Assembly (NCBI GenBank): GCA_905221615.1
Contig: CAJNDT010005423.1
Coordinates: forward strand, 459,001 to 523,000
Reading direction: 5' to 3'
Source: Symbiodinium sp. CCMP2592
Taxonomy: Eukaryota; Sar; Dinophyceae; Suessiales; Symbiodiniaceae
Length of the DNA stretch: 64,000 nt
A program made the translations under genes and the position numbers. Positions 1 through 64,000 of the stretch are shown one piece after another. The notes below the pieces were generated by a model. It was not told where the DNA came from. It saw only the letters and a list, made by a program, of their open reading frames with translations, and searched no databases. Numbering within the stretch: position 1 is the first letter of the stretch; each line of letters starts with the position of its first letter.

Positions 1-563
1 CCCGCAGTCGCGCCCGCTTCCATCCACCCCACATTGGTTGCCCGAGTCAACTGCTCCTCGTTTTGAGTGATGTCTTCGAGCCGGCGACCCATCTCCTTGA
101 CCATGGCCATGAACATGAAGACCTTCAGACTGGTGTCCACCTGCTTCGCCTCGAACTTGGCCTGCCAGTTGGCGGCAGTGCGTCTCAGCGTCGGGAGCGC
201 GGCTTCCTCCTGGGTATCGATGAAGGCCATCCACGTCGTGGAAGTGCGAATGCGCCCCAGCTCCGCCTCGTGGCGTAGTAGCAGCTTCGTCATCGTCCGC
301 AGCAACGCCTGCGTACCCGCATCCGGGAGCGCCTCGTCCGACTCCCATTGCCGATTCTGTGGCCATTGTCGCCATCCGCTCTCGTTGCCCTTGCCCGCCG
401 GGTGTCCTTTGGATCCCGGTTTGTAGTGCTTGTGCGGCTCCGGCTGCTCGGTCGCCGCCCCCCGCTTGGGTGGGGTGGTCCCCGGAGGCAGCCCTCCAAA
501 GACTTCCGAGAACTCCCTGCGAGACTGCATCGCCTGGTCCTCCTCGGTCTGGGTATCCGTCAT
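1..563 (-). CDS. Second ORF of retroelement A, LRH[DE] domain (partial)
   Basis: An ATG at 563 opens a frame shifted by one base from the polyprotein and stays open to the window edge (187 codons). It begins acidic and basic (MTDTQTEEDQ), then has a helical stretch around LLLRHEAELGRIRTS, TTWMAFIDTQEE and VFMFMAMVKEMGRR. The same layout is seen in LINE C at 42252-43151 (LALRHDEQITALVSD, VSYVRTEDH, LTLKLLRELKERL), which also starts by overlapping the end of the preceding ORF. I infer a conserved element-encoded protein, perhaps RNA-binding, but I do not recognise its family. The 3' end lies outside the window. Confidence 0.6.
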   Translation of the reverse strand, partial: MTDTQTEEDQAMQSRREFSEVFGGLPPGTTPPKRGAATEQPEPHKHYKPGSKGHPAGKGNESGWRQWPQNRQWESDEALPDAGTQALLRTMTKLLLRHEAELGRIRTSTTWMAFIDTQEEAALPTLRRTAANWQAKFEAKQVDTSLKVFMFMAMVKEMGRRLEDITQNEEQLTRATNVGWMEAGATA

Positions 564-3500
564 GATCCTGACAGAGAACAATGCCTGCAATGGAGGCCTG
601 AAACACTGCACTGCAGCGAGGAACGTGTGCCCTAGGGTCCTTGACTGTCTGCGAGCAGTAAGCGCAAGGAGAGCGGCAGATGAGCCCAAGGGTTGTGCAC
701 CGAGCAGCTGCCGCTTGCTTATGCAGCCAATATTGCGGGTGCGCAAGGCGGATGTGTTGCTTAGCTCCGGGACCAAGCATGGATATCCACTGTCTGCAGA
801 ACACGCAGTACTGACGCAAGCTGCTAACAAAGCAAGGATGCTGGAGTGGTCTTTTCCAGTTTTGTCGAAGCAACCTGCGAAATTCAAGATCCTGAAAAAG
901 TGGCTCGGGCACATCAGCAGCAGGGAGAGTCCGACCCGTGGGTCCCTGTGAGGGCTCTCCACTCGCCGGCGGTACCTTCCCGCCGGGAGCTGTATCGACT
1001 GCACGTGCTCTATGGCCATACAAGACAGGACAGGCTCTACGTAGGTGCTTCTTAAGTGCTTCATGCCGTTTGAACTGGCGAAGGCAGTGTCGACATGTGG
1101 GCATGCCATCTAGGAGGTGAGTCGCATACGGCATGGCGAGGTGATTGAGGTCGGGGTTACGGGCAAGCTCAGGGTGTTTGCGGCCAATGTGCGACAAAAG
1201 ATGTCGCATGTGCCCGAACTGTTGCCCACATTCTGGGCAAAAGATATCGCAGTCCGCTTCGACCGCCAGCAGGCTGACGCCAGCAGGCACACACTCGTCA
1301 CAGGCATCATTATATTCAAGACCAGCCTGGATGTCCCTAAAGATACGACAGCTATGCTCATCAGGACAGCGTCTAACCCGACTCCGAAGAAGCCGGCTTA
1401 GTGCTTCCTTCGGTGAGCAGATCCCCAACCGACGTCGCAGTGCCTGGCTGCTCTCATGCAGGAGGTGTGCCGGGCTGCGGGCAACCGCACGCAGTGCTCT
1501 AGCATCTGCAGATTCCAGGCGACGCATGACAGCCCGGGTAAGACCCACCGCGTGTTGACTGAACAGCTGTGAGCTACGGACGCAGGCCCTGTAGAGCGCC
1601 ACCCTATGACACAAGCGAAGTTTGGAAGAGTGCAGTAGCTTGGTAAGGCGGTGTCTCACCTGGATGCTCATGCGCTGTCGGAGCGCACAGGTCTGCATTT
1701 CGAAACTCGTGAAAGAGGCCTCAACTCCTAGATATGTCAGGCTGTGAACACGTGGAATGTTCAGAGGCTGCGTAGGAGTGCCGAAACACAACACAGGCCC
1801 GCGCGGCGTGCGTTGTACATGTGCACGCAACCAACGCTTGGCTTCGGAGCCCTGCAAACGGATCACAGCTCTAGACTTTGCAGCATTTACAGTCATTCCT
1901 ACCTCCGCAAGCAACGCAAAAGTGGCACGCACGAACCGTCCAGCTTCATGTAGGTCAGCGACACAAGAAATGGCCCATTGTTGCAACGTGTCATCCGCAT
2001 ACATTGTGACAAACTCCTCTGCCCAGGACCTGCTAGTGCGCTCTACTAACATGTCAAACCACCAGCAAGTGAATATGGAGTACAATAAAGGTGAAAGGAC
2101 ACACCCTTGTCTCACCCCACATTCCATTCTGAAACGGCCCTCAGCACGGCCGTGACGAACGGAGTAGTGGCATTGCTCGTGGAGATCAAGCACTAATTCA
2201 CGCAAGTCAGGGCTGACTCCTGCCGCTTCCATTGCCTGGGACAGAGCTGCTCGTGTGACAGTGTCAAAAGCACGACTAAGATCAAGACTAATCATTAGCC
2301 CACCTATGCACTTAGTCGATTTAACCCCCGCTCGGCGGGCGTGCACGCTATCGGCACCGTCCTTGAGTCGTTGTCTGATGACTCGACAGTGTTGAAAAAC
2401 CCTAGCAACCGCCTCATCCAGAGCTCTGCCCTCGCAATAGGCGAATTGAGGCTTCGTGAGCAGCCATGGACGAACCTGCTCTAGTAGCCGCGTTTTGATC
2501 AGGCTCGCCAACACCTTCGACGCGGGGTCTTGGAGTCCTAAGGGTCGAAGGTCAGAAGGGAGACGACTGGGTTTATGGGGTTTCGGGAGTAGGGTCAATG
2601 TGCAATCGCTCATCTGGGGTGGCAGGGGCTGTTGCTGTCGACGACTGTCTTGGAACTGTTGCAAGAAAAAGGTGGCAAACGCATCTGGGCAGCACTTCCA
2701 GACCTCTGCGGCCGGACTAAGCGCAGGGACCGCCTTTTGGTTGCGCATTCTACAGATGGCATCCTTAACCTCGAGCTGTGAGAACTCCGGATCAAGATAC
2801 TGAGTGGAATGGGAGAATTCTTCTTTGCTACTGAAGGCACTACTAAAGTAGTCAAAGATGGCCTGGAATTGTTCCTGCTGATCCAAGAGCTGACCTTGTG
2901 GCCCTCGGATACGAACCGCATCCCGTTTCCGCTTGGGGGCAAGGGACTGCACTATCTTGTAGACAGTACGCATGTCACCCTTATCAGCAGCCGCGTCCGC
3001 TTCGGCAATTTGTTCCTCAAGCCAACGTCTCCTAGCCACCTTGCCTTCCCGCCGAACCGCCCTGGAAGCCTGTTTGAACCTAAAGTAGCTAAGCCATGCA
3101 GCGAAAATCCGCTGCCGTGCAGTCCCTCTGCGCCGGACGCGCAACTGTGCATGCATGCGCCACATGTGCCTGATGCATTGTACAACCGCTGGCGCATCTC
3201 CCGGCCGCTGTCTGTGACTGCGTTGTGCAGGGAAGTAGCGTACACAAATGGGAAGGAGGGCAGCATTGAGGCCAGCAATGGACTTAGACCCAGTAGCTGA
3301 CGCAACCACTTGCAACACTTCAGTCTTAAAGGCTCTGGCATGATTAGTGTCCTGTTGAATACAGGCTGCGAGATGCTCCCGCGAGTACCGCGGCGGTGTC
3401 GCCCTAGCCGGCCGTGCAGAGTTTGTCACCCAGCCGGCGACAAATGGAACAGAGGCTCGCACTGGCCAATGCTTTGGCCCCTCTCTGGCCGGCGAGAGAT

Positions 3501-4647
3501 CCAAAACAACAGGACCAGCTTTCCGGGCCAGGCTATCAGCAGCAGACCGTCTAGTCGCAAGAAAATCGATCTGTGTAATAGTATCCCCGTTCCGAAAAGT
3601 ACCACACCTACTAGCCCTACAAGATCCCCAAGTGTTAAGCAAACAGAGATTGCAGGCTTCCAGACAGGATTGTAACTCAGCTTCAGGCTTGCGACTCCTA
3701 GAAGCAAGAACACCTTTACCAACCAAGCCAGGGATCGGTGCAGTCGTTGCGTTCAGATCTCCTCCGAGAACGATAAGATTACGCTGAGGCACACTCTGCA
3801 GGGCTCTGCCCAGCATGTGCCACAGCTGGACGCGTTGTGAGTCTCCGGCAGGAACAGCCGAGTCCTTCTGCACTGTCTGGTATACAGCAAATAGGTCCAT
3901 CGTGGCATGCGCGCATTGGCATCTGACTTGCAGCACGCGTCCCGGGACCCATGCGCAGAAAGAGACAGTCTCTGGACTAGCAATGCGCCTGGAGATGACC
4001 ATTCCTACGCCACTGTAGCGTTGTTGTGGGTCTGGGGCAACAATGAACATCCAACCAGGAATAACCCAGGTGGCTTCATCACGGCCCAATCCATGGTGTA
4101 GTTCTTGCAGGAAGAGTACATCAATATCTGTGTTGTTCTTCAGATACAAGCAGAGCGTGTCATAAAGATCGGAAGAGCAGCCGCCTATATTATAGGTCAT
4201 GACCCTCAATCGCTGTTTGTGTCGGGGGCCCATGACAGAGCGCGCTGTTTGTGGAGCCGGACCTTGGGCCGCTTGAACAGATGGTTGTCCTGCTCGTCTA
4301 CCTTGCAGATCAGCAGCAGTGCACCACCTGCCACGATAAAATGTGCCTCCCGCTGGGTTGCGAGCTGCACGACTTCTGGCTCTGCGAAAAGCACGTTTAC
4401 GCATCCAAGAAAAAGTAGAGGTGTCCATCCCATGTGTTTTCGCCGCAGTAGCAGCTTCAGCGTGCGGTATGGTAACACACGCAACCCTCGGGTCTGCAGG
4501 ACTGTCAGTAACGATTGATGAAAAAGTAGACATTTCCCGCCGCTGGACTTGGGACCAGCGCAGCCTGAAAGAATCGTCAACGTTGATGGTAGAGCTGGCG
4601 CAAAGTATGCAGAAAGCACAGGCAGAGAGAAGCCACCGGAAACACAT
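1..4647 (-). CDS. LINE-like retrotransposon A polyprotein: endonuclease, reverse transcriptase, zinc fingers (open at window edge)
   Basis: One frame stays open from ATG 4647 (first ATG after an in-frame TGA at 4678-4680) to base 1, about 1,549 codons. Residues about 149-300 hold an endonuclease/exonuclease/phosphatase (EEP) fold of the APE type: VMTYNIGG, FLQELHHG, YSGVGMVIS and GDLNA. The reverse transcriptase follows, with LLPKPHKP, FAYCEGRAL, SLDLSRAFDTV (D789), VRQGCVLSPLL and the catalytic YADD at about 883-886. Three C2H2 fingers and one CCHC-like finger follow from about residue 1130 (CPECGQQF, CRHCLRQF, CVFCRQWI, CAYCSQTV). This is the usual order of an APE-type LINE that nicks its target and copies its RNA there. 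No USP domain follows the fingers, unlike elements B and C. Below about base 563 this frame is glycine-rich and probably only the shadow of the overlapping second ORF. The absence of stops suggests a young copy. Confidence 0.85.
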   Translation of the reverse strand, partial: MCFRWLLSACAFCILCASSTINVDDSFRLRWSQVQRREMSTFSSIVTDSPADPRVACVTIPHAEAATAAKTHGMDTSTFSWMRKRAFRRARSRAARNPAGGTFYRGRWCTAADLQGRRAGQPSVQAAQGPAPQTARSVMGPRHKQRLRVMTYNIGGCSSDLYDTLCLYLKNNTDIDVLFLQELHHGLGRDEATWVIPGWMFIVAPDPQQRYSGVGMVISRRIASPETVSFCAWVPGRVLQVRCQCAHATMDLFAVYQTVQKDSAVPAGDSQRVQLWHMLGRALQSVPQRNLIVLGGDLNATTAPIPGLVGKGVLASRSRKPEAELQSCLEACNLCLLNTWGSCRASRCGTFRNGDTITQIDFLATRRSAADSLARKAGPVVLDLSPAREGPKHWPVRASVPFVAGWVTNSARPARATPPRYSREHLAACIQQDTNHARAFKTEVLQVVASATGSKSIAGLNAALLPICVRYFPAQRSHRQRPGDAPAVVQCIRHMWRMHAQLRVRRRGTARQRIFAAWLSYFRFKQASRAVRREGKVARRRWLEEQIAEADAAADKGDMRTVYKIVQSLAPKRKRDAVRIRGPQGQLLDQQEQFQAIFDYFSSAFSSKEEFSHSTQYLDPEFSQLEVKDAICRMRNQKAVPALSPAAEVWKCCPDAFATFFLQQFQDSRRQQQPLPPQMSDCTLTLLPKPHKPSRLPSDLRPLGLQDPASKVLASLIKTRLLEQVRPWLLTKPQFAYCEGRALDEAVARVFQHCRVIRQRLKDGADSVHARRAGVKSTKCIGGLMISLDLSRAFDTVTRAALSQAMEAAGVSPDLRELVLDLHEQCHYSVRHGRAEGRFRMECGVRQGCVLSPLLYSIFTCWWFDMLVERTSRSWAEEFVTMYADDTLQQWAISCVADLHEAGRFVRATFALLAEVGMTVNAAKSRAVIRLQGSEAKRWLRAHVQRTPRGPVLCFGTPTQPLNIPRVHSLTYLGVEASFTSFEMQTCALRQRMSIQVRHRLTKLLHSSKLRLCHRVALYRACVRSSQLFSQHAVGLTRAVMRRLESADARALRAVARSPAHLLHESSQALRRRLGICSPKEALSRLLRSRVRRCPDEHSCRIFRDIQAGLEYNDACDECVPAGVSLLAVEADCDIFCPECGQQFGHMRHLLSHIGRKHPELARNPDLNHLAMPYATHLLDGMPTCRHCLRQFKRHEALKKHLRRACPVLYGHRARAVDTAPGGKVPPASGEPSQGPTGRTLPAADVPEPLFQDLEFRRLLRQNWKRPLQHPCFVSSLRQYCVFCRQWISMLGPGAKQHIRLAHPQYWLHKQAAAARCTTLGLICRSPCAYCSQTVKDPRAHVPRCSAVFQASIAGIVLCQDHDGYPDRGGPGDAVSQGVLGSLWRAASGDHPTQAGGGDRAAGAAQALQTGIQRTPGGQGQRERMATMATESAMGVGRGAPGCGYAGVAADDDEAATTPRGGAGAHSHFHDVDGLHRYPGGSRAPDAETHCRQLAGQVRGEAGGHQSEGLHVHGHGQGDGSPARRHHSKRGAVDSGNQCGVDGSGRDCG

Positions 4648-4691
4648 TGTAGCGGGGGCACTACCGACCAGCTGAATTCAAGCCGAGACCC

Positions 4692-4692
4692 T

Positions 4693-4754
<62 letters not shown>

Positions 4755-4829
4755 CTATCGTCGTCGTAGTAGTCGTGGTGGTGGTGCTGCTAGTAGTAGT
4801 AGTAGTAGCAGTAGTAGTAGTAGTAGTAG

Positions 4830-4860
<31 letters not shown>

Positions 4861-4866
4861 CAGTAG
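4692..4866. repeat. (TAG)n trinucleotide tract
   Basis: Nearly pure TAG repeats, interrupted around 4755-4795 by CGT/GGT variants, start 12 bases beyond the TGA that precedes element A's start. The tract is (CTA)n relative to the element's sense strand. Confidence 0.9.
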
Positions 4867-5102
4867 TTGTTGTTGCTGTTGATGCTGTTGCTGTTGCAGT
4901 TGTTGCTGTTGTTGGTGACTGTTGGTGACTGTTGGTGAGCGTTAGGTGCGGTAATACGCCCGCCATGCGCGGAGTCTGCTCGCGCAGCGTCCAACTGGAA
5001 ATTGCTGTTGATTGTTGTGATTGTTGTTGTTGGTACAGACAAAAACAGCAGCCTGTAGCATATGTTGATTAGCAACACTTGGGAATGCTTCCGGCGACCT
5101 GC
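4867..5102. other. Spacer between opposed TAG and CTA tracts
   Basis: TTG/CTG-rich, microsatellite-like sequence (4867-4915) followed by about 180 bases without any recognisable gene. It lies between TAG repeats on the left and CTA repeats on the right, so the whole block has inverted symmetry. Confidence 0.5.
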
Positions 5103-5168
5103 TACAGCTGCTACTACTACTACTACTACTTCTACTACTACCACTTCTGCTACTGCTACTACTACTAA
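5103..5168. repeat. (CTA)n trinucleotide tract
   Basis: CTA/CTG/CTT trinucleotide repeats, opposite in orientation to the tract at 4692-4866. Confidence 0.8.
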
Positions 5169-7165
5169 AGCACTACCAGCTGAAGCGGCCCGCGAATTGT
5201 AGCCGTCGAATCACCACAGGACAGCTTGTGGAGGGCCCAACCTGCGAGTAACCAACAGTTCCCGGGCCCCCCCAACCACGCATTTACTTAGTTCAGGCAG
5301 TGCATGGTACCGTTCTTTCAGCTTCTGTGAGGCAGCCTCCAGTTAAGCTTTCATCCTACTTGTGGTGTTTACAAGCACGCGACTTTGCAGGCGTTGCGAA
5401 CAGGAGCTGGCCCGGTCCCGAATCCGGGGGCGGACAACAACTTGCTAAGCAACTTCGTTCTGCTCCTACGCGCGAGGGTTCCCGTTCTTTCCGTTGACGG
5501 GGGAGTCTGATTTGCTTGCATTTCAGGCGGCACAGGGCTGTGTTTGCAAGGCAGGTCTTTGGTTTCTATTACGTTTTTCAGCATGTCTACAGATGCTCTC
5601 CGCCGATGCAGCCCCACCATGCCAAGTGACTGGAAAAGGCTTCTAAGTCCCTGTTGCGCGAGCGGCAGATCCCTGCAATGCCTCCCAGGTCTTCGGAAAG
5701 CTGAAATCGGATGGCACTGGCCAATGCTTTATACTTAGTTCGGTATTGCTCACAGACCACCCGGAACTTTGCTCGCTTCCTCCTACCAGCTTGGGATGGT
5801 CGCAGATGCTTGCCAAGATCAACAAGGGGATGTTTGTTTAATTCTACCTTCTATTCTCAGAGCCTGGGAAAGCCAGCGTTGCCGTGGTCCCACCTTGCTA
5901 AGTTTTTGGGTCAAGCAGTGAAGTTCGAAGTCCAACCAACGACAACAACAACAACACAACTTCGGTTTCTATGCTGCCAGCACTTGCACGTCGAAGCTTT
6001 GTTCTGAGGGATGCGGTCTCGTTACAGTGCAACACTTCCATGCGCGCCACCCATTTGGAGATTTGTTTGCCCCTTTGACTCACAACGAGCTTTTTTGTTC
6101 AGTTAGTATTTTCTTCTGACACAATGGCGAGCCAGAGGATGGGCAATCAGTGCAGGGGTCTTAGCCCGCTGCCAGACTGCGATTGCACGGCTTCCAGGCC
6201 TTTGGGCCCACTTTGTCACAACGGAATGCAACAGCAATGAATCATCCTCGTAATCCCGCTTGTCAGGTAAAGCGGTAAGGCTTCTTTCCTCTGTAAGGCC
6301 TTGTGCTGTTGTATGTCGGGTGAGGCCGGACCTGCCAGATCTGTGAGTGCACACTGTGGATTCCATGGGCTTCAACCTGCAGCTACACGTCTGGATCAGG
6401 CCAATAGTCCCTTTCGTCGGGTAAGGCTGTTGTCTGCAAGGCCCAGCAGTCCCGTACGTCGGATAAGGCCGGACATGCTGTCTACTTGCCAATTTGCCTA
6501 GCAGTCCCGTCCGTCGGGTGAGGCCATGCCATAGCGCTGATGTGCTTGTTTTCTTAGAGAAGCAGCAATTGGTCCTTAGGGCACGTCCTGGACCCCCGGC
6601 TGGTGAGGTAGCCTCCTAACCTGGCGGACGCCAGCTCTCCACACGGGAGTCCCTTGTTCATGTGGGAGGCTGCCGCTGCCGCATGGGAAAATTGCCCTCT
6701 GTTGCAACGGGAGCTTCCCTTCGTAGATCCAGCCTTCCTGGCTTGTTGAGTTTGTTGTTTGATTCTGCTTACGAACATCGCACAGCAGCCGAGCAAAGCC
6801 CGCAAGTTCTGTGAGTGAGTGATACTCCTAAAGCTCTGCTTTGCGAACATCTGCGCGTGCTGAGTCCTCGGACCGGGGCGCAAGGTGCAGTTTTAAGATG
6901 TTCTAAGCGCTCCGCACGGGCTGCGTCCACGGACCGCCGTGTGCAGCAAGTCTTGCCGAGCCTTTGGCAGATTGCTGCGAGGCAAGACTGGCCAGCTATT
7001 GCGCCGGTGTTTAACTTCGTTTGCTTTTCTTTAGGCGTAGCCTGGTCTGTCTGGTTTCGGGTATGATCAACTTGCTCAATACTGTAGCTGGGCGTTCATG
7101 AATGAGTTGTCTGATGCGCGCCAACGTGCGGGACTACCATGGACTACCCGCGTGAGCGTCTGAAT
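5169..7165. other. No recognisable gene; degenerate repeats
   Basis: All frames are short and match no family I know. A GGTCCCGAATCCGGGGGC-like block at 5409-5430 resembles the conserved block in the LINE 5' regions at 13598-13620, 15231-15253 and 28674-28694, so a LINE leader remnant may lie here. Degenerate repeats at 6240-6525 are listed separately. Confidence 0.5.
6240..6525. repeat. Degenerate interspersed repeats with core GTCCCGTNCGTCGGGTRAGGCC
   Basis: At least five imperfect copies are spaced about 45-100 bases apart, near 6249, 6313, 6404, 6448 and 6500. The best preserved are AGCAGTCCCGTACGTCGGAT and AGCAGTCCCGTCCGTCGGGT. The core is partly self-complementary. Confidence 0.6.
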
Positions 7166-7169
7166 GAAT

Positions 7170-7174
7170 GAGTG

Positions 7175-7245
<71 letters not shown>

Positions 7246-7359
7246 ACTACCACTCAACACCGGTCACGACGACGACCACAACAACAACAACTACGACTAC
7301 CACTACGACTACGACTACGACTACGACTACGGCTACTACTACTACTACTGCTACTACTG

Positions 7360-7432
<73 letters not shown>

Positions 7433-7437
7433 TTTTT
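7170..7437. repeat. (TAC)n trinucleotide tract with GAC variants
   Basis: About 265 bases of TAC repeats with an internal CGACTA/ACAACA variant block. In the sense direction of the downstream minus-strand LINE B this is (TAG)n, matching the tract at that element's other end (13788-13961). Confidence 0.9.
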
Positions 7438-7599
7438 CAAATTGAACGCTGCGCGAGCGTGCTCTGCGCTTTGCGGGCGCCTTTGGTCCCGTGCACTCGT
7501 GAAACTGGTTATCTGCTAGCATTCATCGCTCTTATTCCTCTCAAACTGCTCAGTTGAGTAAGACTGTACATCTATGGCTTCCTCCTCCGCCACCTTGTT

Positions 7600-7745
7600 G
7601 TGAACAGACGCGTCCGTCTGTGCACCTGTCCCAGCAATTAGGTCGTACTTCGGGCGAAGCCGGCGCCTAGAGTATCCGTCTTGTGGCGTCCCACACGGAT
7701 TACTCATGCTGGAGACAGAAGGCCGTAAGGGTCACATGTGCGTAA
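7600..7745. repeat. Dispersed repeat, copy 1
   Basis: Contains TTGTGGCGTCCCACACGGAT, GGTCGTACTT and GGCCGTAAGG in the same order and spacing as the segment at 14365-14470. The two copies appear roughly 70% alike by eye. Family unknown. Confidence 0.55.
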
Positions 7746-8200
7746 ACCTACATACGACTCGGAGTGCTTGTCGTGACTACCCCCCAATAAGCGACGCTCA
7801 TGCTCTTGGCTTTCCTCGGACTGCTTCCGTTATTCTGGGTAGGTTTCCTGTAGAGCTGAGTGAGTCAAACAGCCGACAGCTGATTGACCATATCGGCTCA
7901 GGCGAAGTGCAGTGTCCTGCATTTTGCCGTGGCTAGCGCGCTGCTCTACAGCTCCCGAAGAGATTTGCAAAAGCGTCGGAAGAGCACCGAATTCCCAGAG
8001 GCTGTGCCATACGGGATTTGAGGAGTCTGTGACATTTACTAATTGCTCCCGTACTAAAATGGGTGCTTAGCCGAAGCGCCCATATTGGGGCAAGAGCAAT
8101 TCAGCACTAAGCTGGACTAAAAAGTGGCGCACTAGGGAGCGGCATTCTCGCCGACGCTAAAAGTGATTGCAAGGCGTGCTGGGCCCTAGACTGATCTTGA
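7746..8200. other. No recognisable gene
   Basis: No convincing ORF, repeat or RNA gene is visible in this stretch. Confidence 0.4.
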
Positions 8201-8221
8201 GTGAACCTAGCACTAGGAGCC

Positions 8222-8398
8222 ATGTCCTTTGGGGAGAGCGCGGCAGCCTTCAAAGCGCGAGCCAAAGACACTGGGGTGTCGGATGAGAGCATCGCGAAGC
8301 TTGAGGCGGAAGGGTTGACAACGATGGCAACTTTTGCCTTCTGTTGTCATTTCAACCCGGCTGCGACAGATGCTTGTGCTCCGGGCTCGTGGCAGTAG
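8222..8398 (+). pseudogene. Short ORF fragment, FKARAKDTG-type module
   Basis: ATG at 8222 opens 58 codons beginning MSFGESAAAFKARAKDTG and continuing with a motif of the type GVSDESIAKLEAEGLTT and FAFCCHFNP. From memory, similar N-terminal modules recur in many repeat-derived dinoflagellate proteins; I cannot verify that here. It is too short to be complete, lies antisense to LINE B just beyond its 3' end, and is most likely a mobile-element remnant. Confidence 0.35.
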
Positions 8399-8638
8399 CA
8401 GGCGAGGCAGTCATGACGGCCAAAGGGAGCTGGGGGGAAGCTGACTAAATAAAAAGAGCTGATTGAGAGTAAGGAAATTACAGAGTGTGCATGTCCGCGT
8501 GCGCTCATGACACACTTGGCCTTGACGTGAGGCGGCCTGCGTCAACATGAAATTGACGACGGGCTTCTCACGCACGGGCGCCCTGCTTAGCCCTGAGGGC
8601 CGAGGTTGGGCCGGCATGCATCGCCTTAAGCGATGATG

Positions 8639-11600
8639 CTAACGAGTTCGTTGCAAGAAAAGCATGTAGACGTTTCGGGAAAGTGATTGAACCAAGGCCG
8701 CTGAGGCCCTCTCCGGAAGCTTGTAGTCGTCGCAAATCCACACCTGAGATCTCGCATCCGCGGGGTCCTCTGGCCAGAAGGCTCGGTAGTGCCCGGACGC
8801 TAGGGAGTCCCCAAAGTGGGCAACTCCTGCCAGGACTTGGTAGGATCGTTGGGCAGTGTGCTCGCTGGATGTCCACACGGACACCATGGCACGGCCGGTC
8901 CAGGCGCACGGCTGGGTATTCTTGACACCGTCTTGCCATCTGCAAATCACAACAGCTAGGAGTTCTGGGGCCCATACCAGCGCTCGACTAAAAGTTTGCG
9001 ATTCCCAGAATCTTAGGCAGGCTTGGAGAGACAGAGGTCCCGTCGGAAGGGGAAGGAGAAGAGGACTGACTCCCACATCCGACTCCTCAACGATTCCCCC
9101 AGTACGACCCTGCCACTGAGTGTGCTGAAGGGATCCCATGGGCTTTTGCTGCAGATGGTGAAGAAATTCTGAGACATCGTGTTGCCTGCCATCTAGTCGC
9201 CAACCGGCGATGGCATGGCGAAATTCAAACAGGCCGAACAAGTTCAGAAGTCTAGGGGCACTCTCATCCCCGAGATGGGTTAAGACAGATTGAAAAGCAC
9301 CCAGATCATACCCAAAGCTCGATACTTGATGCAAGGCCTGGAAGAGAGCGTTAGCGTAGCAGGAGTTTGCCGTGTTAGACAGTACGCGTTTGTGTAAGCC
9401 TGTAGGCTGTGGCTCTGTGTTCCTGGGGGCCTGCGCCACAGACTCCTGGATCGAGTCTGTTGTAGGATGACGAGCTGTGCTCGACGAGTTGGAGGCTGTG
9501 CCATTCGACCTAGGTCTAAAAAAGCTGGCCAACGACTTTGTCTGAGGCTTGGGAGGCGGGGCGACGGGATCGACGTCCGCGTCAGGCTGCCCTCGCAGCC
9601 ACTGCGTGCTTACCTGATAGAGCACCGGACACTGCTCCGGATGCAGTCTGCGGTCATAGACCTTGTAGCCACAGAAGGGACATGAGTGGCCCTTGGCTAA
9701 CTGGGGCGAGTAGCCCTGACAGATATTAACAGCCCGCCTGTGTAGGCGTGACCAGTCCTTAGGATGCGCCTGACGAAAGTGCGACTTGACTTTGGTGTGG
9801 TCAAAAGTCCAGAAGTCACACGTTAAGCACCGATGATTAAGGACCTTGGAATCCGCAGTCCTCGAGAGCTCCGCGATGCGGTGTTGTGGGAGCAGAGCAA
9901 TGTCCTGTCTCAGCTGGAAGAGAGTCCTAATATCGGGATGGTTGGACTGTTTGTCTGCTTCTTTTAGTGAACGGAGCTTCTGAGGTTCCGGACATGCCCC
10001 CGAAAGCAAGTGGTCACGTAGGCCTTTCCATTGATGGAATTTACGCCTACATGCCGCACATTGCGGCATCCCATCCACAGCGTGGAGCTTTCTATCGAAG
10101 CTTGAAGGCACAAAGCGGTCAATGCTCGCCGGATGAACCCTCGACTTATGCAAATGTAGTCCATTTGACGTCTGAAATGAAGCCGCGCAGAGCGTGCACT
10201 CGTATGAGGTTACCGGATGTTCCTCGGGCTCAGGGAGTTGTGACAGGACCAACAGCTTATCTCGGATAACCTGCAGAACCGAGGGGTCTGTCGTGATGTC
10301 CGGGCTTTGCACTGCTCGTCGCTCCAGTTTGCGAAGCCGCTTCCTTAGTTTGGACTGCATTGCGTGGACAGGGTCCTGGATGTTGTAGAGCTGGAAAAGA
10401 TCCTTAGTGGTGATCCGAGTGGTGTGAGCCGGCAGGTTCAGCGCCGATCGTACCTTGTAGGCGTGCCAGCTGCGAAGCTGTTTGGCCGACTCTTCGCTTA
10501 AACCGACGTCAGATAGGCCAGTCGTCAAGGTGCCCAGGACAGTACTCTGCCACACCTTAAGGCGCGACATGGTACTTGCATACCTGCGGTTGTAGACGAA
10601 TTGGCGAACTTGATGCAACTTTTGCTTCGCCTCCCCCATCCGAAAATGCAGGGTCTGCAACTCGAAGTGGTTGTAGGAGATCATAACTCCTAAGTACTTG
10701 CTTCAGGAGACCCACTGGAAGGCAGGGAACGACTTGTTGGGCCCGATGCGCCACCCTCTGACTGGCTCTCCTTTGGGGTTGGTAATCCAGCAGCTGTGTT
10801 TGTTCATCACATTTTGTGCTTCTCTACCTGCCAGCTTTACCAAAATGACGCACTTGCCGATGTTGACTCTGAGTCGATGTTTGCGGACCTCCTCCAACGG
10901 GGCAGCTATAAGTGCATGGATGGCCTTGAGGTCCTTCTCAGAACGAATAGTCCTATGAAGCGTCAGGTCATCGGCGTAGCCCGTTAAAAACTTCAGAACC
11001 TGTTCAGCACCGAACAGATCAACCAGAGACCGGAAGAGGTCACCTGTGAGGAACGAGAATAGGGTGGGAGCGAGCTTACATCCTTGTTTAATGCCTGCTG
11101 TGGTTTCGATAGAAGTGGAATCGCCTTGGGCATGTAAGACGTATCTGGATCCGTCATGGAGAGCTTGACCGAGGTGGACTGTGTCCTGATCGGCCCCCTC
11201 GCGCTGAAGGAGACCGATAATCTCTTGGCGAGAGACTGTGTCAAACGCCTGGCTTAGGTCTAAAGCAAAGGTCAGACCGCCTACTAGAGATGGCACCTGT
11301 GTGCCTTGCTGTATAGCATGTCTCGTAGGATGAGCCTGCTCCAACAAAGACCGAGCCTCCCGCAGATGGCACACGACTCTTTCCAGCGCATCTGAAAGCC
11401 CACGACCAGGAAGGTAGGCAAACTGTGGCATATGTTTTAGGAACGAGAGGGTCAGGGGTTGTAGCGCCTCTCTTGCCGCTCCAGCCAGTCCTTTAGCATC
11501 CGGTCTCAAAATGCCCAAAGGACGCAAGTTTGCTGGCTTGTCCGAAGGCTTGCCCGGTTTGGGGATTAGACACAGATCTGCGTCGATGAGATCAGATTCT

Positions 11601-13495
11601 AGTCCATCCTCTACTTGTTTAGCAGCCACATGTCGGGAAAGGACCGGTGCAATGACGTCACTGCAAAGTCTCCAAATGGCAGCAGGTGCAGCTCCGTCAG
11701 GCACAGCTTTATTAGGCTTGATGGAATGAATGTGAGCGGCTAATTTGGATGACTCCAAAACCGGAAAAGCTCCAGTCATTGGCCTCAGCGGGGGGTGAGC
11801 CGCGAAAACCTGGTTCGCGTACTCCCTGAGTGCCGCAAGCTCCTGCGCTGGGCCTAGAAGATGTCCTGTGCTGTCCTTGAGCTGAGCCCGACGCGCCGGC
11901 TGCCAAGGCTGCAGCTTTTTAAGGGTTTGAAACGAAATATGTTGGTCGCCCTCCGCTATGCTGGCGTCAACTTCAGCTATGAAACCCGCTATTCTGTCCT
12001 TTTTTGCTTGCTTCACAGCTTGTCTGTGCGCAACTTGCGCCAGCTCCACCTCAGTTTCCGGTTTGGGGAGTGTGTTCAACCCAGGAGGCTGTGCCATTGG
12101 TTGATGAGGCTCGATCAGCTGTGCTGAGGGAGCTGTGTTGTCTGCCCTGCAAAGGGTCCTGGCCCTCCACATACGTCGAGTCTCGGATTCAAGCGGGATC
12201 AGTCGTCTTTTGGGGAGCTTGGGGAAGAAACGTTCTGCACCCTCCAGCAGCAGTGCATTCCAATCTGAAGGGTCCTGACAGGACTCCATTCTGGATTTCA
12301 CCCAACTATGCAGTGCCTTGGCTGTGTCGTCCTCCTCACGGACTGCGGCCTGAAGAGCTAGGGAATCATAACGGCGTGTGCTTCCCTTGTGCGGTGGGAG
12401 TAACCAGTGGTGCTGGAGGGGGATTTCGGCCTTAATTGGGTAGTGCCCTCCCTTCTTCCAGCTACCCAACGGGCAGTCCGTCCAAGGGGCTGACCTTTTG
12501 GCCTTGCCTCCTGCAGTGGATTCCTTAGTAAGGACAAAATCGATTTGCGACTCCACGCCACCTTGAGCAAAGGTGGCAATGTTGTCACAGTGCCAGGTAT
12601 TAAGGGCCACCAATCGCAACCTTAGCAGCAGGTTGGACAAGTGGGATTCGTCAGGACGATCCTCCGTGGGCTGCTTCACGTGTGTACCCACCAATGGAGG
12701 ACACGAGCGCAGGGAGGTATTAAAGTCGCCTGCCACGACTAGAGAATCCCGCTTGGGCACCTGCTTGACCACCTTAGACATGACTGATAGTACATGAGCA
12801 CGGTCGTCCTTGTTAGACTGGATGGACTTGGCCGAGGACCAAGCATGTTGATACACAGCCACAATGACCAGCCTAGTACCTGCCATGTCTGCACGAGCTT
12901 CAAGGACCCTGCCTGGACTCCACTCCTTCCAGCGAAGGCTCTTGGCTGTAAACTTGGGTGAGAAGAGAATCATGACGCCATCCGCCCGGGTCGTGGATGG
13001 AGCCGCTTTCGGTTCCTGCCTAGTCTTGCGCTTCGCGCCCTGCTTCTGCTGGGTGCTACGTTTGGCAGACTCCGAGGCCGAAGAGATGCAATGCCAACCT
13101 GAAACACTGAACTCGCTAGTCTCCGTCCAGTGCGTCTCCTGCAGGATAAGGACGTCGCAGTGGTGGGAGGCTTCAGCTGCCAGCCACGTTTTTAGTTCTC
13201 CCCATTGCTGTTGACCTAGGTGCCCCGCGTTCCAAGAGACTACCCGAATGGATCTTGCTAGTCGTCCTGCCCTGCGGGAGGCTGTGCCATGTGCAGGGGA
13301 GTCAGCAGTCTGTGACTGAAGCTCTCTTCGAGTCGGTGGGGGCCGCACCCCCAACTGGTTGACTAGGGTCGGTGTCAGAACCTGTCCGCGGTATGGTACG
13401 GGTCCGTCACTTCTGATTGTCCGTCTACATGCTGTCTTGAACGAATTCTTGCGAAGAGATGCAAAGTTTTGTGAGTGCACTGGTAGTTGCGCCAT
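8639..13495 (-). pseudogene. LINE-like retrotransposon B polyprotein: endonuclease, RT, zinc fingers, ubiquitin-specific protease; one in-frame stop
   Basis: A single frame runs from ATG 13495 to the stop at 8639 (1,618 codons), broken only by TGA at 10703-10705, after which translation resumes in frame with SKYLGVMIS. Domains in order: EEP endonuclease (VVSWNAGHL, LILQETHWTE, GDFNTSL); reverse transcriptase (LIPKPGKP, FAYLPGRGLSDA, LDLSQAFDTV, IKQGCKLAPTLF, GYADDLTL); three C2H2 fingers and a CCHC-like finger (CTLCAASF, CAACRRKF, CLTCDFWT, CPFCGYKV); then a C19 ubiquitin-specific protease domain. The protease has its Cys box (NTANSCYANALFQAL, Cys about 1379), a GRQHDVSEFLHHL block and its His box (SGHYRAFW, His about 1569), so both catalytic residues are kept. 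The TGA is either a recent inactivating mutation or read through. The USP may spare element proteins from ubiquitin-dependent destruction (inference). Confidence 0.85.
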
Positions 13496-13499
13496 CCGC

Positions 13500-13775
13500 T
13501 AATTTCGTCAAGAGACAGAAGCCTAATGACTCCCTCCACTGCGCGGAAGTGGAAACCCTACCGCCTACCCAGTGTTGCAATGTTTTAAACAGAGTCTGGG
13601 CCCAGGAATTGGGACCTGGCGGCTCAAAGCAGCTCCTGTGAGAAAAGGGAGAGGACCATGGCGTAGAAGGAGGCACAAACCTTTACTGTTCAGAAAAGGG
13701 CCCGGTTGGAACCTCTGGCACAGCAGTTGCGCCCCAAGCCTGTTCGAAACCTCTCATTCAGCGCGGCCGCTTGAG
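13500..13775 (-). repeat. Leader region of LINE B, with a second copy at 15165
   Basis: The segment resembles 15165-15385 along its length, sharing GTGGAAACCCTACCGC, GGGCCCAGG-N-ATTGGGACCTGGC, GCCCGGT-GGNACCT and CCTGTTCGAAA-type blocks in order. Each copy is followed by a TAC tract. I infer it is the 5' untranslated region of the element, because it sits directly upstream of the polyprotein ATG. Confidence 0.6.
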
Positions 13776-13787
13776 CACTTGTGGCGG

Positions 13788-13873
13788 CTACTACTACTAC
13801 TACTGCTACTGCTACTACTACTACTACTACTGCTACTACTACTACTACTACTACTACTACTGACTACTACTGA

Positions 13874-13958
<85 letters not shown>

Positions 13959-13961
13959 CCC
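13788..13961. repeat. (TAC)n trinucleotide tract
   Basis: Mostly pure TAC/CTA repeats with a TGACTACTGACTACC interruption near 13861. It reads (TAG)n in the sense of LINE B, upstream of its leader. Confidence 0.9.
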
Positions 13962-15164
13962 TATTACTCTCCTCCTCCTGATGCTGCCGCTGCCGGCCTT
14001 TCAACAGAGGCTAAGCGGCCTGAGATCTGACACAATCATGAACACAGGCTGTGGCAGGCGGCACGAGGGGACTGCCGATGCGAATATCGCAGGTACCTCC
14101 TTCATCCGTTTTTGGAGCAACGCCAGTGGCATGTTTTGTTCCGAGGCCTCGTGCTGGCCACCAACCGTGAAGTAAAACGAAACACAGAAGCCGCAAAAAA
14201 CAAGGATAAGAAGAGAACGAATCCTGATCTCCAAGGCCAATCAGCCCCTTGGAAAAGAGCTGCCTATGGCTTGAGTGGTTGCTTCACTGGACAAGTCACT
14301 TGACTGTCTTCGCAACCTCCGTCACCCTGTGAGTCCTTGTGAGTCAGTCGCATCCAATACTAACGAACTGGCAGCCGGTGGGTCGTACTTAGAAGAGCCG
14401 TCTCCAGAGTTCCCGTCTAGTGGCGTCCCACACAAGGTTACTCCGGACTGCCAGCGATGGGCCGTAAGGATGGCTGCTCGTTGACCAAAGCACATAAGCC
14501 GTCACTCCTAGCACTGCCTGACCTCGTCGGGAGCAGGACAGTAACGAACACAACTGGGAGGACCGTAGCCCAAGCCCGCCACCCATGGCACAGCAAGCGC
14601 GTCCGCTTTGCGACTGTACCCATATGTGACGTGGAGCCGTACCAGCTCGCTGTTGCGGCGAAATAGCGGGTGGCGCTGATGCTTACGGACATGAATGACA
14701 CTCTTTTGCCGACTGGAGGCTCTAGCACAGCGAAGCCGCAAAGAAGCAACACAGTCGCGGAGAGGCAAATTGACCGAGGAGGACAGGTCCTCGCTCTATT
14801 ATTGCTGAGGCGAATGAGCAATTGCCCACCTCAGGCAAGGCGACAGTTGCAGGCACAGCCTGACAAACCGCCATGTGGCGCGGCACAGCCTCCTGCCGCG
14901 TTGGACAACAAAGACGCAATGTCGGGATCCTTTCGTGGAGCACTGGGTGGTTAAACAAGTGCCAAAGAGTGACTTGCTGGTCAGCATTGAAGTTCTCAAC
15001 CCTTCGGTGGCTTCCACTTTGGTACGGCTCCACGTGCGTCACTTCAGCTTCGCCTGAGCTGAAGCCTGGAGCTAGGTGCCCTGAGCCGACCTACACAGCA
15101 GGAGGACGCGACGCCGTCGCGGCAAGACAGACTGACCCAGCATGACCCAGCACTCTGAAGTGAC
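13962..15164. other. No recognisable gene; repeat-rich
   Basis: Short frames only. It contains dispersed repeat copy 2 (14365-14470), and an imperfect inverted pair around GTGACGTGGAGCCGTACC (14625-14644) and GGTACGGCTCCACGTGCGTCAC (15018-15039). Nothing here supports a host gene. Confidence 0.5.
14365..14470. repeat. Dispersed repeat, copy 2
   Basis: Contains CTAGTGGCGTCCCACACAAG, GGTCGTACTT and GGCCGTAAGG in the same order as copy 1 at 7600-7745. Confidence 0.55.
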
Positions 15165-15385
15165 TCTCCCCACCGAGCGGAAGGTGGAAACCCTACCGCT
15201 TGCCCAGAAAGCAATGCCGTGACAGTAACTGGGCCCAGGCATTGGGACCTGGCAGATCGGAATGGCACCTGGAATGAAACTGGGAGGCACATGGCTCAGC
15301 GAAAGGCGCAATCCCTGTATGTTCGAAAAGGAGCCCGGTCGGGACCTTTAGCACCGAAGTTGCGCCCAGAGTCTGTTCGAAAGCC
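15165..15385 (-). repeat. Orphan copy of the LINE leader
   Basis: Diverged copy of the LINE B leader (13500-13775), followed like it by a CTA/TAC-rich tract but with no polyprotein next to it. It could be a solo remnant of a related element on the same strand. Confidence 0.6.
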
Positions 15386-15409
15386 ACTCCAGCAGCGCGA
15401 CTACTATTT

Positions 15410-15532
15410 TTTCTTCTACTACTGCTACTACTAGCAACACAACAACGGTTACCGCAACAACAATTACCACTGCATGCTACGACTACTACGACTACTACTA
15501 CTACTACTCCTACTACTACTGCTGCTGCTACT
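15410..15532. repeat. CTA/ACA-rich microsatellite tract
   Basis: Mixed (CTA)n, (ACA)n and (GCT)n repeats. It follows the orphan LINE leader, as the TAC tract at 13788 follows the LINE B leader. Confidence 0.75.
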
Positions 15533-15781
15533 TCCAATCCATGCGGTATTTGCCAAAACGACCATAGGAATCCCAGTGATAGCCGTTTCCATTTGTTTCA
15601 GTACAAGGAGTAGTCAGGCAAAGGACATGTTGTTTACACCCATGATCTCATTGGCTGTGCCAGCCTAGCCTGTTTCCTGTTGGACATACGAACAGCACCC
15701 ATTTGTTCTAATCAATCCTTGGAAGATCCGAAGTCGTCCAAGTGATCAATCTATCTCACCGAGACCCAGCCAACTGGCGAG

Positions 15782-16560
15782 GTCAAGAAGTGGACTCGCA
15801 ACAAGCACGCCATCATGTTCCAGCTCAGTAACAAGACTGTTCAGGTCGCCGACTAAGCAGTGCAAGCCCCCTGCTCCATGGCTCCGATCTCCGTCCTTTC
15901 ACTTGCCACTTAATTGCTCGCCCAGGTTATCTTCTTTGATAAGACGGAGGCAGTGCTGTCATCGCGGTCCCATCTCGTGACCTACGTTGACAAAAAGGGC
16001 CAGGCAGCGACTTCAACTTCCAGTGGCAAGATATCCTGCTGAGTTTGGGAAATCAGAAGCCGCCTCATTCCGCTCAGAAATACTAGCAATGTTTCGCTCG
16101 ATAGATTGCGTCAGCAGATCCGATGTTGTGCTTCAGTGAACTTGGCAAAGTTGGCACATCGATTAAGGGAATAGAGGGTGACTACAGGGAATAGAGGGTG
16201 ACTACTGCTGGGATACCCTGTGCCTCAGAGAGGTTCCAACTTTCTGGTTTCTAACTTGGACTCTGCTTAAGACGCAGCAAGAAAAGCTAGGTTGAATATG
16301 GAAGTATCAGCAAGTGCAGGACTTGCTCATGTCATGAAGCCGTCATCATCAAGGTTTGTGAAACAGCGCAAGGACTGCTCCCACTGTCGCGAGGTTAAAG
16401 TAGAACAAAGCACAAGCTGCAGCAGGAAGTGGTACCTGAAGATTTCGCTTGCTTGGAGTCGCTTGAGCCAGCTGCGCATGGACAGGTCCAAGCCTATCCT
16501 CTAACGAATGTCTTGGACGTTCCTAGCGCAGAGCTTGCCAAGCGCCTTCGGTACACCAAG
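15782..16560 (+). CDS. Polo-like kinase, second polo box (three C-terminal exons)
   Basis: Three exons join in phase into a polo-box sequence. Exon 15782-15844 (after GCGAG) encodes VKKWTRNKHAIMFQLSNKT; exon 15926-16003 encodes the piece with IFFDKTEAVLSS and LVTYVDKKG; exon 16486-16560 encodes QAYPLTNVL and AELAKRLRYTKD. This order and these motifs match the second polo box of Polo-like kinases, which binds phosphopeptides and places the kinase at centrosomes and kinetochores. The introns are 81 and 482 bases; the first begins GT, the second GC, and the third exon appears to end before GA. No kinase domain or first polo box is seen upstream, where LINE leader repeats and TAC tracts lie instead. 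The gene may therefore be truncated by element insertion, or its upstream exons may be far away. It could also be a pseudogene. Confidence 0.7.
16167..16205. repeat. 20-bp tandem duplication
   Basis: GGGAATAGAGGGTGACTACA occurs twice head to tail, the second copy lacking its last base. It lies in the second intron of the polo-box gene. Confidence 0.9.
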
Positions 16561-16565
16561 GACAG

Positions 16566-18232
16566 GACCAGTGCAAATCATATCGTTTGCTTAAAGTAGA
16601 CGACGCCCACAACAAGAGCAAAAACGGCGGAAGGACATCCTGGTCAATCTTCTTGGTTCTCGACTTCCTTCTGGATTTCCTGGCTTGCTCTCGGCAGGGA
16701 TGCACTGACATGTCACTCGGCATGAACGAGCACCTTGCTCCCTTCTCTTTATGGCTGTGAGGGAGGCCGTGCTGTTCAAAGTGGATGTGTGATGATCCCG
16801 TGGCTTTCCTCCCGAACAGAACACTGCAAGCTTCTGCGAGGTACCTGAATCCACGAATTTGACAGGCATGTCCTTACTGAGCAACACATGCGGCGCCGCC
16901 GGCGTCAGTTGGTTCCCGCGGTACAGGGTGATTCTACGGCGTGCAGATACACCATGCGTGATGAAAGCCTGTGCCAGGACACCTCAGCGCGAGATGATTG
17001 AAGACCGCATCCTTCTTCTTTTGGACAAACACAGGTCTCTAGGTTGACAATGCTAGCAACATGGTTGCACACGCCCTTCTGGTGTGAGGGCCCTATCACC
17101 TGTAATTTGAAGAAGCACTTAGTTGCTCTTTTCTCCATATAGCATCGTGGACGGACACGCAACAGGCAAACCTAGGGTTGTAATGAGAACAGATATATGT
17201 CATTGTGAGAAGAGGAGCTGGGCATGCTGCAATGCTTGCAGGAAATTCGAGAAAATGGATCGGCTGTGTTCTTCCTGAGTTATTTGCTTTCTGGAGTCTT
17301 CACCGGTTTTCAGTCGGGTGACAGTTTCGACAAGGTTGCTTGTGCTGCGTGTCCGTTGGATCAGGATGATAGTCGGCATCTAGCATCTAGAAGTGTTTCA
17401 TTCGATTGCAGCGGGTGAAGCAAGATACATCCAGAGAACATATCGAACTCAAAAACTCCTGCGACATAAAGCTGATGGCTCACTGAAAGGATCCACTTCA
17501 AGAGCGGGAGCAAATGTTGGGGTGCTGCATTTCTTGTCATGGCATTTTACCGGGGACCCGGAAGGCAGGCGTTTTGCTGGAGGAGCTGACTCTACGGAGA
17601 TTACGGGGTTGCCCTCTGGCACAATGGTGCCTTCACATAAACCGTTTCGGCTCCTTCCGGGAAAACTGGAATCCAGATCCGACTGCACTTGCCTGGACAC
17701 ACGAAGCGGCGACCTCAGAGGGATCCTGCACATCGCGCTGAATCCATCCTTTGGACAGTACCAAGGACCGCGAATCCAAGCATGTCGGAGGCGCCTATTC
17801 GGCGCTTCTAATGTTGCTAAACGAAGATCTTGCTGCTCATGTTGCCATCTCTGCCATATTCTCCACTTCATTGTCGAAGTCCAACTATGCCCAACAGGCA
17901 CAATGTCGGGTTTCGAAAAGCTTGCACAGGAAGCCGCAAGTCATCGCGGACTCAAAGCCCCCGAATCATTCCCGAATCCCGATCGACTGCGCAGCTGAAG
18001 GATGCTGGCGGCCGGCATTCCCTTCTGCCGGTCCACAAATGACATGAGCAACTGGACGATCTGTGTCGGAACGAGGTCTCAGCTCAGTGCGCAACACAAT
18101 CCGACGGCAAGCAAAGCCCGGCACGACACACCCTGGATGGCCAGCAACGTTAGTCGTCCGCCCGAACACCAGGTTTCGATTCAAGAGGAGCAGATGGAAG
18201 CCATCTGATTCAGAACCGTTCGTTCTGAGCAG
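16566..18232. other. No recognisable exon
   Basis: Between the polo-box and roadblock exons I find only short frames. The 3' end of the former and the first exon of the latter probably lie here but could not be placed. Confidence 0.4.
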
Positions 18233-20825
18233 GTTGAAGAAACCCTGAACCGCATCAAGACCCACAAGGGTGTCTCAGGCCATGTTGACCGTGTATGTTC
18301 GAAGCGTCTTTTGGGACTCTCAGAGCGACCGGGTGCAGCCTTACCCTTACGCGAGGCATTGTCATCGTGAACAGCGAAGGAGTCCCGATGCGATCGACGT
18401 GCTGCAGCTAAGTAGCCTGTGCTGATTGCTTCCAGTGCCACTGAATGGTGCAACCTGGAGCTTCGCCAAGGCTGGACAGCAAGCAAACATTGCAGTACTC
18501 GGCGCTGATCTCTCAGCTTGCCGCAAAGGATCGGTCGGGTTGGTCTAGCAGACTCGTGCCGACTCCGGTGTTGGTTGTATCGTGCTTACCTATCAATGCA
18601 GCAGGCACGAAGCGTGGTGAGAGAACTGGCACGCAACTCAGTCAATGGCAGTTGCAGTCAATAGAGTTGATGCTTCAAGTACCTGCCACAAGGACCCGCA
18701 GAATGATTTGACCTTTCTCAGGACGCCCCATCGTTGTTCGAGTTTACTCAGTTTACGCTGTGCATCGTTCTTGCAAAGCTACTGTCGCGTGTAGGGCGTT
18801 TGACCACGAGGATCCGTTCCAAGAAGCATGAGATCATGGTCGCACCGGATCGAGCCCGCGGCTTACGTTCAGCTGTTGCTCATCTGCCAGATACCCTTCC
18901 TATTCATTCACTACTGGAGTATCGCAGACCGTCTTGCCTGAGGATCCCCGCATGTCGGTTGAGACGGATTGAAATCAGAAATCGTCGTAAGCATCGACAC
19001 TTCAATGCCTCGATCGAGCCAAAGCCAACCAGCAAGCGATGTTATGGATCGCCCTTTGTTCCGGGGGGGGGGCGGAGGCTCTGGATTGTCAGGATGTTCC
19101 AGAATCCTGAACATGTTCGTTCTAGGTTCTGCCAGGCCTTTGATGTCTCACATTTCTTGCAGAGCACTTCGAATGTCGCACACTTCGAAGCGGGAGAGAG
19201 CGGCGAAGCCAACTCGTGTCTCCCGCAAGGCAGGTGCCTGGTAGCCCGAGTGGCTGCGCTAGTGACCTTTTCCGGGCCAACAGGGATCCAACCAAATCGT
19301 CAAAACGTGGTCTTGCCCCTTCTCGCTAGCATTGCTTATCTTTAGCAGGTGTTGGTGGGTTGATCGTGAGTGGCTTGATCTACCACTTTCCGACTGTGAC
19401 CGGCAGTGTCGAGCCCACCCGGTGCCAAGTGGTTCTTGCTGATGGCATTGCACCAGGAGGCAGAAGATGCAGCAGGGAGGCACGCAATCCACTAACAGTT
19501 CATGTGGGATCAACAACACTTGAAGCAAAAGCAGTTGCGTAGTTAGCGGTCGTTTTGTTGCTGGTTCTCGTTTGTGGCAGCCTTTGGCGCTCTGGTTTCT
19601 GCACATCGGTGATGCAGGCTACATGCGCAAGAAACTCCGTCCGTTTTTGAAGTCTCCGCCAATCATATTGTACAGCTGCCGTAAGTCTGTAGTAGCATGC
19701 ACGGTCTGAGGTCTCTTCACCCATGCAGTTTGCAAAGTGGAGTGATTTAAGCGTAAGTCCGTGTTGTCACCAACCGAAAATTTTGCAGCGAACATGGAAG
19801 CTAACTACCTGCAGCCCATGTGTGGAGCAGGCTGAGGTTTCCTCAGCCATGTAGGTTGCACAGCTCAATGCTTAACCGAGTCGGCTGCCTGTTTAGAATA
19901 TGTTAAGCGCTGGGCAGTGGAACTCACTGCTGTATACTGCTGTTGAATGTGCTTCAAGTTGTTTCTGTGCATACTGCATGTCTATTGTCTTGGTTAGTAC
20001 GAGCGAGGAAGCCAAGGCAATAGTGGGTTTTCGTGCTTTTTGAATTGATATTCTCGGCTGATTGTTACGGCATCGGAGCATCACAGCTTCCTCCTTGCTG
20101 AAATCGTTTAGCGGAAATGCATCTCGGAGTGGATGCGCCGAAGCACTATCCTGGAGCACACACACAAGGTTTGACATACACAATGTAGAGTCGAGCGAGC
20201 AGCAGAAGGGGACAAGTGAAAAGGATTGCGACTGCTCTGACGCTGTTAACAGCCTAGAACGTGCCGGAATGCAAGGCAAGGGAGGTTCTGTGGACAGCGT
20301 TTGTTTGGCTTCGGGGATGGGGAGGTTCAAGCTTTCGGGACTTTGCGGAACCAATCCAAAGTTTTCATGGTCACGCGACGCCCCAAAACGCTTAAACACC
20401 AGGGCCATGCTTTCTTGGAGCATTACCTTGAATTTTCATTCCCGCATCGCAAGGCTCGAAATACGCATGTGCGCTAAGGGCGGGCGGTTATAGGAAGGCA
20501 GAGGGAGGGAGGGCAGAAGAAAAGGGGTGGAGGGGTAGCAAAACCATGCGAAACAAGAACATCGCATCCAAAATGCTTCAACAACAACGGCGCTGGGAGG
20601 TGGGAAAGCAGAGGCAGGGCTTAATAGTTGTTGCCGTGAACTGAAACCTTTGCAAGCATTGGACAGACAACGAAACAGAGCTGCATGCGGTGCATTCGCT
20701 GAGCTTTAAGCAGCTCGCACTGGTGGCTTACACGGTTGGCTTACACTGGCCTGCCCGATGGTTACACTGCCAAGGACTACATTTTGATCGTCATCCAAGA
20801 CCCGAATGCTGATCAAGGAAGCTGA
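18233..20825 (+). CDS. Dynein light chain, roadblock/LC7 family (seven small exons)
   Basis: Exons 18233-18278, 18356-18398, 18471-18528, 18605-18628, 18693-18721, 18811-18853 and 20775-20825 join without a frame break. The product of about 98 residues contains VEETLNRIKTHKGV, IVIVNSEGVPMRST, TLQYSALISQLAAK, ARSVVREL, DPQNDLTFLR, IRSKKHEIMVAPD and DYILIVIQDPN before TGA 20823-20825. This is the whole roadblock/LC7 fold except the first few residues, whose exon and ATG were not found. The protein is a homodimeric light chain of cytoplasmic or axonemal dynein that bridges intermediate chains to cargo. Introns 1-6 begin GC, GT, GA, GC, GA and GC and all end AG before G. Five are 64-89 bases and the last is 1,921 bases. 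Every key block is kept, so this is probably a working gene. Confidence 0.88.
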
Positions 20826-23800
20826 AATTGAAAGGCCAGTGGAACAGCGGCTGTGCGATGCTGCTTGAATGGCATAGTCAAATGAGATCATCATCAATAC
20901 ATTGCTGGACCTTGTGTCCTTGTGTTCCGGCGTGCCTTCGTCCAATGTGTTGCAGGCTTAAATCCTGAGCGGTTCTTGCCAGAGCTGACCTTGCCAGGCA
21001 GCATGCGTCGTGATTGTTTCACCCAAAGAGCAGCACTATCCGGAACAGTGCATGCGGCCAGCTGGCCGGTCTCAAGGATAGTTTGTACTCACACAATCTC
21101 ACACATACTCAAACTATTTCGGTCGCTGCAGAATTCGCTGAAGTGCCTTGCATGACCGTGATGTGCAAGGTCCTCAAATCTGCTTTCTGTGAACGGAGGT
21201 GTCGATGATGTCTTCTGCTGCAAACTCCGCATGTGGTGCTTCTGTTTCCGCTGCAACTGCAGCTCCTGAGACATGTCCTCCACGTCCGTCGTCATAAGAA
21301 ATGTGACAAGACATCTAGGCATCCGCAAATGATATCGCGCAACCGAGCGCCGGTCCAATCATTTAAACACAGAAATGCAGATCCTTGAAGCGAACAGGTG
21401 AAACAGCTGGCCACGACTCTTTCCTTACTTACTTAAAGTATCCGAGAGTGAACCAGGTTGAACCAGCAGAGAATGAGTTAGCCGGAGCGATGGGCATCAC
21501 ATCCAGCAGCGAGGATGGAGGCAGACCGTCGGTCCGTGAGGGAATCGCACTGCATGATTGGCTGTGATCCCGAAACCTTAGGAGATTTCCTTGACCAGAC
21601 GTTTGCCTTGATACCATTATCAGTTGTCCGAAGATCAACCAGTGTTCATTGAGACATCCAGAAGCCTGCCGTGGCTGAAGTGTGTAAGGGTGGCTTGGCA
21701 GTATGTGCAAGTTCGGCTACGCGGCTGCACACGGCTGCATCAAATTGCATGGGCATGTTCGTAGCGTCAAGACTTGTGGCACCACAGCCTTGTAGTGCCG
21801 GGAGTGCAGATGCAGAGGCAGTGCAAATTTGATTCTTCGACTGGGGACGTCGATTCAAGAAGCGCTGAGGCTTGAGGGCTCATGAAACTCTTCTTGCTCC
21901 GTTGGGGGAAGTGTTGCATTGCAGGATGAAGGGGTGTGATCGGGTTAATGATCCGTGCGCAGGCCATCGAAGCAGCAGATCATGCAGGACTGCGGCAGCG
22001 GAGTAGCTAGCAGTGGAGTTCACAGTTGACTGGTGCCGAAGCCTGAGAAGTCGCCGATGTCGCCAATGTTCCGCACACAGGCTTGGGAAGAAGAGGACGC
22101 AGAGCGAAGCGGCCACTTGTCCAGGTGGAGCTGCATCTCGCTCGGAAGCGGCCCACATCGCAACCAAGGGCACTGGAGTCCTTCAGAACTCGGTGAAGCC
22201 CTCGCCTTCGGATACATAGTTTCCTTGACACATGGATTAGATAGAACTTCATCACTGGCGTTTGACTTAGTTATCTACTCAGCACCTGGTGCTACGCGGT
22301 GCCCACCAAGTGTGCTCGTGGTGAAATCCGCCAAGTGCTGCACTTTATCCCAAATTGTAGATGCCGCGATCGCGAAGCCGACAATGTTTGACATGCTGCC
22401 TTGTTTTGCTGCAATATCGCCATGGCAGCACAGGATTACCCACAAGCGCTCTTCGAGAAGTTCCGACAATTAGCCCGAACAATAGCCCGTACACACTGCC
22501 GTATTTCCAGAGTGCGTTGTAAAAGCAAGCCGGCAACAGGTTCAACAGATTCTGGTATCCAGCTGCCACGCCTACTTGAATGTTCGATTCTGTGGCATTG
22601 CCCCCACCGCGATACAAAGATACTCAAACACCCTACTTGGTTCGTAGTGCCGATCAGATGTAAGTCAAGCATAGTCAAGCATGGCACTTCGGCTGCATTA
22701 TACAATAGCTGGTTGTGGTCCAACTCTCGTTCGAAAGCAAAACAAAACAAAGCAACACATATGGGAAAGTTAAGTGTCGGAAGATCAGCTTAGTTCCTGC
22801 TTGCCGGATGCCTGCGACAGGACGCGTGTTCAGCGTGTGGTCACTCGGCTTCTGGAAGCTCAATTGGAGGCTGTCGTGGGTCAGGAATGGTCAGGAAGGA
22901 AGCTCTCTCGCCGAAGCATATTATGCAGTCCGCGTGCGAGAGGATGCTGCAAGACGTACATTTCTGGTGTTTTCTCGTATTTTCCCGTCGTTTCCCTTTC
23001 TAAGCGGTCTAAAGGGAGATCAGGCCGAAGGGCTGAGCTGGTGCGAGCCGCGTCAGGCAGCGAGTGCGGCAGCCTCCCGGGCCAAGCTTCAAGTAGCAAA
23101 GGAGCAGGCTGCATTGTTTGTGTGAACAGAAACAGATGCAGAGGAGGAGGGGGTTTATCTACGCTCCAGATGTCTGCACAGGCGAACATGGAAAAGGCAG
23201 GCAGGCGGGAAAGAGCCGAATCCCCGATGCCGCATGCGATGCGATCAATGTCATCAACATCCGTCAATAGCTGCTCCGTAGCTTCCGCAGCTGGTAGGCC
23301 CGAGCTGAGGCGGAGATGCGATCGCTGCCACCAGGAGGAGCAACGCAGGAGCTTCGCACAGATGGACCAGCCTCCAGTAGACTAAAAAGTATACGCTCAT
23401 GCTTTGGCTTGGCCGTCGCGGCTCTTGGATCGAACAGGAACACCTGGACCGATGCACGGCCTTGATGCTAGGCTGTGCAGCAGGCCAGCGACCAGTTTCC
23501 GCTGAAACTCTCACGTGGTACAGTGATGTACAGTGCAGGTCCTGTCATGGCGGGCATGATGGCCGGGTATGTGGACGTACCGGTCACTTGCTTGACAGCA
23601 ATGCTGCAAGACAAGGAACAGCCAGGGCATGTAGCGCTTCAAGTGTTCAATTTTGACGCTACAGTGTTGACATAAATGATCTTGTGATCGGTAGTGATCT
23701 CGAGCTTGCACACGTTCATGCCGTTCGAAGCCAGCCACACAAGCATCGACACACGGCAACTATAGAGTAAAGGCATCGTCCTTCTCAGAACTTTCAAGCA

Positions 23801-26800
23801 GCACAAGCAGCAGCGGCAACAGCAGCGGCATCGTCGTCACGGACACCCTCATCGTCGTCTTGTTGAGTAGCATCGCTGCCGTGAGCTTTGTAAGCTTGTC
23901 GGTGGAAGGCCGACAGCACCCCACATCATCCATGAAGGGACAGCATTTGAACAAGTCACACCAGCAAGCCAGGGCGACAAGAGCGGCCTTGACAAAGCAC
24001 AGCAGGCGACAATCAATGGCTTCCCGACCATTTTACTACAGTTTACGAAAGGAGGCGGGGGATCGACTTTGGTGGATGAGTGTTGTTGTGGCTTTGTCAA
24101 AAGCCCCGGTGGAATGGACGATGCGGAGTGGCTTTGGTTTGGAGGTTGTGGGCATCGTGTTCGGGATCAAAGGTCAAGTTTGCAGGGCTTCTTCCAATTC
24201 CGAGAGATGTGCCGGGCGACCTGCACTGAGCGGGATGAGTAGCCGGCATCTCGAGGACGGAACATGACGGAACCCTACTTTGAAATTGTCCATTGACACC
24301 GCGAGTGGCCAAATGGGAATCTTGCACACTGTAAACTGTCGAAGGAGCGACACAAGCAAGCCCCAAACAAAACTCGAGGAGAAGCACGCTTGGGAAAAAG
24401 GTACAGCAACGATGTACACGTTGTTGCATCATATACGGAGTCTGTGTGGTGACGGTGTGACACGAGGAGGCATTCAAACGAAAGCTGCTCCGAGTTCGCG
24501 TTTCGTGCTTATGTTTTGTACTGAGGGCCGATCGCTCAAAGCAGCGCAAGCTTGGCTTTGGCAGATTCAACAATCATCAAAGATGCAGCGATCTGCTCCA
24601 GAGATGCTCTGACAAGAGCTGAGTATGCAGGAACTCCTGCAACAGCGAGTTGAAGCTCTGTTCAGAATGCTTTCGGCTTAGATTGTTACGAGCTGCCGTA
24701 CATGTGGCGTGCTGGCTTTTGGTGGCAAAACGGCGAAGTAAGGCATGGAGTAGAAGTTCCCGATTCCACCGGGGTCGAGTCGAAATTGCGATTGGAGGAC
24801 GCCTGGATGCGCTTCGCTGTGCTTCGCTGTGCCTTGCAGGTAACTCAACCTTGCAGGACTTCCAGCGCTCCTACCTTGGATATTTCGACAGGCGCGGTCT
24901 CGGTACTGGAGGGCTGTTCAGTGCAGCGCCGAAGCGCAGGGCAGCAAGTCTGCTCAACGACGCGTGCACGGTGCCACGGAGCGAGGAGCTGTGGGCCCAG
25001 GTTCTGTCTTTTGGCATCCTGTGACTATACAGCAGCACAGATGTCAGGTCACTGCCTTCGACGGTATCAACATGTTGCTTGCAATAGCTGCGGGTTATCC
25101 GAAGTAGAAGCACAAGTCTTGAGGGAGCCTGTGGAGCAAGTGACGGCTTCGTGATGCTTGATGTAAAACGACTGTGAACTCCATAGGAAGCTGCCTTTTC
25201 AAGGAAGCGGGAGCAACAGACCCTCCACATTCACGAAGTGCTTCTGCCACTGTGGATGCTGGTTTTGCCCGTGCCAGGCTAGGTGGAGATTCGGTGGTGA
25301 AGCAATGACAGGCAACTCGAACCGTGGGGCACTCCACATTGACCAGCCAATGCACAATTCGAGCAGTTTACTTAACACTCCAGGGGCCAGCCAACAATGC
25401 ATAAGCGATAGTCTACACGCATCTTGCGAGATAGGGTGGTTTCCATGTTCAATATTTGCACGGGGAACAGTGGTGACAGTAGTGTGCATGGCGCTACATG
25501 GCACTTCCTGGAGCTGTTGATGTGGAAGAAGACATCTTGGATGCCCGTGTCTACCAAAGTGAGAAGGCAGATTGGCGGCATTGATTCATAGCAAGTTGCA
25601 GCAGTTCTGCCACCATCCCTCTTCTGACCATTTGGTAGATCATCCGTCCAAGCCTGAGCTAGCAAGCGGTTGTGTACGGACATCCACCCAAGCTGCCCTC
25701 AGGACGACGTTAAATCGCAGCTTGGCATAGTCTGGTTAAGATGACTCCCCTGGCAATGTAGTCCGTCTGCTTATATGATGTAGAACAGGTGCATTCAGGT
25801 ACCTGAGAGAAGAGTGCATTGGAATTGGCTCTTTTGTGGGACCGCTCTTACCCAAGCGACCAACTGTTGATTGATTCGGTTGAAGTGGAGTTGATCGGAT
25901 CCGCTTCTGAAAAAAGCGGCACTAGAGTCTGGCCGCCGCCAAGGCACAAGGCAGTACGCGCGGTAGCTGGTCTGCAGGACGGCTTCACAAGTCCCACCAC
26001 AATTCTCCCGGGTGCTACCTTCATCTATCACCTGCAATACAAGCCTGCGGGTCCTTACGAGTCCTCGGCGCTTGGTATTCTCAGCCTTGCAACGACATTG
26101 CTTCATGTTGCGCGAACATGAACACAGACCGACCACCCCAAATATGCTTGGCTTGACTCGTCGCAGAAACGGTCTGAATTGGTCAGGATGTAATCATACG
26201 TCGAACAAATTGTGGTGTTTTGCACGTGTGCAAATAGTGACAAGCATAACGCAGTCACGTTTGTCTCGGTTCGCTTTCACGCCAGCTTCGCAGATCGAAG
26301 AATGCCGAAGCTTTTGTCGGGTCGAGGTTGCAAAGCAAAAGGCTCCCACCACACCCGCCCGTGAGTCGCGCTGTTCGTACAGAACTCGGGTCGCGTACAT
26401 GAGTCTCCAAGAGACTCACAGTCCGCAGGCCAGAAACCGCACCAAGACTCTCGGAACGGGTCGAAAAGTCAGCCGAAGAGTTCGAGCGAATTCCTTCGCT
26501 CTTCCGATACGGAGGGGTGCTTGTCCACACTCGCAATCACACCCATATTCATACACATTATATACAGTACATATACATAATTAATTATACATATATATAT
26601 ATATATGCATACCGGTATATACATATATATTTATTTATTTATAGAAATATTTGTGTATGGATGTATACACATACATACATACACACGTTAGACCCAGGTA
26701 TTGGTTGCAATGCATTCACTCCCGTCTTGGTGCTCTGACACCGTTCCCAGGGTGCCGGCTTCAAGTGACCATGTCTTTTTGCAGCCAGGAGTACGGCCAT

Positions 26801-28330
26801 GATGCCATGTTTGCCTCGGAGGTATCGGTCGAGGCATGGGGCATACGGGCACGGCCAGGGTAGAACACTACCATGTTTTTGCTCTGGCTTCACAACTCAG
26901 CCAGAGGTGGTTGGAGGCCACGGTCGCAGGCGGAACCGGAAGCCCAGTGTCGGCAACAAGGCCGGCAGTCTTTCAGAACATCACTTTGTATCGCTCTTGT
27001 ACTCTCTTCATGCCTAGCTGAGTCTAGCTCGACTTTCGAGCAGAGAACATCGGCGATCGTTATATTAAAGCTACTGAACGTTTCCAACGCACATCGGGAC
27101 ATGAGAACTCAGTGGTCATTTTAGCATTGCTTGAACCCTGGACTGTAGCATGAACCGTGATCAAGGAGTGGAACTTTCTCGTGATATGCAAGCATTGTGC
27201 TCTGTGGTATCGGCATCGGCTTGACAAGCTGAAAGCACCTGGTGCTGACGACTATTGTCTTAGGGATGAAGAAACGGAACGGGCTTCGACAGAAGCGAAT
27301 AGTGGGTTTTACAGCGCGAGTGCCGGCTCGAGGGATGGCCCCGGGGCCCAGAGTGCCTCAATGCCGTTTTCCAGCGCCCCCGTTGACCGTTGGACGGTCG
27401 GGGGATGTCCGGGCAGGAGGGGGGGCGAGGGAACCTATAAATCCAACCTGGAGGTAACCCGCGACTGCCCCGGCCTCCGGCCGAGAACATGTCTCAGGTG
27501 TAAAATCTCGGTTTTTCTTAAGTTGCGATTTCGCTTCAGCCTCAGAGACTCCTCTGAGCTGCGTAAAGTGTCCTTCAGGAGCTGGCCCTGCATTCATTGG
27601 GCGGAGCCTCCAAGCGCACCTCCAGCAAGGCCTGTCTGACGTGTGAGAACGTTTCTGGAACGTTCGAAAAGATCGAAGAGCCTGGCACACATCCATGTCG
27701 TAGTGCAACGTAGTGCAGATGGTAGGTGCGGTCGAAGATTGAGATGCTGTGACCTGCATCGCTTCTGTCAGGAAGTGATTGCCAGGACGAACACACGGGT
27801 GCCTTTGGCCAACTGCGAGCATCATTGACAAGGAGAGTGAATGCGACGACGGTGTTGCCAGCAAACTCAGGCAGACATACTGATCAAGACGGGCTGCGTG
27901 GACTCAGATTCCGAAGGGGACCATTCTCCCACAAGCTTCCAGTCTGAATTGTGGCACCGGTAACCGACGACAATCGCTTGTTTTTCTCCACTGTCGTGTT
28001 GAATCACAAAGGCCAGCCCCAGGAACCAAGCAGCTCGCCTGCAAGAAGACGGCGAACGGCTGTGCGGAATTGTGTTTGAAGACATGGCGCATTCCATGCA
28101 GATAAATCACAGCAAAGTACCAGCGGACACACAGCCTGCGAGTCAGACTGACCTGCAGACTGCCCGACATGGCTGATGCCATTCCGAGGCCAGTGCAGAG
28201 TGAAAGTGGACTTTCTCGTGGGAGTCCTGCAGAAGTACTCTGTACCTTTAGTGTCGGGTGTGACTTGGCCTCATGGTTACTAGGGTGTCAAGCATTGAAG
28301 CGGCCCCAGCATAGGTCTACACCCTCGGCT
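20826..28330. other. No recognisable gene (7.5 kb)
   Basis: All six frames were read. Open frames stay below about 210 codons and none shows a family motif I recognise. Given the tiny exons of the neighbouring genes, undetected exons are likely. An AT-rich microsatellite at 26540-26690 is the only clear structure. Confidence 0.45.
26540..26690. repeat. AT-rich (TA)n/(CATA)n microsatellite island
   Basis: Alternating TA, ATAC and ATTT repeats contrast sharply with the balanced composition around them. The dinucleotide tract is at about 26590-26607. Confidence 0.85.
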
Positions 28331-28342
28331 AGTACTGTACTG

Positions 28343-28438
28343 GTCGTCGTCGTAGTAGTAGGAGTAGCCGTGGCAGTAGCAGTACTAATAACTAAACTAG
28401 TGGCACTGGTAGCAGTACTAGTACTCAGAAGTGGTAGC

Positions 28439-28501
<63 letters not shown>

Positions 28502-28592
28502 GGTAGCGGTAGCGGTAGCGGTAGTCCTAGTAGTCGTAGGAGTCGTAGTAGTAGTTGTTGTTGTTGCTGTTACTGTTGTTGTAATTGTAGTA
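28343..28592. repeat. (AGT)n/(AGC)n trinucleotide tract upstream of LINE C
   Basis: AGT, AGC and GGTAGC repeats end 186 bases before the ATG of LINE C. This is (TAG)n in the element's sense, matching the tract at 47447-47508. Confidence 0.9.
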
Positions 28593-28673
28593 AGCCTCTC
28601 GGCTCAGGAAAGGTCAGGCTAGTACAGTTGCCTTTTTCCTTTCTTGCCATGGCATTTGTCAGCGCCTGAGCAG

Positions 28674-28694
28674 TCCCGGTCCCAATTCCGGGAG
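28674..28694 (+). repeat. Conserved LINE leader block
   Basis: TCCCGGTCCCAATTCCGGGA is a partly palindromic block that also occurs in the LINE B leader (13598-13620), in the orphan leader (15231-15253), and in weaker form at 5409-5430. Confidence 0.45.
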
Positions 28695-28777
28695 GGAGTA
28701 TTAGATTTACGGCTCTCTAACATCTCCCAGAGGTGAGGGTTGTCGGTATTGCGAAGCCGACAGGAGCCGTACTCAAC

Positions 28778-29933
28778 ATGAGTGCTGCGAAACAGCCTAG
28801 TGGTTCGACCAAGCATCATCCCGTTCCTAAAGGGAAGGGTAAACGCTCTTATCAAAGGGCAGCACGTAAAGCTCTGCTTGAAGGTAGTGCGGTCTACAAG
28901 GGAAAGACGATGTCGTCAACAGAGCTTGGAGTTGCTCCGGCACATGTAAAGCCCACCAATCCCGGCAGAAGGACTCGGCCTTCGAAATTTACAGAAGATA
29001 AGAATCTCAGCTATCTATCCTGGAACGCAGGATCTCTCACCACAGCAGTTTGGGAAGAGTTACTCTCCGTACTGCAAAGTGCCGCATTTCAGGATGTGAA
29101 GCTGGTAGCAATTCAGGAAACACACTGGAGGGGCTCTTGGCAATTCAGCAAGTCAGGCTGGCACGTGATCAGCTCTGGTTCCACAGGGGTGAAGGGAGCC
29201 GGGGTCCTCATAATGGTGCACTCCACGCTGTGCAAGTCACACGATCTTCGCTACAACGAGGTTGTTCCAGGAAGAGTTCTCCAGGTCCGGGTGCCGAGCA
29301 ACGGCATCTCACTGGACGTCTTCAGCTGCTATCAATACGTTTGGCGCTCTAAGGAGACAGTCGCTCAGAATAAGGAAACCCGGAAGCTGACCCTTCACGC
29401 CCTAAGTAAGTCCATCCGAGCTGTTCCCAATCGCAACACTCTCCTTGTGCTAGGAGATTTTAACTCCTCGCTCAAAACCGACAACAAACTCACGTAGGGC
29501 CATGCACGATCCAGGCTTGCAGACTCGGGCATCGCGGATCTAAGGATCTCCAGACCCTACTGTCGGAGCACCAGCTAGTCGCAACCAACACTTGGGGAGT
29601 GCATAGACCAGCCACCCACGTACAAGGCAACTCTGTTTCACAGATTGACTTCTCGTTTGTCAGGATTGCACAGTCCCAGGGCCCCGCCAGGTTTTTGCCG
29701 GCCACTAAGGACCTTCCCAGTTGCATCCTGGAGGGATGGTAGTAGGCATTTTCCCCTTCTTGGTAAACTGAGGCACAGCAGGAGATACTCCGCCCAAGCC
29801 TCAAAACTCTATGACCAGCAGGCAATGGAGGATTGCTACAGACACCGTTCCCCGAAAATACAGGCATTTGCCAGGGAGGTAGACTCCCTCCTTCAGGATC
29901 ATCCCCAAACCTGGCAGAGTCTCCATCAAGCAA
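28778..29933 (+). pseudogene. LINE C endonuclease domain, frameshifted
   Basis: From ATG 28778 the frame is open to TAG 29495-29497 and shows an APE-type EEP endonuclease: LSYLSWNAGSL, AIQETHWRG, GAGVLIMV, VVPGRVLQV, GDFNSSL. The match to LINE B then continues in other frames. Around 29580-29660 frame 1 reads LVATNTWGV and SQIDFSFV; from about 29720 the original frame returns with SRHFPLLGKLRHS. So at least two compensating shifts and a stop have accumulated. The coding sequence runs directly into the left target duplication at 29928-29933 and continues in phase after the right one. Confidence 0.8.
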
Positions 29934-29944
29934 TTAGGTTGCCA
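29928..29944. repeat. Left target duplication and terminal inverted repeat
   Basis: AAGCAA (29928-29933) followed by TTAGGTTGCCA (29934-29944). Confidence 0.85.
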
Positions 29945-29979
29945 TTCCTACTGGCTTAAAATAATCATATCTGGCGCCA

Positions 29980-30003
29980 TTAGTGTGCATTAGCGTGCGT
30001 TAG
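29980..30003. repeat. Three inverted TTAG boxes at 10-bp spacing
   Basis: TTAG occurs at 29980, 29990 and 30000, each in a context like GCRTTAGYGYG. This is the reverse complement of the unit of the 17-copy array at 33991-34160 and lies 46 bases inside the left end. It is probably a subterminal transposase-binding site (inference). Confidence 0.6.
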
Positions 30004-30009
30004 CGCCCG

Positions 30010-30603
30010 TCGTCCTGGGGCCTTCTGCAAAGCAACACTACACATCAAAAAAGAATGACCTGCTGGGGCACAATCCAATTCACAGCGAAGGATTGCCAAG
30101 CTAAGCTAGCAAACAAGCAAGTAATCAAGGATTGGCAGCCACATAAGCACAGATGCATGACATCCAGTCGTCGCAGCATTAAGAACATCCACACAAGTTC
30201 GCTCACACGGACTCGGATTCGGAAGTCGGCATCCTGTTTGCTCATTTCTCCCGTCTTTGAGCCAGTTTGAGCCTTCGAGCCAAACGATTAAGGGCTGGGG
30301 CTTAGGATTTAGGATGTATAGGGTTCGATTCTTGGACTTTAAGGCTGAAAGCAGGGCTCAACCGATTAAGCTTGAGAAATGAAGGGCTGTTGAATGCGAT
30401 GCTTGTTCTGCGGCTTTCTTGGACCTCGCGGAGAGCGGTCGGAAGATACCGCCCGCACTCCCAGGTCCTCTCGAAGGGGTCCACCCACTCCGAGCCAGCA
30501 ATCTCAATCGTTTTGTGCACAATGTTTCGAGCCCTCTGATCGCAGGCATAGGGCAGCAAACTCCACAATTTTCCCCGCTCTGACTCTGGTGGCTGCCCTG
30601 TCT
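30010..30603. other. Left subterminal region of the transposon, no gene recognised
   Basis: Short frames on both strands only. GGGCTTAGGATTTAGG-like sequence near 30293 is weakly telomere-like. Confidence 0.4.
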
Positions 30604-31947
30604 TTACACAATGTCGTCTGTATCGCCAAGCAATGCCTCGGCTTCGGCCAATCGCTGCCGTTTGGCAGTGGGTTCAGCATCCTTGACAGCAGAAGCCTGG
30701 GTTTTCTGGGATTCCTCAATATTCGATGCTGCGGGTTTCAACTTCAGAAACCGCAGCTCATATTTGCGCTTCTGCCCTTTACACGGGCCTTCTTTCAACT
30801 CCACTTTGGCGTTGGAGCCGGCCAACAGAGCTATCACAACCCCTAGCTTCTGATCATAATTGTCCTTGTTTTTGAAAGCACTCGTAATCACTTCGCAGCC
30901 GACGACGATGTCATCAGCCGCTGTGGCCTTCGTCTTCTGTTCCTTCTCCGGCTCCTTATGGTTGAGATTTCAGGCTAGCTCAAACGCAACATTCAACCCA
31001 ACTCTTTCGCAACCGCTAATCGGCAACACAAACGTCAGGCAACACACCTCGGGCCTGACATTGAGCCGACTCCTTGTGCACGGGATCAGCAACTGGCTTC
31101 ACCGTCTTGTCGGGCATGACATCGCTAGAAGCAGGCTTGGACGGCTTCTGGTAGGGGCGTAAGAACTGCAAAGATGGAAAAGCCTTCTCCAAGTCCTGTT
31201 TTCAAGGGAGCAGTGCAAATCAAAGGGCTGCAAACCGGAAGTGTTGTTCCTACCGGGTCCTACCGGCTGTTGCACCCGCCAAACAAGCATACGTATTCAC
31301 GGCTGGTAAGAGATCTTATACTTCGGGCTTAGGGCTTAGGGCCTTAGACTGGGCACCAACAGCACGACACAGTGGAGCCTTGTTCGACACAGCATCACAA
31401 AGAAGTTGAAGCTTGTCTTTGAAGGTCTCCGTTTTGAGCTTGTCATAGTTCACCACTGTGCCACTGCTCGGGAGAATACCGAGCTTCGCAGCACTGAGAT
31501 CGAGATGAACCTGCTTGGCAAGCTGCAGCACGTCGTCGTCGTCGCCGGCCACCGTAAGCAACTTGTTGTAAAGCTGCAACAAACTTCGGGCCACGGGGCT
31601 CGCGACTTTCTTGATTGCATCGAGGTCCCGCACAACGAAAGCGGAGGCATTGATGAATTGCGAGCCTGTCACAGTCTTCCAGGCCATGTCCTTGTCAAGC
31701 CACATAGCCAGGGACAACAGCTTCCGAGCCATAGACACCTTCTGCGGCTCGGCAGGAACCTCGCACAAGGCCACATGGACATGTTTTGTGGTGTGGCTCA
31801 CTACATCAAGAGTTGCCGCAACTGCTTCCTAGCAGCCAGGTCGTCAAACCACTCCTGCAGGAGCACCACCCTCTTCGGATCCTGCGAGTCGCCAATGGGA
31901 AAGCTCTTATCAGCAATTTGCGCGGCTTTCGGGCTTTCTCGGGCCAT
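30604..31947 (-). CDS. Transposon gene C, unknown function (exons not resolved)
   Basis: A likely start is ATG 31947 (MARESPKAAQIADKSF), opening 48 codons that include VLLQEWFDDLAARKQLRQ. Further open pieces on the same strand are 31801-31316 (helical, with LLSLAMWLDKDMAWK, LLQLYNKLLTVAGDDDD and LQLLCDAVSNKA) and 30891-30604 (lysine-rich, with GQKRKYELRFLKLKP and EPTAKRQRLAEAEALL, possibly a nuclear-localisation region). They are probably exons of one helical, nuclear accessory protein, but I could not place the introns and recognise no family. A 42-bp palindrome pair lies just upstream (31985-32070). Confidence 0.45.
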
Positions 31948-31984
31948 ATCTTAAGTTCCCGATAAGGCAAGTATATCGGCCTAA

Positions 31985-32070
31985 GGCGGAATCTCAGGTC
32001 TTTACTGGAAAATGCACAATTCCGCCGAGGCGGAATCTCTGGTTTTTACTGAAAAACCGTCAATTCCACC
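31985..32070. repeat. Pair of 42-bp palindromic repeats
   Basis: Two 42-bp units (31985-32026 and 32029-32070), each beginning GGCGGAATC and ending AATTCCGCC or AATTCCACC. A second internal inverted repeat such as GGTTTTTACTGAAAAACC sits in the middle. The same design occurs at 35823-35909. They lie between genes B and C. Confidence 0.85.
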
Positions 32071-33767
32071 GGACGTGATTTTCTGAAAACAAGGCAGAGC
32101 AGTCCTCCATCAAATAAGTCACCTTTGTCTTCAAAGGTGCGGCACCGAACACGGTGGCAGCGATCTGCAAGGATTCGTTCTTGGCAAGAAAGCTGTTTTG
32201 AAGAAGTTGCTGCACCCGTGTGGCCCGCTGCTCATCCGATTCCTGCACTGAGCTCTTGGCCTGGCCAAGCTGAGCCAGGGCCGATGCTTCTTGGAAGCTG
32301 CAGAAAAGAGAGCTTTTTCGCAGTCGGGCCCACGCATGTAGACCCAGGAACTGCAAGCGTGCTTCGCAACCTTGCGGCTCCTTCGGGTCCACCTCGCTGA
32401 GGACATGGATTGCTTTCCCGAGCTCAGGAATGAAACCCTCCATGTGCACCATCTCCTTGAAAATGCAGCCAAACATCTGAAGGTGAGCATAAGCTTCCTT
32501 GTTATCCAGCAACGTCTTCGCAACGGTTTTGATCACTTTGGCACTGTAGGGGCTCACCGTGGAAGCGAACCTGCCAGAAAGCAGAACGTGCATCCTTGAA
32601 GCAGCATGGTCTAGACCTAATAGGCATCTATCAAGGGCAACCATCCCGCCCAAAACATGTGCTATATCCAGACGCAGCAACGTAGCCTTGTCAGCACAAT
32701 TCTTCCACTGGTGCAAGACGTGGTCTTTGTACCGGCGAAACCATTCTGCAGCTTCGTCGTATCCTCGCCACGAAAACAAAGCCGGCACCAAACTGCAACA
32801 ACACGAACTGTTATGGGGCCGACTGTAGCTACAAATGGCAAACCTGACATAGACCCATGAGTCGTTCAAACTGACTTGCCTGCGGGATTAGCAGAAGACT
32901 ACGGGCGCTTGTTCCTTCCCTGGGGCCACAATACAATTCTTTTAGAAATGTGTTACGGGACCGACATAGGAAGCCAAAACGAGGCCAATCCGCCTCCGCG
33001 CCGCCACCATATGTTTCAGAAATTTTCAGAATAAGCTCCACACTAAACGCTACCAAAACACGTTGCTCATTCAAGACCTTGCAAATCTCTGCCGCAATGT
33101 ACTGAGCCATCTTCTCCTCGTCGTTCTCATCGCTTGAATGAGCTGACAACGAGCGAGTGGCTGCAGTTGCTTCAGGCTGTGTCTGCACCGGCTGGGGCTC
33201 TGGAGTCACTGCTGCAGGGCTGGGAACACTCGGGGCTTCTGGTACAACAGGGCTCGCCGGCAGTTCCGAATCAGCTGCAGACGTCGCAGTTGGGTCGACG
33301 CTCCTTTCTTTGGTCACGGCGGTTTCATGCACCAACGTGCCACACGGAAGTTCCGACCGAGGCACTCCCTGATCGAAGAACCAGAACTCCTCGGCCGCGA
33401 GGTGCACGGGGAGGTCTTCAACACTGCTGGCAGGCACTACGAAGTTGGCCCACTTTTTTGGAACCTGTAGCAGCTGCTGACGTGGCACTACCCAGAGCAT
33501 CTGCTTGAGGGATGAGGATGTCGTCACCGTCGTCCTGTAGGAAAGAAAAAGTCTTTGAGACACTCGTGCACTCGGACCACCCTCGTCCTTGACGACTTTG
33601 TTGATTGCACACCACAGCTTGATGGATTCCTCATTCGTCTTCACTGACGGATCCTTCCTGCCCCATTCCGCAAGGCATCTTTCCGCTTTGCGACGATCTT
33701 CAGCAGATGCATCCCGATCGACCGCAAGTGCTTTCTGAACGGCGCTGCCAGAGACAAACTTGGCCAT
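32060..33767 (-). CDS. Transposon gene B, unknown helical protein (at least two exons)
   Basis: ATG 33767 opens a 312-codon frame (MAKFVSGSAVQKALAVDRD, then a proline/serine/threonine-rich linker with PVVPEAPSVPSPAAVTPEP, then helical AQYIAAEICKVLNEQRVLVA). After a frame change near 32840, consistent with an intron ending GTTGCAG, coding continues as LVPALFSWRGYDEAAEWF, LLRLDIAHVLGGMVALDRC and a long alpha-helical tail to about 32060. No catalytic motif is seen. Its position inside the transposon and its orientation with the transposase suggest an accessory transposition factor (inference). Confidence 0.5.
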
Positions 33768-33990
33768 GGGGAGGGAGCGGAGGGCTCAAGACGGCAAGTG
33801 CAATCCGACTGGACAGCTACCTAGAGCGGGCAAAGAGACCTGCAAGATTCACAGGCAACTGGGAGGCACTGACGGCTGATGGATTCCCCGGCAACGGAGC
33901 CGGCTGATATGCCTGAGTCTGCAGGAGTTAAAACTAGCTGAACAGCAAATACAACTTAAATTGACTACAACGGCACTGATTCAGTAAGAG

Positions 33991-34160
33991 AAACTAAGCC
34001 GCGCTAAACAACACTAATTTACGCTAAATTCCGCTAAATGACACTAAATAGCGCTAATAGCCGCTAATTTGCTCTAAGGTGCGCTATTTAAGCACTATTC
34101 CTCACTAAACTGCACTAATCCACACTAAATTGCACTATTTGCCGCTACATTACATTAAAC
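33991..34160. repeat. 17-unit CTAA array with 10-bp period
   Basis: Seventeen successive blocks of the form NRCRCTAAWN follow one another every 10 bases, with a single 11-base step near 34087. Examples: GCGCTAAACA, ACGCTAAATT, CCGCTAAATG, ACACTAAATA, TGCACTAATC, CACACTAAAT. Only the CTA(A) core is strictly kept, and the other positions vary freely. The array lies between two transposon genes, and its unit reappears inverted near the left end (29980-30003). Confidence 0.9.
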
Positions 34161-34265
34161 AGAATGCCGCTGTCGTCTTTGAAGGCCTGTGCAGTGGCAC
34201 AAGTCTCTCCTGAACTCCTGTTTTGACCGGCGTTGCGTGCTGCATGACACAGCTCAACGGTATCC

Positions 34266-35636
34266 TTAGCCTGCTCTTTGCAAAGCCTGCGGAGCCCAAG
34301 ATCGAATCAATGCATCTGCACGAGCGCACCCTGTGGTGCCTGCGGGTGCACCAAGTCGCGAAATGTCACGTTGCAGATCCAGCAGTTCTGCATCCCACCA
34401 TCGCCGTCTTTCCGGAACGTGGGCAAGCCATGCCGGCCGATTCGAACGACCGAGAGCCCAAGCTCGCAGCAGCAAATACGTTATCTGAGGGCTGTCCGGG
34501 TTGCAATCGTAATCTCGCACAGTAACGGATTTAGACATCTCGCTCCTACCTAAACCTTCCGGCAAGGCGCAGCACCATCGCGGGCGTAACCTGATTTTCA
34601 CATGGTCCCCTTTTCTGCGCCTCACATAATCCTCCAAAGAGAAATAGCCGTTCGAATACTCTGCAACAACATTGGTTCCGCCATCAGCCTCGCCCGCCGG
34701 GCAATCCTCGGGCAAAACGCAGGCAGCTTCCTCGGCCTCGAGGACTGCGTCGGTTTCAGCATCAGACGCCAGAGACTCCTGGCTGTCGGAGCCTTCGTCA
34801 AGACCTGCTTCGGCCTGTAGATCGGCCGCATCCTGGAATTCCGGATCTGACGCCTCGTCCTGTTTCCACTGCCTTTTTCGTGACTGCAGGGCGATGCGGT
34901 CGATGCCCAAGACTCGAAAACGAAGAGCCTTCGCAGACAACAACATACCATAGCCAATCTCCAGCCGGTGTACGTCTGCATCGTCAACAACATCTCCAAC
35001 CCATTCTTGCACAGCCGCGACCACAGGCGTGAGACCGTTCCTGAACACAGAATCCAAGGCAAGTTCGTACTCCATGTGGCCTGCCCCATGTACTTGCAAG
35101 GCATACCCATGACCGAGCACAGGTCGCGCACCAAGCACGAAGAAACCATGTTTTTCCTGCAGGAGCTTTTTCACCCACGTGGGTGAAGACGGCTTTTCTT
35201 TGCAAGGTGAAAGCCGAGCCACCACTTTCATGTCAGCATGAACATCAGACGGCTTCAGCCGATGCGAGACACATTTCCGTGCCGTGTGGCTTGTGCGCAA
35301 AGCCTCGCGCCACACAGCCTCGTTCTCTTCAAGCCAATTCAACCACTGCTTGTTCGTCATCGGGAGTGTTCCATCTGGCGTCAGAGCTTGCAGTGCAGCT
35401 CGCGCAGCAGCTCTCCTGGAAGAAGCTTGGGCTTCGAGCTGCGACCGGTTCTCTTGTAGGTACTCTCTGAACGCCGTGATGTTCCCCTCTTGGCGGGCGG
35501 CACCAAACCCATCATGACGAGGAAACAGGTGCGGCACATTCTGCATGGCCAAAGCACTCGCCGAGATCTTGCAAGACCGCTTCACAAGACGAAGTGTCTC
35601 TGATTGCTTGACCGTGTTCCCTTCTCGTCGCAGCCT
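34266..35636 (-). CDS. Transposon ORF D (separate protein or C-terminal part of the transposase)
   Basis: Open frame from about 35636 (after TACAG on the minus strand) to the stop at 34266. It contains ISASALAMQNVPHLFPRHDG, a WLNWLEENEAVWREAL segment, an acidic stretch (EGSDSQESLASDAETD) and near the end LLLRAWALGRSNRPAWL. The last block resembles C-terminal blocks I associate with the same dinoflagellate transposase type (recollection, unverified). A palindrome pair lies between this ORF and the transposase exons, so it may be its own gene. Confidence 0.45.
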   Translation of the reverse strand, partial: RLRREGNTVKQSETLRLVKRSCKISASALAMQNVPHLFPRHDGFGAARQEGNITAFREYLQENRSQLEAQASSRRAAARAALQALTPDGTLPMTNKQWLNWLEENEAVWREALRTSHTARKCVSHRLKPSDVHADMKVVARLSPCKEKPSSPTWVKKLLQEKHGFFVLGARPVLGHGYALQVHGAGHMEYELALDSVFRNGLTPVVAAVQEWVGDVVDDADVHRLEIGYGMLLSAKALRFRVLGIDRIALQSRKRQWKQDEASDPEFQDAADLQAEAGLDEGSDSQESLASDAETDAVLEAEEAACVLPEDCPAGEADGGTNVVAEYSNGYFSLEDYVRRRKGDHVKIRLRPRWCCALPEGLGRSEMSKSVTVRDYDCNPDSPQITYLLLRAWALGRSNRPAWLAHVPERRRWWDAELLDLQRDISRLGAPAGTTGCARADALIRSWAPQALQRAG

Positions 35637-35822
35637 GTACCTTGGTCGGCGGCGGGATGGGGCTTAAGTTGAAGCGTGCAGCAGAAGGTTGCCTTCGGGG
35701 CTTCGGTGCCACTGCCCAAATGCGATTGCAGGGGTAACTGGTGGCCTTGTTGGGGTCTTAAGGAGGTCCTGAATGTCGTGCTGAGTTGAGAGGACCGGCT
35801 TGCCTCGACAAGATTCTCTGGG

Positions 35823-35909
35823 GGCGGAATCTAGGGTTTTTCTAGAAATACGGACAATTCCGCCAACGGCGGAATCCAGGGTTTTCGTGGAAAAAACGAA
35901 AATTCCGCT
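35823..35909. repeat. Second pair of 42-bp palindromic repeats
   Basis: Units 35823-35864 and 35868-35909 start GGCGGAATC and end AATTCCGCC or AATTCCGCT, like the pair at 31985-32070, 3.8 kb away. The cores are GGGTTTTTCTAGAAA and GGGTTTTCGTGGAAAA. Confidence 0.85.
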
Positions 35910-35982
35910 GACTAACAGTGGCGGATCTTTCCGAGCAGGCCGCGAGGTTCCGCTGTTCATCAATGACGTAATCGCATGCAAG

Positions 35983-38387
35983 CTACCGAGACAAAATGTA
36001 GTTCCGTGAAGCCACTGCCACACTGACCACTTTGCTTTTTTCGGCACGCTTCACTTGCACATGAGCCCTCTCCACGTCGAGGCTTGAAGCAGAAGCGCAC
36101 GTCAACATTCGGACCAGCTCCTCCTGAGTGTCTTCCTGCGTCAGAAACCGAATTGCGGCAGGCAAATCTCTACTACCACGTGGCCCCTGACACCAAGCTT
36201 CTCGCTGCAGCAGCAAAGAAAATCCGACATCAAGATGCTTGGCATCCGTAGCCAAGAATTGCTCAATGGCTGCTACAAAGCCTGTTGGGTTGAACCGCTC
36301 TGTAATCTGATACAGCCTGAAGGGGTAGTCAGCGAAATCTTGATAGCGGTGCAAAATGTGTATCTGTGTCACCAGAAGGCCTGAAACCACATCGGCTACA
36401 TCTAGGTTAGCATCGAAGTGCAGTGCGGACAAAATTCGCTCGAATTGCAGCATGGTCTTCTCCTGAACCTCGCCCTTGGCCAAGCGAACGAGAGTCGGCT
36501 CAGACTCCGACACTGACTTGGAAGATGATATGTTTTGCGCATACTCCGTCAAGGACAAGCATAGAACAGCTTTCCGCAACTCCTGGCCCGTGTTGGAGCC
36601 CTTGTAGTAGGAGAGGAACCTGCTGAGCCGAATGCGATTCTCTGTTGAAGGTGCTGCCGTCCGAACTTCCAGCACTTCTGCCGGAATGCCAATTAAGTAC
36701 ATTCTCAACAAAGCCCGAGTACATGCGGCAAAATGCCAGAACCTGGTCGGCTGCGGTCGCTCTTCTAAAAAGAGCACGAGCTTGGAAAGCAGCCTCGGAT
36801 GCTTCCGGTTTCGACTGTGAGGTTTGGAGAGTTTACCCTTTGCTAGTTGTCGTACAAAATGGCAAGACTAGCTTGAAACCCGCCGACCCGAAACCCACCG
36901 ACCTGTAGCCAGGAGCAAAGCAAAGTCAGGTACAAGTTCATGTTGCCAGGGACCTGAAAGCTTCCTGCATGCACGAGTGCTCCTGTCTTGGCAGTCTTGT
37001 GACATGCACCCACACGCCAAGACCGCGATTGAACAAGGCCAACAACTCTTCCGGAATCACCTCAGAGCCATACAGTTTTTGCAGACCTTGGGATATTTCC
37101 CGACGGTCCGCAAACGGAATATTCTCATCTCCAGGGCAGCCTTCCAAGATGCGCAAGGTGGACAGGACGAACGCTTGTAACGATGCATTGTATTCCTCGA
37201 CATACGCAGGCATCAAAAATTTGAAGAAACGTGACAGAGCTCCACATAGCTCGGAATTTTCTAAAGGTCGTGTCAAAATTTCGCCCACCACTGCAACCTG
37301 CACAACCAAATTCGCTACATGCGACGCACAGCGCACGACCACAAGGCGAAGATCAACATGACAGCCATCTCGCCTCGCATGATCTCGCAAATAAGTGAAA
37401 ACCTTTTTCGCAGAGGCCATATTGGTGTTCACACCGTCGCCGGTCAAGATGTAGTGCACACGCAGTGTGGTCCACGGTTTTCGTTCGGCAGCCGTCAAAC
37501 AGCTCAATGCTTTGTCGGCCACATTCAATATGGCTTGACCAATGGTCAAAGCATCTTTTTTCTGCAATGGTTGTAATTCGTGATACAGTTCATGCTGCAC
37601 TCCGGAAGGGAAAGTCAAGTACACGCAGTTGTTTTGTATCTTGGAATACCGCCCTCGAACCAAGCGGCCCGTGATGTCGGCATCCAATGACCGCAACTTC
37701 ATCTCCGCCTGCATGTTTGCTTATGTTGGTTGCAGGTTGAGCTAGTTTCGCCTGGGTTTCGAGGGTTTGGGTTTTGTGTGGGTTTGAAGGTTTGGGGCGT
37801 AGCTTTCTGAGAAGAACAAATCCGGCCGTGGCCTCGTCATGTATGTGGGAGATCACCACAGCTTGCGATATGCTTGAGCACCCCTGGCACGGAAGAGCCT
37901 CTGCAGCTACACGGATCTCTTGACAATTGCCCGTCTTCACAATCTCAACCATGGCATCTCGGGCTTGGCCAATATACGTTCGGCCGATGGTCTTGGTCTC
38001 GGTCAAGCCGAAATCTCTGCAAAGAGAAGACAATGCTTGCGGGGCGGTTGTCGGGTCGCAGAATGCTGTGCGAATTACCCAAGCATGGTGAACCTTACCA
38101 TGTATCTTCGCACCCTGCGTTGTCTTCAGCTCTGCCTTCAGCTGCCGAATCTTATACTGAAGACTTGCGACCTTCAGCTGCTGTTGACGAACAGTTGGGG
38201 GCAACTTCGCAGCTCGACCACGTGCAGTCATGCTCTGTTCAAACTCAGACTGCAAAACGGAGATGAGTTCCTGGGTCTTGTTGCGCAGCGCATCTGAAAT
38301 ACCAAGCTGCCTTGCAAAATCCTGCAAATGTCGCTTAATTCTTGCTGCATGCTCCTGCAAACTATTCAGCTGCCGTTTTGGAGCCAT
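35983..38387 (-). CDS. Transposase of the nested transposon (three exons)
   Basis: Exon 1 (38387-37833; an in-frame ATG also exists at 38399) is basic with a coiled-coil (KVASLQYKIRQLKAELK) and ends VVISHIHDE. Exon 2 (37708-37016) continues AEMKLRSLDAD, GRYSKIQNN, then GDGVNTNMASAKKVF and VVRCASHVANLVVQ. Exon 3 (36780 to about 35990) has FLEERPQPTRFWHF, HILHRYQDFADYPF and SSLDVERAHVQVKR. The middle block resembles the hAT-type pattern D-x-x-x-N-x-x plus C-x-x-H-x-x-N-L-V, so I call it a DDE-type transposase of hAT-like character. Introns begin GC (after exon 1) and GT (after exon 2). The frames show no internal stop, so the element may be recent. Confidence 0.65.
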
Positions 38388-38399
38388 GCCATGGCACAC

Positions 38400-38740
38400 T
38401 CAGTGACATCGGGAAATTGTGGGCATTTACCTAGCGGGTGGAATCAGCCGTTTCCAACGTGCCAACTTTCAAATCAACACAAACCAGCTTGACGATGGAA
38501 CTGTTCGTTTACATCATGTGACACATTTTGCAGCTATAGACCTACTGAATGCCCGAGAGGCGAGCACGCACAGCGTCAGACACGTCTGCATTGCTGACAT
38601 ATTCGACAGACCAAACAGAATACACATCAATCCTCATCAAGCCCTGGTGCCAAAAAACTATCAAGCAACACCATCTGCTGCCCGATCCCGGCCTTTAACC
38701 AATCACAAAACCATCGGACGGACGTGTTCTAGGATTAGTG
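38400..38740. other. Right subterminal region of the transposon
   Basis: Lies upstream of the transposase start and should hold its promoter. A CTAA/TTAG-type box (GGATTAGTGTTAAGCC) is at 38733-38747, and otherwise nothing is recognisable. Confidence 0.4.
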
Positions 38741-38755
38741 TTAAGCCTCTGTGTT

Positions 38756-38772
38756 TGGCAACCTAAAAGCAA
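38756..38772. repeat. Right terminal inverted repeat and target duplication
   Basis: TGGCAACCTAA (38756-38766) followed by AAGCAA (38767-38772). Confidence 0.85.
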
Positions 38773-40668
38773 TGAACTCAGCTCTAGCGACTCACTTTCC
38801 CAAGAGAAAGGAAGCAGCACAAAGATCAGATCTCAGCATCTGGGAAGAGCGCTCTGTGTTGCGCTCACTCCCACTAGCAGTCAAGGTCTTAGCAGAGTTC
38901 TTGCCCGAGCTGCAGGTCCGTATGGTGTTCCGATGCTGGTGTTCGTTCTCCCAGCAAAGTGCACAGGCGAGGGAAGCAAAGCGTCACAAGCAGGAGCGGC
39001 GGCGGCAGGAAATAGATGAACAACTCGAGCAGGCAGAGCTTAAGTCCAAACAGGACGGGAGTCATTCCCTTTACAAGGTAATCAAGCGCTTCAGGTCGGG
39101 GAGGCCCCAGGAAAGAGTTCAGCTTCGTGATTCTGAGGGTCGCTTCCTTACTGCCAAGGAAGAAAGAAGACAATTAGAGGAATATTCCCTAGACCTGTTT
39201 GGAGCAGGGGGTGACTTCCCGCTTTCAGGGATACAAAACATCCTGCACATCACTGAGCACGAAGTTCAAGAACAGCTTGGCACAATTAAGCTTGGCAACG
39301 CAGTTCCCAAAGAGAGTCCTCCCGCAGTAGCGTGGCGCTCCCTAGGTCCCCAAGCAATCCGGCTAATCTCGGACACCCTTAATAGGGAAGTCACTGCAGG
39401 AAGGCTCTCGGACAGTGTCACCTCGTCACAGATCTCCTGGCTCCCAAAGCCTCCCAAGAAGCCAGACAAACCAACCTCACTCCGTCCGATCGGGGGTGAT
39501 AGCGCCTGAGGGTAAGGTCCTAGCCGGACTCGTGAGGAAGAGACTCAAGTCTACCCTCCAGCAAGCAATGACCGGCGTCTCTCAGTTCGGCTTCGTCCCA
39601 GGCAGGGGCACAGAGGAGGCTATCTGCAAGGCCCTCACACATGTGGACCAGGCCAGGTTCAGACAGGCCCTCACCACTAGGGCTGCAGGTAAGGGACAAC
39701 AGGGGCTCAAGCTCAGAGGCAGTCTCACCATGAGCGTGGACATGAGCAAAGCTTTTGACACTGTAAACAGGCTGCGATTAAGAGAGGCCCTGGAAGCCGA
39801 ACAAGCAGATCCTCTTCTGATAGAGGTGGTAGGCCATCTCCACATCAAAGCCTTGTACAAGATGACAGCCAGCGATCAGAGCTTTGAGATAGCCACACGC
39901 AGGGGAATCAAGCAGGGATGTAAGCTAGCACCCTCTTTATTCGCCTTTGCATCAGGGCTTCTCTTTAGGAAGCTCTCTGGGAAAATCAGCCCAGCAGAAC
40001 TAGTGAAGCTCCTCACAATGTACGCTGACGATAGCTTGATCCAGTCGCATTTCGACTCTGAGGCCGGCCTCATGACAGCACTAGGGTACTGCGACCTGCT
40101 TCTGGATCAGCTGGTAGAGCTTGGGTTCAAGGTCAATCCGTCCAAGTCAGCAATTCTGCTACAGCTGCAAGGGGGCTCAGCCTCGACCATTAGGAAGAAA
40201 CTCTTTCGCCAGGTCGAGGGAGAGAAGTATGTTGAACTCCCTTCGGGCAGGCTGATATCGCTGCGCTATCAGGTCCCATACTTGGGGGTCATTCTTTCTT
40301 ATCACGACTATGAAATGAAGACTCTCAAACATCGGCTGTCATCCAGTAAGCTTGCAATGTCAGAAGTAGCCCATGCAGTTCGGAACCACCGAGTCTTATC
40401 AGACAGACGTCGTCTGTCGATTTGGACAATAACTGCGTGGGCCTCTGCTCTGTATGCACTCCACGTGGTGGGGATGACACAGCAGGGATTGCAAAAGCTC
40501 CATTCACACATGATGTACCAACTCAGATTCGTCCTGCGGAGTTACTCCCAGGAAACGAAGGAATCAAACCAGGAGTTACTCCGGAGATTACGGATTCCTC
40601 ACGTGAAGGAGCAGCTGCAAAAGAGAATGACCCAGTTTATAAAGAGACAGCAACACTCCGATCCCTAG
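38773..40668 (+). pseudogene. LINE C reverse transcriptase, one frameshift
   Basis: Directly after the right target duplication the LINE frame continues with MNSALATHFPKRK, a basic helical linker (AKRHKQERRRQEID) and the RT fingers (SWLPKPPKKPDKP, SLRPIG). A one-base insertion in GGGGGT near 39497 shifts to the frame that carries the rest: VIAPEGKVLAGLV, FGFVPGRGTEEAI, SVDMSKAFDTV, IKQGCKLAPSLF, the catalytic MYADDSL, PSKSAILL and the thumb with YLGVILSYHDYE. A TAG at 40666-40668 ends the frame before the zinc fingers. The closest relative in this window is LINE B. Confidence 0.85.
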
Positions 40669-42292
40669 CTTCTCCCACACTATAAGTTGCGTGCTGAGGC
40701 AGTTAGCCAGGCATTGGAAGGCCTCTCCACGGACTTCTCCTCGCAACCCGTGTAGGATAGGCTTCTGACCTGCGGTGAATGTGGAGCATGTCTCTCTGGC
40801 ACCGGAGCACTCCGTCGCCACCTGCAGAAGGCTCACCCAGATTCTCAGCAGTGCTTGAAAGGACCCAAATTTGATCCTATCTTGCATTCAATGCCAGGGT
40901 CAGCAACTTGCATCGCCTGTCGAGCAACATTCCGAACAGTGTTTTATCTTCGCAAACATGTCGAAGCATCTACCTGCCCTAGAGTAGAGCTTTTGCTTAG
41001 ACAGCAGGAAGAGCTACCCTTAGAAGCACAGAACCGGATCTCACTCGTTGAAAGTCTACAGTCTGATGCCCAGGACAATCCAGAAGGCGCCGCTCGAAAT
41101 CCGGCGTTCCATGATTACCTGATGGAACACTGTGCACTCTGTGGTCAGGTCCTTGTAGGCCAGAAAGGAGCCAAACAGCACTTAAACAAGCAGCATCCTG
41201 AGGTGATGGCCAAGCTGGAGAAAACTCTCCAACCAAGACTCAATCAATTCAAGGTCTTCTTCCACAAAGGAGATAGCTGTCGATACTGCAAACTTCGAGT
41301 GGATGCCCCGGGTAGACATGCTCAGCAGTGCGTTCCATTACTGCAGGTGCACGTACTGCAGGAGGTAGCGCGCCAGCAGCTCAGCAAGCAGCCCCGCGAA
41401 TATACTCGAGCAAAGTCCACGGCATCGGCGAATACAGTCACAAAGAAGCCTTCAGATTCAACGCCAGGAATTCCCCACCCCGTGTTTAGACTGGAAGGCT
41501 TTCTCCTGCTAGCCAATACTCGCAACCACTGCTATGCCAACTCAGGTCTACAGTGTCTCCACTGGCTATCTGATCTCAGAGGCGCCTTTCCAAGAGGCAT
41601 CTCGGATCAGTCAGCTTGCGAGAATAACCCCTGAACACAGAGCCTTCTCGGAGCTCACCATGGGCTGGCTCTTTGACGGAGGCCAGCACGACTCTGCTGA
41701 GTTCCTGCAGCAAGTGTTTCGGAATCTCTCTGCATCAAGATTCGGACAGTGGGAAACTAGAGCCTCAGTACCGGAAGGTGCGATAGTGGATGAAGAAGGG
41801 GGCTCTCCCATTCATCTTGCCACGGCGATCAAGACCAACCTACAGGACATGCTAGTGGCATGGTCGTCTCAGGAGTGCTCATGTGCTCTCATAGAAGCTG
41901 CACAGCAGGTGTGCTTAGCCTTGCCGAGATTCGCAGGTGAAGCTAAGGATCACACTCGCATCACAATTCCACAGCAAGTCCAGATCCCTGTCTTCCTGGA
42001 TCACACATCCCGAGTTTCCTTCTGTACCTACACAGTAGAGGCAGTGATCATTCACTTAGGAATGGAGCCCACTAGTGGCCATTACCGTGCAGCTGTGCGC
42101 ACAGCAGATGCCTGGTATGTTGGTGACGACTCTCACCCCCCTAGTCCCTGTATCCTCGAAGATCCCCTGCTGCAAGAAAATAGCTACGTCATTTTCCTAG
42201 CTCGCAGCGCCGTCTCTCACGAGCCCCAGGACGTAGACAATCTCCCGAGTAATGTCTCTGCAAGAGTTCTTCCAGCGAGCATCGATGGATGA
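40669..42292 (+). pseudogene. LINE C zinc fingers and ubiquitin-specific protease domain
   Basis: In the frame of the RT, but after TAG 40666-40668 and TAG 40753-40755, come CGECGACLSGTGALRRHLQ, CIACRATF, CALCGQVL and CRYCKLRV. This is the same three C2H2 plus one CCHC fingers as in elements A and B. The USP follows: Cys box NHCYANSGLQCL (Cys codon 41530-41532), then a one-base frame change near 41600, GGQHDSAEFLQQV, and His box TSGHYRAAV (His codon 42080-42082), ending at 42292. The catalytic Cys and His are kept although the reading frame is damaged. Confidence 0.8.
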
Positions 42293-43151
42293 GAGCTCTG
42301 CCCCTAAACGGGGAGACGCAGGTCCGTCAGGAGGAGATTCTTCCCTGAAGCGACAGCGTGGTGGAGTTACTCCCCAGCAAGGAGGCAGAGGACAACAGCG
42401 AGGGGGCAAAAGCAGGGGACGAGGAAACGGAGGCCGAGGGAAAGGAGCAGCCAGAAACCAAAATGGGAACAGTGGCAACACTCAGCAGGGACAAGGCAAT
42501 GTATCGAAAGAGCTGATCAATGCCATAGCGCGGCTAGCACTCCGACATGACGAGCAAATCACAGCCCTTGTCTCGGACGTGACGTTCGTCTCGTATGTTC
42601 GAACAGAAGATCATTCTATTCTTACTCACCTCTACGAAGAATCTCAGCGAGTCAAGAACAGCCCCATAGGGATCCCTATCAAGGCAGCTCTGACGTTGAA
42701 GCTCCTCCGTGAACTTAAGGAGAGACTGGTGACTACCAGCCGGGATAAAAGCATACAGGAGCGCCTGCAGAATGATGAGCTGATGACGCCGGATGGCGAT
42801 TGGCCGTTCCTGGAGTGGAGTCCCACTGATCAGAAGATGATAGAGTCGGTGGAAGATCCTCTCACTACGGCTCAAGTTGTTTCAGGACTGGGGGACGCAA
42901 TCACCCGAATCTCCTCCGATCCGGAACACATCAAGCTGTTCAAAACTTCGCGGCCATTGGCGGAGAGCATGACGGGAGGACCGGTCCGAATCCAGATCCA
43001 GCTGTTAAGCAGGGCGGCCACATCTGATTTGCAGGACACCTTGCAGTCCCTAGTCGGTAATACCGCCTTTTCGCTCATAAATGCAGATTTTCAGCGAATG
43101 GGAACTCAGCCCTCGCCGCTGGTTCGCCAGATTCGCGATTTGCTCTCCTGA
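42252..43151 (+). CDS. LINE C ORF, RGG-rich N-terminus with LRH[DE] domain
   Basis: ATG 42252 overlaps the end of the USP frame by 41 bases in another phase. The N-terminal third is glycine/arginine-rich (QRGGVTPQQGGRG, RGGKSRGRGNGGRGKG), typical of RNA-binding RGG boxes. The rest is helical: LARLALRHDEQITA-like, VSYVRTEDH, LTLKLLRELKERL. Element A carries a similar LRH[DE] protein (1-563), also overlapping its preceding ORF. I infer an element-encoded RNA-binding protein, perhaps functionally like LINE ORF1, although it lies downstream of the RT here. Confidence 0.65.
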   Translation: MSLQEFFQRASMDESSAPKRGDAGPSGGDSSLKRQRGGVTPQQGGRGQQRGGKSRGRGNGGRGKGAARNQNGNSGNTQQGQGNVSKELINAIARLALRHDEQITALVSDVTFVSYVRTEDHSILTHLYEESQRVKNSPIGIPIKAALTLKLLRELKERLVTTSRDKSIQERLQNDELMTPDGDWPFLEWSPTDQKMIESVEDPLTTAQVVSGLGDAITRISSDPEHIKLFKTSRPLAESMTGGPVRIQIQLLSRAATSDLQDTLQSLVGNTAFSLINADFQRMGTQPSPLVRQIRDLLS

Positions 43152-43349
43152 TCTCTTCCGGAGGAATAGATCACTGATCGGACTTGCCCCACAGGCGGGC
43201 CGGCCTGGTGCTAAGAGCTAAGTCGAAAAGTAACCCCCTTAGAAGAGGAGCTACTCCCACCCAGTACACAATCGCGAGGAGCCTGTGGCATCTTTCGACG
43301 AGCTGCGAGGAGGCCCTCCCGCAGAAGACTCTGCATGATGTAGGGACCT

Positions 43350-43958
43350 TTGGTAGAGCATCACAGACGTTCCTCTTTTGGACAAAGCGTCGACCAGACG
43401 CCGACTCACTTGGCTATGATGTTGCTTCCGACGATAGCAGCCGTCCACTATCTGCACCAGAAGTCCCAAGGTTTGGAGATACTCCCCTGGGCGGTGCTCA
43501 CAGAGCTGCGAGAGAGAGTGAAGGCACTTGGGCTTATCACTAAGGATGAGATGATCCTAAATCTTTCCGTGGAGTTACTCCCGGAAAGTGGGGTCCGGCA
43601 GGTGATCAAGCACTTGCATGTCATCTCTGGCATCGACGAGTGGGGGCAGATCAGGTACCGACGGCGAAAAGTCCTGACCGAGCAGGGCTTAGAATATCTT
43701 ACCCTGGCTCGCATCAACTCTGGGGAACTGGTGGCCCCAGAAAGCATCTCCCTCCACAGATTCGACCTCGACTCCCTGGAGAGAGAGACTCACATAGTCT
43801 CATACGTGAGTAAATTCTTACCGGTCGACACCAGAACAGTCTACCTGGAGGAGGTGGAGGCTCTGAGGGCCACGTTCTTCGCCGAAGATCGCAAATTGAA
43901 TTTGGCTACATCGATGTGGGATGTGTCGTACAATCGTCTCATGGCAGCCTCTTCCTGA
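43350..43958 (+). CDS. LINE C ORF, unknown
   Basis: Open for about 200 codons after TAG 43341; the true start is uncertain. It contains LPTIAAVHYLHQKSQG, LNLSVELLPESGVRQVI, HLHVISGIDEWGQIRYRRRK and FDLDSLERETHIVSYV. No family is recognised. The GGAGNNNCTCC palindrome encodes LEILP near 43475 and VELLP near 43571 in this frame. Confidence 0.5.
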   Translation: MVEHHRRSSFGQSVDQTPTHLAMMLLPTIAAVHYLHQKSQGLEILPWAVLTELRERVKALGLITKDEMILNLSVELLPESGVRQVIKHLHVISGIDEWGQIRYRRRKVLTEQGLEYLTLARINSGELVAPESISLHRFDLDSLERETHIVSYVSKFLPVDTRTVYLEEVEALRATFFAEDRKLNLATSMWDVSYNRLMAASS

Positions 43959-43972
43959 GCCAGACGCCTTGC

Positions 43973-44180
43973 GGAGATGCTCCCTTAGGAGGAGACACTC
44001 CCCAACTTGGAGGAGTTTCTCTCCTCGCCATGTGTGTACAGCTGGTGGAGTTTCTCCCCAGGGGTTTTTGACAGTAGGAGAGCATCAGGTGGAGCTTCTC
44101 CCCTCGTCTAGGTGGAGTTTCTCCCCCAACGAGGGATGTATAGCTGGTGGAGGTTCTCCCCAGGGGTTTTTAACAGCTCT
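43973..44180 (+). repeat. Non-coding cluster of GGAGNNNCTCC palindromes
   Basis: Six perfect copies (43973, 43991, 44047, 44091, 44114, 44149) and one near-copy (44012) lie in about 190 bases between two ORFs. Two of them sit in a 40-base direct repeat (TGTACAGCTGGTGGAG and TGTATAGCTGGTGGAG, each followed by CTCCCCAGGGGTTTTT) about 102 bases apart. Confidence 0.9.
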
Positions 44181-44371
44181 GAGGAGTGCAGACTCAAAAA
44201 TGTCCCATCATCTGCCAAGTGCAACTCGGCGCCTTTAGCAAAACGCCTCCACTGATTCTGATGCAGGTCCCTCGTCGTGGTGGCCTGGTGCTCGGATGGC
44301 TAATCACCTGTCAAGTGCCTGAAATTCAGCTTGTGACAACACATCGCAGGTCTCTCTCAAAAGCCAGCAAC

Positions 44372-45454
44372 ATGTCACGACCAGAGTCAACTCAAGATCC
44401 CTCGTTTCAGGATGAGTATGTGGATTTCTGCCAGCGACGGATACGTGATCAACTTCCGCATGTCACATATAGAATTTTTTTGCGCCAGTGGAGGCGCTCT
44501 GCTCGTGCTCACGGCGAAAGTTATCCAGCACATAAAGGTGCCTCAAAAGGCACTGGTGGATCGGAAGAGCCGGGAAGTGGAAAGGGTGGAGTCACTCCCC
44601 CTCCTCCTCCTTCCAAAAAGAGAAGCACCGGGCAAAGTGAGGGTGGAGATACTCCCCCTGCAGCAAAGGCCAAGAGTGGAGATCCTCCCTCAGGGGACCT
44701 CTCTTCACAACAGGTCACCGATGAACGAACTGAAGCGGCCCTCCAAGTACTTCAGTCTGCGGGGTATACTCCTTTTCCCAGTCTGATCACAGCCTGCGAC
44801 GGCTCCATCACCGACCTGAACAACCACAGAATCATGGTGACAGTGACCCAGCAACTCCGAGATGGCCTCGATCAGGCGGAGAGACTGACCCCTGAGATCG
44901 CCAATGCCCTTCTCGAGACCTTCTTAGCTTCCCGCCGGGGCCTGGCCAATGAATCCCTGCAGTCGAAGCTTGGTTTCCCAACAGCGGAGGATAATGGATG
45001 GTTTAGATTTGAGTACTCTTCTCCTAACATACTTCCTGCCGGAGACAGCGAGGTTGCGTTCCACGGTACACACCTGGAATGTTTGCATGGGATACTAGCC
45101 ACAGGAAGACTTCTACCTTCGACGCCGGATCTCTCAGGCACAAGAAGCTTCGAGGACCGCCCAGGAGTGTATCTCCACAAGCTTTCAAACAGGCATCTCG
45201 CGGCCGGATACAGTTGCCTGGTGAGGATTGGACCTCGCCACATATTCGTCCGGCCCATGATCGAGGCGGAAGCCGCTCACTCTGGATGGCAAAAACGTGG
45301 CAAGAAAACAAATCAACTAATATACTCCTTTGATGCAGTGAAAATCCGAGCGCTGCTGCTCCAAATCTCAACAAAGGAGACTCTCTCCTTAGGCGATTAC
45401 CTCCGCGAGTGGAGCGGAATGCTTGAGATTCCGCTTCGACAGGCTCGTGCCTAG
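44372..45454 (+). CDS. LINE C ORF with ADP-ribosyltransferase-like C-terminus
   Basis: The frame is open from 44186; the first plausible ATG after the palindrome cluster is 44372 (MSRPESTQDPSFQDEYVDF). A proline/lysine-rich linker follows (GGVTPPPPPSKKRS, GGDTPPAAKAKSGDPP), each GG[VD][TP]P being encoded by a GGAGNNNCTCC palindrome. The C-terminal 150 residues contain AFHGTHLECLHGILATGRLLP, GVYLHKLSNRHLAAGY and RHIFVRPMIEAE. This resembles the H-G-T loop and the later tyrosine block of the ADP-ribosyltransferase/PARP fold, but I cannot find a clear third catalytic glutamate. The ORF overlaps the next one by about 30 bases. Confidence 0.5.
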   Translation: MSRPESTQDPSFQDEYVDFCQRRIRDQLPHVTYRIFLRQWRRSARAHGESYPAHKGASKGTGGSEEPGSGKGGVTPPPPPSKKRSTGQSEGGDTPPAAKAKSGDPPSGDLSSQQVTDERTEAALQVLQSAGYTPFPSLITACDGSITDLNNHRIMVTVTQQLRDGLDQAERLTPEIANALLETFLASRRGLANESLQSKLGFPTAEDNGWFRFEYSSPNILPAGDSEVAFHGTHLECLHGILATGRLLPSTPDLSGTRSFEDRPGVYLHKLSNRHLAAGYSCLVRIGPRHIFVRPMIEAEAAHSGWQKRGKKTNQLIYSFDAVKIRALLLQISTKETLSLGDYLREWSGMLEIPLRQARA

Positions 45455-46334
45455 TGAAGCGGCCTCGTCAGATCGAGGAAAGGAAGGAGGAGTTCCTCCC
45501 CTTCCAGCTCCAGAGCCAGCGTCAGGGTCAAAGGGTGGAGTTCCTCCCCCGACTGAGATCGTAGAGATCACTGACAACAGCACAGCCACACCAAGGAGCT
45601 CCTCTATTGTGGCATGGGAGGGTGAACCAGGCGACCTAGGTGAATATTGCACAGCCTCCATGGATCCAGAGACCCGCTTCTCGTTCGAAGTATCCAAAGC
45701 GCTGGCAGCATGCCTCAGACACGGACACAGACCGTACATCAATGTCACTTCGGCAGGCTGGGCCAAGCTAGAGGACGTGGTTTCATGGCCAAGAGTGCAG
45801 AACCAGAACGCCACGGCAGGCGACCTCATGGAGATTGTTCGTCGTAACACCAAAGGCCGGTACGAGTTGGGAGACTGCCAAGGCACGAAGTACATCAGGG
45901 CACTGCAAGGACATTCTCGCTCGGACGTGAACTCGACAGAGGTGTTAGAGGAACTCACGGAGGAGATGCTCCCCGGAATGCTCTATCACGGCACCTACTG
46001 GTCCTTGTACGACCCAATACGTCAACAAGGCATTCTGCCACAAAACAAGATCTCCAAGGGCCGCGGCAAAGGAGGACGTGGCAGGGAGGGACGGCAGCAT
46101 ATCCATTTCGTGGCGGACAGCGATTATGGGAAACCAGGCGTCTCCGGCTTCAGAGAGAGCTCGTCCATGCTGGTGGCGGTAAACCCTCGCAAGGCCTCAC
46201 AGGCAGGGGTGAAGTTTTTCCGTAGCAAGAACGGCGTGATTCTCACCCCAACTGAAGTGCCTCCTTCTGTCATAGAGTACTATCAGAGTCTGAAATCAGG
46301 CACTAAGTACGGAGGCGACAATAGGCCGCTCTGA
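45423..46334 (+). CDS. RNA 2'-phosphotransferase (Tpt1/KptA family) in the LINE C cassette
   Basis: The frame opens at 45423 (TTG; no early ATG, so the start may be later, at about 45660) and runs to 46334. A disordered N-terminus (EGGVPPLPAPEPASG, KGGVPPPTEIV) precedes a full Tpt1/KptA domain: SKALAACLRHG, SAGWAKLEDVV, IRALQGHSRSD, MLYHGTYWSLYDPIRQQG, QHIHFVAD, GVSGFRESSSMLVAVN and FFRSKNGVILTPTEVP. The catalytic set known for this family, Arg-His (R99/H100), Arg (R159) and Arg (R244), is present. Tpt1 removes the 2'-phosphate left by fungal/plant-type RNA ligases, passing it to NAD+. The frame has no break, so it appears under selection or recently acquired. A Tpt1 domain next to a LINE is, as far as I know, unreported. 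Confidence 0.85.
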   Translation: MRFRFDRLVPSEAASSDRGKEGGVPPLPAPEPASGSKGGVPPPTEIVEITDNSTATPRSSSIVAWEGEPGDLGEYCTASMDPETRFSFEVSKALAACLRHGHRPYINVTSAGWAKLEDVVSWPRVQNQNATAGDLMEIVRRNTKGRYELGDCQGTKYIRALQGHSRSDVNSTEVLEELTEEMLPGMLYHGTYWSLYDPIRQQGILPQNKISKGRGKGGRGREGRQHIHFVADSDYGKPGVSGFRESSSMLVAVNPRKASQAGVKFFRSKNGVILTPTEVPPSVIEYYQSLKSGTKYGGDNRPL

Positions 46335-46603
46335 CACCAGAAAGAGAGCCCCGCCAAATGGTGGAGTCGCTCCCCAAGCAGACTTTGCAGCCGCTCAGAC
46401 AACAAATCGGAGTCTAAGTTAAGGGTTAACTCAGCATGCATCACCTGCCAGCAACCAAGTATCCCGAGGTCAGATCCACAATTCGATGCAGAGCCTCGGG
46501 CCCAGTCCTTGCAAGTGAACTGCCAGCCAAAGGATCACAAAAAAAGCAACTTATGCATGTCTGACACAGGCTCAACTCACCAGCTGTCTTGATTCCAGTA
46601 GCC
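46335..46603 (+). other. Spacer in the LINE C cassette
   Basis: No ORF of note. One GGAGTCGCTCC palindrome lies at 46363-46373. Confidence 0.5.
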
Positions 46604-47113
46604 ATGCCCGAAACTCCTAAGAAAAGTGGCACCAGAGCGAACTCTCGCACCCCTCCACCAGTGAGACGTCGTCCTCACCTTCCCAGGTCGCCGCCATCCA
46701 GTGATGCTATCCGGGAGTCAGACTCAGAAGAAGCAGTGGCACCCAAGGCTGATGCTCCTAAGGGCCCGCCGCCGCCGGTGCCTGTCAATCTGTCGGGAAG
46801 TGGATCCAGCACGGATCTGGCACCAGGAGGTACAAGTAAGGCATCTGGAGCTCCAGTCAAAGGTGGAATCCCAGGAGGAGTCCCTCCCCTGGGACCCCCA
46901 CCAAAAGCTGTGACCTCCACGATCTCCCATCCGGGAACTGGAGAACTCTATGTCACGAGCACTGGTCCGGCAGGAGTTACTCCGCCATCAGCGAACACCA
47001 ACAACGAGTTGGAGAGGGCGCCTGGCATACCTCTACTGAGCATCTCACTGCCTCATCGCCTCTTCTACAACATAGAGCTTGTGGTTCGCACTGAGCCATC
47101 ACAGCGAGTCTAG
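46604..47113 (+). CDS. LINE C ORF, proline-rich disordered protein
   Basis: ATG 46604 opens 169 codons: MPETPKKSGTRANSRTPPP, a serine/proline-rich middle (KGPPPPVPVNLSGSGSS), KGGIPGGVPPLGPPPK and PAGVTPPSANTNN (both GV[TP]P blocks encoded by the palindrome), and a hydrophobic tail LLSISLPHRLFYNIELVV. No family is recognised. It is the last ORF before the (TAG)n tract. Confidence 0.45.
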   Translation: MPETPKKSGTRANSRTPPPVRRRPHLPRSPPSSDAIRESDSEEAVAPKADAPKGPPPPVPVNLSGSGSSTDLAPGGTSKASGAPVKGGIPGGVPPLGPPPKAVTSTISHPGTGELYVTSTGPAGVTPPSANTNNELERAPGIPLLSISLPHRLFYNIELVVRTEPSQRV

Positions 47114-47446
47114 AGTACTCCTTCGCGACAGCAGCTGAGTGCAAAATGTTCTGCTGCCAATCAGCCAGTGATACATTGCAACCAAGCCGGTTAGCTTTTA
47201 GCTAGTGCCGAAATCTTAACTCGCATAAGACTCTGAAGACACATTCCCTTCCCACTTCACAGCTTGCAGCCTTGAGGGGCGGAGCGTGTGCAAGTGCTGT
47301 GTTGAGGCACGGCTTGCCGTGAAGAATGACCGCGCAAGTAGTAAGCAGGGCACTAGGTCGATCCCTCGCAAAGCGTGGACGAAAAGTTTCACCACAGACA
47401 GTCCTCCCCCGCTGCGTGTGAATGAAAATGTAATTGTAGTAGTCGT
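47114..47446 (+). other. Presumed 3' untranslated region of LINE C
   Basis: No ORF or repeat is recognised between the last ORF and the TAG tract. No palindrome copy was seen after 46983. Confidence 0.4.
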
Positions 47447-47449
47447 ACT

Positions 47450-47508
<59 letters not shown>
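47447..47508. repeat. (TAG)n tract, possible 3' tail of LINE C
   Basis: About 20 uninterrupted TAG/AGT units. The orientation relative to LINE C is the same as at its 5' side (28343-28592). Confidence 0.9.
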
Positions 47509-47533
47509 ATCGCTTCCCCCTAATAGTAAACAA

Positions 47534-47605
47534 CCCCCTAATATTAAAAATACTTTTTCCCGGACCCCCCAAAAAATACCCCCGCCCTTTAATTGGATTC
47601 GGGGG
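47534..47605. mobile_element. Short inverted-repeat (MITE-like) element, left of the satellite
   Basis: Begins CCCCCTAATATTAAAAA and ends in a degraded inverse (TTTAATTGGATTCGGGGG). The intact version is at 52902-52979 on the other side of the satellite. Confidence 0.55.
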
Positions 47606-47612
47606 TGCAGGT

Positions 47613-47691
47613 CTAGGGTTTTAAGGTTTAGGGTTTAGGGGTCCCTGAACCCTAAACCCTCAAGGTTTAAGTGGGGTTTAGGGTTTAGGGT
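47613..47691. repeat. Interstitial telomere-like repeats in opposed orientation
   Basis: GGTTTAGGGTTTAGGGG (47625-47641), then AACCCTAAACCCT (47648-47660), then GGGGTTTAGGGTTTAGGG (47673-47690). TTTAGGG is the plant/dinoflagellate-type telomere unit, and the two orientations meet head to head. Confidence 0.8.
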
Positions 47692-48669
47692 GCTCCTTTG
47701 AAGGGTCGGCTCTCTGTTTTCGGCTGCTGCGTTCTGTCTGCTGCAGCTGTCTTTTGCGAGCATGGCTTGCCTAGCCTGCCTCGCTGTTCATACTGCCAAA
47801 CAGCAGCAAAGATTGCAGTGATGACCAGTAGTGCAGTAATTGGCAGTAGTGCAGTAATGACCAGTAATGCAGTAATTGGCAGTAGTGCAGCAATTGGCAG
47901 TCGTGCAGCAATTGGCAGTAGTGCAGTGATGACCAGTAATGCAGTAATTGGCAGTAGTGCAGCAATTGGCAGTCGTGCAGCAATTGGCAGTAGTGCAGTG
48001 ATGACCAGTGGTGCAGTACTTGGCAGTAGTGCAGTAATGACCAGTAGTGCAGTAATTGGCAGTAGTGCAGTATTGACTAGCAGTGCGGTAATTGGCAGTA
48101 CTGCAGCAATTGGCAGTAGTGGTAATTGGCAGTAGTGCACTAATTGGCAGTAGTGCAGTGATGACCAGTAGTGCAGTATTCGGCAGTAATGCAGCAATTG
48201 GCAGTAGTGCAGCAATTGGCAGTAGTGCAATAGTGACCAGTAGTGCAACACTTCCACAACACTTCCACAACACCTCCACAACACTTCCAGAACACCTCCA
48301 CAACACCTCCACAACACCTGCACAACACTTCCACAACACCTCCACAACACTTCAATTGGCAGTAGTGCAAAAATGACCAGCAGTGCAGTACTTGGCAGTA
48401 GTGCAGTTATGACCAGTAGTGCAGTAATTGGCAGTAGTGCAGTATTGACTAGTAGTGCGGTAATTGGCAGTAGTGCAGCAATTGGCAGTAGTCTGGTAAT
48501 TGGCAGTAGTGCACTAATTGGCAGTAGTGCAGTGATGACCAGTAGTGCAGTAATTTGCAGTAGTGCAGCAATTGGCAGTAGTGCAGCAATTGGCAGTACT
48601 CTCGACGCAGGGTGCCCAGACCCCAAAATCTCGATTCCGGGTGGGGAAAGGGCCCAAACGGCACCCCTG

Positions 48670-48732
48670 GGGATTGAACCAGGGGCCTTTTCCCTGCCCC
48701 TTATGCAAATCCTCCACCTGCCCGTTAGGCTA
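48670..48732 (-). ncRNA. tRNA-like segment with box A and box B, copy 1
   Basis: On the minus strand TAGCCTAACGG (48732-48722) fits the polymerase III box A, and GGTTCAATCCC (48680-48670) fits box B at a tRNA-like distance. A strong stem CCCCTGG/CCAGGGG surrounds box B, but no good acceptor or anticodon stem forms. It is a tRNA-derived (SINE-like) relic, not a working tRNA. Confidence 0.45.
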
Positions 48733-50324
48733 TGGAAAGATAGTTCTGGAGAAGGCGGTCACCCCATATAGAGTTTTGGAGGGACTCCAGGCGCCGTCAT
48801 TTGGGCAATAATTGGCAGTAGTGCAGTAATGACCAGTACTGGTCATTGCTGCACTACTGCCAATGAGTGCACTACTGCCAATTATTACTGCACTGCCTGC
48901 ACTAGTCCAGTACTTGGCAGTAATGCAGCAATTGGCAGTAGTACAGCAATTGGCAGTAGTGCAGTAGTGACCAGTACTGCGACACTTCCACAACACTCCA
49001 CAACACTTCCACAACTCTTCCACAACTTCCACAACACCTCCACAACACTTCCACAACACTTCCACAACACTTCCACAACACCTCCACAACACCTCCACAA
49101 CACTTCCACAACACTTCCACAACACCTCCACAACACCTCCACAACACCTCCACAACACTTCCACTACACTTCCACAACACCTCCACAGCAATTAGCAGTA
49201 GTGCAGTAATTGGTAGTACAGCAATAATTGGCAGTCGTGCAGTAATTGGCAGTAGTACAGCAATGACCAGTAGTGCAATACTTGGCAGGGGTGCAGTGAT
49301 GACCAGTAGTGGCAATTGGCAGTAGTGCAGCAATGACCAGTAGTGCAGTAGTTGGCAGTAGTGCACTAATTGGCAGTAATGCAGTAATGACCAGTATTGC
49401 AGTCATTGGCCGTAGTGCAGCAATTGGAAGTAGTGCAGTGATGACCAGTAGTGCAGTATTTGGCAGTAGTTCAGTAATGACCAGTAATGCAGTAATTGGC
49501 AGTAGTGCAGCAATTGGCAGTCGTGCAGCAATTGGCAGTAGTGCAGTGATGACCAGTAATGCAGTAATTGGCAGTAGTGCAGCAATTGGCAGTCGTGCAG
49601 CAATTGGCAGTAGTGCAGTGATGACCAGTAGTGCAGTACTTGGCAGTAGTGCAGTAATGACCAGTAGTGCAGTAATTGGCAGTAGTGCAGTATTGACTAG
49701 CAGTGCGGTAATTGGCAGTAGTGCAGCAATTGGCAGTAGTGTGGTAATTGGCAGTAGTGCACTAATTGGCAGTAGTGCAGTGATGACCAGTAGTGCAGTA
49801 TTCGGCAGTAATGCAGCAATTGGCAGTAGTGCAGCAATTGGCAGTAGTGCAATAGTGACCAGTACTGCAACACTTCCACAACACTTCCACAAGACCTCCA
49901 CAACACTTCCAGAACACCTCCACAACACCTCCACAACACCTCCACAACACCTCCACAACACTTCCACAACACCTCCACAACACCTCCACAACACTTCAAT
50001 TGCCAGTAGTGCAGTGATGACCAGTAGTGCAGTACTTGGCAGTAGTGCAGTAATGACCAGTAGTGCAGTAATTGGCAGTAGTGCAGTATTGACTAGTAGT
50101 GCGGTAATTGGCAGTAGTGCAGCAATTGGCAGTAGTCTGGTAATTGGCAGTAGTGCACTAATTGGCAGTAGTGCAGTGATGACCAGTAGTGCAGTCATTT
50201 GCAGTAGTGCAGCAATTGGCAGTAGTGCAGCAATTGGCAGTACTCTCGACGCAGGGTGCCCAGAGCCTTTGGTCACCCCAAAATCTCGATTCCGGGTGGG
50301 GAAAGGGCCCAAACGGCACCCCTG

Positions 50325-50387
50325 GGGATTGATCCAGGGGCCTGTTCCCTGCCCCTTATGCAAATCCTCCACCTGCCCGTTAGGCTA
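50325..50387 (-). ncRNA. tRNA-like segment, copy 2
   Basis: Same segment within the next higher-order unit. Box A is kept (50387-50377); box B is altered to GGATCAATCC. Confidence 0.4.
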
Positions 50388-51929
50388 TGGAAAGATAGTT
50401 CTGGAGAAGGCGGTCACCCCATATAGAGTTTTGGAGGGACTCCAGGCGCCGTCATTTGGGCAGTAATTGGCAGTAGTGCAGTAATGACCAGTACTGGTCA
50501 TTGCTGCACTTCTGCCAATGAGTGCACTACTGCCAATTATTACTGCACCACCTGCACTAGTGCAGTACTTGGCAGTAATGCAGCAATTGGCAGTAGTGCA
50601 GCAATTGGCAGTAGTGCAATAGTGACCAGTACTGCAACACTTCCACAACACTTCCACAACTCTTCCACAACTTCCACAACACCTCCACAACACCTCCACA
50701 ACACTTCCACAACACTTCCACAACACCTCCACAACACCTCCACAACACTTCCACAACACTTCCACAACACCTCCACAACACCTCCACAACACCTCCACAA
50801 CACTTCCACTACACTTCCACAACACCTCCACAGCAATTAGCAGTAGTGCAGTAATTGGTAGTACAGCAATAATTGGCAGTCGTGCAGTAATTGGCAGTAG
50901 TACAGCAATGACCAGTTGTGCAATACTTGGCAGGAGTGCAGTGATGACCAGTAGTGGCAATTGGCAGTAGTGCAGCAATGACCAGTAGTGCAGTAGTTGG
51001 CAGTAGTGCACTAATTGGCAGTAATGCAGTAATGACCAGTATTGCAGTCATTGGCCGTAGTGCAGCAATTGGAAGTAGTGCAGTGATGACCAGTAGTGCA
51101 GTATTTGGCAGTAGTTCAGTAATGACCAGTAATGCAGTAATTGGCAGTAGTGCAGCAATTGGCAGTCGTGCAGCAATTGGCAGTAGTGCAGTGATGACCA
51201 GTAATGCAGTAATTGGCAGTAGTGCAGCAATTGGCAGTCGTGCAGCAATTGGCAGTAGTGCAGTGATGACCAGTAGTGCAGTAATTGGCAGTAGTGCAGT
51301 ATTGACTAGCAGTGCGGTAATTGGCAGTAGTGCAGCAATTGGCACTAGTGTGGTAATTGGCAGTAGTGCACTAATTGGCAGTAGTGCAGTGATGACCAGT
51401 AGTGCAGTATTCGGCAGTAATGCAGCAATTGGCAGTAGTGCAGCAATTGGCAGTAGTGCAATAGTGACCAGTACTGCAACACTTCCACAACACTTCCACA
51501 AGACCTCCACAACACTTCCAGAACACCTCCACAACACCTCCACAACACCTCCACAACACCTCCACAACACTTCCACAACACCTCCACAACACCTCCACAA
51601 CACTTCAATTGCCAGTAGTGCAGTGATGACCAGTAGTGCAGTACTTGGCAGTAGTGCAGTAATGACCAGTAGTGCCGTAATTGGCAGCAGTGCAGTATTG
51701 ACTAGTAGTGCGGTAATTGGCAGTAGTGCAGCAATTGGCAGTAGTCTGGTAATTGGCAGTAGTGCACTAATTGGCAGTAGTGCAGTGATGACCAGTAGTG
51801 CAGTCATTTGCAGTAGTGCAGCAATTGGCAGTAGTGCAGCAATTGGCAGTACTCTCGACGCAGGGTGCCCAGAGCTTTTGGTCACCCCAAAATCTCGATT
51901 CCGGGTGGGGAAAGGGCCCAAACGGCACC

Positions 51930-51995
51930 CCTGGGGATTGATCCAGGGGCCTGTTCCCTGCCCCTTATGCAAATCCTCCACCTGCCCGTTAGGCT
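51930..51995 (-). ncRNA. tRNA-like segment, copy 3
   Basis: Third copy, with the same altered box B as copy 2. Confidence 0.4.
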
Positions 51996-52738
51996 ATGGA
52001 AAGATAGTTCTGGAGAAGGCGGTCACCCCATATAGAGTTTTGGAGGGACTCCAGGCGCCGTCATTTGGGCAGTAATTGGCAGTAGTGCAGTAATGACCAG
52101 TACTGGTCATTGCTGCACTTCTGCCAATGAGTGCACTACTGCCAAATATTACTGCACTACCTGCACTAGTGCAGTACTTGGCAGTAATGCAGCAATTGGC
52201 AGTAGTGCAGCAATTGGCAGTAGTGCAATAGTGACCAGTACTGCAACACTTCCACAACACTTCCACAACACTTCCACAACACTTCCACAACTCTTCCACA
52301 ACTTCCACAACACCTCCACAACACTTCCACAACACTTCCACAACACTTCCACAACACCTCCACAACACCTCCACAACACTTCCACAACACTTCCACACCA
52401 CCTCCACAACACCTCCACAACACCTCCACAACACTTCCACTACACTTCCACAACACCTCCACAGCAATTAGCAGTAGTGCAGTAATTGGTAGTACAGCAA
52501 TTGGCAGTCGTGCAGTAATTGGCAGTAGTACAGCAATGACCAGTAGTGCAATACTTGGCAGGAGTGCAGTGATGACCAGTAGTGGCAATTGGCAGTAGTG
52601 CAGCAATGACCAGTAGTGCAGTAGTTGGCAGTAGTGCACTAATTGGCAGTAATGCCATAGAATCAAGAAAGAGCTATCAATCTGTCAATCCTTACTATGT
52701 CTGGACCTGTTGTGACTCGTGGATTTCATTTAAAGCTT

Positions 52739-52851
52739 CCCAGAGACTCCAAAACCCTTGAATTAAGGAATATTGCAAAAATATAGTGGCATCCCCCATA
52801 ATCATGATTTTAAGATTTATTCCTTAATTCAAAAGTTTTGGAGTCTCTGGG
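52739..52851. mobile_element. 113-bp inverted-repeat element
   Basis: A 34-base arm starting CCCAGAGACTCCAAAACCC (52739-52772) is repeated inverted, with two mismatches, at 52818-52851 around a 45-base centre. It looks like a miniature inverted-repeat transposon. No clear target duplication was found beyond TT. Confidence 0.65.
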
Positions 52852-52901
52852 TTCATGGGTGGGGTAAAACTAGGTATAACCAGGATGTGAGATAACAACC
52901 A

Positions 52902-52979
52902 CCCCCTAATATTAAAAACATTTCCGAGTTTTTATTTAGGGGGGGGCGGGGGGGGCCCCCCCCGTTTAATATTAGGGGG
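52902..52979. mobile_element. Short inverted-repeat (MITE-like) element, right of the satellite
   Basis: Ends CCCCCTAATATTAAA and TTTAATATTAGGGGG are exact inverses. The centre holds G8CG8C8. It is the same family as 47534-47605. Confidence 0.7.
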
Positions 52980-52985
52980 AAAAGA

Positions 52986-52986
52986 T

Positions 52987-53037
<51 letters not shown>

Positions 53038-53060
53038 CACCAGTAGCAGTAATAATAACA
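52986..53060. repeat. (TAG)n tract at the right edge of the satellite block
   Basis: About 17 TAG units and then AGC/AAT variants, immediately after the short inverted-repeat element. Confidence 0.9.
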
Positions 53061-54070
53061 CTGCGAAGCGGTTGTTCACGGTCCAGAGCTCGACCCGCAA
53101 CGTCTTTGCATTGCCTTGCGCAGCTTTGCCAAATCTGTCAAGACTGCTCGAAGGATCAAGAAATGGTCACATCAAGGGTTGCTGCCTTCACGGGTGACTA
53201 TGTACAACATTTGGATTCTCAAGCTGACGAGAGGGTCTACGATCTGCGGGACCTGTACCAGAGTTTGTCGATCTGCTGAAATCAGATTCTGGAGTTGTAG
53301 GTCACAATGTGACAAATGCGGCCCCAACCCTGTACCTGATGGCGCGCGTATCATGACAATACGGGCTTTTGGTCCAACGAGCGCAGGAGATGCATATCAT
53401 GCGTAGCGGTATCAGATGAGGTGCACAAGTGAGTAGTTTGCCGTTTGTGGTAATCGAAGGCTTGCCTGCGCAGAAGCGGCATCGACACGTTCGAGTTTGC
53501 TTTGAACGACATAGGCAGGCAGGTAGGCGGGCAGGTAAGGACCGACCCACGGCGGCTGCAGCAGTTACACGCAGTGACTCCATGCGTTTTGCGGTCTCCA
53601 ACCCAGACCCCAAAGACGGAAACCGGGCTGCAGGAAAATATTGGGAAACGCGTGAAAGATGCCAGACCCCAGCCAGGAGATTCTCGGAGCGAGGAGGGGG
53701 ATGCTGCATCACGGACGGGTAGAGAAGACACGGTGCGCAGAAACAGGTGGAATGCAGACCCCTTGATCTCGGCACGCGAATGCGGGTGTGGAATTTGCGC
53801 ACATGCCCGAAGACGACGCAAGTCCCTGACTGTGACTGAAGGTGCTGCTAGCTCTCGTCTGGAGCAATGTGGATGAGACAAGTTACCGCGAGCTGATCCA
53901 TTGGATGCCTGTCCCAGGCTGGTGTAGACACTCTGAGCGCGAACCGAGCGCAGCTCTGCATTGGATGAGGGAGAAGACATGTGCAATCTGCCCACATGCC
54001 GCATGAAGCTCACATTTTTTAAACTTGCAGTCCATCTCGGATGCTGACCTGCCTGCCCTAGAATCCGCAG
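53061..54070. other. Upstream of the antiporter exons, nothing recognised
   Basis: Short frames only. The missing N-terminal exons and promoter of the NhaA-like gene probably lie here. Confidence 0.4.
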
Positions 54071-57000
54071 GTTTCGTGCTCGGTGGTCACAACATTGACC
54101 TGCACTTCGTGGTCAACGACATCTTTATGCCCTTAAGCTGCAGGGCCGGACTGCACCCGAAACTTGGTCGCGCAATAGAAGATGAAGCATCGAGCTCGCG
54201 AGGTGTTTTTTCTTCGGGCTTGCGATCAAAGAGGTGCTCTGTCACTGCATGAGTGAAGTTGCGTGGGTCATAGCACCATCTTCTTGCAGTTCACGCTTAG
54301 CTGTCAGACAAATAAAGCCGGCAGCGATGCAGCTCGTTTGGATGGCTTGCTACCGCTCATGTATCGCGAAAAAATCGCGATTTAGAAGCCGCTCTGTGCC
54401 AAGCTTCCTCAGATTCGCCATGATTCGCTCATACTCCGTGATTGCTTCCAAAGTTCGCAGGTCACTGAAGCATTGCTGCCGGGCGGGTCTCTGTCACCGA
54501 TCTCGCGCGCATTTAATCCTCTGCTGGCGACGTGTCTCGGACTCACGTGGATGTTTTCGGGGCAGCCAATGCCTAGCGAGACTCTCCACTCCCCTTGATC
54601 GACAAGCCATGCCCTGTAGGTTCGGTGGCGTCCCTCGGCAGACACCATCTGACGCCGAAGGATCACGTGCCTGATATTTGAATCTTTGAACCAGCTCTCG
54701 CTTAAAGAAACAGTCTCAGGTTGTGGGCCCAGCTGTATTTTACCTTCTCTTTGCCGCTGTGTTCCACGCAACAGGCAGGTCAGTCGCGATCGCGGTACAT
54801 CGCGGTACTCAGCGCTCATGCAGCTGTCTTGGTGTCGAGCAACTGTGTATATACATGTGCGGAATCAGGGGCCATACATGCAGTGGCAGCTCCACAGCAA
54901 AACTCCCAAATCGCCACCGTGACCTCAATTGGTCGAAACAGAAGTCAGGATTGAGCTTAGTTTGAGGCTTCGGCGTTTCACATTCACGCTTGGAGATATT
55001 GGCAATTGGGGCATGACCACGGGGTTGATGCAAATGTGGTGCACCAGGTGTTAACAGGGTGGAAGGCGCTTTGACAAAAAATGGTGCACCAGGTGTTTTA
55101 CGGGGTGGATGGAGCCTTGATAGCTAGGTGACGTGGCGACGCAACTGCGGTGCACATCGGTGCACCTCGTGTTTTACGATGTGCAAGGCACCTTTTGCGC
55201 TCAGACGAAGTGCTGATGCCACTGCGGTGCTCGTGAGAAGGCTGAAGAGCGACAAGCTGCTACATTTCGTGGACAAGATTTCATGACCACGAAGTACATC
55301 AGCTTGTGGCTTTTCAGGATTCTCACGGTGCACCAACCTACGAGATTTTTTTGTAGAATGATTCGTATGGCTGCATAAGGCTGTTGCCGGAAGCAGGGTG
55401 GCAAGACAAGCGAAGTTGCCAACGGAGCATGCAGGTGGGCTAACGAATCCACTCAAAACAACTCTCGTGATTGCGCCATCCCCACCCCTCCCGTAGCCGC
55501 AACCCAGAGTGTCACCCCTATCCTGTGCCACGTTCGTCACAGGTGAGTTCCCTATCCCCACCCTTCACATATCCTAGAGTGTCACCCGCATCCTGTGGCC
55601 ATGTTCGTCACTCTCGTGATTGCGCCATCCCCACCCCTCCCGGACCCTACAGCGGGGGAGTTCAACTCGCTTTGACGTTTGATTTACTTAGGGCTTGCCC
55701 TGGCTCCTGTGCTTCGGCTGGCCAAGCACTCCGTGCGGGAGGGTCGCTGACAACAGAGGGGAGGATATTTTGAATCACTGTCATGTGAAGTAGGGTGAAA
55801 ATTACCGTTTTGGTGAGTGTAGATCGGGCTCCTTTTGAATATTGGTGAGTGTATTTATTGGGTTCTATTATGGGGATACTAGTAATATAAACCATACTCT
55901 ATGTGAGGTATGAGGTGTTTTTTCGGGGCAGGCAAAGAGCACGTAGCTGTGATGCCGTTTGGTGTGAAGGTGCCCTGGACCAGCCCATGTGTCTGCCGGA
56001 TGGCTATCAAATTCATGAAGCAGAGAATGGCCACAGAAGACTAGCTGGAGGAGGCCTACCGTTTGCGTTCCGGGTACCTTGAAAACTAGCAAAAGTTTCC
56101 CATAACGGGTGCTTGGGGGCCAATCACCTGACGCCATTTTACTCTCCTTGGAGGCAGTGCCATACCCGCAACTGCATATGACGCCAAATGCGGCCTGGCA
56201 GCTGTTTTCAAGGCACGACCCTCCACGACCCACGATTCGCCGGAACATAAAGTCGATGCTTGCAGTCCGGGTCCCGAAAATGGTGATGTCTGGACACATC
56301 ATCTTCATCCCTGCGCCAGGGCTGGGGAATCCCGACTGCGCCCGAAACTGAGGTTTGAAGAACATGTTGTGCATGATGCCCTCCATGTACATGCGATGGC
56401 TGCATTGTCAACACGGCATTTTTGCAGCGCTTTGCATCGGAACAGGCTGTGTCTCCAACCTCTGCACAGCAACTCAGGACTGATATCTCACTGGCTTGGA
56501 TGTTCGCGCTGCTGATCTTCGGCCCAGGTCATGCTGCCATCAACTTCCTGCAGCTCAGCCACAATGGGCTCTGATGAGCGGTGGCTGTTGGTCGCACGAA
56601 TCAGTACATACTTTGAACTGACAGAAGATCTCAAGGCTGCTTCTCGCAATACTGGATGATGCACTGGGCATGATCATCATTGCAGCAGCTCGTCTTCGCT
56701 CAGCTTTTTCATTGCGAGCTCACACGATGATGAATCTGTGACAGGCAGGGGTTCTACAGATTCTCCACGGGCTGCATGGATCATGCAAGGCCTTTTATCC
56801 CGATCCGGATGCTCCAGTGGAGCCCATTTGGCTACTTTTGGTGCTTGGTGTGCCTCAGCTTCTTCAGAGTTCGGCTGCACAGATCTGCTGATAAGGCGCT
56901 TGAAGAGGAAAGGCATGGAAAGGCTGCATGCTTGTTGCTGATTGATCTTGGTTGAGATATGACAAGCTCCTCTTTCCTCAAACATGCCTCAGTTTCCGCC

Positions 57001-60000
57001 TGAATGAAATCCTAGCTTAGTATACTTCCGCACTCTTGTGCGTGTGTACCTACGCATGAAAGCATGCAAAACAGGCACATCTGCGCACAAGGGCACATCT
57101 GTCCACCAGGACCAGGGTCAGGACCATCTTAGCATGATGATGCAGATATGGTATGCACGGATACACTCCAACAGTGGGTCCCAGATCTCAGGCCATGCTG
57201 GTAGCCTTTGTGCTGCGCAAGGCCATGGTCAGTCGATGGCAGGCGGCAAGAATGCCGGACATGCTTGTATTGTCGTTAATGGTTATCAGGCAGTCTTGTG
57301 GTCATGATCCATACAGGAGGTTTGGAAGGAAAAGGCAGTGCAGAGCCAGGAGGACCGTACACTGCAAAGACAGCACTGGTATGGCAGAATGGTCCAGATT
57401 GTCAATACAAAGGACATCTTCATTGTGGCCGCACCGAGAAAAAAGTTAAAGTCGTCCGCGTCACTCGCGCAACCCGCCCGCGCGCGCCACTCACGCTGCG
57501 GTTATAGGCAACAGGAACGAGTGGAACAGGTAAGGCACAGGGCGAACTCGTCCCGGGCACTCGCACCGCTCGCGCCACTCGAGCCACTCGAGCCACTCGC
57601 GCCGCTCGCCACTCGCTCTATAGACGAATTGAGTGGAACAGGTAAAATACATGGCGAGTGGAGCAAGTGGCACGAGTGGAACGGTCGGAGCGAGTGGAGT
57701 GAGTGGAACAGACGGATTAGCGCCCCCCCCCCCCCCACGCCGATGCTCTCGACATTTTTCAGTTTTTCAGTTTCCCAAAACAGCTTTGGGGGTCTTTCTC
57801 AACTAAGGTCGTTTTGGAACACCGGCTGAAACATATCGGGAGCTATGCAAGGGTTCTGAGCCATGTGTTCAGTTCTACATCCTCTTGGCTGCGCCCGTTT
57901 CCTGGATCGGCCTCTTCAAGGCTCATGTCCATCCAGCCCTTTCGCCTCCTGCTTGCACTTCATGATTCTCGTCGTCGGAGACTGCAAGCAATGATTCGGC
58001 AATGATGGTCACTACTTAATGTCCAGCAGCTGGGGCTCTCAAAGCGAGTGCCTCACGCTCCCGACTCAACCAATTGGAGATAGTGCTTGAGAGATGAACG
58101 AGGTTGGCCGTGCCTGGGGTTAGGACACAGGGCTGGGGTTTCACCTGCATTCTTTTCGCGTTTCTCCTGGAGAGAGGGTGGTGGCAAGCCCCTCACACGC
58201 CGCTCTGCATGCGAGGCTCGTCTTCGTTGTGCCATTCATGCCGGCGACACATGCCATTGAAGCTACCGGTCCCCACGACTTGGGCCGGATGCTGAGATGT
58301 ACGATGTACTCGTATGAGCCATTTGCTTGCCAGACTGCTTGCCGGCCGTGCTGAGTACAATTCACTTCCATACGCAAGCCGCAAGTCTCGTGCTGCTTCA
58401 AGTCTGGTCGAGAACAGCATGGAACTTCTGGCCAAAGTCGAAGTCTGTTCACTGCTGAGTAGTGCAGAGATTCTTCTGCAGTGGTCTTTGAAGTAAGGCA
58501 GGGTCTCGCAGTCCCTCACTGACAAGGATGATGTGACAGCCCCAGTTCTTGGGCCTGGATCCTGTATCCATGTACTGGTGGATGCTGGCACTCAGTGCTC
58601 TCGAGATTTGTTGACATGCTCCCGTGTTCCGTCTGCCGGGCTGCTGCCGCGCCTCCTCCTTTCCTGTATCTGACTGCAGTGCTGTAAGACGTTTCAGGAA
58701 ATCTTCCGAAAAAGATCATCTGCAGCGGGCCCAGTCAAGCGACATCTTTCTTGCTCGGGTGTAAAGTAGAGAAGGTGGTCAACCCTTCTAAAGTAGCTGC
58801 ACTGAAGTGCAGACCGCACGTGTCTGTGCAGCTGCGCCAGGTGTCTCTCGCAGTGCGAGATGCCTATGTCGTAGCCTCGAGAAGGCAAAGCACTCATCTC
58901 TAGGATAGGATGGGTCGAGTTGACGAACAGAAACGATCTTGCATAGTTTCAATTTTACGTTTCAACACAACGCTGTCTGCCAACTCTCTGCGTGTGTTCC
59001 ATGTGCATCATGTGTTCTTGCCAGTTTGAAGAACATCTTCGGCAGAGAGGCGGGCATGCTGAACCGGTCTGAAAGTGTCGCCGTCTCGAGCTTTACCGAC
59101 AGCAGTTCAATTTAGGGGATTTCGTTCTTTCCCGACTGCCTGCGACTCCCAGACTTTGAGGGAGTGAAAGTGTAGAGGAAGGAATCGGAGCAGCAGTTGC
59201 AAGGAAGCTTTTGGTCTTCATTGTGGGCGCATGTCAATGTATCATGGAAGGAGAAGGCTCCTCTACATGTTTTCGAGCACACGATGAAGGTCCCTGTCGA
59301 CTTCGGTTGCAGCCTCACCTTGTAAACGATGCTCGACTTCTGCGTTGCATCATGCTGGCAGCACCTGCCTCCCGACTCAGAAAACGCACCCCGCCTGTTT
59401 GGCTGATGCTGAGGCATGTTCTTCTTTGGCCTTGCCAACGCCGGCGTCAAGCTCCTTTGCTCTCTGGTAGCTTCGACCCACTGGGTCCCGCCATGTCCTG
59501 CCTTTCCGCAGCTCACTCAAGGCTGGGTTCCATCGGAGGTATCACTGGCTGCGTCGGGCTGTCGCGACTTGGCCAGAACGTTCGCTTGCGTTTCTCTCGC
59601 TGCCGCTTCTCTGCAGAGGCTGGTTGTTGGGAAGACCGTGGGGATTGCCGGCATGAGCGCGATCGGGCCACTCATAGGCCTTGAATGACAAAACACAGTG
59701 TCACCACGTGCTTGCACAAGCTTGAGAGCGGCACGGATCGGCGCGAGGTGCACCTTTACCCAAGGGTCTGGGCATGGTTGACCTCATTGCCACGGCAGCG
59801 ACTTGGTGGACTCATGCGGACTCTGTGTACTGTAGACCGGGCCCTACTGGGCCCTGGGCACGGTATGCAATTCGTGACTAGCATGCTCGGCTGTGATACG
59901 GAAGTGCCTGATGCGGGTGATGTCACGTCAGTCTTCGAACTCGTGCTACGCCTTGCGCAAGTACATGGAAGTACAGTCGGAGGATTTCATTATGTCGGCT

Positions 60001-60480
60001 GACGACTCCCTCAGCATATGGAGACGTCTATTGAACACGCAGAAAGGGGGGCGAAACAGCAAAGAGATGAGCGCAGCACTAGTTTGATCGGCCGAAATGC
60101 CGATGTGCAGCTTTCCGGTCCGGCAGCCTCACGAAGCCCGGACGTGGCCTTTCTAGCCTCCACTCTTGAGGTCTCTTGACGTTCTTCTCGTCATTGCCTT
60201 GTGGGAGGTTTCCTTTTGCCGGATGGTCTGAGGCACTGGGAGGGGTTGGCCTCACAGTTGCCCTCTTCGTGGCCAATGAAGCGTTTGTTGAGCCGGAGAT
60301 GCGGGGACAGGCACGAACAAGAAAACAAGCGGAAGAGTGCTTTGTTCCAGAGGCTGTGAATGGCCACTGGCTGAAGACTTCGGAAGGGAATTGTATTGGC
60401 ATGCCCTGTCCAGGCAAAGATGGGCGCAGTCTTATCCACGGGCTGCGGAGCTCTAGCGTGGCTGATCAAAATGGCCTTTG
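54071..60480 (+). CDS. NhaA-type Na+/H+ antiporter, split into at least 16 exons
   Basis: Exons, approximate ends: 54071-54134 (NIDLHFVVNDIFMPL), 54203-54233 (FFFGLAIKE), 54461-54530 (VTEALLPGGSLSP), 54720-54778 (VVGPAVFYLLFAAVF), 56480-56549 (TDISLAWMFALLIFGPGH), 56636-56684 (LLLAILDDALGMIII), 56790-56849 (FYPDPDAPVEPIWLLL), 57192-57242 (MLVAFVLRKAMVSRWQ), 57873-57943 (APVSWIGLFKAHVHPAL), 59257-59305 (APLHVFEHTMKVPVDFG), 59414-59450 (FFFGLANAGVKL), 59522-59551 (LGSIGGITG), 59619-59683 (LVVGKTVGIAGMSA), 59748-59798 (LPKGLGMVDLIATA), 60243-60310 (GVGLTVALFVANEAFVEPE), 60414-60480 (AKMGAVLS). These follow the NhaA order, including the TD and DD aspartate motifs of the ion path. NhaA is a bacterial inner-membrane antiporter, so transfer into this lineage is likely. 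Introns begin GC or GT. The N-terminus, some middle exons and the stop were not found. Confidence 0.85.
55030..55190. repeat. Degenerate repeats GGTGCACCAGGTGTTTTACGG
   Basis: Three imperfect copies start near 55036, 55083 and 55161, inside the long intron of the antiporter gene. Confidence 0.6.
55462..55655. repeat. Interleaved direct repeats in the antiporter intron
   Basis: CTCTCGTGATTGCGCCATCC plus CCACCCCTCCCG occurs at 55464 and 55612. GAGTGTCACCC followed by ATCCTGTG and GTTCGTCAC occurs near 55508 and 55575. Confidence 0.7.
57505..57737. repeat. Opposed CACTCG/CGAGTG repeats and a poly-C run
   Basis: (GCCACTCGA)-type repeats at 57557-57615 face (CGAGTGGAAC)-type repeats at 57630-57710, giving a strongly foldable region. 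GAGTGGAACAGGTAA occurs twice (57519 and 57632), and an uninterrupted C tract follows at about 57723-57736. It lies in an intron of the antiporter gene. Confidence 0.65.
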
Positions 60481-63400
60481 GAGGCCCTTGCAATGTGCAT
60501 CCCACTTGTCTTGTGCATGCCACTAGAATCTGGAGCTATATAGGCTGCTCATGGAGACTAGAGCAACATTTTGCCCTAGTGACATGTACGAGCGACAGCC
60601 AACTGCTGCAGCAGCTGAGTCACTTCTGAGGCCGCGACATGTAAATAGAAAGGGGATGCCAGGATGAAACTTTGTATAGGCACGCAAATTCATGTTGCCC
60701 GCTGCAGAGAAGAGCGTGACGGATTCCAAGCAGCAGCATAGTGGCCCCGGTCCGAAACGCCATTCAGAATCGGTTATGGGTTGCGAAAAACGCTCCCAGG
60801 CATGTAGCTGCTGGCACGGACGCACGTGTCGAGGACAGTTGCCGCTGCCGCCACGTGTCCTGGTTCTTGCAGGCATCCCCAAGCCAGCAAAGCCAGAACA
60901 GAAAGAGGAAGACCTCAAAGATCGCAGTCTGGCACTCAGGGGACAGCGAATGTGCCACCATCATCCTGCAGACTTCAGAAGATCACGGCAGGTGTTCTCG
61001 AGGAGGAAAAACCGCAAATCCACGAAGATGACGTGGGCAGCATGGCGGCACCCCTCTGATCCCCTTTGTATCCGCTGTTCGAGGCCCAAAGACATGAACG
61101 TCAGTGCCAGCTGCAGGCCCCAGGATGCCGCAGGCCCGACCCCAACATGCGCGAACAGCGCCCTGCGCAGAAACAAAGGCTTTTCTTTCACTGCGGGTCA
61201 GCTTCTCAGCCCATGAATCTTTCATGCAACAATGCAAGCAAGCTCAGTCTCACAAAGTCAACACACGGAAGGCAACTTCAAACGGCCGAGTTCCATCAGT
61301 CTCACCACCTCGGCAGATTCTCTTTGCAGCGTAGGTGAACCAAGTCTTTCAGCCTGGGATTCATGGATTGACGGAAGTCTCCCACGTCAAAGTCACGAAA
61401 TTACCGGCAGTGATTCGAATAGGATCTAATAACGCGAAGTGGAGGCTGTTCTCGCCCCATTGTGGACAGGTTTCACTGTGGACGTGTGCTCACGGATTCC
61501 CATCTCAGGGGGATGTTTTGAACATGGTTCATACATGAAGAAATGATTTGGTCCTGATTTTCAGGCATCTTCTGCAAGAGCTTGGAAGTTCGGAAGATTC
61601 TCACCGACAACTCGCAAAACAGCAATGCTCACGAGACAAGCCACTTGGACGGAGCCGTCAGCGACAGACTTCCTTTGTGCGACCAAGGTTGAAGAAATGA
61701 CAAACAAATGGCTGTTGCCGCGAGAGCTCCCACAGCTCAATTCCGAGGTTTTGACGAAACCGACGTGTGCTTGGCTTCAGCTACTAGCTCGAGCAGCTTG
61801 GCCACGCTAGACCCTACTCATCCCGACTGTGTCCGGAATGGGATCATGCATTCGATGCAATGTTAGCTTTTTGCCATGTAATGCTCCCAGGATCGATACC
61901 CGACGCCGTGGATGAGCCACCGAACAACGAGGTCTCGGGACCAGGCCCAAAGACATGTCGCGTGAGCAAACCTCCAGCTTTGTTCAAAAGATGGGAAGAA
62001 ATGGGTTTGAAGCGAAGGTTTCCTGGCTTGATGTCAAGCCAGCCGCACAAGACCATCAAAGCCCACGGCAACTTGGTTGCCAGACAGAAGGAGAAACAAG
62101 CATTGAAGTGGCTGAAGGTGTCGTACCGCTAGGCTTTTGTCAGCCTGCCACGGATTGTCACGGCATTGCTGCGAACAGTGGCTTGTGTCGAGCAGGTGCT
62201 GACAACAGTGCCCGTGGATGCTTGAAGGGCCTTGTTGAGTTCTAGAGCTTCCAGGCAACGACAGTTGGAAAGCGAGTGCCATGACAGACAATCCTGGACA
62301 AGAAATGTTGCCGGAGGTTATAGCTTGCATGCTAATGTTCTTAAAGTTTGGCATGCCCTAGTTTGCAGCTGCCAATCAAGACGACTGTTTGCAGTGAAGT
62401 TGGCGGGAGATTAGAGTTTTGCTGAGTTGTTCTTCTTGATTGGCTGCCCACTGCGGCATTCTCTTAGCCAGATGACGGCCCGGATTCGCAGATCCGCTCA
62501 GCAGTTGCTCCTTTTGGCCAACCCATTTTGCGGGCTCACTGCTCGCCGAAAGGCGATGTTCAAATTGCTCGCGTTTTCGCTACCCCAGCACTCCATCCTC
62601 CCATGCCGTCTGGCGGGCACAAGAGGTCGCACGACACGTATGAACAACGGTTTGTTGATGATGCCAGCACATGAACGAAGCATTTTTTCCAAATTGAGCG
62701 TGCGACATCTTGCAATGCTGACTGTGACAGCAGAAGCGGCCACCCACCAGAACGGTTAGAGACTGCATTCCGGAATTCAGCTTCTCCTGCTTCCGAGGAG
62801 ACGGTTCTTCCCCGCGCTGTTGGCAAGGATTGAGAACAGAACAGATTCAGCTTACCAGCTTACCACGATCTTGTGATTGCAAGGACAGCCTTCAGGAGAC
62901 CACGGTCCATCTTTTGGTCCGAAGTTCCAGGTTCGATGGTACTAGCAGCAATGCGGCAGTGGTGATGGCGACAATGTGCATCACACGTCACAGATCAGAT
63001 TTAAGCGACTGCCTCTTACCGGGCATTGCTTTCCAGAGTTATCAGAATTCCACCGCTGCTGTTCCAGACTTGAATGCGGATGCCTATTGAGGACATCCCA
63101 GCAGAGAGACGTGCATGCCTTCGTAGCCTCAGGTCTTGGACTTGACAAGGCTCCTAGTTTCTCTTGGAAAGCTCATGGCTGCCAAGGCTCGTTTCACACC
63201 AGATGGTGGAGACACGAATACTTTCAGTAAAAGACACCCGGAGTGATGTCAGCTCCAAGCCAGCTGCACATTGAAGGGACAATGACAATCGGGCACATTA
63301 CCTAATCTTTCGCATGGCCGCATGTCTTGGATCTCGTGACCTGGCGGTCACCGCCAAGGCCGCAGGCGAGGCCAGCTTTCTACAATGGCTTACTTCCGAA

Positions 63401-64000
63401 CCCTGCACCCCTATGGACATCTGTCTTGTGTTGTTCTTCCGTTTTCGGATCTTGTTTTTGCAAGAGGAGGAGAGGAAGTGGAAGATGGTGGCGCGGGAGG
63501 GGCTCAAAGAACCCTTGGAGCTCCGTGTCACTTGCTGTTAGACTCTAGCGGGATTCTGTCCCTCGGGGTGTTTGCAACTTCATGCACACTGCTACTACGA
63601 TTCCTGTTTTGGCGGCCATTGCTTTTATTGGTATCAACACCACCAGTACTCGTACTGGTGCTTCTGGTATAACGTTAGAAAGCTGAGGCACCCTAAAAGA
63701 AACCAGCACAACCCCGACCTTACAAGATTTTGCCTTCCATTCTTGTCTTGAGAAGGCCGCCCACGCAGGACCCATGTTCATTGTATACCGGGTGCACCAA
63801 AACTACTCTATTGAGAATGATTGAAAGCCCTCCTGCCAGGCCCTGTGGCTCGAGCTGGTTTGAAGATCCAGCAACAGCAGAATGTACCACAAGTTGCTTG
63901 AAAGGGGGCTGCCCTGGAGCTACTCTGCATCATGTGCTTGCAGCCTGCTTGGTGTTTCGGACACTTGGCTGCAAGTGCCATGGTAGCATGCGAATGGGTG
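60481..64000. other. No recognisable gene (3.5 kb)
   Basis: All frames were read. None carries a motif I can name, and no repeat stands out. Further small exons may be present. Confidence 0.4.

Follow-up and report, generated by a model that had tools for sequence, protein, structure and literature searches.

The window analysed here, a stretch of 64,000 nucleotides from Symbiodinium sp. CCMP2592, harbors a copy of LINE C, a numerous multi-ORF LINE of about 10 kb, which contains in this order a weak endonuclease match, a reverse transcriptase (RT), a zinc finger, UCH and four further ORFs, one of which carries a Tpt1/KptA domain (Table 1). This copy is interrupted by a nested insertion, while position 29934 is joined straight to about 38767 in the relatives. 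The 5' part could be aligned at 94-98% in seven of the eight fetched relatives, the eighth fetch ending short of the region. The RVT_1 match (Pfam, E=1.9e-19) supplies the RT domain expected of a non-LTR retrotransposon, and the location of the endonuclease N-terminal to the RT agrees with a LINE, though weakly, because the Exo_endo_phos match (E=0.0027, 17.9 bits) stays below the curated cut-off of 24.5; this part shares 31% identity over 271 aa with the endonuclease part of LINE A. As in other LINEs, the two ends appear dissimilar by eye and lack long terminal repeats, and a 13-base repeat flanks the element at 28580 and 47429.

Among the downstream genes, ORF-B is free of stops in every one of the 131 matches scored in the genome from which the window comes, but has no recognised domain (no Pfam match at E<=1), and its single-sequence structure model is unusable (pLDDT 46.8). 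ORF-D is a single frame of 665 aa in copies C10a, C10b and C13, containing the Tpt1/KptA domain (Pfam, E=2.6e-39) and perhaps another ADP-ribosyltransferase-like stretch (E=0.15); a PDB search with its N-terminal part gave a best E of 0.15, which is not significant. No capsid domain was recognised by Pfam, and no relatives of the KptA part were confirmed in the viral contigs searched.

Table 1. Features of LINE C in the window, with hairpins named after the first position of their core.
Feature	Coordinates	Strand	Evidence or status
LINE C 5' part (start, endonuclease domain)	28592..29934	+	94-98% to relatives; Exo_endo_phos
Bulged hairpin, core 28928	28924..28941	+	relatives: exact 4/7, one mismatch 1/7; fixed-flank word finds no match in remaining 2/7
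Bulged hairpin, core 29781	29778..29793	+	exact in 7/7 relatives having this part
Nested insertion	29935..38766	.	missing from site-covering relatives; no motif copies
LINE C 3' part (RT, C2H2, UCH, ORF-B to ORF-E, 3' end)	38767..47430	+	Pfam RVT_1, UCH, PTS_2-RNA
Bulged hairpin, core 40538, 5 outer bp	40532..40553	+	pairing, alignment, single fold
Bulged hairpin, core 40572, 2 outer bp	40569..40584	+	pairing, alignment
ORF-B	42252..43148	+	299 aa from first Met; RGG-rich N-terminus; candidate binder
One-mismatch core	42333..42343	+	exact in 7/7 aligned relatives
Bulged hairpin, core 42363	42359..42376	+	pairing, alignment, single fold
Weak bulged hairpin, core 43247, 1 outer bp	43245..43258	+	pairing, alignment
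Bulged hairpin, core 43309	43303..43324	+	pairing, alignment, single fold
ORF-C	43344..43958	+	open reading frame
Core 43475	43475..43485	+	one-base-bulge register gives no outer pair in window
Bulged hairpin, core 43571, 7 outer bp	43563..43588	+	pairing, alignment, single fold
Weak bulged hairpin, core 43973, 1 outer bp, spacer	43971..43984	+	pairing, alignment
Bulged hairpin, core 43991, 2 outer bp, spacer	43988..44003	+	missing from 4 distant copies
One-mismatch core, spacer	44012..44022	+	exact in 7/7 aligned relatives
Bulged hairpin, core 44047, spacer	44042..44061	+	pairing, alignment, single fold
Bulged hairpin, core 44091, spacer	44087..44104	+	pairing, alignment
Bulged hairpin, core 44114, 2 outer bp, spacer	44111..44126	+	pairing, alignment
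Bulged hairpin, core 44149, spacer	44144..44163	+	pairing, alignment, single fold
ORF-D (PARP-like, weak; Tpt1/KptA)	44183..46334	+	two ORFs in window
One-mismatch core	44490..44500	+	exact in 5/6 aligned relatives; pairs 1-5 without outer pairing
Bulged hairpin, core 44588	44583..44602	+	pairing, alignment, single fold
Bulged hairpin, core 44645	44640..44659	+	pairing, alignment
Bulged hairpin, core 44678	44674..44691	+	pairing, alignment
Bulged hairpin, core 45489, 6 outer bp	45482..45505	+	pairing, alignment, single fold
Bulged hairpin, core 45537	45533..45550	+	pairing, alignment
Bulged hairpin, core 45962, within Tpt1/KptA match	45958..45975	+	Pfam, pairing, alignment
Bulged hairpin, core 46363, spacer	46359..46376	+	pairing, alignment
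ORF-E, proline-rich	46565..47113	+	open reading frame
Bulged hairpin, core 46877, 7 outer bp	46869..46894	+	pairing, alignment, single fold
Bulged hairpin, core 46973	46969..46986	+	pairing, alignment, single fold

The word GGAGNNNCTCC occurs 27 times in exact form in the window, compared with a mean of 1.27 and a maximum of 4 in 100 dinucleotide shuffles, so that the excess reported in a first-pass annotation of this DNA persists against shuffled controls. All 23 positions listed there are exact copies; together with the core at 43309 (GGAGGCCCTCC), which forms a good hairpin, they constitute the set of 24 analysed in LINE C, while the copies at 48778, 50433 and 52042 represent one repeated unit of a tandem array outside the element. 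The clustering of 21 copies within 6.5 kb was described correctly except for the count, which is 22 between 40538 and 46983 with 43309 added, and the claimed absence from the nested insert and LINE A is confirmed, with no copy in 29935-38766 or in 1-28591, where LINE A lies. Codon or composition bias is ruled out as the source of the swarm, since a Markov null for 38767-47427 yields a mean of 0.44 copies (maximum 4 in 1000) and the coding parts contain 13 cores versus 2.5 expected after shuffling synonymous codons within the ORFs (maximum 8 in 1000). The whole genome (1.098 Gb) contains 31,062 copies versus 29,471 of the reversed pattern, a control that is itself common and renders this ratio rough; the resulting density of about 1 per 35 kb, as opposed to 1 per 0.4 kb in the swarm region, shows that the high density is local, and rules out a word generally dense in the genome. 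Pairs of the word spaced by 5-35 bases are in excess genome-wide (2120 vs 114 in the reversed control), and the close-pair places listed, the first by contig order, comprise 50 distinct places in 8 stretches; all eight regions fetched over them match LINE C.

As judged from the flanking sequences, GGAGNNNCTCC forms the apex of a larger hairpin, consisting in 5' to 3' order of an outer stem, one unpaired 5' base, GGAG, a loop of three bases, CTCC and the other side of the outer stem. The 4-bp GGAG/CTCC core is invariant, the loop is variable, and the outer stem typically comprises 2-7 bp of free sequence. The previously described 4-bp stem with a 3-base loop is thus correct for the core but incomplete, missing the 5' bulge and the self-complementary outer stem. 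The unpaired base is T or A in 22 of 24 copies and G in none. The outer stems vary between the copies, yet each is self-complementary, and the hairpins are oriented along the sense strand of the element. With the one-base 5' bulge, 77 Watson-Crick pairs are formed in the 24 outer stems, whereas shuffling the flanks among the copies gives a mean of 28.7 and a maximum of 47 (none of 2000 reaching 77), and the unbulged and 3'-bulged registers give no Watson-Crick pairs at all (2 with G-U in the former). The covariation score among the sites is 0.292 compared to 0.082 (sd 0.022) after shuffling, a value reached in 0 of 500 shuffles, and establishes the bulged structure. Outer pairs 1-5 are formed in 23, 21, 18, 12 and 8 of the 24 copies, respectively (G-U included), and are scarce in seven of the cores, with none in one (43475), one in two and two in four. 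All ten hairpins folded singly adopt the bulged core, while in the minimum-energy fold of the 224-base spacer most of the small hairpins give way to longer pairings. A structure-only motif with any core is ruled out, the excess being confined to GGAG: between 38767 and 47427, 17 hairpins have this form and three or more outer bp, and 16 of them carry the GGAG core. No comparable swarm was found elsewhere among the 193 listed loci with triples of the word (75 in viral contigs, at least 118 in genome contigs): the highest number of distinct flanks is 10, at a locus with at most one bulged copy, and the locus richest in bulged copies (10) has 4 distinct flanks. An Rfam 15 search of the window gave no match over the gathering threshold.

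The core is under strong purifying selection in coding and non-coding DNA. Relative to four distant copies with about 79-89% identity, the core (eight bases per site) differs in 5 of 696 comparisons, as opposed to 70 of 264 for the loop and 5220 of 32353 (16%) for the background, although these counts are not independent, as the four copies are mutually close. Between the window and one copy, the stems are changed at 0 of 31 third codon positions (versus 651 of 2424) and at 2 of 70 non-coding positions (versus 222 of 818), and 200 shifts of the site set gave a lowest change of 12%, compared to 1.1% at the real sites. This conservation in spacers and third codon positions bears out the first-pass view that selection acts on nucleic-acid structure rather than on a peptide. 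A peptide repeat is ruled out, as the motif indeed occurs in several frames and also fills spacers. In the two subfamilies of the element, 24 sites are common at homologous positions, site 43991 differs, and the one-mismatch cores at 42333, 44012 and 44490, mismatched or slightly changed in the window, are exact in most or all aligned relatives (Table 1); maintenance by purifying selection therefore fits better than spread. The alignment of nine copies in the 3' part contains 27 hairpin columns, two of which resemble misalignment or overlap, and only one two-sided pair-keeping change was seen between the subfamilies. Some spacer units seem locally duplicated by eye. From the palindromic core and the apparent duplications, a site acting in duplex DNA as a palindrome or cruciform, or a mini-element that spreads, might be envisaged, but this is extremely unlikely, because outer pairing requires the sense-strand bulge and is lost with a 3' bulge, the positions are mostly homologous between the subfamilies and the bare word is not similarly dense genome-wide. 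A plain palindrome or cruciform is ruled out by the lack of any Watson-Crick outer pair unless bulged, and the proliferating mini-element suggested earlier is not supported, in view of the homologous positions of most copies: apart from the difference at 43991, the aligned relatives do not exhibit clean, MITE-like insertions at non-homologous places.

The swarm may be regarded as a set of about 25 hairpins by which a protein, most likely an element-encoded one, recognises the sense RNA of the LINE, an interpretation we hold with about even confidence. As judged from the element, all hairpins would be present in one RNA. The protein would recognise the core stem together with the bulge, the many sites per RNA would allow multivalent binding, and the coated RNA would stay with its own proteins and be delivered to the target for reverse transcription. 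The hairpins may be RNA-level sites for a sequence- and structure-specific protein with a role in RNP assembly or cis-preference. Control of translation or processing, with spacer hairpins recruiting a factor by which the internal ORFs of a polycistronic RNA are translated or cut into single-gene units, appears unlikely: the single element carries five ORFs, hairpins occur in the B-C, C-D and D-E spacers, densely before ORF-C, ORF-D and ORF-E, and several adjoin ORF starts, but copies are also located within the coding sequence of the endonuclease, the end of the RT, ORF-C and KptA, and the spacing from hairpin to start is irregular by eye.

The distribution of the hairpins among LINE-like sequences bears on the identity of the binder. 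LINE A and two further stretches (L034 and L035) lack any bulged hairpin with a GGAG core as well as any match (E<=0.01) to ORF-B, ORF-C, the N-terminal part of ORF-D or ORF-E; this link between hairpins and ORF-B to ORF-E covers these three stretches, two of them fetched in part (4-5 kb). Because the few other LINE-like stretches checked contain neither ORF-B, ORF-C and ORF-E nor the hairpins, the binder is most likely element-encoded, the RGG-rich ORF-B being the first candidate. Multivalent cis elements read by host factors are known in viruses, and the element has yielded no binder, but a host RNA-binding protein reading the hairpins for export, stability or escape from silencing seems doubtful in view of their absence from the other LINE-like stretches checked in the same genome. 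Cleavage or modification of the RNA at the hairpins, with products handled by the Tpt1/KptA domain, would suit the presence of this domain and of the possible second ADP-ribosyltransferase-like stretch in ORF-D; it is nevertheless very unlikely, since L034 and L035 bear KptA without such hairpins, and the ORFs read through the hairpins, making their removal unnecessary.

A deletion derivative of LINE C (5.4 kb, 25 occurrences of its junction word) has lost most of ORF-B to ORF-E but retains ten hairpins, four of them within some 130 bases left between two deletions. Random segments of the block keep at least four cores at 97 of 4505 positions (129 bases) or 26 of 4523 (110 bases), values which were computed after the piece had been seen and are only suggestive. 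The derivative represents a natural case for the study of trans mobilisation. It is possible, though tentative, that ORF-B or a neighbour acts as a sequence-specific coat-like protein on the approximately 25 hairpins and packages the RNA in viral style into a dedicated particle or condensate, with the derivative as a passenger in trans, comparable to defective interfering genomes.

Symbiodinium retrotransposons with an added DNA methyltransferase, SymbioLINE and SymbioDIRS, are described in the main text of PMC5890265, where the SymbioLINE methyltransferase is mostly encoded in an ORF preceding that of the RT, and where the words hairpin, ubiquitin and phosphotransferase do not occur. LINE C resembles SymbioLINE, as described there, in combining endonuclease, RT and an added enzyme domain, but harbors UCH and a downstream block with Tpt1/KptA instead of a methyltransferase (PMC5890265). 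No title dealing with LINE hairpins of this type came up in a literature search, which covered subscription journals thinly.

The usual view is that the proteins of a LINE hold its RNA largely irrespective of sequence except at the 3' end, where a single stem-loop is read by the RT of the element. The hairpins of LINE C are similar in being LINE RNA hairpins with a proposed element-encoded reader, but about 25 of them are internal and the last 447 bases are devoid of any core. They share with the Q-beta operator a loop of three bases that is separated from the bulge by 4 bp. RNA-phage coat-protein operators are likewise hairpins, about 20 bases long and with one stem residue unpaired (PMC3561173), but occur once per phage genome as opposed to about 25 sites in LINE C; the likeness is one of form, and no sequence relation is claimed. 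With 24 stem-loops in the window sharing a motif, LINE C also resembles the dispersed packaging signals of single-stranded RNA viruses, in which many stem-loops of one RNA present a common motif, and its unpaired 5'-side stem base corresponds to the A in the 5' bulge of the MS2 stem-loop (PMC6281560). Unlike MS2-type signals with their apical-loop motif, the LINE C hairpins fix the stem sequence while the loop is the most variable part, and they are carried by a non-LTR retrotransposon in which no capsid protein was recognised rather than by an RNA virus. If the proposed recognition is true, the array would constitute a direct code for cis-preference or packaging within the coding DNA of a LINE, and would tie such elements to RNA viruses and their dispersed packaging signals.

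LINE C carries, on the sense strand of one LINE family, a single repeated bulged hairpin with a fixed stem and a free loop, which is under strong selection. The 11-base core GGAGNNNCTCC (GGAG, a three-base loop and CTCC; hairpins are named by the start of the core) is found at 27 places in the window, where 1.27 would be expected, and these include all 23 copies listed in the first-pass annotation. Positions 39367-47113 hold 22 exact and 11 one-mismatch copies, compared to 0.7 and 3.3, respectively, predicted from the remaining window sequence. For 38767-47427, a Markov null yields a mean of 0.44 core words (maximum 4 in 1000), and synonymous-codon shuffling gives 2.5 cores (maximum 8) for the ORF parts, which contain 13, so the excess survives control for composition and codon use. 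The high density is also particular to this locus, as judged from 31,062 copies of the bare word genome-wide (1.098 Gb) and 29,471 of a reversed control. Clustered pairs of the word occur in the genome at 50 distinct places among the matches listed, all 50 lying in LINE C copies, and no comparable hairpin array was found in the viral collection or among the matches listed from the prokaryote collection.

Pairing was analyzed in 24 copies (22 from the LINE C 3' part plus 28928 and 29781); the remaining three window copies lie inside a tandem array (see table). The 4-bp stem with a 3-base loop proposed previously is present as the core, but the unit is longer and includes a one-base bulge on the 5' side and an outer stem. 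When the flanks are lined up, most cores top this outer stem once one 5'-side base is skipped, a register in which 77 Watson-Crick pairs form, compared to 28.7 (maximum 47 in 2000 shuffles) after swapping flanks between copies. The unskipped register gives 0 Watson-Crick outer pairs in the 24 copies (2 with G-U) and the 3'-side skip 0 outer pairs; two registers with one or two further bases skipped on both sides contain more pairs than any shuffle (57 and 36) because both read the same outer stem, and all others tested pair at chance level. Allowing G-U, the first to fifth outer pairs are present in 23, 21, 18, 12, and 8 of the 24 copies, respectively, with G-C, C-G, A-T, and T-A among the pair types. 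Outer pairing is missing at core 43475, limited to a single pair at two cores and to two pairs at four. At the skipped position, 13 copies have T, 9 have A, 2 have C and none has G; a requirement that this base stay unpaired with the one directly 3' of the core (C in 20, G in 4) would lead to such a distribution. Ten of ten hairpins folded singly show the bulged core. The best fold of 224 bases from the dense spacer replaces most small hairpins by longer pairings, which counts against a simple hairpin picture there.

Eight fetched LINE C copies from the same genome form two groups over the 3' part, a nearer one with 93-98% identity to the window (parts of C2c 86-88%) and a farther one consisting of C2b, C10a, and C13 (82-83%) and C10b (89%, then 79%). 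Omitting positions where the relative has a gap, the four farther copies differ at 5/696 core-stem, 70/264 loop, and 5220/32353 other positions, and the nearer group at 1/373, 11/141, and 958/18905, respectively. Between the window and C2b, stems differ at 2/174 positions, compared to a lowest value of 12% in 200 shifts of the site set (-300 to +300). At third codon positions, 0/31 differ in stems and 651/2424 elsewhere, and in non-coding sequence 2/70 and 222/818. The core is thus kept at the nucleotide level regardless of coding content, bearing out the earlier proposal of selection on nucleic acid rather than peptide. Of the 24 sites that the two groups have in common, 22 in one group and 23 in the other form the first outer pair, while farther pairs are gained and lost with one two-sided pair-keeping change, so covariation is strong among sites and scarce between subfamilies. 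Sites 42333, 44012, and 44490 (the last without outer pairing) are exact in 7/7, 7/7, and 5/6 aligned relatives but altered in the window; site 43991 is missing in the farther group, and C2b has an altered 44114. In the 5' part, site 29781 is exact in 7/7 relatives, and 28928 is exact in 4/7, has one mismatch in 1/7 and gave no hit with a fixed-flank word in 2/7. Four regions (L021, L025, L026, and L027, on G000:C2, C10, and C13) differ from the window by about 17% in the 3' part and share 95-98% identity with it over the 5' part (28.6-29.9 kb), as if the subfamilies had exchanged parts.

The domain order of LINE C is endonuclease (weak), RT, zinc finger, and UCH, followed by ORF-B, ORF-C, ORF-D (44183-46334), which contains a Tpt1/KptA domain, and ORF-E. 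Same-genome relatives join 29934 to about 38767, and the intervening 8.8 kb are therefore an insertion, in which six of the long ORFs were tested and gave no Pfam match at E<=0.01; frameshifts and this insertion disrupt the window copy. A genomic search with ORF-B gave 4668 first-look candidates and 131 scored matches, all 131 stop-free (87-100% identity), and an exact word from the LINE C 3' end has 210 occurrences; these counts indicate a large family in which ORF-B is kept open. Most copies whose ends were inspected lie in microsatellite-like surroundings, suggesting targeted insertion, and the window copy is flanked by a 13-base repeat. The microsatellite types differ between copies (TTG, TAG, CTATTA; window and flanks of L022 and L026-L029).

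Coordinates of features in the window and in two further regions of the genome
Feature	Position	Strand	Remarks
LINE A	8639-13498	-	Long open frames, endonuclease-RT and zinc-finger-UCH
Microsatellite-like flanks of LINE C	28550-28592, 47431-47520		
LINE C, 5' part	28592-29934	+	
Insertion	29935-38766		Long ORFs on minus strand
LINE C, 3' part	38767-47430	+	
Stretch in ORF-D	44183-45451		Possible second ADP-ribosyltransferase-like stretch; PARP E=0.15 only
Tandem array	47826-52655		18- and 11-base units, higher-order period near 1.6 kb
C2a (L020)	G000:C2:14000-23900		Deleted LINE C
Tpt1/KptA outside LINE C context	L034 1849-4122		ORF upstream of LINE-like endonuclease stretch; also in L035

C2a is a 5.4-kb internally deleted LINE C with junctions near 6446 and 6575. 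The two deletions leave only a minor part of ORF-B and little or nothing of ORF-C to ORF-E, and ten hairpin cores are retained, four of them within the ~130-base piece between both deletions; a random segment of that size has four or more cores at 97/4505 positions (computed post hoc). An exact word across a C2a junction occurs 25 times in the genome, so the deleted form has multiplied since arising, either by retrotransposition that complete copies assisted or because larger stretches were duplicated.

LINE A shares the endonuclease, RT, zinc finger, and UCH layout of LINE C (25-39% amino-acid identity in matched pieces) and contains no hairpin of the LINE C type, in agreement with the first-pass annotation. 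Of two KptA-bearing stretches, L034, where KptA lies upstream of the endonuclease of a LINE, contains a single core word lacking an outer stem, and L035 contains none. LINE A, L034, and L035 (the latter two compared over 5 and 4 kb only) showed no match at E<=0.01 to ORF-B, ORF-C, the N-terminal part of ORF-D, or ORF-E. Stem and bulge may be read by a protein, and the joint absence of hairpins and of ORF-B, ORF-C, and ORF-E from these three sequences suggests, as a guess from few families, that the binder is probably among the products of these ORFs, the RGG-rich ORF-B being the first candidate. None of the papers listed by a literature search was seen to report a comparable hairpin array from a LINE. 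Viruses are known to use this principle, and a LINE as carrier and a code written in the stem are, to our knowledge, new. An operator hairpin is among the matters described in PMC3561173. The LINE C hairpins resemble the dispersed packaging signals of RNA viruses, as portrayed in part of PMC6281560, in presenting many equal sites in one RNA, which would argue for multivalent protein binding in LINE C as well.
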